Source: Quercus robur (lineage: Eukaryota > Streptophyta > Magnoliopsida > Fagales > Fagaceae). From it: a stretch of DNA of 64,000 bases. The position numbers and the translations under genes were made by a program. Positions 1 through 64,000 of the stretch are shown piece after piece; position 1 is the stretch's first letter, and every line of letters starts with the position of its first letter. The stretch lies in assembly GCF_932294415.1 (NCBI RefSeq), contig NC_065539.1, forward strand, positions 33,482,001 to 33,546,000, in the 5' to 3' direction. The notes beneath the pieces were generated by a model. It did not search any database. It saw nothing but the letters and a program-made list of their open reading frames with translations, and was not told where the DNA came from.

Positions 1-205
1 GAAATATTATTAATGAAAATAGAAAGTAAAAATACAAATTGTTCATGATGATGAACAACAAGAAAAGGATAAATCAAACAACAAAGACAAGGGAAATCAG
101 GAAACTAATCTAAGAGAAAACAAAAACTCAGAGAGAGAAGAACAATCAGTAAAACTAAAACCCCAACAACAAGACCACTCAAATAGACTACGCTAGCATC
201 CAACC

Positions 206-850
206 TCAAACCAGATATGCTAACCAAACTGCTCTCAATCCACTCAAATAAGTCCTCCAAAGACCACAACCATGAGAACCCCTACCTAACTTCGAATCCC
301 CCCCCCCCCCTCTTCCACCATTCCTCTCCAAACTTTGAGGCTTCCACACACCCCATAAACACGTTGTCTCAACCCCAAACCGCCACAGCCACTTTCCCAA
401 TAGGTCTTTTTTAAAGGTAGCAAGCTTCCGGACCCCTAACCCTCCATTAGCAATAGGAGCACACACTTTATTCCCCTACCAAATGATGTTTAAACTCATC
501 CCCCATACCACCACATAAAAAATCCCGCTGCAACTTTTCAATCCTAATAGGCACACTTTTAGGAAGAGAAAACAAAGATAAATCATAAGTAGGAAGGAAC
601 AAAAGAGTACTCTTCAATAAAGTCAAGTGACCACTTTTAGAAAGACAAGATTTTCCTCCACCCCGCTAACCAAATCTCAAACTTCTCCAAGGTAGGATTC
701 CAAATAGCCGTCAACATGTAGGACGCCCCAAGAGGCAAATCAAGATAGGTCATAGGCAAGCATCCTACCTTATAACCAAAAAAAATCCGCCAAGACATTG
801 ATATTCTCAACCTCCCCTACAGGAACCACTTCACTTTTGTGCACATTAAC
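206..850 (-). mobile_element. Degenerate L1-type LINE fragment (C-terminal part of reverse transcriptase ORF)
   Basis: On the minus strand short stretches read like the region after the RT catalytic core of plant L1 elements: a piece like GGLGVRKLATFKKDLLGKWL near 400-460 and a YLDLPLGAS-like piece near 740. They lie in different frames with stops between them, so this is a dead fragment. Bases 1-205 are AT-rich and may belong to the same remnant, but I cannot show it. No tail or target-site duplication is visible in the window. Confidence 0.7.
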
Positions 851-1721
851 CCTGTCACTTTTTTGTGTTCTTTTCTCTCTTTATCTTCTCTTCTTTCTTT
901 TGGTACTGTTCATGGGTATTGTTCACAGTTCAAATATCGTAAAATTCTCTTCTCATTTATTTATTTATTTATTTTTATTTCTCTTACAACCCCAAATCAA
1001 GCCTTTTTTTTACCTATCAAAACCCTAAAACTTAACATACTTTCTTCTACCAAAAAGCCATCAAATAACTCATCAAACCATCTTTTAATTCATAATACAA
1101 CCCTATTACCCTTGTACAAGCACACATGTACAAAGTGGGGAATTTTTCCATAAATTGTATTTTTTTTTGGATTCATGGCATATGTAAGTGGTCATGAATT
1201 GATAGTTGAGCATATAGCAAGTATACTACAATTGTCCCAATGATCCCTTTGTAATATTATTTCTATCAATATACATATTTACATATCCCCAAAAATTAAA
1301 ATAAAAAATAAAAAACTGAAGGAAAAATTCTAAAATTCAATTGGAGATCAGGTAGCATCATTCAGGTTACAAGAACTATAATTCTTTTTTTTTTTTTTTT
1401 TTGATAATTAAAATACAAGGTTACAAGAACCATATTTCAAACTAATAATATAAATCTACTAATCATATTGTCTATTTAAAACCAAATTTGATTACTAGGT
1501 CCACAAACTTAATGATTGTTAAAATAAATTAATAAATAATTTGCAGCATATAAATAAAAATAGTCATAATGGATCTCCACAAATACTAAACAAGCAATCA
1601 TCTCTCTGATCATATAAAAAAACTGATCACATGCAAAAAACAACAAATCCAATTTTGTTCCCAAAGAATTCCAGGTACAAAACTGCATTAAATGGAGGTG
1701 GAAAATTCTGCTAAATTGGAC
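851..1721. other. Gene-free AT-rich stretch, 3' flank of the AMBRA1-like gene
   Basis: Pyrimidine-rich then AT-rich sequence with poly-T and poly-A runs (for example 1387-1402). No supported coding region. It should hold the 3' UTR of the minus-strand WD40 gene and possibly a very short last exon that I could not locate. Confidence 0.5.
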
Positions 1722-4700
1722 CTATACCTCAAGCATATTTTCATCAAGAAAACGAGATGTTGCACAATTCATGGCATAAGAACTATCATGTTGAAGGATC
1801 CTAAGCTTCCCTTCCTGCATTTAACAGCAAAATTTATAATTAAAAAAAAAAAAAAAAAATCAGGCCAGTGATATCCAAAATCCAAAAATGTAAGTACAAA
1901 ATCCTGTTTACCTTAGTCCCATAGACAAGGCCACCTCCAACTGATGGATGAAAGCAGGCTACATTGACCTCATCCTCAGCACTAGGAAGAACTCTCACAA
2001 GTTCCATATCAGAAACTCTGTAAACCTGAGTAATAATAAAAACTTTTTAAATTTTTATTTTTGATTGAAAAGTTATAGTGTTATACATGCACATGAGTCT
2101 TGAACTCACAACCTCACCCTCCATCCCATTATTATGGGAAAATGAAGTGCCAGTTGAGCTATAGCTCATAGGCAAATAAAAACTCTAGGATCATAGAGGG
2201 GGATAACTGTGCTTTCATGTTTTTTTATACACAAGTAATATTCTTGGGGAAAGAAGGTCTACACACATATCCAAGAGTACAAAAAAGATAGACATGAGTT
2301 CATACCTCCAGAATTGTGTAAATGGGTACTGTTGTCTCTCCATCAATGACAACACTCTTAAGAAGTGAACTATGGCGACGACCGTAGGCAAGTAACAAGT
2401 GCTCTGACGTGGGTGAGAACTGAGGAATGAAATAATATAAATGTTTAATAAGCAAAGCTTCCGGTTAATAAATACATACAATGTATCTTTTAAGTATATA
2501 AAATATTTAATTATTCTTTGACTACATCATTTCAAGTTATATTATTGCCCTTAGATGCAAGACTGCAAGTAGCAAACAAATGTAAAGCCTGCAGGCTTAC
2601 ACTACTCACTTTTCAGCCAAAAAAAAAATCTTCACATGGAACAGCACATGCATAAGAAGTTGCAAAAAACTTCAGCAATATATAATACCTCTGTTTATTC
2701 TTTTTTTTTTTTTTTTTCCTTTTTTTGATAAATAAATAAGAATTTTACAGAAAGAGACTACTTCATTTATTAGAAGTGATTGGTTGAATTTTTCCAAATT
2801 CCTTCAGTATGAGGTGGTGATGGTACCAGAGTGAGTAAGTTTTGGGAGGATGTGTGGTGTAGGGGTTGTTCTCTTAAGGAGGCTTTTCCAGAATTTTACC
2901 TTATTAATAGGACAAGGGGCTCTTCAGTTTTGGATGTTATGCGTTTCTCAGATGGAAAATAACAGAACCAAGCAAGTATTTGCCTAAATAATAACAATTC
3001 AATGTTGATATAACTAAGAGTATAAATTGATACCCATTTCATGATACACAACTACTTTTGCAAAGTAAGGAAAGCGTATTTCTTACCGTTGGCTTTATCA
3101 AACTCGCATAAATGGACAACGCTTTTTAGTAAAAAATGAGTTTCTTTTGTGTATTCTTTTACAATACAACTTTTGAGGGGGAGCGGCCATTAAGACGAAG
3201 TCAATTGCTAGAAAATGTGTGATAGATGAGACTAAACATGAACTTTAGTACACTTTCAGCAAACGGTTTTTAGCATAAAGCTAAATAAGTTGTTCCCAAA
3301 CAAATACATAATACAGTTTTAGTAGATGAGACTAAACACAAAATTGATGTTAAGTTGGAAAGCTAGAAGTATGCTTTAGAATCTAAAGGTTCTAGGTTAA
3401 GTAGGTCTGCAACAAAATATATGGAAATAAGTCTAGTACAAGGCAAAACAGATGTACAGGCATGTAAAACTTGATGGTTAAAAAATGAAAAAGAGTAAGT
3501 GCTTTCGAAATCTTGGACCCATAATTTATAATGATGGGGAGATCGAAGGATGTAAATTATAGGATAAGAACATAGTGGATGAACTAGAGAAGTGCATTAC
3601 TTGCAGAATACTCAATACCTATCACTTTGTAGCATGGATGGGGGATAAAGCTCCAGGGCCAGATGGTTCATTATTACTATTTTGGTCTATGGTCAGTAGT
3701 GATGCTATGCGTTTCTTCTTTTTGATTGGTAAGTTTCTACTTCTTTTTCTTTCTTTTTTCTTTTGATAAGTGATGTTATGCAATTCTTCTTTAAATTTCA
3801 TGACAATTGCCTTTTTGGCAAAAGCTTGAACACCACATTTGTGGCTTTAATTCCTAAAAAGGCATGCGCAATTGAGCTTTTTGCTTGCTAGCAAGGTCGT
3901 TTTGGTCGCCATTGCAATGGAGATATATGGATGGTTGTCCCTCATTGTTTGATGTGGTGTATTTGGAAGGAAAGAAATAGTAGGTGTTTTGAAGACAATG
4001 AGCGTTCTATGCCTGATCTCAAGCTTCTTGTTTTCAGAACCTTACTGGAATGGTTCTCAGTATGGAGAAACCATCATTTTTCTTTTTTTTTGGATTTTCT
4101 TGATTTATGTAATCTATGTAATTGATTTGTACACCCCTGTATACTTCCTGTGTACTTGGGTGTCTCTCTCTTTTCGTTATCAATGAATCCTTATTACTTA
4201 TCAAAAAAAAAAAATTTAGGCCAATTGGCCTGGTGGGTAGTGTTTATAAAATACTGGCTAAGACCTTAGTCAGTCATATTAAGGGATGTTAGGCCAATTA
4301 TCATAGTATGGGATATGTAGAATGCCTTTATTCAAGGGAAACAGATTCTTGATTCGGTCCTTATAGCCAATGAGTGTTTGGATAGTTGCCTGAAATCTGG
4401 CAAACTGAGGGTGTTGTGTAAGTTGGATGTGGCTAAGGCATATGATCATGTCAACTGGAGTTTCTATTGTACTTGCTTCAACAATGTGGTTTTGGGGAAA
4501 GATGGAAAAAGAGAATAGAATTTTGTATTTCAGTTGTCAAGTTTTTATCTTGGTAAATGACACTCCAACTAGTTTCTTTGAGATTTAGCAGGGATGTGTC
4601 AACCCTCTTTCTCCATGGTTTTTTTTTTCTTGGCCAAACCTCTTTCTCCATTGTTGTTTGTGATTGTTATGGAAGCTTTAAGTAGGATGATCACTAGAGC

Positions 4701-7700
4701 AGTTTCAGAGGGTTATCTAAGTGGTTTTTCTATTGATAGTTTTTGAGGGGAATCAATGGTTATTTCTCATCTCTTTTTGCAGTGATACTCTGCTCCTTTC
4801 TTTTGAGGAAAATTCTACACGCATTCATTATCTTCATTTTTGATAAGTGAAATAGAGGAGGTAATGTGCTCAGACATCATTCATTATCTTCATTGTATCC
4901 TTGTGTGCTTTGAGGCAGTTTTGGGCTTGAGAATTTATTGGACAAATTTGAAATTCTGCCACTAGGAGAGGTTTCGACCATTGAGCATTTAGCAAGCGAT
5001 TTGGGCTGTCAAATCTCATCCCTTCCAATGAAGTATTTAGGATTACCATTAGGAGCTTCTTTTAAGGCTAAGTATTTGGGACTATTATTAAGCGTATGCA
5101 AAGGAGATTAGTTGATTGGAAGAAAATGTATTTGTCAAAGGGGGTTGTCTTACACTTATTAAGATTACGTTCTCTAGTCTCCCCACTTATTTCTTATCTC
5201 TTTCCCATTATCAATGGGCATAGCAAGTAGATTGGAGAAAATTCATAGGGATTTTTTTTTAGGTGGTATGGTAGATGATTTCAAGTTTCATCTAGTCAAT
5301 TGGAATATTTATTGCACTCCTGTTTACAATGGGGGCTTGGGAAATAAGAAGTTGTTGACCTTTTAATCAAGATTTGTTGGGTAAGTGGTTGTGGTGGTAT
5401 GGGTTTGAAGAAAGGGCGCTTCGGAGACAGGTCATTGAATTGAGGTATGATCCTGGAGGAGAGTTTGGGGTTTGGGATTGTCTAGGGGAGCAAATGGGGT
5501 GGGTTTGTGGAAGTATATTAGATGTGGCTGGGATAGGTTCAAATGCTTCATTCCTTTTGATATTGATAGCTGGATTCTGGCATGATTTGTGGCAAGGTGA
5601 GACTCCCATAAAGAAGAGGTATCTTGCATTATTCCTTATTGTGCGAAATAGCAAGCTCTAGATACCCACATTAGGGGGGGGGGGGGGGGGGGGGAGAACA
5701 AAACCCAACAAACAAACAAAAACAAGAAAGCAACTGACCTGAATTGATGTTAAACAATGGGCAGCGCGTATTGCCCGTGATGCGAGCACCAAACCAAATC
5801 TAGATAATAAAAAAATATACATAGAAGATCAGGAAGAAGTAAGAGAAAAATATAAATCAAAATCTGGAAAAGATATGACCAAATTCAAAAGTTTAAGCTT
5901 TACGTTGCCTCCTCAAGGGAATATATCCTAAGCTCATAGAGAACTTGATGAGCTGAAATTGGGTGTCGTGTTGGGGATGTTGCAGTCCCTGCCATGTCAT
6001 GGTGGACCTGGCTTTGCAACCCAGGATCAGCTTCTAGATGAGGCAGCACACATGCAACACATGCCGCTAAAAATCTCCCGCAAGGTGAAAAATGAGCACC
6101 CATTTCACTGCAAATGAGTCCTTACATGTAAACATCCATCAAAATCTGGTTTATGATATCATGCAGTCTAATACATTAACATGATAAAAAGAAATTTGGA
6201 GCAATAATCAATAAATAAATAAAAATGAATAGAGTTAAAATAATACCAATATCTCTATTTTCTAAGCAAATGTTGCTCCGCAAAGAACTATAGTTAGATA
6301 AGTAGAAGTAACAATAGTACTTCTTCCCATGATAGGTTTTTTAAGGTTAACTGACCAAGTAATAGATAAAAAAGCAATTTAAAAAAGGTTGACATAGCAA
6401 GAGAAAACTATTATTTAAAATTATAAAAAGGTTATACCTACAAAGCACAGCATGTGGTATCGTTAATCGACACTTTTCTGCATCAAGAAAGGCACATGGA
6501 TCTTTTACATCATGAGGCCATATTCTTAACTTCACAGTGCAAGGTAACTCTGCAGCAGCAGCAGCTGCAAGTGAGGTTGCAAGTTCAGATTGGATTCTGG
6601 TAACAGCAAGTTGAGGATCGCCTTCATCACGTGGAATGTGATTGAGGATAGCACCTTCAGCAGATCCAGTCGTGGGCACCATGCGGGAACGTGAAGAACG
6701 CTGCCGTGAGCTAGATCTTCCAGTGACCCTAGATTGGTTAGCACCAGTTGGCATAACTGATGAAGCCACAGGATTTTCCATTTCACTAAATGCTGATATA
6801 TTTTCATGAGCTGAAACATTGACTGAACTCATGGTGCGCTGCCCAGCTTGACTCTGGCCAATTAACCACCCTTGCAAGAATGGTAGCTCCCAATACATTG
6901 GGTCACCAAAAGGGAAGAAACGATTATTTCTCTCTTCAGGCTGCGTTTCCATGGTCTCCATGGCATCCATAGCTGATTGAGTGATTGCATTATCCGTTTC
7001 ACTCATTAAAGAATCATTTCCTGTATCTTCTGGCACAGGAGATGAGCTATTAGGATCAACAGGAGACAACAGAAGTTCATACTGCCCTGATGGAGTAGAA
7101 TATGTCAAAAGCCGCACTGAAGCAGAGGGATCCACTCTTGGTTGCACATTACTTGAGCCAACATCCCCATGAGTATTCTGCAAAGATATTCTCCCATCAT
7201 CTCTAGCTAATGAGGGCCATATCAAAAAGGGGAGAGACATGAGAGGAATTTCATCTGCTAAACAAGGACGGCCACTGGAATGAGAATCAGCCAAGAACAC
7301 AGTGGGTGGAGGATAGCGCAAGTAACCTGGAGAAGTTGCAATTGTCATCGAGGAATCTGATGAGTCAAGGTCATTGACCTGCAAAGCAGCACAATATTAG
7401 AACCAACAAGATAGATCATGAAAGGCTAAAAGGCATGGCAATATGATTCCACCAAAAATAGTCACCTCAGCAGTTAAAAGAAAAGGGGCTGCGTGGGGGT
7501 GAAAATGCACAGCCCGAAGTGACCGCCGTGTCTTCAGTACAATGACTGGTGATGATGTCTCCCCTCTCCGGTTGTAATGCCACATATAAAGCTAAGGCAA
7601 ATTATAATCCAACGCATTAAAGAACAAGTCAACATAAGACATTATGTAAATATTTGAAGGTCAAAGAGTCCTCACCTTGTGACCTGAAGCCACAGCAAGA

Positions 7701-9627
7701 AGCTCCCCTTGGGCATGGAAAGCAATGGAAGCAATAGGACGATCTGCATGGAGGAAGGAAAGAACTATCATATCCATCATAAAAATAATATAATCTCAGA
7801 ATGATACTTTTCTCCAAATGCTAGATAAGGAAATCCATAGAGGTAATTACAAAAATCACGTGATCCTATACACTCTGCAGTATTTGCATCCCACAAACGA
7901 ACTTCATGATCCAAACTTCCACTAGCAAGTATTTCAGGATAAAATGGATGAAATCTAACCTGCAAAGTTCCACAAGCACATGAGAAAGGAAGTTGCATAG
8001 GAGAAATAGAACACTCATAGAATAAGTACATGTGATGTTACACATCATATCTAATAATATGCATGGATTCTCGTAACGGGCATGAAAAGAAGCTCTGTCA
8101 GGAAAGCTTTACTTCATAGGTAAATCACCATATGACACATTCCATATGGTGCACATCATAGAAACACCTGTTATGGCACTAGTTTAAATTATAATTTTCT
8201 TTTTAAAAAAGCCAAATAGATAATCAGAGCAGAAATTTAAAACTTTAGCATGTTTATTCGAAAACATTATTTACAACATATTCTATCAGCCTAAAAGATC
8301 AATAAATGTCAATAAAGCATATAAGATAAACTTACCACCCAAGGGGTCCTCCGGTGACCACTCAAAACCTTTAAGCAGCTCCCAGTTTGGCAATCAATAA
8401 TCTTCACCGTATGGTCTCCACTGCAGGAACATAAACACAATGCTATTTAAAAATTGAAGCATCTCTAGAGAAATTTGTGACCCAACCTTGGGCATAAGCT
8501 AAAAAGATAGAAAGAAAATGGAAACTCACTGAGTAGAAGCAAGCGTCCTCCCATCAGGGCTGAAGGCTGCTGCTATAGTTGACCTTGGAGGAGGCAACAG
8601 TGGACAATATTTTGCTGATAAATGCCGCAACGTTTCTGCCTCCACCCTGGAAAAATGTCAAAAGCTCAAAAAAAAGATAAACAAATATACTTATTATACC
8701 AATGAATGAATATAACAGAAGAGCAATAAAGAACCCAGACAATACCATGAGACAAGCCCTTGTCTTGCATCTATTGCTGCTTCATGCCTTGACCCAACCG
8801 AATCAAGATGCAGTTTTGAACCTTCTCCCCATAATCTTTTTGACGAACTCTTCGTTCGAGGACAAACCTCCCGTCGTGCCAACAGTCGAAAGACATTGCC
8901 ACCACTAGCAAAACCATAAAAGCAAAACCAACTTAGTAGAGGCAACACCAAACACATTCAAATTCATTCTATACATTCAATATTATTATCTATATAAAAA
9001 CAATAAGCAAAATAACCCCTTCAATCAAACAGCAAAGCTAAATTCAGCAACATCAAAATAACAAAAATCTATACCTATATACCACATTGTTCATGAATCA
9101 AGGAGTTTTAAGCATAAATCTGAACATCACAAGTGAAAATAATCAATAAAGTACTAAACGAGATATTTTGTAACCATCGGATTATCAATTTTGGCAATTT
9201 CACCAAACCTGAATTAAAAAATTAAAAATATCTAGCATCGGCAACTGAATTGAGGTTAAAGTTAATTTGGCAGAAATTGCACGAAATTATATAGAAACAC
9301 TAATTATAAGGTTGAAGTACAAAAAATTGATCCGAATTTTATGAAAACCACAAAAATTGAGTCGAAAGGAGAGTGAATTCTCCGAATCTGATCGAAAATT
9401 CAGATCTTCGGCTAGAGCGGAGGGGGTGTTGATGTATGGAAATCCAAATAGAGAGGAAATTGAAGAATCCATAAGAGAGAAAGCGAGGGCAAAAAAGGGA
9501 ATAAGATTCACCTATGCTTGGAATTGGAATTGGAATTGGTGTGAGGAGAGCGTGGACCAGAGGTTGACGGGGCGTTAGCGTCGTCTCCGTAGAAGGATGC
9601 CCTCATCTTTGTTGCGGAGGAGCTCAT
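1722..9627 (-). CDS. AMBRA1-like WD40-repeat protein, 13 exons, about 768 aa
   Basis: Exons on the minus strand: 9512-9627, 8746-8904, 8530-8646, 8336-8420, 7851-7959, 7676-7743, 7466-7591, 6438-7378, 5904-6107, 5739-5799, 2306-2419, 1912-2025, and 1728-1814 plus a V-stop. All joins keep frame with GT-AG borders. The N-terminal WD40 block (residues about 95-260) has [30 protein letters not shown] and a fourth blade; this order matches animal AMBRA1, a WD40 adaptor in autophagy and CUL4-DDB1 ubiquitination. Exon 8 (residues about 261-573) is a long Ser-rich, probably disordered linker. Exons 9-13 supply the C-terminal propeller part (ending in [13 protein letters not shown]). Start: the ATG at 9627, with a second in-frame Met seven codons on. 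The end is uncertain: intron read-through gives L-E-V-stop, while relatives may use a tiny extra exon. The plant function is inferred by homology. Confidence 0.85.
2045..2174 (-). mobile_element. tRNA-derived SINE in an intron of the WD40 gene
   Basis: The minus strand has a box-A-like TAGCTCAACTGGCAC (2148-2161) and a box-B-like GAGTTCAAGACTC (2095-2107), the internal pol III promoter of tRNA-derived SINEs, followed by an A/T-rich tail. It is flanked by the perfect 10-bp direct repeat AATAAAAACT at 2035-2044 and 2175-2184, the expected target-site duplication. It sits between exons 11 and 12 in the same orientation as the gene. Confidence 0.8.
3560..5662 (+). mobile_element. Degenerate L1-type LINE in the 3.3-kb intron of the WD40 gene
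   Basis: Plus-strand fragments follow the order of an L1 reverse transcriptase: KAPGPDG (about 3646-3666), [12 protein letters not shown] (about 3844-3880), [17 protein letters not shown] (from about 4220), an [17 protein letters not shown]-like stretch (about 4325), [13 protein letters not shown] (about 4420), then [11 protein letters not shown] and [11 protein letters not shown] (about 5330-5405) and [15 protein letters not shown] (5578-5622). Many frame changes and stops are present. It lies antisense to the host gene inside intron 10 and makes up most of that intron's unusual length. It is interrupted by a second LINE 3' end. Confidence 0.8.
3881..4214 (+). mobile_element. 5'-truncated LINE 3' end nested in the LINE above
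   Basis: The stretch encodes [19 protein letters not shown], the typical extreme C-terminus of a plant L1 ORF2, then a short 3' UTR ending in poly(A) at about 4203-4214. Directly before it the host LINE reads [11 protein letters not shown] and directly after it reads FRPIGLVGS, which are adjacent segments of one RT domain. The inner piece is therefore an insertion. The left edge is approximate. Confidence 0.65.
5674..5694 (+). repeat. 21-nt G homopolymer
   Basis: An uninterrupted run of 21 G directly after the LINE remnant and about 45 bp outside the acceptor-distal end of exon 10 (donor side of the long intron). On the transcribed strand it is C21, on the other strand a potential G-quadruplex. 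The true length may be affected by sequencing or assembly error. Confidence 0.9.
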
Positions 9628-9830
9628 GATTAAAGACTTTGCGCCATATGCCCGAGAAAACGAAGCGGGGACTAGGAACTTTCCCGAGAAAGTGAGAGAG
9701 GAGGCGATGGATCAGAGTCAGAGAGGTGGGAAAGGGCTGTGTCTGTGTGGAGGGGCTGCATCGGACTTGTTAGATGAAAACGACGGAAAAATATTTGCAA
9801 AAATAATATTATTTTATTATTATTTTTAAT
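9628..9830 (-). promoter_or_regulatory. Probable 5' UTR/promoter of the WD40 gene
   Basis: Moderately GC-rich sequence upstream of the ATG at 9627 contrasts with the AT-rich DNA beyond 9790, as expected for a 5' UTR and core promoter. I see no clear TATA box. Assignment is by position only. Confidence 0.35.
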
Positions 9831-11050
9831 TATTATTATATTTATTATTTAAAAGGTCATTGTCTTGAACATGGTGTGATATATAGCCCTGTTATCGATT
9901 ATGTAATAGCAATTCCCCTTTTTAATTTCATCTTTATTACATAGATTACTTATTACAAAAGAATAATTATTCTTTAAATGGAAGAATATGATAGGGCTTC
10001 AAATTAATATATTTTCTAAAATATAAAATTTTCTTAAACATTATTTTTTACAAACTTTTATATATAATAATAAAACTTATAGATAGGAATAATTATTCTT
10101 TTTTGTTTTTGCTAAGAGAAAAATGAGTAAGGGCGACTTAAGTTAGTGTTTTTCACATGCTTTCAAAAAGAAAAGTTAGTGTCTTCCACCTAAGCGTGAC
10201 ATAGTGACATCTTACCAGTTGGGCCTAAGAACAAGAGATTCAGATGAGTCATAGCTGTGCATCCAACCCTATTGAAGACGCTAGTAAGCATGAGCCGACC
10301 ACAACAATGCTAGGTGCACAACTATTCCATTACAAATATCTTCTATTCCCAATAATAAATATTATTATTCCAAATATCTTCTATTCCCAATAATATAATT
10401 TTTATTCAGTGAACCAAAAGTGCCCTAATTGTGTTTTGTAAACATAACTGTTTTAAGTGTTTTTTATTTAAGTAAGAGTTATAATCTTTTTCTTTTCTTT
10501 TTTTTGCATCAAATTAGAAACCAATTTAAAGTATCAAAAACTTGAAATTGTATTAATCTAAATTAGGTCAAATGAATTAAAATCATATTTTAAAAACACG
10601 ATTTTAAATACTGTCTTAAAATACGATTTCAATAAATTAAAAAATAAAAAGTATTCAATTTCAAAACAATCCCACTATAAATAATCAATATTATAAATAT
10701 ATCATTCTTTCTTTCTTTCTCTTTTTTATTTATTTATAATTCTATCTGTTATTTTGTAAAATTTTGTGAATGATTCCACACTTGACCAAAATGCCTTGCT
10801 GTAGAGTCCGAAATTATCTTCTTTTTTTTTTTTTTTGGTAAGCTAGTCTGAAATTATCATGACCACGCATTTGCACGGGTAGCTATATGTGACTCGTGCC
10901 ATTTTTTATATTTCTTTTGCTTTTTACCCCTTTAATCATAAAATAGAAGGAACAAAAATATGAACCTTGACTTTGAGCAACAATAGAGAAGCAATCAATA
11001 AGAATAGTGGTGGTGTTAAAGGGCCGTAATGTTCGTTCTCTTTAGGTTAG
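9831..11050. other. AT-rich intergenic stretch without supported genes
   Basis: Poly-A/T runs and short direct repeats (for example the ATATCTTCTATTCCCAATAAT motif twice near 10340-10395). I see no reading frame, RNA or transposon end that I can support. Confidence 0.5.
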
Positions 11051-11058
11051 AGATTCCT

Positions 11059-12167
11059 GCCCGCGGCTCCAGGGTAGTCACAGGACCACCCTAACTTTGG
11101 AAAAAAATTAATTATTATATGTAAATTTTTAAAAATTTATAATTTTTTATCTTTTAAAAAATATTTGGGACCACCCTAAATTTTTTTAGGCTCAATATAG
11201 TGTGGGATTGGATTCACGTCTGCATCCACGTTTGGTTCTTCAGCACGTTTTCAGCTTCTTTTTTTTTTTTTTTTTTAGTTCCAGCCGCAGTTGTTGACCA
11301 ATTCTCCCATGAACAGTGCATAGGTGCACTGTTCATGGGACCCATTTGTTTCTAGCAACTTTTTTATTAAAAATGGGTCCTACGGTACTATTCACATATT
11401 TAAAAATTATCTTGCTACAGTATTTTCAGTTTTCAGTTTCAGCAAAATAAGTTATATCCAAACGGACTCATAATTACACTTTGGACAAAATTTAGCAACA
11501 AACTTAATTGTAGATTAAGACTACAACTCAACTTAATATTTTTTTATTAGATGTGAATTTTAACAAATCCATCATTGGATTACGTTTTCTTCTTAAATCC
11601 TCCATATTTGCAAAATTTCAAAAATATGAAATATCAATAGCTATGTCATCGCTCAAATCTTTAAATTTCGAATTTTTGTTGTCTAAAATTATATATAAAA
11701 AATAAGTTTATAGATTAAATAGTAAATAACTTTTAATTGACATGAAATTTGACATGTGTTTAAAGAACATACAATTTAACAAATTTTCAAAATATATAAC
11801 TATATTAATTTGTTTAGTGAGAGTTGTAGCCTTAGGTTATAGCTTAGTTTGTAGTCAAACTTTTCTTTAAACTTTGATCCCTTAACAATATATAAGGTCC
11901 TTACAAACAAAAAGAAAAAGCCCAAGAAAATTTTTATGGAACTAAAATTTTGAAAAAAAATGTAATTTGCAGAATTAATAATGAAACTATCATGCAAAGA
12001 TTTCGAAATAAGAAAATTCAAAAAGGAAATTGTAAGACTTTATGTCTTTGTGTGTGTATGTGTTTTTTTTTTTATGGCCAATATATGAAGTTCTATTTTT
12101 ATTAAATTTTGTATAATTTAAGTTTCTTAATAACCACCCTGGAAAATATTCTTAGAGCCACCACTGG
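11059..12167. mobile_element. Non-autonomous hAT-like element (1.1 kb) with a nested MITE
   Basis: Bounded by the perfect 8-bp direct repeat AGATTCCT (11051-11058 and 12168-12175). Its ends are imperfect inverted repeats: GCCCGCGGCTC at the left, and CCAGTGGTGGCTC when the right end is read on the minus strand. An 8-bp duplication points to the hAT superfamily. No transposase is present. Ends and duplication are visible; the family is inferred. Confidence 0.65.
11219..11472. mobile_element. MITE nested in the hAT-like element, with a near-perfect hairpin
   Basis: Left end near ATCCACGTTTGG and right end near CCAAACGGACTC form an inverted pair. Between them are the common plant MITE phrases around CTACAGTATTTTCAG and a 15-bp perfect inverted repeat: CCCATGAACAGTGCA at 11306-11320 and its complement at 11325-11339, with loop TAGG. 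Exact ends and target duplication are unclear. Confidence 0.5.
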
Positions 12168-12175
12168 AGATTCCT

Positions 12176-12745
12176 ATACAGAAGATGGAGAGAAATAGGC
12201 GGAGCAGCCAGGTGCGATAGACAACAAAGGTGGCCGACAAACAGCGAAAGAAACTCATATGGAAGTAGAGCAAAGTGAGTATCTAGAATCAGTAATTCTA
12301 GAAAAAAATTATGAAGATAAACGACAAGATTTCCAGTGCTCAATTACAGTCCATTGAAAAAGCTTTTAACTAATTCATAAACAAGAAGGCCAAAAAGGAG
12401 GAAACTGCCATTAAACCAAGTCATAGAAGGCTTGACCCACGTGGAAAAAAAACAATCCAGTTAGGTTGTGCAATAGGCACCAAATCCCATTCATAAAGGA
12501 TTAATCGTTTGGGTGATACTTAGGGATGAGCCTTATAAGATGAAGAGGTTAGGTTAGAATGGGCAGCAATGAGACAACTTAAGCTCTTATAATGAGTCAC
12601 TACTAGTAAAACAAGAAAATAAAAGGTGTCATTACTATCAGACTATCACTTAAACTCTTCATTATTTAGAGTTACTAAGGTACCTATTACAATTAGCAAA
12701 TAAGTTTGTGGTGCAAAGAAGGAATAGAGGAGGCAGACTAGCTCT
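12176..12745. other. Intergenic stretch, nothing supported
   Basis: Mixed-composition DNA between two hAT-like elements. No coding potential with recognisable domains, and no RNA gene seen. Confidence 0.4.
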
Positions 12746-12753
12746 TCTCTAGA

Positions 12754-13615
12754 CAGTGGCGGCTCCAGGAATTTTGTTTAGGGGGTTTATTAAATAATTT
12801 TAATAAAAAAAGAACTTGAATATATTGAGTTACTAACAAAAAAAAAATTAATACATGAAGTTTTACAATTTCCTTCTACAAGTATTCAAATTTTGAATTA
12901 TGAGTATCTATTGCCAATGTGTGTAGATATGAGCCTACAATCATTTTATTTTGTTAAGTTTATCTAACATTTTATTTTTATGCAGTTTTTATTATCTATT
13001 TGGTATTGTTTTTATAAAAATATTTTAAACTAAATGACTAAACTAAACTCATTGGAATTGTATTAATTATTGACGCACCACACTCATTTATACATAAAAT
13101 TATAGACTAGTGTCTACTTAACTAAACAAATGCTTGGACAATCACTAATTTTACTTTTTTTTTTCTTAAATTTTACTAACTTTGTAACAAAAAGTTATTA
13201 TAACATGATAACAATACACACACATGTAACAAACCATCTCTATTTCCTAATTATTAAATTATATAAATTTACATTATATTTATATTGTACACACAAACAT
13301 CCACACACATCATAATTCACACAAATAACATTATAACAAAAAGTAATGCACACAATCAATATTAGACATACTCACACACATAATATAAATTTATAAAAAA
13401 TAGTGACACTTACAATTCACAAACACTTACTCTTTATTCTTAGAGTTGAAAATACTTATAATAAAGGTGTGCAAAATTTAAGTCAGGGAGTGCAAAAATA
13501 TTTTTTAAAAAAATTATAGTATTAAACTAACAAAAAAAAATTATATATATAATTTTTTTTTTTTTTGAAGTCGGGGGTTCATTTGAACCCCTGGAATAAT
13601 GTAGCGCCGCCCCAG
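12754..13615. mobile_element. Second non-autonomous hAT-like element (0.86 kb)
   Basis: Starts CAGTGGCGGCTCC and ends GCCGCCCCAG, inverted termini matching at 8 of 10 bases. The flanking 8-mers are TCTCTAGA (12746-12753) and TCTTTAGA (13616-13623), one mismatch. A small inverted repeat GGGGGTTCATTTGAACCCC lies near the right end (about 13573-13591). The interior is AT-rich with no coding capacity. Confidence 0.6.
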
Positions 13616-13799
13616 TCTTTAGAAACAAGATATTTCAAAAAATCATATTGACATGAGCATCGGCATGGGAACAAAGAATGGTACAGGGTTTTACAGTGCT
13701 TGTGAAACACATAGTAAAAAGGACTTATGGAACCTATTTTCTCACTTTGAATCAAAGATGCAACTTGCCCTGGTGTTGAGTAGGCAATTTAACCAAAAT

Positions 13800-13801
<2 letters not shown>

Positions 13802-13895
<94 letters not shown>
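13802..13895 (+). repeat. (GA)n microsatellite, about 47 units
   Basis: A pure GA dinucleotide run of about 94 bp. The reading frame that crosses it is Glu-Arg repeat noise, not a gene. The length makes it highly mutable. Confidence 0.97.
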
Positions 13896-13897
<2 letters not shown>

Positions 13898-15170
13898 TGA
13901 TCTAAAGATCCAAGCATTTGGTGTAATCTTTTTGGGACATCTTACATGATTATGGATTTTTTGATATGGAATATAGTGGTATGTATTGGAGCATTTTAAT
14001 ATTAATTAATTACAATGAATTTATATGACAATATAAATGTAAAGATGTGTGAGTTAATATGGAAAATAATGAATTAGTGAAAATGTTTAATCCTACATTG
14101 AAAAGAAGAGAGACTATTTTATTCTTTTTAATTGTGGTGATTAATAGGCTAATATTTATTGATTTAGATATTAGGTTAGATAAGTGTGCAAGAGAGGTGA
14201 AGGGAGGAGGTGTTCTCTTTGTGGCAAGGGAAATATCCAAGTTGAGGCCTAAACCATTTAGGTTTGGATAAATGTGAATATTCAACAATGGAGCAAATGG
14301 CCTCACTAAAAGCCCTAGGCCCATACAGTACGTCTTCCATTTTCTATCATAGCTAGGGCTGTCCAGTGGCCCAAACAATCTGACCCGCTCGACCTAAAGG
14401 TCCATGGGCGATTCTGAATGCAAGACTCGGTCGGTCAAGGGTTGTGTTTTAAGAATAACCAAATAATTGGTTCGGGTTTTAGATTATAAAATATTTCACC
14501 CGAATAACCGGAACCGACCGAATTATGAATGAATATGTGGCTTCAGTAATTGGGTAACGTAAAGCAAGAGCATAAATAAGTTCAGACTTTTTTGGCACAA
14601 GTTCCCAATTTTCAAATCCAACATTTAAATCAAATCAAGATTCAAAATCTATGGTCACAATTACACTTTACATACTTATTTGAGTCATATCAGTAGACTC
14701 TTGTACAAATTCATATCAGTGATTTAGGGGCACAGGTACCAAATTTACAAATCAACCATTAAAATCAAAATTAATAACAAAATCAAATGGTCACAATTAG
14801 AGCTCAATCTCTTGATCTGATATCTCATATCTCTCAGACTTTCTCTCTAATCTCTTCACTAGTTCACTACGAAATCTTCACTCTTCACTCTTCTCTCTTT
14901 AAGCTTTGGTTTTCTCACCAATGAACAGACCAAACTCTCAAACTCTTAGTTCTCACTTCACTGCTCTCTACTCCAAAGTCCAAACTCTAGCTTCTCACAA
15001 CAAGTTCAAACCTAGCTGCTACCACCGCCAACACCCACTCCTCTCTTTGCCGCCGCCATCACCCACTCCTCTCCCTGCCGCCAATCAATATGGGTTGAAG
15101 AGATCATCCTTGTTTTTCTACCTTACTCAATTCTTACTTCAAACTGTTTAAGGTAAATATTCTCCTTTTC

Positions 15171-15174
<4 letters not shown>

Positions 15175-15205
<31 letters not shown>

Positions 15206-15235
15206 TCTTCTTCTTCTTCTTCTTCTTCTTCTTCT
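15175..15235 (+). repeat. Compound (CT)n(CTT)n microsatellite
   Basis: About 14 CT units pass directly into about 11 CTT units in the 5' leader of the hAT element, upstream of its transposase. Confidence 0.9.
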
Positions 15236-15865
15236 TTTTTTTTTCATTGATTTTATTTGTTATGGAAATCTACTATTAAAATCAAATAAACCCAAAATTT
15301 TATAATTTGAAACCCTAACCATTTTACTTTTGTTCTTTGTTCATTTGTTCATTTGTTTGATTAATTTTGTTCCTATTTTAATTTTATTTAGGAATTGAAA
15401 GTTGTCCAAGTGGGGTTTTTAGTCTTCAAATTTGAAACTCCAACACCCACGGTCTCTTTAAGGTATGATTTTTATTTCCTTTTGTGTTTTATGTTCAAAG
15501 TTGGGATTTCGTTCTCTTTTTTTTTCTTTTTCTTTTTTGTTAGAGTTGATGCATGTTACTTATGCTGTTGTGGTTGTTATTATTGTTTAATAAATTTTGA
15601 GCATCAATGTTTCTACTTTTATTATTTTAATAAAATTTCAAGTGTCATATTGTTTGTATCTGGGTTCTGTTTAGTTTTGTGTTTTATGTTTCGTGTTTTG
15701 TGTTGTGTTGTGTATTTTTTTTTTCTTTTTTCCATACGTAGGATATTGTTTTTCCTTTTTGGTTTGTGTGGTTATTATTATTATTTTTTTTGAGAAATTG
15801 GTTATTATTATTAATTGTTCTTGTTGTTCTAGTCTGCTAATATTTATATTTGATTTTTTTAGGTA

Positions 15866-18035
15866 ATGGAACCCTTCACTGATGCACCCTCTGTCCAAAC
15901 ATCAGCTGCTACACAAGTTGATGGTTCTACTACCACCCAAGCTAATGGTGCTATTACCACCCAAGAGGTTGCTACTGCTTCCTAAGCTAAAGCTGCTGAT
16001 GCTGAGTTGCCCCCAGTTCCACCTAGCTAGCAAAGTGAGTAAGATTGGTATTGGTAATGGTAGGAAAAAATCTATAGTTTGGAATCATTTTGAAAAAAAT
16101 AAAGGTAGAAGAGGATGTCTTTAAGGCTATATGTAATTATTGCCAAAAATCATATCATGTTGATAGTAAGAGATGTGATACTAGTAATTTGTTAGCTCAT
16201 GTACCAAACTGTCTCAAGAACCCTAATAAAGAAGATCTAGCCAAAGTGCAGAAAACCTTAGCTTTTGAACCCAAAAAGGATAAAAAAGAAGGGTTCCAAC
16301 TTGTGTCAACAACCTTTACAGTTGAGGCTTCTAGAAATGCACTTGCTGAAATAATTATAATTGATGAGTTGCCTTTTAGGTGTGTTGAGGGGTATGGGTT
16401 TAAGTCTTTAAGAAATATGTAACTACCTTGCAACCTAAGCTCCGTCTAAAGAATATTCCATCTAGTCAAACTGTGACTAGAGATGTGATTGGCATTTATA
16501 ATAGTGAGAGAGAGAAGCTAAGGAAATCTTGAAGGGTTGTGGGGTGTGTCTTACTATGGACACATGGACTTCTATTCAAAATTTGAATTATATGTGTCTC
16601 ACATGTCACTTTAGTGATGATGCTTGGAAGTTGCATAAAATAATTTTAAATTTTTATCAAGTTGAAGACCATAGTGGAGAGACTATAGGTAGAAAGATTG
16701 AGATGTCTTTGCATGAGTGGGGTATTGATGGCATATTCACTTTGACAGTGGATAATATTAGCTCAAATTTAACCACAATTAAATTTTTGCAAAGAGTAAT
16801 GAAAGATTGGAATGAGAGTTCTTGCACACGAGGTGTTGTGTCCATATCCTAAATCTCATTGTGAGGAAGGGTTTGAAAAAAATTGATGCATCTGTTGATA
16901 AGGTGCGTGAAGCTGTGAGCTACGTGAAGTTCTCGCCCAATAGAAATCAAACTTTTAGGAGTTTTATGGAGAGGTTAGGTATGGAGTCCAAGAGACTTCT
17001 TTGTCTAGATGTACCTACTAGGTGGAACTCGACCTATCTCATGTTAAAAATTGTTGAAAATTTTGAGAAAGTGTTCCTTAGAATGGACTTTGAAGATGAT
17101 GTTTATTCGTCGTACTTTAGGACCAAGGAAAATAGTGGTGGTTTGAGATCTCCCTATATGAGTGATTTCTAAAATTGTAGGGCATTTGTGACTTTCTTGA
17201 GGCTTTTTTACAATGCAACAAAAAGTTTTCTGGTTCTTTGTATGTTACTTCAAATGTCTTCTTTGATGAGATCTTTGTTATTCAGGAGAGTATTTCTCAT
17301 TTAGTTAAATCCCAAAACACCGTCTTGAAAAACATAGCCACAAACATGCAAACAAAATTTGAGAAGTATTGGGGAAAAGGTGACAAAATTAATCCTCTTT
17401 TGTATGTGGTTATGGTTCTTGAACCATAAAAAAAAAAATTGAGATTTTTGAAATTTTCTTTTTCTGAAATTGATGGGAATGCAATGGGGAAAGTGATGGT
17501 TGATAAGGTGAAAGATCTTTTGATTAAGTTTTATAATTTTTACTCTTCTATTCATTCACCAAATGTGCAAGAACCAAGTGAGAGTGAGAGGACACAAATG
17601 GAAGGCGATGCTAGTGATCCATATGTGATGGTTCATTCTCGATATGAGCATTTTTTGGAGGCTGAGCAATCTGTAGGTTGTAGTAATGAGGTTGAAAAGT
17701 ATTTGGCTGAAAATTGTGATGGTAGAAAGGATGTAAATTTTGAGATATTGGTGTGGTGGAAGGACAATTTTAGTAGGTAACAAGTGTTGTCCAAAGTGGC
17801 TAAGGGTGTGCTGACGATACCAGTTTCTATTGTTGCATCTGAGTTAGCATTTAGCACTGGAGGCCACATTGTTGATCCATTTCGAAGTTCTCTCTCTCCT
17901 CTCATGGTTCAAAACCTTGTATGTGCACAAAATTGGCTTCAAGCCAGAGTTTCGATTTCTCAACGCCAATCAAGGGATGAGGTAGAGAAGTTGGAGGAGG
18001 AATTTCATAATTTAGGTAATATATTTAAATTTTGA
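15866..18035 (+). pseudogene. Broken hAT transposase (zf-BED, catalytic core, C-terminal dimerisation domain)
   Basis: The start ATG at 15866 opens a Thr/Gln-rich leader that meets a stop after about 39 codons. A BED-type zinc finger follows (SIVWNHFEK, then CNYCQKSYHVDSKRC...AHVPNC, 16070-16220). Next come LTMDTWTSIQNLNYMCLT (about 16550-16605), LTVDNISSN with a probable catalytic Asp (about 16742-16768), LLCLDVPTRWNSTYLMLK (about 17000-17050), and the hAT dimerisation block IPVSIVASELAFSTGGHIVD...NLVCAQNWLQ (about 17818-17945). The pieces lie in several frames with stops between them, so no full protein can be made. The order is that of plant RICESLEEPER/Ac transposases of roughly 650-700 residues. 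Confidence 0.88.
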
Positions 18036-19605
18036 AACTTATTGTCTATTAATTCTTATTGAATGTCTCATGTATTCAAACAAAACCTCAAGTGCAGCAG
18101 CAAGTACCAGCTCAAGTAAGGATTCTAGCTCAGGCAAACAACCCTTAATTAGTATTGATGATTGATAATTGACTTGGTATGTTACTACCTTTGGCCCCTC
18201 ACTGTTATAAACTTGCTGTCCTTTCTAGTTGGTCTTGTATTTGGTACTAATGTATTATTTGTTAAATATTTTTGTCTATTGTAGGAGGAATCATTTATTT
18301 TGTAAAGGAGGTTTTGGGAACATTTTGGAAGCTCTTTTTGATATTGCTTTTCTAACAATACTCAACTCTTACTATTTATAGAAAAGAAATCTTAGTAAAT
18401 CTTAGTCCATAGGTTTTCTTTTCTATAAGTTATAGACGTATTAACTATAGAGTATTTGTCATTCAATGCTTTGGAAAAGCTATTTTTTGGAAATACCTAT
18501 GGTATTTCATAACTGTAACTAATTATATTACTAGGAACATTGTATAGCTAGCAAGCTTACTAACTTATGGTTTACTACTTTAAAAACTTACAGTAATCTA
18601 ATCGCCTTCTCTACCTCTATGGCTTACTAAGTATATATCTATTTATATATATAGATGGAAATATTGCAGTATACACTTATTAATTGCTTATGCTTGCTGT
18701 GGTTGACTTATTTGCTGCTAGAAATATTACTTGTTGTGTGGTTGGCAGGTTTAACATAGGTGTTAAGATTGGCTTTTATGCCTCTAGGTTTTCTTGAATA
18801 TATATGACTTGTTGTATTGAGTTACTGGCTTATTGCCTAGGTGCTTGTATTGTATGGATGTTTAATAGATCACAAGTGGTAAAAATAGGCATGTTTGTGT
18901 GTTGTTGTGTTTTGCTATTTTGTCCAGATAATACATTCTATTTTGTTGTGTTTATTTTTTGGTAGTCAATGCGTGGCTGTTTAACAAGTTACACTTCACA
19001 AGTAGTGAAAATAGGATTTTGTGTGTTTTGTTAGTTGTGTTGTGCTATTTTGTCTAGATTTTACAATTTATTTTGTTGTGTTTATTTTTTGTAGTCAATG
19101 TGTGGATGCTTAACGGATCACATGTGGTAAAAATAGGCTTATTTTGTGTGGTGTGTTAAGCTATTTTGTCCAGGATGTTTATGTCCTGGAGGCCCAATAG
19201 ATTTATAAGTAGTATAGTTGCTTAATATAAGTTTATCTTGAAGGCCCATTTAAATAAAAATAAATAAATAAAAGGGGCCCAATATGTTTTATATGAAAAA
19301 TTCAAAAAATATGATGTCCAAGTAATTTATAAAATTGCTAAACTCCTTAATTTGGGCTAAAAGGGCCAAAAAAATTAAACTAAAATAAATTTCGATAAAG
19401 TCTAGAAAATTGGCCCAATCTATGGCCTAGACCCACCTAATCGACAACTCCAACCCACCTAACCGATGACCCGAAACACCGGGTCCGACTTGACTGTTCA
19501 ATCGAATATGGGTCCAAGATCCAACCACCTGACCCAATCGAGAGTCGAGTTCGGTTTAGGCCCAAACCCGAACTGGCCTGACCCGTGGACATGCCTAATC
19601 ATAGC

Positions 19606-21445
19606 TACCGGCACATAATAGGTAAAGATGTCACATGAGTCCTATTGTCATGTCTCACTTCAAGAAGACTGTTAAAATTAATCAACTATGCTTTTATCTC
19701 ACTAATTCTCAAAGTCAAAATTCCAAAATGGGTGACAAAATTCAAGCTAATAAGCACGTATAATGTTCTTTACAAAATCCTAGCTAAGTTGATAGCAAAT
19801 AGGCTACATTTGGTACTATTAATACCATATTTTTTTCACTATTGGATTTTGATAGAAATTTCAGTCTTAAATTAAGGGATTTAATAGTTAGCCCTATTTT
19901 TATTTTTTATTTTTGTTTATTTTGCCAATTTTTATTGGGTTGACCAAATCTAGTTGAGCTTAACTAAAATTCGACAATTTGATGGATTAATTTTGGTCCC
20001 ATATTAAAGATCAAGAAATTCCCTTCAATTTGATTGTTCAAATTATCATGAGAATAAGAAAATTATCCATTTATGACCTATTTTATTATTCTTTTGGGAA
20101 ACATGCATATATATATATATATATATATATATAACTACTTTAGTTTCCTTTGAAATGCCATGTTGAATTTTTATGGGATGGTTTTGGTTGGATGAATTAA
20201 ATTTTTTGCACAAAAAAAAATCATTTTATTGATTTGGTATGTATGCCTTAAAGTCTTGTTTGATTTTTCACGGAATGTGTCTCATTATTTTTATTAGGTC
20301 CAAGTTAATGAGTGATATTGTGTTATTGTCTCTCAAAATGACGATTCAACTTATGATATCGTTCCACCTAGATCGGAGTTTTACATTTAGATTTGTCACT
20401 ATTTTTTTAAAAAAAAATTAAGGAAAAAAAAGAAAACCATAATAAGAATGAATAATACATTTTTTTGAGTGAACTAAAAATTTACATTTAATATAAAAGG
20501 TAAGAGAAAATACATCGACTTGGGTCCTAGATACAAATTAAGAAAGTACATGGCTTTGATTCCTAATTACATTAAAAAAAAATAAAAATGACATGATAAA
20601 GCCGAATCTAGAAACTATTAATCTAATATTAGATGTTAAGTTACGAAGTGGGAAGATGTTAGTCACCTACCTCGTTCAGTGAACTGGTCTTCTAGAATAT
20701 GATTGTCATGGATTCCTCATGCAATCGAAGCATCCAAACATGTTGTTATGTGAGAATAGAGAGAAAGGTTTAAATTTTGAAAAGGTTTTGTGAAAATTAG
20801 GGTTTTAGAAAAAATTAGGTTTTTGAACATGTGAAACCCCAATATAAGAATAGCATGCTTGATCTTAAATTACCCCATATTATCAATCACAAACATGTTT
20901 CTCGATGTCAAACCAATATGAGTTGTAGCCTAGCTTGATTTAAGGGATTATTCTTGCATTTATTGTTGGATTTAAGGATGGCCTTGAATATTCTCGAGGC
21001 TTTGGATGTGAGTGTATCATGTTCTTCCTTCATCAAGCTTGAAATTTGGGCAACACTTCTAGTTGATTTGATAACTTCATTTGGATTTATACTTGGAATT
21101 CAATGACATGGGATTTATGGCAAAATCAATGACATTGGAATTCCGTGTGATTGACTTTCATAGTAATGTTTTATTTTTATGGGGAGAATCGCATACCTTA
21201 TAAAGTTATACTGGTGAATTTTATATAGAAAATGAGACCGGTTATTTTTATGGAAATCATGTCTCATAATCGGGCTTTCAATATGCTTGGAATTGCCTCA
21301 TTTAGGTGACTAATAGGATGTGTCATTGATAGGATGTGCTCAAAGGCCGTGTGCCTTTGGCCACAGATAAAGGGCATGTTCAATATAAATGAAAGAAATT
21401 GAATGTATTTTTACATTTTTATCCTTTTAATTTTTTTAAAAAAAG
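19606..21445. other. Gene-free AT-rich stretch
   Basis: Contains an AT microsatellite (about 20106-20132) and several poly-A/T runs. A short LINE-like phrase (KILAKLIANRLHLVL, about 19762-19806) hints at another decayed retroelement scrap. No gene supported. Confidence 0.45.
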
Positions 21446-21450
21446 GGTAT

Positions 21451-22203
21451 TGTAGACATCAAAATTTTATGATATATTTACAACTGTCCAATTGTTCATA
21501 ATCATATATTTGTAATCAAATTAATCTCCAATTAATGACGTGGATGATCAGCAAATGAAATCAAGCCACGTGACAACATCAAATGAAGAAGCCATGTGAC
21601 AATGTCAAAAGAAAATACTCATATGGAAAGCTCTTATTAAATGGAAGACCAAATTAAATTCATAATTAACTCTCAATAAATGCTGAGAGAAAATTCCAAA
21701 TCAAATGCTATTGAGTTGCCTATAAATAGAGGCTTCTCATATGAGAAAAAGATGACAGACATTTAGAGAGAAAACTCCATTGACACTCTGCCAAAATAGA
21801 GAGTCATCTGACTCTCAAAAAAAAAAAAAAATAGAGAGTCATCTCTAAGTTCACAAGAATTCTATTGTTCATCAAGACTTATTCCTACTTCTTCAAACCA
21901 AAGTGGGGATTCTCCTTTAATTTAGTTCGAGATTAAGCCAACGGCTCTCGCATCAAATCAAGCATGTTCAACTATTCATTCAACTTGGAGACATCAAAGC
22001 ACGATTCAAGATCAAGCTTTATAGCCCCTTTGGATCGTAAAATTTCTTAGAGATCAAATCAGAGGAGTTTATTGTACTCTTTCATTGTAAAGATTCATAC
22101 AAAGGATTGTACTCACATATATATATAAATCAATACAAAATTAATTATTTGTTACACTATTTCGTGACCGTGTGATTTATCTTTTAAGAAAATTGTGTGT
22201 ACA
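21451..22203 (+). mobile_element. Probable solo LTR, 753 bp
   Basis: Begins TGTAGACATC and ends TGTGTACA (TG...CA). Flanking 5-mers are GGTAT (21446-21450) and AGTAT (22204-22208), a one-mismatch target duplication. A TATA-like CTATAAATAGAGG near 21721 sits where an LTR promoter would. No internal region is attached, so this is a fossil reduced to one LTR. The LTR superfamily cannot be told from this sequence. Confidence 0.55.
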
Positions 22204-22604
22204 AGTATAAATGTAATTTCAAATAAAAGTCAAAACTTTGTTAAGTGTATAAGTGTAATTTTATGGATTTGAATGAAAAGTTAAAAATAAAAAATTGGTA
22301 GAACCCATAGAAATATTTTCTCTTCACATTTCATTTCTCCATTCTATTCTCTTCTAACCAAACAAAGGACAAGAATTCATTTCTCTTCACTTCTCTCCTT
22401 TTTCCTCAAACCAAACATAGCCCAAAAGAAAATTACAAATATTTACATATGCTTTTTTTTTTTTTTTAAGGAACTTTACATATGCTTCTTTACAATAGAG
22501 TTAAGAATTCTAAAACAAGACATGGAATATATGGGTAAAAAAAACCATGCAAATTTTACATATGTTAACCAGAGGTGTGGGAGAAGGTAGAGAAGTAAAG
22601 AGAG

Positions 22605-23311
22605 GAAAAAATAAAAGGAAGAGGAGAGAGAACTCATGCCTGTTGAGTCAGTACAGTGGGACCCATGTGATGTTACAAAATTTGAGATTCTTAAAGTGAA
22701 AACTCTGTTGAGATTTTGAACCAAACAGTAATGGGTTTGAGTGACGGCTATTATGAAGTTTCAATTATGAGAATTGGGAAATAAGTTTAGAGTGATGAGA
22801 TATGAGCGATGAGATATGAGAATTGAGATATACACAACCCAAACAAGCCCTTGGAAGAGTGCAACCTTGTGAAAGCCTTCTCTTAAATTCCTCTAAAAAA
22901 AAGGAAAAAAGAAAAGAAAAAAGACTTCTTTTTTCCTAAAATTTTGAATTGGAACCCGAAAAAATAAAAGTAAGAGGAGAGAGAACTCATGCCTGTTGAG
23001 TCAGTACAATGGGACCCATGTGATGTTACAAAATTTGAGATTCATAAAGTGAAAACTCTGTTGAGATTTTGAACCAAACAGTAATGGGTTTGAGTGACGG
23101 CTATTATGAAGTTTCAATTATGAGAATTGGAAATAAGTTTAGAGTGATGAGATATGAGCGATGAGATATGAGAATTGAGATATACACAACCCAAACAGGC
23201 CCTTGGAAGAGTGCAACCTTGTGAAAGCCTTCTCTTAAATTCCTCTAAAAAAAAAGGAAAAAAGAAAAGAAAAAAAGACTTCTTTTTTCCTAAAATTTTG
23301 AATTGGAACCC
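22605..23311 (+). repeat. Direct tandem duplication, two copies of about 354 bp
   Basis: Unit 1 (about 22605-22957) and unit 2 (about 22958-23311) are nearly identical, from AACTCATGCCTGTTGAGTC (22631 and 22984) to AATTGGAACCC (about 22948 and 23301). The very few differences imply a recent duplication. Each unit contains tandem GATGAGATATGAG-type short repeats and an ACAACCCAAACA(A/G)GCCC end typical of plant MITEs. Confidence 0.9.
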
Positions 23312-23389
23312 AAGTACTTGAGGGCATATTGCTACTTTCACCAACACAACTAAAATAAGCCTTTCTGTAATCTCTACTCTTTATTGTTT

Positions 23390-23990
23390 TTTCTTGTTAA
23401 CATTGAGGACAATGTAAGTTTTAGGTTGGGGGGAGTAGCATGAGATGATTTGCATTTGGTTTTATTTTATGTTAATTTTTTTTTTAGGTTGTTTTTAGTG
23501 ATTTTTGTTTTTTTTAGTCCAATTTTCAAAAAAAAAAAAAAAAAAAAAAAAGAGTTGCTTTAACAGGAGTTTTAAGTCAAAGTTCTTTATGCTACTTCTA
23601 TCTAAAGAATTCCATTATTTTTCATGCTCAACTATTTTACACATGCACTTTAGCCACATGAACATGTTTATTGGTTGAGAGATAGAGATGACTTGAAAAT
23701 CTTGAAAATAAAATGTAGAGACTATTATTTTGAATAACTATCCCAATCCTTAAGAGATGATTTTAGGTCATCTTTGTTAATTTTGACCCTTTATTATTTT
23801 CTTTCTTGATACATTACCGCTAGTCACCAATTTGAGCCTATTATTTTAGTCATTCTTTCTCAAACCCTTTTCTAAAGTGTTCCAAGAATGAATGCAATCA
23901 AATTGTTTTATTGCGAAAAAATTGTGGTGAAATACTTGGAAGAAAAGAAGGCCTCACTCAAAAAAAAAAAAAAAAAAAAAAAAAACTAAA
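23390..23990 (+). mobile_element. Probable 3' fragment of a Ty3/gypsy-type LTR element
   Basis: The phrase AACATTGAGGACAATGTAAG followed by GGTTGGGGGGAGTAG (about 23400-23436) resembles the tract upstream of the 3' LTR in many plant gypsy elements. No LTR pair or coding domain is recognised here, so this is a fossil scrap of unknown extent, bounded by A-runs at 23529-23552 and 23961-23985. Confidence 0.35.
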
Positions 23991-25320
23991 ATAAGCCTCG
24001 GACTTCTATAAATGAATTACCTAACTTGACTTAAGTTTAACTGACCCTTCATAGAACTAGACACGATCATTTTTACAAAGATTAAATAATTTATAGGTTC
24101 TATATCTTTGGATAACTTAATCCCCTTAACTCCTTAACTCCTAAGATGACGCAGTGGACAAGATATTTGCACAAATAATATCCAAGTATTTTCTTTGTAA
24201 ACTACAAAGTAATAAAGAGAAAAAGATGAATAGACAAAATGCATTAAAAATATTTTAGATAAGGATTAGGGAGCTATCATTACTGAGTCACTTTGAAATT
24301 ATGTCAGGATAACAACACAGTATGATAGTGAGCTTCTTTAATAGTAACATTAATGTTTGTTTAAAGAATACATGTTATTTTTGTTTTTATGCATGATACT
24401 TGTAATGACATGTCATAGATTTGTGTGGGGGCATATTCAGCAAAAAAAAAGAAAAAAGAAAAAAAAAAAAGATTTGTGTGGCGCATACAGATCTGTTTAG
24501 TCAATGTTTAGCGAGAACATTCAATTGAAGGGCACTATTTACTTTCAAATTGTTTAGATGCATCCCCCTCCCCTGTGTGCTAACTTCTAATCTAACTAAA
24601 CTTTCTCAAATAAAAAAAATAAAAAAAATGTTAGATGCATGATAAATGATTAACCTGATGTGATTATTAGTAGATGCGTAAATGTCAGAAACTCCTATGG
24701 TTTGCATAAAACATAGAGCCAATATGTATTGTATTTTGGTTCAACAAAATAAATGATTAACATGTTATTTTCTGACATATATCTTTTTAAAAGAATCCTT
24801 GAGATTAAGAGGATTAACTAATTCAGAATCAGCAGGCACATTAATTTGCTGTCCTAAATAATAGTGATGGTACTAGGGGCATTAAGAATTTTATAATACC
24901 AATTGATGCATCATTAATTATAAAAAAAGCAATTATAATTTATATTTTTATAAATATTATATAATAAAATTTGTATTATTTTTAACAATTATTTAAACAA
25001 ATCATATAATTAATTAAATATAATATGTTATGTAACTAAATACAAGAAATGGTTTATCAATTGCACTTGGTTTGGAGAAATTTTCTTACGAATTGGTTTG
25101 AAAATAAAATATTTCATTTTTTAGAAATTAAAATTGTTGTATGTTGGTTTGGGGATAAATTATCAATTTCACAATTTGCTGGGGTGGGACTGTGAAATTC
25201 ATCTTAAAAAAAAAATCAAATCGTAGAATCCTCCAGATCGATACTACGCAAATATAGCCAAAAATTTGTCGGACGTGTAAATTCCGTGGCAATAATCATC
25301 AGCCTACTCCTACTTCACCC
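23991..25320. other. Intergenic stretch upstream of BAM1, nothing supported
   Basis: AT-rich with A-runs. No reading frame with a recognisable domain and no RNA gene. Confidence 0.45.
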
Positions 25321-25329
25321 TCAGGCCTC

Positions 25330-25706
25330 CACGTGTCAACTTTATTACAAATAGATTAGAGATCTTCATCTAGAGATCTTCATCGTTTTCGTTTTCGTGG
25401 TCGTGGACTTCCTAGCCAGCCGACCGACTAGAAAACGAAAAGACAAACTCACCCTTGTTCCCTTCAATGTCTTAATTCTTAAGCCGAAACAGCCTCTCGC
25501 AGGTGACCTGTCCTTTTCCCCACACGTGTCTCCAACTCATAAGGAAACTAAAAAGCGCGTTTACTGGAACCTTCACGCGCAAGCCCCATCCCACCGTCCA
25601 TCTTCACGTGCATCCAGTCATCGTAGCCGTCGCCTTCTCAACCGCTCACACACCGCCACGTAGTGCTCAAACACGTGGCGCAAGAGTACGTTTCAGCCCT
25701 ATAAAT
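25330..25706 (+). promoter_or_regulatory. BAM1 promoter with four G-box/ABRE cores and a TATA box
   Basis: CACGTG occurs at 25330-25335, 25523-25528, 25605-25610 and 25672-25677. Three have ABRE-type context (CACGTGTC twice, ACACGTGGC once). A TATA box CTATAAAT lies at 25699-25706, about 130 bp before the ATG. G-boxes bind bZIP factors of ABA signalling and bHLH/PIF factors. Arabidopsis BAM1 is known to respond to osmotic stress and ABA, so the cluster fits. Confidence 0.7.
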
Positions 25707-25832
25707 CCTAGACCGCCTCTTACATTCAAAGTCTCACAACTCCAACAGAAAAAACAGAATCAAATACTTTCCATTTCAAAGTACCCAAAAAAAAAAAAAA
25801 AACACTTTTTATCACACTTTCTCAGATACTAC

Positions 25833-28741
<2,909 letters not shown>

Positions 28742-29894
28742 AAATTTAGGTTTCACCCATGGTTTCAGACTTTGGGGACTAGGGCAGAAGAAGTCATACA
28801 GTGTAAAATAATGTCTCTACCCTGTTCGTTTTCTATAGCTCTTTATTTTTATATGCTATGGAAATGTATAATCTTGTGTCGTACGATGGGGGATTCTAGT
28901 GTTGGTTGTTTCAATACCCAAAAGCTTCTTCATTCCTCTTGACAGGATAATACATGATTACATTTACATATATTTCTCCAATCTCTCTTCTTTCCGTTTT
29001 ACTCATTGATGTCAAATAATTTGCTTGCTTCTTGTTTGTTAAATCATTATTATGTTGGAATTGTACATTTCTCAGGGGTTATCATCCATAACTATTATCT
29101 TAAAAAATATCAATCATGAAATCAGTGATCTTCATTGTATCGAATCTTGGTTAAAATGTGATCTATCAACTAATGGCAATGCCAAAGTGAAAATTCTATA
29201 TCATCTATCCTGCACAGTTAGAATGGGATAACTATACTAGTGGCAAATAGTCAGTCAAATACTATGTTTGTCTCCCAGCTTGGAGAAGAACTCTTTTGTA
29301 GCTGGATTTTGGATGAAATATCTTTCTCAGCGGTGAGAGCTAGAGTATGCAGGGTATGGTGGTGCAATGAGAGCCAGTATCTTTTTATGTTGAGCCATTC
29401 TAGTGTGTCTTGACATACCCCACAATCCAGGGAAAAAAAAAAAAAAAAAAAAAACTAGGACGGGTAAAGTCGAGTAATTAATCATCTCGCCTAAACTCAA
29501 AAATTGTTTATTTAAGGATATGTGAAAGAAAATTTTCTCAAATATGGTCTCTTATTATGATGTATCGAATTTGTGGGGCTTGTCACTGACGATGTACCTT
29601 CTGTTGTTCCTAATTTTCTTATTCAAATATCCAGCCAAAAACCTTTTTTTAAAAAAAATTTCTATTCAGGTTTCTTCCTGTAAGATCCAACCAAAAAGTT
29701 GTACTGAACTTGTAGAACGCCTCCGTTAAACTGAATATCTAATCAATTCATTTTTTTTTTTTTTTGATGGGAACTAATCAATTCATTTTAGTTTCTCCAT
29801 AAAGTATCACATTTCATTCAAGCTTTATGTCCTAGAATTTTAACATCTTCGTGTTTCAACATGAAGTTGCTTTTGTTTCTAGGCCATCAGGTTA
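28742..29894. other. BAM1 3' UTR and gene-free flank
   Basis: The first about 150 bp are the likely 3' UTR, with an AATAAT-like signal near 28807. The rest is AT-rich with A-runs (29429-29454) and no supported gene. Confidence 0.45.
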
Positions 29895-30299
29895 TAAGAG
29901 CATCAGCGTCCAACAATTCCAATTCTACTTTATTTTATCCTAAAAGGTCACTTTATCATTTTACCAGCATCCTAAACTTTTATTTTCCTATTCTACTCAT
30001 TAAAATAATATATTTACATAATAAAATAATATATCACAAAATTATATCTTTTCTCTCCCATCTCTCTCCTCTCTAATTTTTAGCTCTCTTCTCTCTAATT
30101 TTTAGCTCTCTTCTATTTGCAACTTCCGCCGGAGCCTTCATTTCCGGCGAGGTGGTGAAACAAAATCCAACAATAAAACAAATCCGTCGATTTGGACCCA
30201 AAAAACCCACAAACAAAACTTCATAAATCAACCAAAAACGCATCAATCAACAAAACCCACAAACAAAAAATCCGAACACCCTTTCCAAATAACAAAGGA

Positions 30300-31225
30300 T
30301 TTTTAACAATTTCGTTAGTTGTCCGGTTTTGAAAGTATGTGTGAAACTAGCATCTCGAGTTTTTAAAACTCGAGATCAATAGCAAATTGAGTTTTAAAAA
30401 CTCAAGTTCCAGATTTTTGAGACAGCTGACGTGCATAAAAATTCCACGTGGAACTTGAGTCTCTAAGACTCGAGTTCCAGTGCGTACACTGACTTTAGAA
30501 AGAAAAGCTCCAATCAAGAACCAATCCAGTACCCGTACCTGACTTTAGAAAGAAAAGCTCCAATCAAGAACCAACCCAGTAGCCACCAATCTCCAGCAAA
30601 TGTTCAACCCTTCAAAACCCAAAAAGCAACAAGACCCTTTTCAATACAAACCAAGACAACAAAAAGCAAGCAATGCCCACAACCGAAGACAACAAAAACA
30701 AGACCCTTTGCTGTGGATCTTCTTCTTTCTTTCTTTCTTTCTTCTGGGTTTCCTTCTTTCTTCTCGATTTTTTTTTTTTTTTTTTTTTTTTTTCTGGGTT
30801 CTTTCTTTCTTTGGGTCTGGGTTTTTTTTTTTTTTTTTTTTTTTTTGGGGGGTTCTTTCTTTCTTCGGGTTCTTTCTTTTTTTTTCTTTTTTCTTTGGGT
30901 TTGTACATTTTTTGTTATCTGTTTGAAATCTTTTTTTTTTTTTTTTTTTTTTTGGGGTTTGTACGTTTTTTTTTATCTGTTTGAAATCGAGTGTAAAAAA
31001 CTCAAGATTTATGTTTTTTTGAACTCGACTGTTAAAAATTCGAGATCTATGTGGCATATACATTTCCAACTCAGCAAGTGGGAAGCGAGTCTTTAAGGCT
31101 CGAGATTGATATGGAACTTGAGTTTCTAAAACTCGAGATGCTAGTTTGCATTTTTCTTTCAAACCCGTATTAACTTACTATATTTTGTCCCTTCACAACG
31201 TTAAGCTGCAAATATCCCTCAAAAA
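30300..31225. mobile_element. Module of imperfect CTCGAG palindromes nested in the Harbinger-like element
   Basis: Seven or so imperfect palindromes of about 22-26 bp, each made of CTCGAG or CTTGAG arms around TTTTAAAA-like centres, cluster at 30350-30480 and 30985-31140. Between them lies a pyrimidine-rich tract. Ends (TTTCGTTAGTTG on the left, AACTTACTATATTTTGTCCC on the right) match the module at 40158-41080. It is probably an inserted non-autonomous DNA element; coordinates are approximate here. Confidence 0.6.
30718..30957 (+). repeat. T-rich/CTTT low-complexity tract
   Basis: Long T runs alternate with TTCTTTC and GGG blocks. Reading frames across it encode poly-Phe or poly-Lys on the two strands and are artefacts of composition. 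Confidence 0.9.
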
Positions 31226-31973
31226 ATCCTAAATTTCACAACTCGGCTTCAATAAAACCCGCCGATCTGGACCTAAAAAACCCAGAAATCGCCGATCATA
31301 CCACGCCGATCACAACTCGGCTTAAACACGCCGCTGATCATACCACGCCGATCTGGACCCAAAAAACCCAGAAATCGCCACCATACCACGCCGATCTCAA
31401 CTTCCCCAATCACACCTCCATGCTGGACCCACGACCCACGCCAGGATAGCCCACCGTGAGAGAGATGTGATGAGAGAGAGAGGCCGTTGTGGAGAGAGAA
31501 AGGAGATGAGAAACAGAGAAGAGACGAGAGAGAGAGAGAGAGAGTCAGCTATATGAATAAAAAAGTATTATTTTGTTTTAGAATGGTGCTACAGTGCAAT
31601 TCTAAAGGTAGAATTGCACTATAGCATTATTGAAAAAAATTTGCAATAGTTAGTATTAGCATTTCCTGATGCAAATCATTTTAAAATGATCTTGAAATAC
31701 CAAATTTCCTTTATATTTGGCATTAGCATTCTCCAACGCTAATGCTCTAACGATGCTATTTTAATAGAATAGCAAATTCATTGCATGGATCACCTTAAAG
31801 TTGAAAAGCTTTATAGGTTCATTTTTGACTTCCTTGTTTTAATTTGTTTCCAACATTTTTCCTTTCTATATATCTGATTTGTCATATAATTTGGTAGTTG
31901 AAAACGTAAAATTTTATACATCAAGTATTTATGTTGGACTTTTATAAATTAGACCTTCAGTTTGTGAAAAACA

Positions 31974-32818
31974 TGATAGTTTTTAGATCCCTTAAAAACA
32001 CAATTGGATTAACCTAGGTAATTAGCCAAGTTGTTACTTAGTCCAAATTAACAAATCTAGGTTATCACAATCAAAACAATCATATCATGCAAAGTAGCGG
32101 AAATATAAATAACACAAAGATATAATCACCTAGGAAATCAAACCGGTAAAAACCTGAGGAGGATTTAACCTAGCTATCCTCAAGGTAAACCTGAATCCAC
32201 TATGAAAGAATCGAAGTTGTTTAACAGGGCTTAGACCACTAACATCCTATTACTACCCACCAGTAGAAACTTACTAACACGACCACGTGCAAGCTCCGAA
32301 ACCACGACTCCTTCTTTCTTGGATTCTCCAGCAAGTACAAGCACACCCGCTTGTGTTTCTTTAAGTTCTTATGGCAACAATTGAACGATCATCAAGCTCT
32401 TGAAGAAATCTCCTTCTTGATAATCCTAAGATTGTGTAAAGGAAAGCTCCTCATAGATCTCACAAGAGATTTACACAAACAGCAATATGAGCAACACTAA
32501 AACGTAGCTAGGGTTTGCCTTTTATACCTAGGGCAAATTAGAAAACCTTAAACGTTTTAAAACACAACTAGGGCTGAGTTGGAATTCTGTAGAAAACACC
32601 TCTGACCCGATTTTCGATTGATCGAGCCTAAGCTTCGATCGATCGAACCAGGCTGAGAAGCATAAATAAATTCTGCAACAGCTTATTCGAACTTTACATA
32701 AATGAACCAACTTTGAGCAAGTCTAAACACGACTAATCATCTTATTTTGATCATGGTTTGCCAATAATACACATTAGAGTTCTAAATACATAAAATCCTA
32801 AATCTTTAGAACCTAACA
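31974..32818 (-). mobile_element. Solo LTR, copia-like family, 845 bp
   Basis: Read on the minus strand it starts TGTTAGGTTC and ends CTATCA, with a perfect 5-bp duplication AAACA (31969-31973 and 32819-32823). A TATA-like GGTATAAAAGGCAAACCC occurs on the minus strand near 32520. Its relative at 51695-52588 shares long stretches, such as ATTTAACCTAGCTATCC. No internal region remains, so this is a fossil. The copia assignment is by general look only. Confidence 0.7.
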
Positions 32819-32823
32819 AAACA

Positions 32824-33698
32824 ATTAATAGACTCGAAAGCCTTATGAAAATTTGAGGTATTCTTTTTTCATAAATGGATTGTCAATTGTCAGTGAGGGA
32901 TATGTGCGTAAACCGTAAAGGTCTCGGATCGACCAGCACTCGTCAATCTGATTAGCGCCAAGAATTAATCATCAAAAATATTACCATTATGCAGGAACCA
33001 ATATTGGCAACATATATGGCATGCTACATGCATGCATGTATGTATCATTCATAACTAAGTTGGGGAATCATAAATGCATGACCATGACGGAGATTTTAAT
33101 TCCAACGATTCAAATTAAAGTCTCTGCATATAATTGAGTGGTTGAGATTAGTTCACTTAATATATTTTGTCATTTAACTTTTTGCTCTATAGTTCAACTC
33201 AAATTATGCATCTTTAAATTAGAAAGGAGGTAGGGTTCAGTTCAAGGTACGTATTTGGCGAGGATACACCTCGTATCTCCATTGTCCAACAGAGTCAATT
33301 AATAAACCAAAAAGATGCTGTGATGTTTTGCCTGTGTCATGTGATAAGTCACATGTATTTTTATTTCTGCCATAACTAGTCACATGTATTGAGTTGGGGG
33401 CCACCAAAAGATGCATTTTCATAAGCTCCCTTTTAAGTCTGGTTTTTGGTGCACATTCATCAATTTTGAGATGCGATCCCAACTAGTTGTGGAATCACAT
33501 TCAGACACACGGATGGATTTAATTCTCGTGATTCTTTGTACATTGATATATTTGGTCGACCCAAAGTTGCTATCAGACTTTGTTGCAGTTGATGACCATC
33601 AAATATCAACATATATAGCCACATTGGTCTCTATCTTTCAAATGATCTGTCATGCGGTAAAAGTGTGACTTGCACACAATTTTTTCTTTCCATCACAT
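32824..33698. other. Gene-free stretch left of the KIN/LEA duplication
   Basis: Ordinary AT-rich DNA. No coding region or RNA gene I can support. Confidence 0.45.
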
Positions 33699-34832
33699 AG
33701 GAATTGCATGTCCATGAGATCAATGGGATATCATAATGCTGGACCAGTCTAATCCTCCATAGATCTAAAAATTTTATAATATATATTGGTATAATTTATT
33801 TATTTTTTGATAATCAATTGTTTGGTTTATGATTTTGAAATTTGAAGAGACAAGATATTTTGGTTTGACATAGATGTTGGATTTTCTTGAGAAACCAAGC
33901 AGATTTAGTTATTGTCCACCCAATATCATATTTTTGTAACGTCAATTATTGTTGTACACACTGAGTTACACACTGTCGTACACACTTAGCTGAAATCGTG
34001 TTTTCAAAACACAATTTCATTTGTGTGTCCTGTACACACGGTCTACAACTATCACAACTCTTTATATCAATTAGAGCTATTGGTTGTGAGGCCCACCCCA
34101 TAGAGAGAAAGTATTGACCATGAAGTATGAACCCTACTGGTATAGTAAAGAGTAAAAACTTAATAAGCTCATTTTGAGGTGAGGAAAATATGGGTTGCAA
34201 AGTCCAATCTGTGAAGTGAAGTCTGTGTAGCCCGTTTGATTTGAAAAGTGACCCATTTGCATGACAAGAAGTAGAGTAAAACACCAACTCGTAATCATAT
34301 AGACAATTAATTGGGCTCTTTGCCTTAGGCCTTGCACATGTTTGGTCCAATTTTTATGTTAGGTGAGATTTGTATTTATTGACAAAATGAGAGGTGCCAT
34401 GTGGCTAAAAAAATCCTTTGACCTTCGACATTTCAAAATTTTTTTTTTCTCTCAAACTAGAATCATAACTTTTGTCTCAATTCTAATGTAGCAAATGGGT
34501 GAGTGACTGTCTATCATTTTTACATGTACTTACTAATTTTTTTCTACCACTATCACATCAAAATTGTAGTAAAAATTATGACACAAAAGATGTCTCTATA
34601 GGTTTTTTTTTTATCTATCTTTTTCCTCCCTCCATTCTAATTAATACCATTGCTTCCAATTAGTCGTGGTTTTTCTTCCTTTTCGGTATTAGTGGTTCAA
34701 CTCTTGGTGATCCGAAATCCTTTTTCAGAGGCCCATATCCAGTTGAAAATTTCAGCCACCCAATGCCTATTTCAAAGCAGAAATACAAGCCTGCTCCTTA
34801 CATCAACAAACACGTACTTATGTATAGACTTC

Positions 34833-34871
34833 CACGTGTCACTTCTTTATGGACCTCTAACTGCTATAAAT
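34833..34871 (+). promoter_or_regulatory. KIN/LEA copy 1 promoter: G-box and TATA
   Basis: TCCACGTGTCAC holds CACGTG at 34833-34838, an ABRE-type G-box, and TATAAAT follows at 34865-34871, about 86 bp before the ATG. Stress genes of this family are usually ABA- and drought/cold-induced, which fits. Copies 2-4 have lost the central C of the box. Confidence 0.7.
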
Positions 34872-34956
34872 ACTTAAGAAAACAAGGCATAATAACATTG
34901 AGATCAAGAAATTGAAAAAGTTGAAAACTTGGTTATATAACATTTTTCGAGCAAAG

Positions 34957-35298
34957 ATGGCCAGCGCAAAGCAAAATTACAAATCAGGTCAAGCCCATGG
35001 ACAGGGCCAGGTAGGAAAATTTTCCAATGGGGATTAAGTTATATTCTTTTAATTAGCCATGCTTTTTTTTTTTTTTTTTTTTTATGGGACTTTTATAATT
35101 TAACCATGTAAGCACTTAGCACCATATTTGTAAGAGCATTAGTATTAGGAGTTATATATGCAATTTTATACCATCAAACCACAAAATCAAAAGCATTACA
35201 TGGGATGTTATTTTTTAAAAATTTTGCAACCAAGCAGTAGCAAGATGGTATTTTTTTTTAAATAGTTTTTTATTCTCTCACATATTTTATATTATTTC

Positions 35299-35346
<48 letters not shown>

Positions 35347-36688
35347 TCTTTTTAAATAGTTTATTTATTTATTTATTGTCTCTCACCTCTTTTATATTAT
35401 TTTATTGTGTAGATATGATATTTTAATATAGGAAAATAAAAACTAGGACGTTGGGTATTGGGTATATTGTAAAGTTGGATGATATAATAAATAAAGTAGC
35501 TTTTTAAATGGTAAAATAGAATATTTTTTGCAATCCTAAATGCTAATGCTCGATGATATTGATTATTAACCGTTCATTTTGAGTAATGATTATTACATGT
35601 GTATATACCTCTCAAAAAAAAAAAATTTACATGTGTATATAGTATACATGCAATTTGTAATACAACAAGGCAAATGTTAAAATTATGTGGGTCATATTTA
35701 ATAAAAAAAATTGGATAAATGGGAGAAATTATATAAAGTTGACCCTAAAGCTTATAAAGTTAACAAAATACTGACATAAAGCCAAGTGGCTGACAAAATT
35801 CTGATATAAAGTGGTAAATTCTGACATAAAGTGGTGTATTAACGGGCACTTTATGGTGCCCATTCACACAACCCATATAACAATAACTAACCATTTATTT
35901 TTGTGTTTGGGCAGGCCAAGACTGAAGAGTGGGTTCAATCCACAAAGGACACAGCCAATGTAGCCAAAGACAAGACAACTAGTGCAGCTCAATCTACTAA
36001 AGACAGGACAGCTAGTGCAGTTCAATCAGCTCAGGAGTCTACCCAACATGGAAAGGATCAAAGTGCTGGTTTCCTCCAGCAGGTTCTCCCTTATTTTATT
36101 TTATTTTTCAAGGGATGTTACCAAATTCAATAGTCTCTAGACAAATAAAAATCCTCTAATATATCTTCTTATAATAAAGTAATCAAAGTTAAAAAATGAA
36201 AAAAAAAAAAAAAAAAAAAAAAAACTCAAACACATGATTGCTTCAATTAATTGAGTATAAAGTGGATCATCAAAAGTACGATAGAGTTTAGAAAATTTAC
36301 ATTCATTTGTAGTTTTATTAATAACATTTACACTTCATAAACATATATGGGTCGGTTTGGGTTTTACCCGTTGTCAGTCTTGTAGGGTATCTGAGTTAAA
36401 AATACAAAAACCCACACATATATGTTTACACTCAACTATGGACTTTTTTGCATCACATGCTATATTAGAATGAGAGATTTATAATTTATTAGACTTCTAG
36501 TGTAGCTTATATATAGAAAAAAATACATTTAAATGTTTATGCCTTGGATTTTAGGAAGATATTCATGGTGCAACATTGTTAATTTGTTCCTATAACAGAC
36601 CGGAGAACAGGTGAAGAACATGGCTCAGAACGCTGTAGACAGTGTGAAGAACACGATTGGAATGGTTGAAAATAACGCTAAGAAGTGA
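34957..36688 (+). CDS. KIN/LEA-like small hydrophilic stress protein, copy 1 (103 aa)
   Basis: Exons 34957-35010, 35915-36082 and 36599-36688 (18, 56 and 29 codons plus stop) join in phase 0 with GT-AG borders. The protein starts MASAKQNYKSGQAHGQGQ and continues with charged, Ala/Thr/Gln/Ser-rich 11-residue repeats (AKDKTTSAAQS, TKDRTASAVQS; residues 35-56). It ends TGEQVKNMAQNAVDSVKNTI...NNAKK. The head QNYKSGQAHGQ and tail QQTGEQVK...VDSVK match the layout of the small Arabidopsis KIN1/KIN2 and At3g02480 LEA-type proteins (about 66-68 aa), with an expanded middle. Such proteins are disordered, heat-soluble and accumulate in drought, cold and ABA treatment; the exact role here is inferred. 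No signal peptide or membrane segment. First of four near-identical copies and the only one with CACGTG in the promoter. Confidence 0.9.
35302..35343 (+). repeat. (CT)n microsatellite in intron 1 of copy 1
   Basis: About 20 CT units; the same site is variable in the other copies (very short in copy 2, about 29 units at 49893-49950 in copy 3, about 17 units at 61834-61868 in copy 4). Confidence 0.9.
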
Positions 36689-37924
36689 AAGAAAACACTT
36701 ATGTGTCTCTCATATTATGATGCTACATTAATGATTTAGGTTGTTTTTTTTGTTTGATTTTTCACCTAGGTTTTTGCTCTTCCTGACTAATTGGGACAAG
36801 CAACATAGCCGTTGAAGTGAGATTTCTTTTAAAAAAACTCCTCTCGGTTGTAATAAAGACATGTGCTTTTCATTATTTTTATTTTTCCCTTTTCATTATA
36901 ATATGAGATGTAATAAATGCTTAACAATAATACATATGTAAAGTTGATTTGTTTCACCTTCTTTAATATTTTTATGCATCCTCTCAATATATATGTGTGT
37001 GTGTGTGTGTGTAGAATTTCCCATTTTTTGTTAATGTTTCTAAGGATGTATAGCCAATTTGCCATACAAAACCAATTTAAGTGGCATATTCAATGTTTTT
37101 ATCTTCTTCTTTGTTTAGAGAACTTATTTTCATTAATTTATTATGTCTAAAAAATAATATTGGCTAAAAGAAGGCCGTATTTAGAAAGTAATGGTATGTT
37201 TGGTATGGTGTAATAACTCTTGTAGTGGAATAAGTTTTTTGGTAAACAAGAGACTATATTAATTTAAAGCAATAAAGTTTGGGCAGAGCTTCTTAGGATA
37301 CATGCTAATGGCATCAAAGTATAAAAGCATTACAATGTCTGAAGGCGGACAAACAAAGCTAGTAACATCTTCTTGTTGATGCGCCATTCTTAGCCAATAT
37401 GTCTGCACATTGATTAGCTTCCTAGTAACAGTAATTAACCTTCACCTTTGGAATTGATCCCAAAAGGTAGCTGTAGTTTGACATAAGGAGTGTGAGCAGT
37501 GTTTATATAGGAATTGCATGTCCATGAGATCAATGGGATATCATAATGCTCGACCAGTCTAATCCTCCATAGATCTAAAAATTTTTAATATATATCGGTA
37601 TAATTTATTTATTTATTATTAATCAATTGTAATGTAAAATTACAGATGACAATTGTTAGTTATAGGTTGGCTAATTCCTATGTCAACAAGTGTTTAAGAA
37701 GATTGTATTCAAATAACTTGGTTATGTATAAGTTGAGTCAAGAAATAGCTTGGAAAGATCTAGTTTCAAAAAACTTGCTTGGGAAATTTTATTCTCACTT
37801 GAGCAAACTCAAAATACAAAGTTTACTTGACCTTTGCATAAGCAATATAATGATTAGGAGTGTCCACAAATTGGGTTTGGTCGGATTGCCCACCAACCTG
37901 CTCGCAACTGGTGGAACATGAGTT

Positions 37925-38877
37925 CAACAGTAAAATTTCTAATTAAATGAGAGTAAACATGAATGCATGTTGATTAAAAAAAGAGAAAATTATGAGTCCC
38001 GATTTCTTTTAGACTTCTTGATGATTAAGAATTAGACTGATGAAGAGGCTGTGCTCATACTCTTTCAAGTGTTCGCATGGGGAACAAAGGTATGTTAATC
38101 TCATACACATGGTGTCTCCATGAACTTACTAATGAGTATAGCTAAACTATACTCATGCCTTCCAAACCATAGAGCTCAACTAACCCAATGAAAGTACATG
38201 AGTTTGGTTTATGATTTTGAAATTTGAAGAGACAAGCTATTTTGGTTTGACATAGATGTTGGATTTTCTTGTGAAACCAAGAAAATTTAGTTATTGTCTA
38301 CCCCATATCATATTTTTGTAACGTTAATTATTGTTGCACACATTGAGTTACACACTGTCATACACATTTAGCTGAAATTGTGTTTTCAAAACACAATTTT
38401 TAACAGTAAAATTTCTAGTTAAATGAGAGTAAACATGAATGCATGCTGATTAAACAAGAGAAAATTATGAGTCCCAATTTCTTTTAGACTTGTTGATGAT
38501 TAAGAATTAGACTAATGAAGAGGTTGTGCTCATACCCTTTCAAGTGTTCACATGGGGAACAAAGGTATGTTAATCTCACACATGTGGTGTCTCCATGAAC
38601 TTACTAATGAGTATAGCTAAACTATACTCATGCCTTCCAAACCATAGAGCTCAACTAACCCAATGAAAGTACATGAGTTTGGTTTATGATTTTGAAATTT
38701 GAAGAGACAAGCTATTTTGGTTTGACATAGATGTTGGATTTTCTTGCGAAACCAAGCAAATTTAGTTATTGTCCACCCCATATCATATTTTTGTAACGTT
38801 AATTATTGTTGCACATATTGAGTTACACACTGTCATACACATTTAGCTGAAATTGTGTTTTCAAAACACAATTTCAT
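37925..38877 (+). repeat. 476-bp tandem duplication inside unit 2
   Basis: GAGTAAACATGAATGCATG occurs at 37951 and 38427, and the following sequence stays aligned through the CACATTTAGCTGAAATTGTG stretch. Unit 3 has a single copy, so the event is private to unit 2. Confidence 0.85.
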
Positions 38878-39537
38878 CTCTGTGTCTTGTACACACGGTC
38901 TACAACTATCACTACTCTTTACATCAATTAAAGCTATTGGTTGTGAGGCCGAGAGAGAGTATTGACCATGAAGTATGAAGTATGAACCCTACTGGTGTAG
39001 TAAAGAGTAAAAACTTAATAAGCTCATTTTGAGGTGAGGAAAATATGGGTCGCAAAGTTTGATCCGATCCGTGAAGTCTGTGTCGCCCATATGATTTGAA
39101 AAGTGACCCATTTGCATGACAAGAAGTAGAGTAAAACACCAACTTGTAATCATATAGACAATTAATTGGGCACTTCGCCTTAGGCCTTGCACATGTTTGG
39201 TCCAATTTTTATGTTATGTGAGATTTGTATTTATTGACAAAATGAGAGGTGCCACGTGGCTAAAAAAGCCTTTGACCTTCGACATTTCAATTTTTTTTCT
39301 TCTCAAACTAGAATCATAACTTTTGTCTCAATTCTAATGTAACAAATGGGTGAGTGATTGTCTATTATTTTTACATGTATTTACTAATTTTTCTCTACCA
39401 CTATCACATCAAAATTGTGGTAAAAATTATGATGCAAAAGTTGTCTCCACAGGTTTTTTATCTATCTTTTCCTCCATTCGTTCTAATTAATACCATTGCT
39501 TCCAATTAGTCGTGGTTTTTATTCCTTTTTGGTATTA

Positions 39538-41709
39538 AAGCATCCATAGCAGTGGAGCTAATAATTTAGCTATTTGGCACCACAAAAAGTTACTTTATCT
39601 ATTTTACTTACTCACTTTACAAAACACCCAGTAGCGGTGGATCTATTTTAGCTTTTAACACAATAAAATAATATATCTACTACAATAAAATAATATATCC
39701 ACTATAATAAACAACAATCACAACTACCATAACCGCTACTGCTGCCACTATCGCCGCCCCCATTGCTACCGCCACCAACTCTTCCACTGCCACCGCCACA
39801 TGATAGCAAATAATCGTTTAGTGTTAACAAGTGATTTTTTAACCCGAAATTATACTTATACATTTTTTTTTTTACTAAAACAATTTCTCAATCATCATAA
39901 TAGCAAATAATTATCTAGTGTAACAATAATATTTTGTTTTAACCCCAAATTATATATATACAAAATTTATCTTCTTTTTTTTAAAATCTTTTTTGAGAAA
40001 CAAACACACACAAAAGAGAGGGAAAAGAGTTATAACACAAAGGCACATCACAACTCATCCACTCAAAAGCCATGATAGTTGAGTTGAGTATATTAAAAAA
40101 AAAAAAAAAAGTCTAAAACGCCACCGTTTAAAAAATAAAGAAAGCTAGGTACAAGTTGAATTTTTTTTTTCATTTAACATTAAATTGCTAAGAATTTCGT
40201 TAGTTGCCCAGTTTCAAAACAAAGTGGAAAAGTAGCATCTCGAGTTTTTAAAACTCGAGTTCAGGGTAGAAATCGTGTTTCTAATACTCGAGATCCTGAG
40301 CTACAAGCATCTGACATGGACTTTTTTCCACGTGGAGCCACGTTGAAATCGAGTTTCTAATACTCGATTTGTGATCATATTGGCACTTAAGCATCCAGAC
40401 TCCAAAACACAAGAACTCTCCTTCACACCCAAACATACAAACCCCAAACCTGAAACAAGCGCATCTCATCGGCGGCAAAAAATTCATCGGTGGTAGAAAA
40501 CCCATTGGCAAACCCTCACTCTACCAGAGACAAGTGCATCTCATCGGCAGTAGAAAACCCATTGGCGGACGCTTAAGTGTTCTAGAATATGATCACCTCA
40601 CTCTGCTCTCTCACTATCTCGCACTGAGGTCACTGTCTCGCACTCAGCTCTATCACTACTCCTATTTATTCATTATCAAACCACATCTATCCCCTAGAAA
40701 TTTTGTTTTTCCCCTATTTCCACATAACCCCAAACCAGATACATAAAACACTTGGAGTTTTATTCCGGTAGAAATCGAGTCTTGCAGACTCGAGATCAGT
40801 GGCATTTCTCATTGAAAATCGAGTCTTAAAGACTTGGTTTTGCTTTGTAAAACTTGAGTCTATAAGACTCGAGATCTATGTGGCATAATAGTGCATAATA
40901 GTGTCCAACTCAACAAGTAGGAAGCGAGTCTTTAAGCTTCAAGTTTCATAAGGAACTCAAGTTTCTAAAACTAGAGATGCTAGTTTCTAAAACTCAAGAT
41001 GCTAGTTTCTAACTATCTTTCAAACGTGTGTTAACTTGCTATATTCTATCCCTTTACTATGCTAGAACCCAAATATCCTCGCATGAGTTCATTAAATGGT
41101 TTAAAATAATAGTTTAAAACCACATAGTATTATTAAAGTATATTATAATATAATATAATATAAATCTTGGCACTATGTCTTCTTCTTCGAAATCAAGCTG
41201 CAGACGTTTCTATTGAAAAGAAAAAAAATAAAGAAAGCTAGGCAGCAAAGACCATAGATCGGAGTTGCTAGTTTGGGCAGGCGATGTTAGCCTAGTGCTT
41301 TGTGCAGATCAGCTCCCGAAGCCGTTCTTCTTGTTCATGATTCTCAGCTAGCCCACGTTTCTTCATCTTTGTTGGGAAAAATTGAGAAAGATAACAAAAA
41401 CTGAGACTAATAGATGAATTTGGTGGTAAAGGGGTATCTGATGAGAAGAGAAAAAAAATGAGAAGGAAAAAAAGAAGAAAGTAGAGAGAGAGAGAGAGAG
41501 AATGATTTTTTAATGAGAAAAAAGAGAAAATTTTAGTAAAATATTATTTTTTTTAGCTTTTTGCTACCGTGCACAACCATAAAGAGTTGTGCACTGTAGC
41601 AAAAAACTAAAATTTTTTACCTATAATACCATTACTGCAGCATGCATTTTTGTGTTTTGGTGAAGCTAAAATAGCTATATAGCTATTTAGCTTCACTGCT
41701 ACTAATGCT
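39538..41709. mobile_element. PIF/Harbinger-like non-autonomous element in unit 2, 2.17 kb
   Basis: Inserted upstream of copy 2 at a site that is empty in unit 1 (GGTATTAGTGGTTCAACTC). The left end AAGCATCCATAGCAGTGGAG and the right end CACTGCTACTAATGCT form an inverted pair; the left TTA duplication is at 39535-39537. Near the right end a 25-bp inverted repeat (41553-41577 / 41586-41610, two mismatches) contains GCTAC(C/A)GTGCACAAC. GCCGCC/ACCGCC-rich bits lie near 39735-39805. No transposase. Confidence 0.75.
40158..41080. mobile_element. Palindrome module, 923 bp, nested in the Harbinger-like element
   Basis: Flanked by 9-mers GTACAAGTT (40149-40157) and GCATGAGTT (41081-41089); unit 4 has GCACAAGTT on the right. 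Unit 3 carries a single uninterrupted GCGCAAGTT (48787-48795), the empty site. A 9-bp duplication suggests a Mutator-like family. Inside are CTCGAG...CTCGAG imperfect palindromes near 40238-40262, 40280-40297, 40350-40376, 40766-40795, 40815-40835, 40855-40885 and 40960-40985. No coding domain. Confidence 0.65.
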
Positions 41710-41849
41710 GGTTCAACTCTCGGTGATCCAAAGTCCTTTTTCATAGGCGTTGCCAATTTCAACCACCTAATGCCTATTTCAAAGCAGAAATACAAGCCTA
41801 CTCCTTACATCAACAAACACGTACTTATGTATAGCATAATTCCTGACTT

Positions 41850-41890
41850 CCATGTGTCACTTCTCTATGGACCTTTAACTGCTATAAATA
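41850..41890 (+). promoter_or_regulatory. KIN/LEA copy 2 promoter
   Basis: The position of copy 1's G-box reads CCATGTGTCAC here (CATGTG), an E-box/MYC-like core without the ACGT of an ABRE. TATAAATA lies at 41883-41890. An extra CATAATTCCTG segment lies just upstream, also present in copies 3 and 4. Confidence 0.6.
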
Positions 41891-41974
41891 CTTCTAAAAA
41901 CAAGGCAGAATAACATTGAGATCAAGAAATTGAAAAAGTTGAAAACTTGGTTATATAACATTTTTTGAGCAAAG

Positions 41975-43692
41975 ATGGCCAGCGCAAAGCAAAATTACAA
42001 ATCAGGTCAAGCCCATGGACAAGGCCAGGTAGGAAAATTTTCCAATGGGGATTAAATTATATTCTTTTAATTAACCATGTTTTTTTTATGGGACTTTTAT
42101 AATTTAACCATGTTAGCACTTAGCACCATATTTGTAAGAGCATTAGTTTTAGGAGTTGTAAAACTCCCAATATGCAATTTTATACCATCAAACCACAAAA
42201 TCAAAAGCATTACTTGGGATGTTATTTAAAATAAAAAATTGCAACCAAGCTATAGCAATATTTTGCAACCAAGCAGTAGCAAGATGGTATTTTCTTTTAA
42301 ATAGTTTTTTATTGTCTCTCACATATTTTATATTATTTCTAATTCTCCTAATCTCTCTCTCTCTCACATTATTGTCTCTCACCTCTTTTTAAATAGTTTT
42401 TTTTTTTTATTGTCTCTCACCTCTTTTGGGTTATATTATTTTATTGTGTAGATATATTATTTTAATATAGGAAAATATAAACTAGGACATTGGGTATTGG
42501 GTGTATTGTAAAGTTGGATGATATAATAAATAAAGTAGCTTTTTAGATGGTAAAATAGAACATTTTTTTGCAATCTTGAATGCTAATGCTTGAAGATATT
42601 GATTATTGACTATTCATTTTGAGTAATGATTATTACATGTGTATATAGTATATATGTTATTTGTAATACAACAAGGCAAATGTTAAAATAATGTGGGTCA
42701 TATTTAATAAAAAAAAAATTGGATAAATGGGAGAAATTGTATAAAGTTGACCCTAAAGCTTATAAAGTTAACAAAATACTGACATAAAACTAAGTGGTTG
42801 ACAAAATTCTGATATAAAGTGGTAAATTATAACATAAAGTGGTGTGTTAACGGGCACTTTATAGTGCCCATTCACACAACCCATATAACAATAACTAACG
42901 ATTTATTTTTGTGGTTGGGCAGGCCAAGACTGAAGAGTGGGTTCAATCCACAAAGGACACAGCCAATACAGCCAAAGACAGGACAGCTAGTGCAGCTCAA
43001 TCTGCTAAAGATAGGACAGCCAGTGTAGCTCAATCAGCTCAGGAGTCTGCCCAACATGGAAAGGATCAAAGTGCTGGCTTCCTCCAGCAGGTTCTCCCTT
43101 ATTTTATTTTATTTTTCAAGGGATGTTACCAAATTCAATAGTCTCTAGACAAATAAAAATCCTCTAATATATCTTCTTATAATAAAGTTATTAAAGTTAA
43201 AAAATGAAAAAAAAAAAAAAAAAAAAATCAAACGCATGATTGCTTCAATTAATTGAGTATAAAGTGGATCATCAAAACTACGATAGAGTTTAGAAAATTT
43301 ACATTCATTTGAAGTTTTGTTAATAACATTTGCACTTCATAAACATATATGGGTTGGTTTGGGTTTTACCCGTTTTAGGTCTTGTAGGGTATCTGAGTTA
43401 AAAATACAAAAACCCACACACATATGTTTACACTCAACCATGGACTTTTTTGCATCACATGCTATATTAGAATGAGAGATTTATAATTTATTAGACTTCT
43501 AGTTGAGCTTATATATAGAAAAAAAAATACATTTAAATGTTTATGCCTTGGATTTTAGGAGTATATTCACGGTGCAACATTGTTAATTTGTTCCTGTAAT
43601 AGACCGGAGAACAGGTGAAGAACATGGCTCAAAACGCTGTAGACAGTGTGAAGAACACGATTGGAATGGCTGAAAATAATGCTAAGAAATGA
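41975..43692 (+). CDS. KIN/LEA-like small hydrophilic stress protein, copy 2 (103 aa)
   Basis: Exons 41975-42028, 42923-43090 and 43603-43692, the same lengths and phases as copy 1. Exon 1 is identical in protein sequence. The middle repeats read AKDRTASAAQS and AKDRTASVAQS, closer to a regular 11-mer LEA consensus than in copy 1, and the tail has MAENNAKK. The reading frame is intact with all splice sites. Family and presumed role as for copy 1: a disordered desiccation/cold protein of the cytoplasm or nucleus. Introns keep over 90% resemblance to those of copies 1, 3 and 4 by eye, so the duplication is recent. Confidence 0.9.
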
Positions 43693-45519
43693 AAGAAAAC
43701 ACTTATGTGTCTCTCATATTATGATGTTACATTAATGGATTTAGGTTGTTTTTTTTTTTGTTTGTTTTTTCACCTAGGTTTTTGCTCAACCTGACTAACA
43801 GGGAAAAGCAACATCGCAGTTGAAGTGAGATTTTTTTTAAGAAAACTCCTCTCGGATGTAATAAAGACATTTGCTTTTCATTATTTTGATTTTTCCCTTT
43901 TCATTATAATATGAGATGTAATAAAGGCTTAACAATAATACATATGTAAAGTTGATTTGTTTCACCTTCTTCAATATCTTTATGCATCTTCTCAATATAT
44001 GTGTGTGTGTGTGTAGAATTTCCCATTTTTTGTTAATATTTCTAAGGATGTATAGCCAATTTGCCATACAGAACCAATTTAAGTTGTATATTCAATGTTT
44101 TTATCTTCTTCTTTGTTTAGAGAACTTATTTTCATTAATTTATTATGTTTAAAAAATAATATTGGCTAAAAGAAGGTATGGTGTAATAACTCTTGAAATG
44201 GAATAAGTTTTTTGGTAAACCAGAGACTATATTAATTTAAAGCAATAAAGTTTGGGCATAGCTTCTTAGGGTACATGCTAATGGCATCAAAGTATAAAAG
44301 CATTACAATGTCTGAAGGTAGACAAACAAAGCTAGTAAAATCTTCTTGTTGATGCGCCATTCTTAGCCAATATGTCTGCACGCTGATTAGCTTCCTAGTA
44401 ACAGTAATTAAACTTCACCTTTGGAATTGATCCCAAAAGGTAGCTGCAGTTTGACATAAGGAGAGTGTGAGCAGTGTTTATATAGGAATTGCATGTCCAT
44501 GAGATCAATGGGATATCATAATGCTGGACCAGTCTAATCCTCCATAGATCTAAAAATTTTATAATATATATTGGTATAATTTATTTATTTATTATTAATC
44601 AATAGTAATGTAAAATTATTGGCTAATTCCTATGTCAACAAGTGTTTAAGAAGATTATATTCAAATAACTTGGTTATGTATAAGTTGAGTCAAAAATAGC
44701 TTGGAGAGATCAAGTTTCAAAAGACTTGCTTGGGTAATTTTATTTTCACTCGAGCAAACTCAAAATATAAAGTTTGCTTGACCTTTGCTTAAGCAATATA
44801 ATGATTAGGAGTGTCCACAAATTGGGTTTGGTCGGATTGCCCACCAACCTGCTCGCAACTGGTGGAACATGAGTTCAACAGTAAAATTTCTAGTTAAATG
44901 AGAGTAAACATGAATGCATGTTGATTAAACAAGAGAAAATTATGAGACCCAATTTCTTTTAGACTTGTTGATGATTAAGAATTAGACTAATGAAGAGGCT
45001 GTGCTCATACCCTTTCAAGGGGGAACAAAGGTATGTTAATCTCATACACGTGGTGTCTCCATGAACTTACTAATGAGTATAGCTAAACTATACTCATGCC
45101 TTCCAAACCATAGAGCTTAACTAACCCTATGAAAGTACATGAGTTTGGTTTATGATTTTGAAATTTGAAGAGACAAGCTATTTTGGTTTGACATAGATGT
45201 TGGATTTTCTTGAGAAACCAAGCAAATTTAGTTATTGTCCACCCCATATCATATTTTTGTAACGTTAATTATTGTTGCACACATTGAGTTACACACTGTC
45301 ATACACATTTAGCTCAAATTGTGTTTTCAAAACACAATTTCATTTGTGTCCTGTAAACACGATCTATAACTATCACTACTTTTTACATCAATTAAAGCAA
45401 TTGGTTGTGAGGCCCACCCCATAGAGAGAGAGTATTGACCATGAAGTATGAACCCTACTGGTGTAGTAAAGAGTAAAAACTTAACAAACTCATTTTGAGG
45501 TGAGGAAAATATGGGTTGT

Positions 45520-47437
45520 TGCTATGGTTCAGACAACACCAAAAGGAGATTGCATTGCATGTGGATAACAATATAAGAAGATAAGGATGATGGTTTTCAA
45601 GTTGAATTCAAATAAGCTTTTGCAGTGGATCTGTAGTAGATTAGGATGAGGATTTCTGCAATAAATTAGGATTAGGGTTAGGATTAGGATTAATATTTGT
45701 ATTTCAATTCAAATAGGAGTTGGGTCCTATGTTTTAGGAATTTGTGGTGATGAGGATTATCTCCTCACTAGTATTTATGTACGTAGGAATTATGAATGAA
45801 GCGAGTAGAAATTAAACCAAAAACTCTATTATCCCTCTCAAGTTGAAGAGGCTAGTCACCTCGAATCGATTAAGTTATCTTTTTGATTTTCCAGTTCACA
45901 ACATTTGGTATCAGAGCCAGATGACAAAGAACCCGAATCCACCACCCACACGTTCCACAACCAATGACGACCGCATATCAGCCTTGGAAGTTAGTAATCA
46001 CTCTATTCGGAGGCAGGTTGAAGCCCAAAGGGAAGAGTTTGTTAAAGAGTTTACTAATATAAAGAAAACCATGGAGGCTCTCTCTAGTGCTATTGCTCAA
46101 ATGGGACGAAGAATTGAAGGAATGGACATCCAAAATAATACTACTCCTCACAACAGCCGTCATGAAGAAGGCTCAACCAACCGGAATCATAATCATGAAG
46201 GAAGTTCACACAATCGTAATAGCGGCTCAGAGGGAACTCAAGGAGGGACAATTGGGGGAGTACAAACCCGAATTTTCCGAGTAGACTTTCCTCAATTTAA
46301 TGGTGAAGATCCCACTGGGTGGATTTACAAGGCAGAAATTTTTTTCAAGTACCAGAAAAATGTAGATGAGGAAAAGATAACACTCACTTCCTTCCACCAA
46401 TAGGACGACGCTCTCCAATGGTACCAGTGGTTTGAGAAAACACAAACGAATGTTTCATGGGAAGAATTTACACATGCCTTGTGTGTTTGTTTTGGACCCT
46501 CTGATTATGAGGACTTTGAAGAGGCTTTAGCCAAACTTTGCCAAACAGGAATAGTTAGAGAATATCAAGCCCAATTTGAGCGAATAGCATCTTGAGTGCA
46601 AGAATGGCCAGAGAAAGCTTTGATAGGGAGTTACATAGGAGGATTAAAGGATGAAATACGATCAGAGGTGAAGTTGTTTCGTCCTACAACACTTGTTCAT
46701 GCTACCAACCTAGCTCGATTACAAGAGGAGAAACTCCAACGCACTAGTGAACCGCCACCCAAAACCGGTCTCATTCCTTTACCCCAGACAAGATCCAGTC
46801 CAAATCCAACACGTAACTCATAAATATTAACTTCAGCAACATTCAAAAAATTATCATGGTCTGAGATGCAAGGCAGACGTGAGAAGGGACTTTGCTATAA
46901 CTATGATGAAAAATTCGAACCTAGACACCATTGTAAGACCACCCCACAAGTCTTCCTACTTGATACTCTAGATGAAGCAGAAGTGTATGGACGAAAAACA
47001 CTATTCCCTCACTAGAATCTTGAGGACAAGATTTGCCTTCAAGGGGAAGGGAATGCTATGGTTCAGACAACACCAAAAGGAGATTGCATTGCATGTGGAT
47101 AACAATATAAGAAGATAAGGATGATGGTTTTCAAGTTGAATTCAAATGAGCTTCTGCAGTAGATCTGTAGTAGATTAGAATGAGAATTTCTGCAATAAAT
47201 TAGAATTAGGAATAGCATTAGGATTAATATTTGTATTTCAATTCAAATAGGAGTTGGGTCCTATGTTTTAGGAATTTGTGGTGATGAGGATTATCTCCTC
47301 ACTAGTATTTATGTACGTAGGAATTATGAATGAAGCAAGCAGAAATTAAACCAAAAACTCTATTATCCCTCTCAAGTTCAGGAGGCTAGTCACCCCGAAT
47401 CGACTAAGTTATCTTTTTGATTTTCCAGTTCACAACA
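45520..47437 (+). mobile_element. Short non-autonomous Ty3/gypsy-type LTR element (gag only), 1.9 kb
   Basis: Two 384-bp LTRs (45520-45903 and 47054-47437) start TGCTATGG and end CACAACA. The target duplication is GTTGT/GTTGC (45515-45519, 47438-47442), and the empty site is readable in unit 1. A primer-binding site TGGTATCAGAGCC (initiator tRNA-Met type) follows the left LTR and a purine tract AAGGGGAAGGGAA precedes the right one. The interior of about 1.15 kb resembles a plant gypsy gag region, broken in about two or three places, with no pol. The LTRs differ at 15 positions by my count (about 4%), suggesting an age of roughly one to a few million years depending on the rate. A fossil. Confidence 0.85.
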
Positions 47438-47926
47438 GTTGCAAAGTCCGATCTGTGAAGTGAAGTCTGTGTAGCCCATATGATTTGAAAAGTGACCCAT
47501 TTGCATGACAAGAAGTAGAGTAAAACACCAACTAGTAATCGTATAGACAATTAATTGGGCTTTTCGCCTTAGGCCTTGCACATGTTTAGTCCAATTTTTA
47601 TGTTATGTGAGATTTGTATTTATTGACAAAATGAGAGGTGCCACGTGGCTAAAAAAAGCCTTTGGCCTTCGACATTTCAATTTTTTTCTTCTCAAACTAG
47701 AATCATAACTTTTGTCTCAATTCTAATGTAGCAAATGGGTGAGTGATTGTCTATCATTTTTAGATGTACTTACTAATTTTTCTCTACCACTATCACATCA
47801 AAATTGTGGTAAAAATTATGACACAAAAGTTGTCTACACAGGTTTTTATCTATCTTTTTCCACCCTCTGTTCTAATTAATACCATTGCTTCCAATTAGTC
47901 ATGGTTTTTATTCCTTTTCGGTATTA

Positions 47927-49161
47927 GAGCATCCACAACAGTGGAGCTAAAAATTTAGCTATTTGTCACTACAAAAAATTACTTTATCTATTTTACCTAC
48001 TCACTTTACAAAACATCCAGCAGCAGTGGATCTATTTTAGCTTTTAATATAATAAAATAATATAAACATCATAACAAAATAATATATCCACTACAATAAA
48101 CAATAATCACAACCATCGCAACCGCTACCGTTGCCACCACAGCCGCCCCCACCGTCGTTGCAACCGACTCTTCCACTGCCACCGCCACCACCATTGCCAC
48201 CGCCGCCACATGATAGCAAATAATCCTTTAGTGTTAACAAGTGATTTTTTAACCTCAAATTATACTTATACATTTTTTTTTTTTACTAAAACAAATTCTC
48301 AATCATCATGGTATCAAATAATCATCTAGTGGCAACGAATTTAGCTTTAGAAAGCCGTTTTTCACCCCCACCGTCGCTGCAACCAACTCTTCCACTGCCT
48401 CCACCATCACCACCGCCACCGCCACCACATGATAGCAAATAATCGTTTAGTGTTAACAAGTGATTTTTTAACCCCAAATTATACTTATACATTTTTTTTT
48501 TTACTAAAACAAATTCTCAATCATCATGGTAGCAAATAATCATCTAGTGGCAACGAATTTAGCTTTAGAAAGCCGTTTCATGTTTTTGTTTTAACCCCAA
48601 ATTATATATATACAAATTTATCTTTTTTTTTTTTAGAAACAAACACACACAAAAGAGAAGGAAAAGGGTTATAACACAAAGGCACACCACAACTCCTCCA
48701 CTCAAAAGCCATGATAATTGAGTTGAGTATATTAAAAAAAAAAAAAAAGTCTAAAACGCTACCGTTTAAAAAATAAAGAAAGCTAGGCGCAAGTTCATTA
48801 AATGGTTTAAAAATAAAAGTTTAAAACCACACAATATTATTAAAGTATATTATATTATAATATAATATAAATCTTGGCAGTATGTCTTCTTCTTCAAAAA
48901 CTAAGACTAATAGATGAATTTGGTGGTAAAAGGGCATCTGATGAGAAGAGAAAATAGCGAAAGAGAAAAAAAAAATGAGAAGGAAAAAAAAGAAGAAAGA
49001 AGAGAAGCCGGAGAGAGAGATAGAAAGAAAGAAAAGAGAAAATGATTTTTTAATAAGAAAAGAAAGAGAAATTTAATATATATATTTTTTTTTTAGCTTT
49101 TTGCTACAGTTTTTTGCATAGATTTTTGTGTTTTGATTTAGCTTCATTGTTGCTAATGCGC
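47927..49161. mobile_element. PIF/Harbinger-like element in unit 3, 1.2 kb
   Basis: Left end GAGCATCCACAACAGTGGAG, right end ...TTGCTAATGCGC, with TTA duplications at 47924-47926 and 49162-49164; this is the cleanest TSD of the three duplicated copies. It sits at the same site as the element in unit 2, so it descends from one insertion, but it has no palindrome module. Confidence 0.72.
48147..48584 (+). repeat. 219-bp tandem duplication with ACC/GCC-rich tracts
   Basis: CTTCCACTGCC recurs at 48170 and 48389, and the flanking TTAGCTTTAGAAAGCCGTTT recurs in both copies. Each copy opens with an ACCGCCACC-rich microsatellite whose antisense frame encodes Gly repeats. Present only in unit 3 in this doubled form. 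Confidence 0.75.
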
Positions 49162-49315
49162 TTACTGGTTCAACTCTTGGTGATCCAAAGTCCTTTTTCA
49201 AAGCCCATATCTAGTTGCCAATTTCAGCCACCCAATGCCTATTTCAAAGCAGAAATACAAGCCTACTCCTTACATCAACAAACACGTACTTATGTATAGC
49301 ATAATTCCTGACTTC

Positions 49316-49355
49316 CATGTGTCACTTCTCTATGGACCTCTAACTGCTATAAATA
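49316..49355 (+). promoter_or_regulatory. KIN/LEA copy 3 promoter
   Basis: CATGTG at 49316-49321 in place of the G-box, and TATAAATA at 49348-49355, about 85 bp upstream of the ATG. Confidence 0.6.
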
Positions 49356-49439
49356 CTTCAGAAAACAAGGCAGAATAACATTGAGATCAAGAAATTGAAA
49401 AAGTTGAAAACTTGGTTATATAACATTTTCTGAGCAAAC

Positions 49440-49521
49440 ATGGCCAGCGCAAAGCAAAATTACAAATCAGGTCAAGCCCATGGGCAGGGCCAGGTAGGAA
49501 AATTTTCCAATGGGGATTAAG

Positions 49522-49553
<32 letters not shown>

Positions 49554-49889
49554 TTTTGAGAATGGATTAAGTTATATTCTTTTAATTAACCATGTTTTTT
49601 TTTTTTTTTATTTTTTATTGGGACTTTTATAATTTAACCATGTTAGCACTTAGCACCATATTTGTAAGAGCATTAGGATTAGGAGTTGTAAAACTCCCGA
49701 TATGCAATTTTATACCATCAAAACACAAAATCAAAAGCATTACTTGGGATGTTATTTTTAAAAAAATTTGCAACCAAGCTACAACAATATTTTGCAAACA
49801 AGCAGTAGCAAGATGGTTTTTTTTTTTTTTTTTTTTTTTAAGTAGTTTTTTATTGTCTCTCACATATTTTATATTATTTCCAATTCTTC

Positions 49890-49954
<65 letters not shown>

Positions 49955-50763
49955 TATTGTCTCTCACCTCTTTTGGGTTATATTATTTTATTGTGTAGAT
50001 ATATTATTTTAATATAGGAAAATAGAAATTAGGATGTTGGATATTGGATATTGGATATTGGGTATATTGTAAAGAGGGATTATATAATACATAAAGTAGC
50101 TTTTTAAATGGTAAAATAGAATATTTTTTGCAATCCTGAATGCTAATGCTTAAAGATATTGATTATTGACCATTCATTTTGAGTAATGATTATTACATGT
50201 GTATAGAGTATACATGTTATTTGTAAAACAACAAGGCAGATGTTAAAATAATGTGGGTCATATTTAATAAAAAAAATTGGATAAATGGGGAAATTGTATA
50301 AAGTTGACCCTAAAATTTATAAAGTTAACAAAATACTGACGTAAAGCTAAGTAGCTGACAAAATTCTGATATAAAGTGGTAAATTCTGACATAAAGTGGT
50401 GTGTTAACGGGCACTTTAAGATGCCCATTAACACAACCCATATAACAATAACTAACCATTTATTTTTGTGTTTGGGCAGGCCAAGACTGAAGAGTGGGTT
50501 CAATCCACAAAGGACACAGCCAATGCAACCAAAGACAAGACAGCTAGTGCAGCTCAATCTGCTAAAGACAAGACAACGAGTGCAGCTCAATCAACTCAAG
50601 AGTCTGCCCAACATGGAAAGGATCAAAGTGCTGGCTTCCTCCAGCAGGTTCTCCCTTATTTTATTTTATTTTTCAAGGGATGTTACCAAATTCAATAGTC
50701 TCTAGACAAATAAAAATCCTCTAATATATCTTCTTATAATAAAGTAATCAAAGTTAAAAAATG

Positions 50764-50795
<32 letters not shown>

Positions 50796-51272
50796 AAACG
50801 CATGATTGCTTCAATTAATTGAGTATAAAGTGGATCATCAAAACTACAATAAAGTCTAGAAAATTTACATTCATTCGGAGTTTTATTAATAACATTTGCA
50901 CTTCATAAACATATATGGGTTGGTTTGGGTTTTACCCGTTTTAGGTCTTGTTGGGTATCTGAGTTATTTCCTAACAAAGAAAAAAACAAAAACCCACACA
51001 CATATGTTTACACTCAACTATGGACTTTTTTGCATCATATGCTATATCAGAATGAGAGATTTATAATTTATTAGACTTCTAGTTTTAGCTTATATGTAAA
51101 AAAATTATATATTTAAATGTTTATGCCTTGGATTTTAGGAGGATATTCACGGTGCAACATTGTTAATTTGTTCCTGTAACAGACCGAAGAACAGGTGAAG
51201 AACATGGCTCAAAACGCTGTAGACAGTGTGAAGAACACGATTGGAATGGCTGAAAATAACGCTAAGAAATGA
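49440..51272 (+). CDS. KIN/LEA-like small hydrophilic stress protein, copy 3 (103 aa)
   Basis: Exons 49440-49493, 50480-50647 and 51183-51272, with splice sites and phases as in the other copies. The middle repeats are TKDKTASAAQS and AKDKTTSAAQS, and exon 3 begins TEEQVKNMAQNAVD where the others have TGEQ. The frame is intact. Intron 1 is enlarged by an AT microsatellite (about 49525-49545), poly-T and a long CT microsatellite (49893-49950). Family and presumed stress-protective role as in copy 1; expression divergence is possible because the promoter G-box is changed. Confidence 0.9.
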
Positions 51273-51694
51273 GAGAAAACACTTATTTGTCTCTCATATT
51301 ATGATGCTACATTAATGGATTTAGGCTGTTTTTTTGTTGGTTTTTTCACCTAGGTTTTTGCTCTTCCTAACTAACAGGGACAAGCAACATCGCCGTTGAA
51401 GTGAGATTTCTTTTCAGAAAACTCCTCTCGGTTGTAATAAAGACATTTGCTTTTCATTATTTTGATTTTTCCCTTTTCATTATAATATGAGATGTAATAA
51501 AGGCTTAACAATAATACATATGTAAAGTTGATTTGTTTCACCTTCTTCAATATCTTTATGCATCTTCTAAATATATACATTCATATATATATATATATAT
51601 ATATATCTTTATGTAGAATTTTCCATTTTTTGTTAATGTTTCTAAGGATGTATAGCCAATTTGCCATACATAACCAATTTAAGTGGTATATTTC

Positions 51695-52588
51695 TGTTAG
51701 GTTTTAGACCCCTGTAAACTAGATTGTTTAACCTAATTAATTAACTAAGTGAATACTTAGATTTATTATTCAGATCTAGGTTAAAACAATAAAGTCATAT
51801 CATGTAAAGTAGCGGAAAATAAAGAACACAATGATATGATCATCTAGGAAAACCAAACTGGTAAAAAACCTGGGGAGAATTTAACCTAGCTATCCTTAAG
51901 GTAAAAAGCAGATCCACTATAGAGAATTGAAGTTTACAATAAGATTTAGACCACTAACATCCTATTACTACCACATGTAGAACTTACTGACACGACCACG
52001 TGCAAGCTTCGAATCCACAGACTTGTTCTTTGTTAGGCCTTTACACCAACACAAGCTCACCTGCTTGTGACTTTGAGACTCCACTCAAAGGTTTTGGATC
52101 TTCTTACACATTGATCTTGTATGCAGCAACTTCTACAACATCGGATCTTGAGATTCTTTAAGGAATAACACCGGTAGAAGACTTTAGAGAGCTTTTGGGT
52201 ACAAAACCCTAGATCTACAAAAGAGGCTCAAGATGCACTCTAATCTCACTAAAAAACTCTAAAAAGCCCCTCTAGGGTTAGCTTATAATGTCCTTTAAAT
52301 AATGGGAAAAAATGGCTTGCAATTTGGGCTTCAAACGGTCAAGTTATGGGCTTTTTACGTTTGCTGATTTTTTGCTGATATGCGATTTTCGATTGACTGA
52401 GTACCAATCGAACGACTTTCGATTGATCGAGTACCAATCAAGTACCAATCGAACGAAATAGATTGTAACTCATTTTTTTTCATCCTGAATTTGAGTTTTT
52501 TGTCTTGGACTTGAAATTACACTATTTTAAACCAATGAGACTTATTTTTTGTCATGGTTTACCAACATTACAAACTCAAAACCTAACA
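51695..52588 (-). mobile_element. Solo LTR of the same family as 31974-32818, 894 bp
   Basis: The ends TGTTAGGTTTT and AAAACCTAACA are an 11-bp inverted pair. The target duplication ATTTC lies at 51690-51694 and 52589-52593, and the site is unoccupied in units 1, 2 and 4. Sequence blocks such as AAAGTAGCGGAAA and GAATTTAACCTAGCTATCC are shared with the LTR at 32 kb. A fossil with no internal region; it inserted after the units separated. Confidence 0.75.
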
Positions 52589-53015
52589 ATTTCAATGTTT
52601 TTATCTTCTTCTTTGTTTAGAGAACTTATTTTCATTAATTTATTATGTTTAAAAAATAATTTTGGATAAAAGAAGGTTGTATTTAGAAAGTAATGGTATG
52701 TTTGGTATGATGTAATAACTCTTGTAATGGAATAAGTTTTTTGGTAAACCAGAGACTATATTAATTTAAAGCAATAAAGTTTGGGCAGAGCTTCGTATGA
52801 TACATGCTAATGGCATCAAAGTATAAAAGCATTACAATATCTGAAGGCGGACAAACAAAGCTAGTAAAATCTTCTTGTTGATATGCCCCATTCCTAGCTA
52901 ATATGTTTGCACACTGATTAGCTTCTAGTAATAGTAATTAACCTTCACCTTTGGAATTGATCCCAAAAGGTAGCTGTAGTTTGACATAAGGAGAGTGTGA
53001 GCAGTGTTTATATAG

Positions 53016-54616
53016 TATTAGAAGAAGATTTATTAAAAAAAAAAAGTTTTAGGTATAAAAAGAAATTATTTCTCTTCACCCCATTTGACATGTTTCTTAA
53101 AAGGAAATAAAAAGCGAGAGTGCCAACTTAAAAAGTAAACAAATATCTCTATTTCTCATCCAAGAATGCAAAAATATAGCTATATTTCTCATCCACGAAA
53201 GCAAAGATATCTATCTCGATTCTGATAAAAATAAGACAAAAAAAGGGGAGAAAATCCAAAATAAATCATAAAGATTTTCCCTTGTGACAAGTTAAATTTA
53301 GACTTTTTAATATTATCATTTTAAGCCCTAAACTTTATAAATTAGGACAATCTAACTCCTCCATCTATATTTATTGAAAACTACTAATGGAGTAACCTAT
53401 TTGATGGGAGAAAATTTTATATTACCCTTTATTACAGCTAAATAGTACCATTTTGTCTTGGATGGTTTGTCATTTTCTACATATTTAAGAATTAAGAGGG
53501 TAAAACACAATACAGAAATAGGACAGAGTATGGATGAGAGAGAGAGATGATATGGTAGAGTGGGCAAAATAGTTTCATTTGGATATAATAGTTGCTAAAA
53601 AATGTTCTAGACGTCTCTTTTAGTGGTTTGTAATAGAAATAGAGAAAGATTAAATTATCACGACTTATAAAGTATAAATTAAAAATGACCAAAAATTAAA
53701 AAGTAAGAATATAATTTGTCACAAGGAGGATAGGAGGACAACTATGAAATTTTTTTTTGAACTTAAACAAATAAAGAAAGATATGAATAGCACAAAGACA
53801 AAACATCTTGACAAAAAATATTGTTTTCTACCCTAAAATTTGCATGAATTTTTTTTTTTTGTTTAATCCTTAAACTATTCAAAATGGTACATATTTTATT
53901 TTTCCTTCCATTCTCATTTATTTTATCCTATCTATCTAAATGGGTCTCACTAATTTTAGTATTAGAGAGTTCGACGTGGACTATTACATTTGATAAAAAG
54001 GCCAAAAAGAAAGAATACATAGGAGACGAGCAAGTAGCATGAAACTATTGGTCACAAGTAGATACAAAAGTTTATTATTATTATTTTTTAAATTTAAGGA
54101 AAAAAAAAGAGATTTTTCAAGTTCTTTTTAAAATTCAAAGAAAAAATTGTGACATTTTGGAAAACAATATTGATAAAAGTTAATAAATGCTTTAAGAACA
54201 TTGATTTAAGAAACTTTTTAGAAATTTTTTATATGAAAAGAAAAAATTTATTAATTTTTTTTGACAAACTTTCATATTTTGTATCAAAAATTTTCTAAAA
54301 TAATTTATTAATAATTGCCACTCATTAATAAAACCCAAGAATATTTTAGTTCGAAATATCTATTATTCTTTCTTTCAAAAAAAAAAACGAATTCCCAAAA
54401 CGCAGTGAAATTTGGCAGGACGCATATAGTATGATCTCAAAGTATCTAGGACGACCGTTGGCCACGTGGCTCTTTGGCTCTGCACTCTACTTCATTCTCA
54501 GAGCTTCCATTCTCACTTACGTGGATGTGCACAATAAGCCCATTTCCTCATAAACAACCCCCCCTCCCCCCTTTATTATACAAAATTACACAAACTGCCA
54601 CTACCACACACTACCA
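53016..54616. other. Single-copy-looking gene-free DNA right of unit 3
   Basis: AT-rich to about 54400, then more GC-rich from 54410, with GGCCACGTGGCTC (about 54470) and CTTACGTGGATGTG (about 54517). These ACGT-containing boxes look promoter-like and may have belonged to the plus-strand gene now starting at 58238, before the LINE landed between them (inference). Confidence 0.4.
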
Positions 54617-57600
54617 CTTTTTTGATGAAAATATGATTCATTAAAAACTAGGAAACAACAACATTCTCAGTACAGATCCTATTCACAAACATCCCATTGA
54701 GGTCATCCTCAACAACATCTATTAAGTCCACAGGCGGACTATCAAAGGTAGCAAAATCAGAATCTAGACAATAACTCATCCTAGCAAGACTATCCGCACA
54801 TTTGTTCGCCTGACGGAAGCAATGCTTAATACAAACTTGAGGTATGCGAGATATCAAGAGCCTGCAATCATCCAATAAAGGTGATATGATGTTATTAATA
54901 TATGAAGGATTTCCTAAGGCATCCATAATAGACTTGGCATCAAGCTCAATTTCAAGAGAAGTAACGTTGAGGTTGCTGCATAGAAGAAGGCCCTCCCATA
55001 ATCCCCACAGCTCAGCCGCAAAGCTGTTTGTCAAGCCAATACTCCTACAAAACCCAATAATCCACCTACCTGCATCATCCCTAACCACCCCTCCATAACC
55101 TGCCAAACCGGTACTGCCACAAAGGAGCCATCTGTGTTAAGTTTCCACCACCCTTGAATCGGCTTCTCCCATCTAATCCTCATCATGACATTTCGGGTCA
55201 GCACCCTTGGAGAGGAAAGGCAATGAAAGAATTCTTCAGCTTGATTAACAATCACCAAAGCAAGCTTCGGGTTCTTGCTTTTGCCATTGAAAACCAAGTT
55301 GTTTCTACTCTTCCAAACATTCCACACAACAAAGGGAAAAACAACTTTCCAAGGCGGATGAGTAGCACCTAAGTTGTGCTTCAATTTACTATTTAACATC
55401 AACCAATCTTGAAGGTTGCTCCTCCAAAAGGCATGATTAGAGGGTAACACCCCCAGCTGGTTCCATAAGCCTCTAAGCAGTGGGCAGTCCCTAAGGGCAT
55501 GCAAAATGCTTTCTGCTCCTTCCTGGCATAAGGGGCAAATAGTATCAAGACTAACACCCCTCCTCTCAAGGCACACCTTTACTCCAATGCTATTATGAAT
55601 GCATTTCCACAGAAAAGTTCTAATCCTTAGAAGAGTATTCACTTTCCAAATCCAATAAGCTGAGAATGACTCTGTACAATCAGCCCCCATGGCAATCCTA
55701 TAGGCACTCTTCAAATCAAAGGTGCCTTTAGGAGACCCCGACCATGCCAACTTGTCAACACCTCTACTCAAAATCGTCACTAGGGTTGCTTGAATCACCC
55801 TTTTAACTTCTAAAGGAAGCTCAAAAGGAATCTTCCCCCAATCCCAACCCGTATCCGTCATAAGGTCTTTAACTTCTAGATGGCTAGCCTCCCTTGTGAT
55901 AGGACCCTGAATCAACCTTCTAAGAGAACCTCCATTTGTCCACTTATTATGCCACACATTTAGCCCACTATCCCTACCAACCAACCACCTGCTCCCCTTG
56001 TTGAAAGTATCCATACCTTTTTTCATTGCAGCCCATATGTGAGAACAAGGAAGCTTATTGGCATTAACAACAATTCTTCTTCTCTGATTATAATATTTCA
56101 GCTTCAAAACTCTAGCCCAAGGGGCCTCATTTTCAGTGTGGAACCTCCAATTAAGCTTAGATAATAGCGCTATATTCTTGCCCTTCGCTGAATGCAGCCC
56201 AAGCCCCCCTTCCTCCTTAGACTTTGTCACCTTCTCCCAACCAACCGAATGAATCTTCTTGGCTGCCTCCGTCGATCCCCAAAGGAAATTCCGGTTAATT
56301 CTATCTAACCCATCCAAAATTCTGCCAGGCAAATAAGTACATTCCATAACGTATGAAGGTATTGCAGCCAAGGAGGCTTGTACAAGAACAGTCTGCCCCG
56401 CCAAAGAGAGCATGTTAGCCTTCCAACCCGAGAGTTTTTGTTTCACTCTATCAAGAATGAAATTGTACTCCTGAGTTGAAGAGCCAGGATGCTTTAGAGA
56501 AAAGCCAAGATACTTCCCCAAGAAAGGTGTGGAGGCAAAACCAAGAATGTCACAAAGGGATTCCCTAGTATCTTTGTCTACATTTGGAGAGAAATAAACT
56601 CTCAACTTAGCTTCACTTACTGATTGCCCAGATAATTCAAAAAACTCATCAAGAACATCTCTAATGGCGGAACAATTTACCCAATCCGCTTTAGCAAAGA
56701 AGATGAGATCATCTGCAAAGAGCAAGTAAGAGAATTCAGGACCACTTTGAGAGGCTCTAACTGGCTGCCACGTCTTCGTATTACACTTCTCTTCTATTAA
56801 CTGACCAAGAAAGTCCATACAAATGATGAAAAGATATGGGGAAAGCGGGTCACCTTGCCTTATTCCTCTAGAAGGAAAAATCGGATCTAAGGCTTCTCCA
56901 TTAAACAAGATGGAAGTGGAGACCGTCGATACACAACTCATTATGACATCTATGAGCTTTGTGGGAATATTAATCCTAAGAAGCAAGTTTCGAATAAAAC
57001 CCCACTCAAGTTTGTCATAAGCCATCTCCAAATCTATCTTCAAAGCCATGTACCCCGTCTTCCCTCTCTTTTTCCCCAGGGAATGAATTATCTCTTGAGC
57101 AATGATGACATTGTCAATACCTTTTCTACCCGGGACAAACGTCGTCTGTAAGGGGGATATAAGCTTATCCAAGAAAGGTCTCAACCTTGCCACAATAATC
57201 TTGGTCACCACTTTATACACCGTGTTACAAAGGCTAATAGGTCTATAATTACCTAAAGTCTCAGGACCTTGGATCTTAGGAATCAAAGCAATAAGAGTTT
57301 TATTTCAAATGCTCAGGCATTGTCCCACTCCTAAAAATCTGAATAACTTCCTCAACCAAAGAGTCTCCCACAAGCGGCCAAAATTTTTGGAAAAAACCAG
57401 CATGAAGTCCATCCGGACCCGGCGCTTTGAAAGGTTTTAAGGACCACAAGGCAGCCTTAATTTCTTCCTTAGTCACCTCTCCACCTATGCTCTCTCTATC
57501 CCCATCCGAGAGTCTAATCTGACCTTGCAACATGATAGGGTCTTCCCTTAAAGCACTCTCATGAGACGTCGAGTATATCCCATTGAAACCACTTCTAATA

Positions 57601-58199
57601 AACTCTTTAACGTCACTTTCCTCATGAATCCACTCCCCCATTGCATTTTTGATTGCCATGATCTGATTCCTTTTCCTCCTAACCAACGTCGAAACATGAT
57701 AGAAAGCTATATTACGATCACCCTGAACCATCCAATTAACCCGAGACTTTAACGCCCATAACTCCTCCTCTTGATTGAGAACAAGATCAAGATCCCTAAG
57801 GAGATCCTCTTCCAACTCAAGAAGAAAACTAGAAGGTTTGATAGCAATAGCCCTCTGAATACCATTGATCCTAGCCATCAAAAATTTTTTCCTAGTAAAA
57901 ATATTCCCGAACTAATTTTTATTCCAAGCCATAACATTCCTAGTGAAGCTATCAACGGCCTCAATAAGATTATTTGCCCCTCCCCATGCTTGAGAAACAA
58001 CATCAGGGAAAGTAGGGTCTAACAACCAGCACGTTTGGAACCTAAACGGCCTCTTCTTACCACCACTTGAACCTAGTTGCATCTCTAACAGAATAGGGCA
58101 GTGATCAGAATGATACCTAGGAAGATGGGTAATTATTGCATACGGGTAAAGCAAGCACCACTTAGGATTCACAAAGAACCTATCTATCCTCTCTTGAAA
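54617..58199 (-). mobile_element. L1-type LINE, 5'-truncated, 3.6 kb
   Basis: Read on the minus strand: the end of the endonuclease (HSDHCPILLEMQ, about 58115), RT start KAPGPDGLHAGFFQKFWP (about 57420), IPKIQGPETLGNYRPISLCN (57280), LQTTFVPGRKGIDN, KIDLEMAYDKLEW, RQGDPLSPYLF, the catalytic YLLFADDLIFF (about 56710), a Cys/His zf-RVT region (CPLCQEGAESILHALRDC, about 55500) and a C-terminal RNase H domain (LNTDGSF, AELWGLWEGL). One in-frame stop lies near 57913, a one-base insertion near 57295 and a frame change near 55110; otherwise long frames of 751 and 193 codons survive, so it is fairly young. The tail is a short T6 on the plus strand (54618-54623). No target duplication found. Confidence 0.9.
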
Positions 58200-58237
58200 A
58201 CCAAAACAATCAAAACCTCACTCTCACTCACTCTTTC

Positions 58238-59135
58238 ATGGCCACGGCCATGGCCACGCACCTCCAATCCCATCACTGCGTCTCCCCCAAGTTCCCTTAT
58301 CTCCGAAACACTAACCTCACTCCTCGATTCTCGTCTCTTTTTCCCAGGAAAGTTAGGGTTCTCATGTTCCGGGAAAAGTTCAGAAGCCGAGACCGAGTGT
58401 TCTACTTCGTTTGTTGCTTCCGTAAAAACAATTCCGAAATCGAAACAATTTCGGATGACGAGAACGAGAATGAGCGGCCTCCTTTTGATCTTAATCTTGT
58501 CGTCGTTCTTGCTGGTTACGCATTCGAAGCCTACACTAGCCCCCCTGTAAATGCTTTTTTCTTTTCAAATTGTTTAAGAATTCATATATATATATATATA
58601 TATATAGCGTTTGAAACAAATAGAAATTCGAAGAATAACTAATAAGAGTAAAGAATTACGAGATTGAAAATTAGAGTATTGGATATTGAATTTTGTTTTT
58701 TGAAAATTTATTATTTTAATTTTTCTTAATATGCTTCAAGAGATACAAGATTGAAAAAATGACTATTGGATTTTGAAAAAAATGTTTCAGTGCTAGGCGA
58801 TCAGTAGAAAATTAAGTACAGAAGCATATTAAACGCTACACTAAAAATTCAACTTAACTAGGCCTTGTACTTTAATTTTATCTGAGTTATATAAAATTGC
58901 GCAAATTATTTATTTATTGGAATACAGATAACATAATGCAAGAGAAAAAAAAAAGTTAAAAATTTACTTATTATTGGCATTCTTGGGAAATTAGTCAGTA
59001 GAGAATTACTTAAAGAAGTGTTTGGTTTTGATCAATTCTGGTGCGATCTTATGTGTTGATTTTAATTTTTGTTCAGGAAAATGTTGGAAGGTGTGAAGTT
59101 GATGCTGCAGGTTGTAAGGCAGTGTATCTTTCGGA
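58238..59135 (+). CDS. First two exons of a gene for a probable plastid protein (3' part not visible)
   Basis: Exon 1 is 58238-58546 (103 codons, donor GTAAAT) and exon 2 is 59077-59135 (acceptor TTCAG, donor GTATGT, ending in phase 2). The first about 70 residues are Ser/Arg/Phe-rich with few acids (MATAMATHLQSHH...), a typical chloroplast transit peptide. Then comes an acidic stretch (ETISDDENENE), followed by RPPFDLNLVVVLAGYAFEAY and ENVGRCEVDAAGCKAVYLSE. The latter pieces recall the N-terminus of plant plastid C2-domain/lipase-class-3 proteins (HIL1-like), but this is from memory and tentative. Downstream exons are absent: a SINE, a LINE scrap and the broken edge of unit 4 follow. It is either cut off or continues beyond the window. 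Confidence 0.6.
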
Positions 59136-59203
59136 GTATGTGTTAATTTTCTGTATTAATAGTTAAAGGCTTAGTGTATCTGTTGTTATTATTAAAAGTA
59201 TGT

Positions 59204-59418
59204 AACCGCAAGGGGTTGGCTTAGTGGTTCCTAAGGCCTCATGATATCCATGAGATCTTGGGTTCAAAACCTCTTGCCAGTATCTTGTGGCCATCTCATA
59301 AGATTCCTTCCTGTAATAACCTAGTGTGTGTGAGACAGAGGGATTGCATACATGCGAGGGAATGGTCAGATACTTGAAGAGTTGGACACCCTCATTTGTA
59401 AAAAAAAAAAAAAAAAAA
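59204..59418 (+). mobile_element. tRNA-derived SINE with perfect TSDs
   Basis: The perfect 10-bp duplication AAAAGTATGT lies at 59194-59203 and 59415-59424 (the second overlaps the A tail). Box A is TGGCTTAGTGG (59217-59227), box B GGTTCAAAACC (59261-59271), and the 3' end is an A tail from about 59399. It is a different family from the SINE at 2045. It lies in what would be intron 2 of the truncated plastid-protein gene. Confidence 0.88.
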
Positions 59419-59499
59419 GTATGTTATTTATATTATGGAGGTGTGTCACTAGTGTGAAATATGGAGAAGCATAGGGGAGGAAGGGTGGACAACATGGAT

Positions 59500-59765
59500 A
59501 GTTAGAGGGTTGCATGGGGTTGGTTTATGGAAGAGCATTAAAGGGATTGAGAAAGTAAAAGGAGGTTATTCAATATCCATAGCCATTGTGGGTTTTATTA
59601 CTTTCTTCCATTCCATCCTCTCATAAGAAATTAGGACGTATTTTCTGAACAAATCAAAATTCTAGTGAGCAATGGTTTGCAAATCCTTTGTTGGCACAAT
59701 CTATGGTGTGGTGAGTCTTCCATAAAGGACCTGTTCCTTGATCATTTTACTTTGTAGACAATAAA
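59500..59765 (+). mobile_element. LINE fragment at the left edge of unit 4
   Basis: Plus-strand frames read HGVGLWKSIKG (about 59512-59544) and WHNLWCGESSIKDLFLDHFTL (about 59692-59754), standard phrases of the post-RT region of plant L1 ORF2. Boundaries are approximate; it ends where homology to unit 2 begins. Confidence 0.65.
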
Positions 59766-59767
59766 AC

Positions 59768-61189
59768 TTTGTGATCATATTGGCACTTAAGCGTCCAAAC
59801 TCCAGAACACGAGAACTCTCCTTCACACCCAAACATACAAACCCCAAACCTGAAACAAGCACATCTCACTCTACCGGAGACAGGTGCATCTCATCGGCAG
59901 TAGAAAATTCATCGATGGTAGAAAACCCATTTGCAAACCCTCACTCTACCTGAGACAAGCGCATCTCATCGACAGTAGAAACCTATCCGCAGCAAAAAAC
60001 CCATTGGCGGACACTTAAGTGTTCTGGAATATGATCACCTCTCTCAGCTCTCTCACTATCTCGCACTGAGGTCACTGTCTCGCACTGAGGTCACTGTCTC
60101 GCACTCAGCTCTATCACTACTCCCATTTATTCATTATCAAACCACATCAATCCACTGGAAATTTTGTTTTTCCCTCATTTCCACATAACCCCAAACCAGA
60201 TACATAAAACACTTGGAGTTTTATTCCAGTAGAAATCGAGTCTTGCAAACTTGAGATCAGTGGCATTTCTCATTGAAAATCGAGTCTTAAAGACTCAGTT
60301 TTGCTTTGTAGAACTTGAGTCTTTAAGACTTGAGATCTATGTGGCATAATAGTGCATAATACTGTCCAACTCAGCAAGTAGGAATCGAGTCTTTAAGCCT
60401 CGAGTTTCAAAAGGAACTTGAGTTTCTAAAACTCGAGATGCTAGTTTCCAACTATCTTTCAAACGCGTGTTAACTTACTATATTCTATCCCCTTACTATG
60501 CTAGAACCCAAATATCCCTGCACAAGTTCATTAAATGGTTTAAAAATAAAAGTTTAAAACCACACAATATTATTAAAGTATATTATAATATAATATAATA
60601 TAAATCCTGGCACTATGTCTTCTTCTTCAAAATCAAGTTGCAAACGTTTCTATCGAAAAGAAAAAAAATAAAGAAAGCTAGGCAGCAAAGACCATAAATT
60701 GGAGCTGCTGGTTTGGGCAGCCGATGTTAACCTAGTGCTTTGTGCAGATCAGCTCCCAAAAGTCGTTCTTCTTGTTCATGATTCTCAGCTAGCCCACATT
60801 TCTTCATCTTTGTTGGAAAGAATTGAGAAAGATAACAAAAACTGAGACTAATAGATGAATTTGGTGGTAAAGGGGTATCTAATGAGAAGAGAAAATAGCG
60901 AAAGAGAAAAAAAAAATGAGAAGGAAAAAAAGAAGAAAGAAGAGAAGCCGGAGAGAGAGAGAGAGAAAGAAAAGAGAAAATGATTTTTTAATGAGAAAAA
61001 AGAGAAAACTTTAATAAAATATTATTATTTTTTTAGCTTTTTGCTACCGTGCACAGCCATAAAGAGTTGTGCACTATAGCAAAAAACTAAAATTTTTTAC
61101 CTATAATACCACTACTGCAGCATGCATTTTTGGGTTTTGGTGAAGCTAAAATAACTATATAGCTATTTAGCTTCACTGCTGCTAATGCT
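59768..61189. mobile_element. Left-truncated Harbinger-like element with partial palindrome module in unit 4
   Basis: The right part of the same insertion as in units 2 and 3. It contains the right-hand CTCGAG palindromes (about 60235-60445), the module's right edge followed by GCACAAGTT (60520-60528), and the GTGCAC hairpin (about 61035-61090). A CGCACTGAGGTCACTGTCT segment is doubled near 60062-60105 relative to unit 2. Confidence 0.72.
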
Positions 61190-61330
61190 AGTTCAACTCT
61201 CGGTGATCCAAAGTCCTTTTTCATAGGCGTTGCCAATTTCAGCCACCCAATGCCTATTTCAAAGCAGAAATACAAGCTTGCCCCTTACATCAACAAACAC
61301 GTACTTATGTATAGCATAATTCTTGACTTC

Positions 61331-61380
61331 CATGTGTCACTTCTCTATGGACCTCTAACTGCTATAAATACTTCAGAAAA
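61331..61380 (+). promoter_or_regulatory. KIN/LEA copy 4 promoter
   Basis: CATGTG at 61331-61336 where copy 1 has CACGTG, and TATAAATA at 61373-61380. Confidence 0.6.
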
Positions 61381-61454
61381 CAAGGCAGAATAACATTGAG
61401 ATTAAGAAATTGAAAAAGTTGAAAACTTGGTTATATAACATTTTCTGAGCAAAG

Positions 61455-61829
61455 ATGGCCAGCGCAAAGCAAAATTACAAATCAGGTCAAGCCCATGGAC
61501 AGAGCCAGGTAGGAAAATTTTCCAATGGGGATTAAATTATATTCTTTTAATTAACCATGTTTTTTTTTATGGGACTTTTATAATTTAACCATGTCAACAC
61601 TTAGCACCATATTTGAAGAGCATTAGTTTTAGGAATTGTAAAACTCCCAATATGCAATTTTATACCATCAAACCACAAAATCAAAAGCATTACTTGGGAT
61701 GTTATTTTTTAAAAAATTTGCAACCAAGCTACAACAATATTTTGCAACCAAGCAGTAGCAAGATGGTATTTTTTTTTTAAAATAATTTTTTATAGTCTCT
61801 CACATATTTTATATTATTTCTAATTCTTC

Positions 61830-61872
<43 letters not shown>

Positions 61873-63718
61873 TATTGTCTCTCACCTCTTTTTAAATATT
61901 TTTTTTATTGTCTCTCACCTCTTTTGGGTTATATTATTTTATTGTGTAGATATATTATTTTAATATAGGAAAATATAAACTAGGACGTTGGGTATTGGGC
62001 ATGGTTGTCAAAATCCCGTTCTGGATTTTACGATCCTACGATTTTACGATCTCACCTACCCAAAACGATCTAAATCTTTCAAGGATCTTTGCGATCGTTC
62101 AGGATTGGTAAGATCGTACGATTTTGACAATCCCAAACAACCTTGGTTTCTTGTAATCTTCTTTAACTTGATAGAAGGCTCAGTTGGACCCAAATGAAAA
62201 ATAAATCCCAATAGATCAAGTTTTTCCACTCTAATATAGAGAGAGTATCAGTTAGACTCAAATAAAAAATATTTCAATAAAGTGTCACATTTTGAGATTT
62301 TTGGCATCTTTAAATAATGCTACAAATGAATGTAGTAATGTATGGTAATTATATTAATGAATGTATAATTTATGTGATTATTTAACATACCAATATGTAT
62401 TTTTTGTTTTTTTCTCAAATAATGTAGGATCTTACGATCCACGATCCGATCCTACGATCCACGATCCCACCTACCTCCCACGATCCTATGTAGGATCCCG
62501 ATTTTGACAACCTTGGTATTGGGTGTATTGTAAAGTGGAATGATATAATAAATAAAGTAGTTTTTTAGATGGTAAAATAGAACATTTTTTGCAATCTTGA
62601 ATGCTAATGCTTGAAGATATTGATTATTGACTATTCATTTTGCGTAAACATGTGTATACAGTATACATGTTATTTGTAATACAACATGGCAAATGTTAGA
62701 ATAATGTGGGTAATATTTAATAAAAAAAATTGGATAAATGGGAGAAATTGTATAAAGTTGACCCTAAAGCTTATAAAATTAACAAAATACTGACATAAAG
62801 CTAAGTGGCTGACAAAATTCTGATATAGAGTGGTAAATTCTGACATAAAGTGGTGTGTTAACGGGCACTTTAAGATGCCCATTAACACAACCCATATAAC
62901 AATAACTAACCATTTATTTTTGTGTTTGGGCAGGCCAAGACTGAAGAGTGGGTTCAATCCACAAAGGACACAACCAATGCAACCAAAGACAGGACAGCTA
63001 GTGCAGCTCAATTTGCTAAAGACAGGACAGCCAGTGCAACTCAATCAACTCAGGAGTTTGCCCAACATGGAAAGGATCAAAGTGCCGGCTTCCTCCAGCA
63101 GGTTCTCCCTCATTTTATTTTATTTTTCAAGGGATGTTACCAAATTCAACAATCTCTAGACAAATAAAAATCCTCTAATATATCTTCTTATAATAAAGTA
63201 ATCAAAGTTAAAAAATGAAAAAAAAAAAAAAAAAAAAACTCAAACGCATGATTGCTTCAATTAATTGAGTATAAAGTGGATCATCAAAACTACGATAGAG
63301 TTTAGAAAATTTACATTCATTCGGAGTTTTATTAATAATATTCACACCTCATAAACATATATGGGTTGGTTTGGGTTTTACTTGTTTTAGGTCTTGTTGG
63401 GTATTTGAGTTATTTCCTAACAAAGAAAAAAACAAAAACCCACACACATATGTTTACACTCAACTATGGACTTTTTTGCATCATATGCTATATCAGAATG
63501 AGAGATTTATAATTTATTAGACTTCTAGTTTTAGCGTATATATAGAAAAAAAATACATTTAAATGTTTATGTCTTGGATTTTAGGAGGATATTCACGGTG
63601 CAACATTGTTAATTTGTTCCTATAACAGACCGGAGAACAGGTAAAGAACATTGCTCAGAACGCTGTAGACAGTGTGAAGAACACGATTGGAATGGCTGAA
63701 AATAACGCTAAGAAATGA
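61455..63718 (+). CDS. KIN/LEA-like small hydrophilic stress protein, copy 4 (103 aa)
   Basis: Exons 61455-61508, 62934-63101 and 63629-63718. The frame and splice sites are intact, but it has more replacements than its sisters: HGQSQ for HGQGQ at the end of exon 1, AAQFAKDR and TQEFAQH (Ser to Phe twice) in the repeats, and VKNIAQN for VKNMAQN. Two aromatic changes in a disordered hydrophilic repeat suggest relaxed constraint. Intron 1 is 1.4 kb because a 515-bp MITE is inserted. Family and presumed role as for copy 1. Confidence 0.88.
62000..62514. mobile_element. Mutator-like MITE, 515 bp, in intron 1 of copy 4
   Basis: Flanked by the perfect 9-bp duplication GGTATTGGG (61991-61999 and 62515-62523). 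Terminal inverted repeats carry GGTTGTCAAAATC on both ends, and the subterminal parts are rich in inverted GATCCTACGATC-like words. Copies 1-3 keep the unoccupied intron; the single GGTATTGGG is intact in copies 1 and 2. No coding capacity. Confidence 0.88.
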
Positions 63719-64000
63719 AAGAAAAAACTTATTTGTCTCTCATATTATGATGCTACATTAATGGATTTAGGCTCTTTTTTTGTTGGTTTTTTCACCTAGG
63801 TTTTTGCTCTTCCTGACTAACAAGGACAAGCAACATTGCCATTGAAGTGAGATTTCTTTTAAGAAAACTCCCCTCGGTTGTAATAAAGACATTTGCTTTT
63901 CATTATAATTTGAGATGTAATAAAGGCTTAACAATAATACATATGTAAAGCTGATTTGTTTCATCTTCTTCAATATCTTTATGCATCTTCTCAATATATA

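Follow-up and report, generated by a model that had tools for sequence, protein, structure and literature searches.

In Arabidopsis halleri, HMA4 reportedly forms a tandem array with ectopic gene conversion, and the stress-related CBF/DREB1 genes of Medicago are said to be clustered or in tandem; the oak array analyzed here is similar in that it, too, has stress-protein-like genes in tandem, but it differs in that its insertions reveal two different joints and a single type of hybrid gene. Tandem duplication is also described for LEA genes, involving 6 of 108 genes in Brassica napus, with a value of 40% cited in the same survey for Prunus mume (PMC4829847). The array shares this mode of duplication; in the text of the survey available to us, however, KIN1 is not named (0 occurrences) and hybrid copies are not described (PMC4829847). 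A literature search for a KIN2 tandem array found none described among the matches listed, which is not proof of absence. The window, i.e., the whole stretch of 64,000 nucleotides of Quercus robur DNA that was analyzed, belongs to a locus with five intact copies, in tandem, of a small stress-protein-like gene, which apparently arose through two distinct duplication events and an exchange of sequence among the copies. Our overall reading, to which we assign a probability of roughly 0.8, is that of a young tandem array with recombining units, formed by a short, hydrophilic gene of KIN/LEA-like type, with hybrid units 4 and 5, weak purifying selection and a mutation pattern like that of DNA methylated in the manner of transposable elements. 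As gene expansions go, the locus is of an ordinary sort, but its history is unusually easy to read: it is a compact record of plant array growth, with two microhomology joints having different endpoints, genes that combine halves of two earlier copies, and transposon insertions by which the steps can be ordered.

Four genes lie in the window, all on the plus strand: gene 1 at 34957..36688 (exons 34957-35010, 35915-36082, 36599-36688), gene 2 at 41975..43692 (41975-42028, 42923-43090, 43603-43692), gene 3 at 49440..51272 (49440-49493, 50480-50647, 51183-51272) and gene 4 at 61455..63718 (61455-61508, 62934-63101, 63629-63718). An earlier sequence-only reading had described them as intact genes with identical exon lengths, and this is borne out, as all four have exons of 54, 168 and 90 nt, GT-AG introns and an open 103-aa frame. 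The further statement that the introns are near-identical goes too far: noncoding divergence within the gene blocks is 4.7-6.5% and intron 1 ranges from 894 to 1,425 bp. The proposed four-unit array was right about the four genes and too short in extent: the array passes the window edge, and a fifth intact gene (unit 5) is found beyond position 64,000. When the unit-1 gene body was compared at the DNA level with the whole genome, with 40 of 54 candidates scored, at least 44 matches were listed, 5 of them full-length and all of these in the array.

Gene 1 encodes a 103-aa hydrophilic KIN/LEA-like protein; the proteins of the array are all of this length, with GRAVY values from -1.10 (unit 1) to -1.19, and are devoid of Cys in 5/5 cases. 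They are rich in Ala, Lys, Gln and Thr, contain a repeated KDK/KDR-TA-SAAQS core, and thus show the small, hydrophilic, Ala/Lys-rich and Cys-free character of the KIN/LEA-like group. They resemble the KIN1/KIN2 (COR6.6)-type and LEA group 4-like plant stress proteins, which are likewise short, hydrophilic, Ala/Lys/Gln/Thr-rich and Cys-free; they differ in lying below the Pfam cut-off for LEA_4 (PF02987, 10.5 bits vs the curated 51.1 for the unit-1 protein), and their relation to the Arabidopsis KIN genes is putative. No other family passed the cut-off in the Pfam search with the unit-1 protein, a PDB sequence search with the unit-2 protein gave no solved relative at E<=1, and the tRNA and Rfam scans were empty.

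The copies are arranged head-to-tail with repeated joints, as in tandem duplicate gene arrays. The joints were mapped by BLAST and by reading of the breakpoints, and the units were compared by block alignments, because a single whole-unit MAFFT alignment misplaced insertions. Joint I, found between units 1 and 2 and between units 2 and 3, has an ATAG microhomology, and ATAG occurs at 33697, 37507, 44482 and 53012; it fixes the unit borders in place of the early ones (33820/38677/45143), which were dropped. Unit 1 (33701..37510, plus strand) starts directly after ATAG (33697-33700) and ends in the ATAG of the first joint; unit 2 (37511..44485, plus strand) includes in its first part a 476-bp local tandem duplication (37923-38398 / 38399-38874); unit 3 (44486..53015, plus strand) ends with the ATAG at 53012-53015, which is the right edge of the first duplication. 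The right-flank spacer that follows (53016..59767; no strand is assigned to it, or to any insertion described below except the LINE) has two more copies outside the window, behind units 4 and 5, and the three copies differ pairwise by 2.7-5.1%. Joint II, between units 3 and 4 and between units 4 and 5, is marked by TTTG at 59768 and 68608, each 3′ of the duplicated spacer, and TTTG is present also in both of its parents, at 40368 in unit 2 and at 90806 in the terminal flank (extended coordinates). Hence the claim that the units share the same joints is correct for 1/2 and 2/3, whereas 3/4 is a different joint. Unit 4 (59768..64000, continuing to extended coordinate 65411, plus strand) starts at the TTTG of 59768-59771, within an insertion nested in a transposable element.

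This element, of the PIF/Harbinger (Tourist-like) type, is complete in unit 3 (47927..49161, 1,235 bp), where it has TTA on both sides, as expected from the 3-bp TTA/TAA target duplication of these elements, and terminal inverted repeats agreeing at 19/25 positions; it ends about 280 bases upstream of the start codon. Its GAGCAT-type ends presumably resemble those of mPing-like elements, with which it shares the TTA target duplication and the inverted repeats; it differs from them in being 1.2 kb long with no long transposase frame (the listed ORFs are short), and therefore it is presumably non-autonomous. As previously noted, units 2-4 carry the element and unit 1 lacks it, showing one TTA where the insertion would be; it occurs also in unit 5. 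In unit 2 it carries the nested insertion (39538..41708, right edge approximate) and its right end is lost in a 6-bp deletion that is common to units 2, 4 and 5, while unit 4 retains only the right part of the element, because it starts inside the nested insertion. The latter (40158..41089, edges by eye) is about 0.93 kb long, has poly-T at its left end and occurs in units 2, 4 and 5, with units 4 and 5 holding the right part only, whereas unit 3 has an empty site; its direct repeat ACAAGTT has the left copy in unit 2 and the right copy in units 4 and 5, the right copy of unit 2 being imperfect. A solo-LTR-like insertion (51695..52588; TGTTAGG...CCTAACA, with an ATTTC direct repeat in unit 3) is present in units 3, 4 and 5, and its site is empty in units 1 and 2.

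Several insertions had been described as private to one unit; three such insertions are seen, and the nested and solo-LTR-like insertions are shared. Unit 3 alone contains an LTR element (45519..47441) with 389-bp LTRs that are K=0.045 apart and a weak Ty3-capsid-like frame, under the Pfam cut-off. Unit 4 alone contains an inverted-repeat insertion of about 510 bp (62003..62512), across whose site unit 5 is continuous; it is flanked by 9-bp GGTATTGGG repeats, a pattern that we take to be of Mutator type. The 3/4 spacer holds a LINE on the minus strand (54620..58196, edges approximate), a non-LTR retrotransposon with a reverse transcriptase domain (RVT_1 E=2.3e-35 and zf-RVT E=3.5e-14 at 55034-57304; RVT_3 E=1.1e-22 at 54651-55136), which is missing from the 4/5 and terminal spacers.

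Units 4 and 5 look like descendants of a hybrid between units 2 and 3. Upstream of the end of intron 1 they group with unit 2, sharing the nested insertion and the 6-bp deletion, while from exon 2 onward they group with unit 3, sharing the solo-LTR-like insertion. The site splits point in the same direction: 5′ of 35571, 8 sites separate units 1 and 3 from 2, 4 and 5 (13|245) and 1 site supports 12|345, whereas 3′ of 35854 the numbers are 1 and 11, with a Fisher value of 0.0004 for the 5′/3′ contrast at limits that were picked from the data themselves. Among gaps of at least 5 bp, three back 13|245 in the 5′ block and a 14-bp gap backs 12|345 in intron 2. A four-unit scan with a best-breakpoint permutation gave p=0.002, and units 2 and 4 differ at 24/817 sites in the 5′ part vs 66/1,106 in the 3′ part (p=0.002). 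For both the 3′ block (p=0.004) and the 3′ flank (p=0.0008), the AU test rejects a tree that groups 4+5 with 2; with substitutions alone, it does not reject the 3′ topology in the 5′ block (p=0.128), the exons alone do not tell the competing trees apart, and a scan along units 1-3 gave p=0.02 without a clean single breakpoint. Units 4 and 5 cannot be simple duplicates of unit 3, in which the nested insertion is missing, and at least one recombination step has to be postulated.

The sequence-only reading had proposed a single tree in which unit 1 split first and units 2-4 derive from one copy bearing the element. The element itself agrees with this, being shared by units 2-5 and absent from 1, and so do the 5′ flank, where unit 1 lies outside 2+3 in 878/1,000 bootstraps (units 1-3 only), and five gaps of at least 5 bp, located in the block from promoter to intron 1, that separate unit 1 from units 2-5. 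In that same block, however, unit 3 comes out as the outsider when units 1-4 are rooted by clock (852/1,000), so that further exchanges are needed; in the block from exon 2 to 3′ the root is split, falling on unit 1 in 571/1,000, and the 3′ flank has units 1 and 2 as nearest to each other (921/1,000 for units 1-3; p=0.006 for the difference from the 5′ flank). The rooting is by clock on array units only, and the order of the oldest steps rests on the clock and the element; Tourist-type elements generally excise precisely, so that absence of the element is not a one-way character (PMC4561436). The conflict of both the insertion markers (2,4,5 vs 3,4,5) and the site splits contradicts the single-tree account, since no single tree fits an array with mosaic units 4 and 5. 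In favour of a single tree, 30 of 1,000 simulations under such a tree reach the observed clustering statistic, although just 1 gives as many 13|245 sites. We regard this history as improbable, and even less probable is an assembly artefact in which some units, above all 4 and 5, are alleles laid in tandem. The divergence between these two units, 2.0-3.9% by block, could fit the heterozygosity of an outcrossing plant, but private insertions, namely the ~510-bp one of unit 4 and the LINE of the 3/4 spacer, tell neighbours apart, the spacer copies have diverged as given above, the joints are precise with microhomology, and the whole array lies on one 54.6 Mb contig.

In the recombining array that we favour, a single-copy segment would have been duplicated at ATAG, and one derived copy would then have gained the Tourist-like element. 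Unequal crossing-over or gene conversion within intron 1 may have fused the 5′ half of a unit-2-type copy with the 3′ half of a unit-3-type copy, and the hybrid, together with the original right flank, would have been duplicated at TTTG to give units 4 and 5. The five proteins would be kept open by weak purifying selection, while the DNA of the units, exons included, would mutate as if methylated at CG and CHG.

Purifying selection on the proteins is weak but detectable, with an omega-like value of 0.6. The intact frames had been taken as a sign that dosage or divergent regulation may be under selection, and missense and stop changes are indeed rarer than under a context-aware neutral expectation, although the support is weak: 38.8 missense, 14.2 synonymous and 4.8 stop changes are expected, and 23, 14 and 0 are observed (P=0.011 for missense, P=0.010 for stops). 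Simple pairwise dN/dS (NG86) is 0.32-0.76, and between young plant copies this ratio becomes distorted if CHG sites mutate unusually fast. That the copies are decaying pseudogenes, with frames open by chance of youth, appears doubtful in the light of the deficit of missense and stop changes, even though coding and noncoding variability are equal (36/312 vs 211/1,862), variable sites are distributed 12/9/15 over the codon positions, changes at CHG sites affect 15/34 missense and 5/11 synonymous positions, and transitions in all contexts affect 20/96 and 13/48 (p=0.41). Exon indels, 0 in four units, also speak against decay when compared with 6.6 expected from all gap events (P=0.001), less so with the 2.2 expected without simple-repeat gaps (P=0.11). 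A reading of the coding sequence as unconstrained did not survive the context-aware test, and the locus carries a warning, as raw variability shows no constraint where the context-aware expectation gives about 0.6. The C-to-T changes concentrate at CHG sites, exons included: in the coding sequence CHG sites changed in 20/52 cases vs 10/96 for CHH, and the combined CHG odds ratio of the units is 5.4 (coding counts are from the five-unit context table and noncoding ones from the context-aware test, whose counting rules differ slightly). The excess sits in exon 2 (15/30, vs 1/8 in exon 1 and 3/12 in exon 3) and is absent from block D (1/16 vs 9/196 for CHH), as might be expected if its source were exchange between the Ala/Lys repeats within the LEA-like sequence and not methylation; this origin seems unlikely, because the odds ratio is the same in noncoding unit DNA (5.35) and roughly so in the solo LTR (5.4) and in the Tourist-like element with its nested insertion (4.2). 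In the 22.6-kb duplication the CHG signal is not significant.

A CHG bias of this kind would be expected if the units were methylated like transposons, at CG and CHG. In maize, teM (TE-like methylated) status, with CG and CHG methylation of the coding sequence, is more frequent among copies of unmethylated genes when these stand in arrays of 4 or more (5.9% vs 1.5%; PMC10550312). Of 43 angiosperms, 19 show an enrichment of teM among tandem duplicates and 14 a depletion, and 39 show an enrichment of unmethylated genes (PMC10400039); a silent array is therefore not the default expectation. The oak array resembles such teM duplicates in its youth and relaxed constraint (PMC10550312, PMC10400039) and differs in that its methylation would be read from the CHG-biased C-to-T pattern. 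Transitions at CHG sites account for about 15 of the 23 missense changes, according to two counts with slightly different rules. It is conceivable, albeit not probable, that the genome treats intact, selected stress genes as transposons, with CG and CHG methylation driving the C-to-T changes in the exons and supplying most amino-acid differences, while a copy with an ABRE-like box and a clean upstream region carries the function; if the methylation reading is true, the locus would be a test case for silencing marks shaping the proteins of duplicated genes.

Such a copy would be unit 1, for which we guess, at about even odds, that it is the likeliest ABA-responsive one, judging from its promoter sequence. 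Inducibility by ABA, cold or drought is a mark of KIN/LEA-like stress proteins. Alone among the five units it has an ABRE/G-box-like box, CACGTGTC (34833..34840, plus strand, 124 bases before the ATG), with no Tourist-like element between the promoter and the upstream region; at the matching position, units 2-5 have CATGTGTC.

Judged by its gene content, beta-amylase for one, and its G+C content of 34%, the window is regarded as plant DNA; it spans C6:33482001-33546000 in a genome of 785.7 Mb and 42 contigs. A further 39 kb of the same contig was added to its right, and positions above 64000 belong to this extension. The locus is a recombining tandem array of five copies, with intact genes. 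As the sequence-only reading had described, exon lengths are identical in all four genes of the window (exactly 54, 168 and 90 nt) and every frame is open. Each frame encodes 103 aa, and the introns are of the GT-AG type; from unit 1 to unit 4, intron 1 measures 904, 894, 986 and 1,425 bp and intron 2 measures 516, 512, 535 and 527 bp. The four-unit array it proposed is correct for these genes and gains a fifth copy beyond the window, out of that reading's sight (70284-72051; exons 70284-70337, 71257-71424 and 71962-72051), its exons matching theirs in length and its frame likewise open. A genome-wide DNA search with the unit-1 gene body, in which 40 of 54 candidates were scored, returned at least 44 matches, five of them spanning essentially the whole query; all five near-full-length matches listed fall inside C6:33517627-33554356, and the remaining 39 listed are confined to query positions 44-265, in intron 1. 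The part of this intron into which all 39 short matches listed fall (about 35670-35891, with counterparts in other units) is a dispersed repeat. The encoded protein is hydrophilic (GRAVY -1.10 to -1.19) and devoid of cysteine; the unit-1 protein stayed below every Pfam cut-off (for LEA_4, 10.5 bits where 51.1 are needed), and therefore the KIN/LEA name is taken here to denote resemblance only. In the genome, LEA_4 (PF02987) matches at E<=0.001 comprise six adjacent hits at G000:C35:7829688-7830287, one of which has an inner TAG.

Sequence onward from 33697 matches that from 37507 and 44482, and the similarity of unit 3 to units 1 and 2 ends at 53015; ATAG is found at all four places, delimiting unit 1 (33701-37510), unit 2 (37511-44485) and unit 3 (44486-53015). 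Unit 4 does not follow this joint: it starts at 59768, within an insertion also present in unit 2. Apart from a LINE, the 6.75 kb preceding unit 4 are found twice more, once separating it from unit 5 and once, in interrupted form, behind unit 5. At this second joint, TTTG is present in the two copies (59768 and 68608) as well as in the two parents, at 40368 in unit 2 and 90806 in the terminal flank. Identical joints had been claimed for all units, which is true of the ATAG joints 1/2 and 2/3 and fails for unit 4, the TTTG joint having been missed. The repeated spacer contains an exon-like frame (58238-58640, plus strand; in the extension at 67075 and 85772) that is open in all three copies; the window copy has no Pfam match, and the frame may represent exon 1 of the gene originally next door, duplicated together with the array. 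Near the left ends of units 2 and 3, about 570 bp (37631-38201 and 44604-45142) are missing from unit 1 at 33819/33820; neither inverted repeats nor a target duplication were seen, and either a deletion in unit 1 or an insertion in units 2 and 3 may account for the difference. Unit 2 also bears, near its left end, a 476-bp local tandem duplication (37923-38874, 3.7% diverged), single-copy in the matching part of unit 3.

The Harbinger-like insertion reported earlier is confirmed: a complete Tourist-like element occupies 47927-49161 (1,235 bp) in unit 3, with TTA flanks and inverted repeats that agree at 19 of 25 positions, and a single TTA marks the empty site in unit 1. In units 2-4, the right end of the element lies about 265-280 bases upstream of the start codon. 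Units 2, 4 and 5 have in common a 6-bp deletion at this end and a nested insertion, about 0.93 kb long, of which 4 and 5 retain the right part and whose site is empty in unit 3; units 3, 4 and 5 have in common a 14-bp insertion in intron 2 and a solo-LTR-like insertion (51695-52588). Thus the array's own insertions, nested in 2, 4 and 5 and solo LTR in 3, 4 and 5, contradict the tree that had been drawn from the element.

The case for a mosaic history of units 4 and 5 rests most firmly on these insertions, and single sites point the same way. Sites uniting units 1 and 3 against 2 and 4 lie at or before 35571 in 8 of 9 cases, and those uniting 1 and 2 against 3 and 4 lie from 35854 on in 13 of 15 (p=0.002, permutation over best breakpoints). 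With five units, the 5' side has 8 sites setting 1 and 3 against 2, 4 and 5 (backed in the 5' block by three gaps of at least 5 bp) and one setting 1 and 2 against 3, 4 and 5; the 3' side has 1 and 11 (Fisher 0.0004). Under a single tree, 30 of 1,000 simulations reached the clustering statistic and one reached the number of sites of the first kind. By the AU test, the 5' topology is rejected for the 3' block (0.004) and 3' flank (0.0008), and the 3' topology is not rejected for the 5' block (0.128); exons alone carry no signal separating the two trees. Between units 4 and 5, the youngest pair, divergence amounts to 2.0, 2.4 and 2.7% for three blocks, to 3.1% for the 3' flank and to 3.9% for the solo LTR.

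The position of unit 1 varies along the alignment. Clock rooting placed unit 1 outside in 878 of 1,000 replicates for the 5' flank (units 1-3) and unit 3 outside in 852 of 1,000 from promoter to intron 1 (units 1-4); from exon 2 to the 3' end the root split off unit 1 in 571 and separated 1 and 2 from 3 and 4 in 367 of 1,000. The 3' flank joined units 1 and 2 in 921 of 1,000 (units 1-3), and the two flanks disagree (p=0.006). In the 5' block, five gaps of at least 5 bp distinguish unit 1 from every other unit, which fits either an early split of unit 1 or deletions private to it. Similarity is unusually high in the blocks adjoining the ATAG joints, namely C, at the ends of units 1 and 2, and D, at the starts of units 2 and 3: 40 of 1,137 sites differ, against 116 of 1,952 elsewhere between units 1 and 2 (p=0.003). 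A later exchange that duplicated the joint would produce such a pattern.

In unit 1, CACGTGTC stands 124 bases upstream of the ATG, with CATGTGTC at its counterpart in units 2-5; another ACGT core and a TATAAA box are retained in all four window units. In a tobacco reporter study, changes in the ABRE core altered activity more than flank changes, and 90% of core variants had no significant change under ABA treatment (PMC12805990). A solitary motif, confined to unit 1, makes for weak evidence.

Weak selection appears to hold the frames. Simple NG86 omega among the four units (0.32-0.76) and the equal raw variability of coding and noncoding DNA (36/312 and 211/1,862) are misleading, since mutable C/G and CHG sites are commoner in coding DNA. 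With context-specific rates from the noncoding alignment as neutral expectation, 23 missense changes were observed against 38.8 expected (P=0.011), 14 synonymous against 14.2, and no stops against 4.8 (P=0.010), an omega-like value of 0.60. Stop-making transitions occurred at none of 7 CHG sites, against 20 of 45 other CHG sites (one-sided p=0.025); inside CHG sites, missense (15/34) and synonymous (5/11) changes do not differ.

C-to-T changes in the four-unit noncoding alignment concentrate at CG (18/33) and CHG (20/49) over CHH (85/526); five-unit coding DNA gives CHG 20/52, CHH 10/96 and CG only 3/12, and the four-unit coding CHG excess sits in exon 2 (15/30; exon 1, 1/8; exon 3, 3/12). The element with its nested insertion (CHG 26/78) and the solo LTR (19/43) behave alike. 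Arabidopsis lines mutated more at methylated sites, clearly in CG and CHG (PMC8145854), and TE-like methylated genes have exons methylated in both contexts (PMC10550312); among tandem copies in 43 angiosperms, unmethylated genes were enriched in 39, and TE-like methylated ones enriched in 19 and depleted in 14 (PMC10400039). We infer from these base changes that the array may be methylated now or have been so formerly. That the genome would treat its intact genes as transposons, CG and CHG methylation driving the exon C-to-T change, is rather unlikely, its odds being slightly lowered by counter-results to the CHG pattern: block D has CHG 1/16 and CHH 9/196, and the excess is not significant in a duplication at 22.6 kb (CHG 2/12) or an older solo-LTR pair (CHG 7/20, CHH 33/134). 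The spacer block with the exon-like frame, one of three, has CHG 4/62 and CHH 23/358 (odds ratio 1.0), and its contrast with the units (p=0.007) is that of a block picked after all three were seen; in the other two, where sites were few, the odds ratio was 3.8 (p=0.08) and 3.0 (p=0.20).

The duplication at 22.6 kb is a 353-bp direct tandem one (22605-23311, 98% identity). Adjoining frames at 16078-17780 (plus strand), two of which had no Pfam match, presumably resemble hAT-type transposase. Part of a beta-amylase gene lies at 27890-28738 (plus strand; Glyco_hydro_14, E=1.7e-56), and frames to its left, from about 25476, seem to resemble its first exons.
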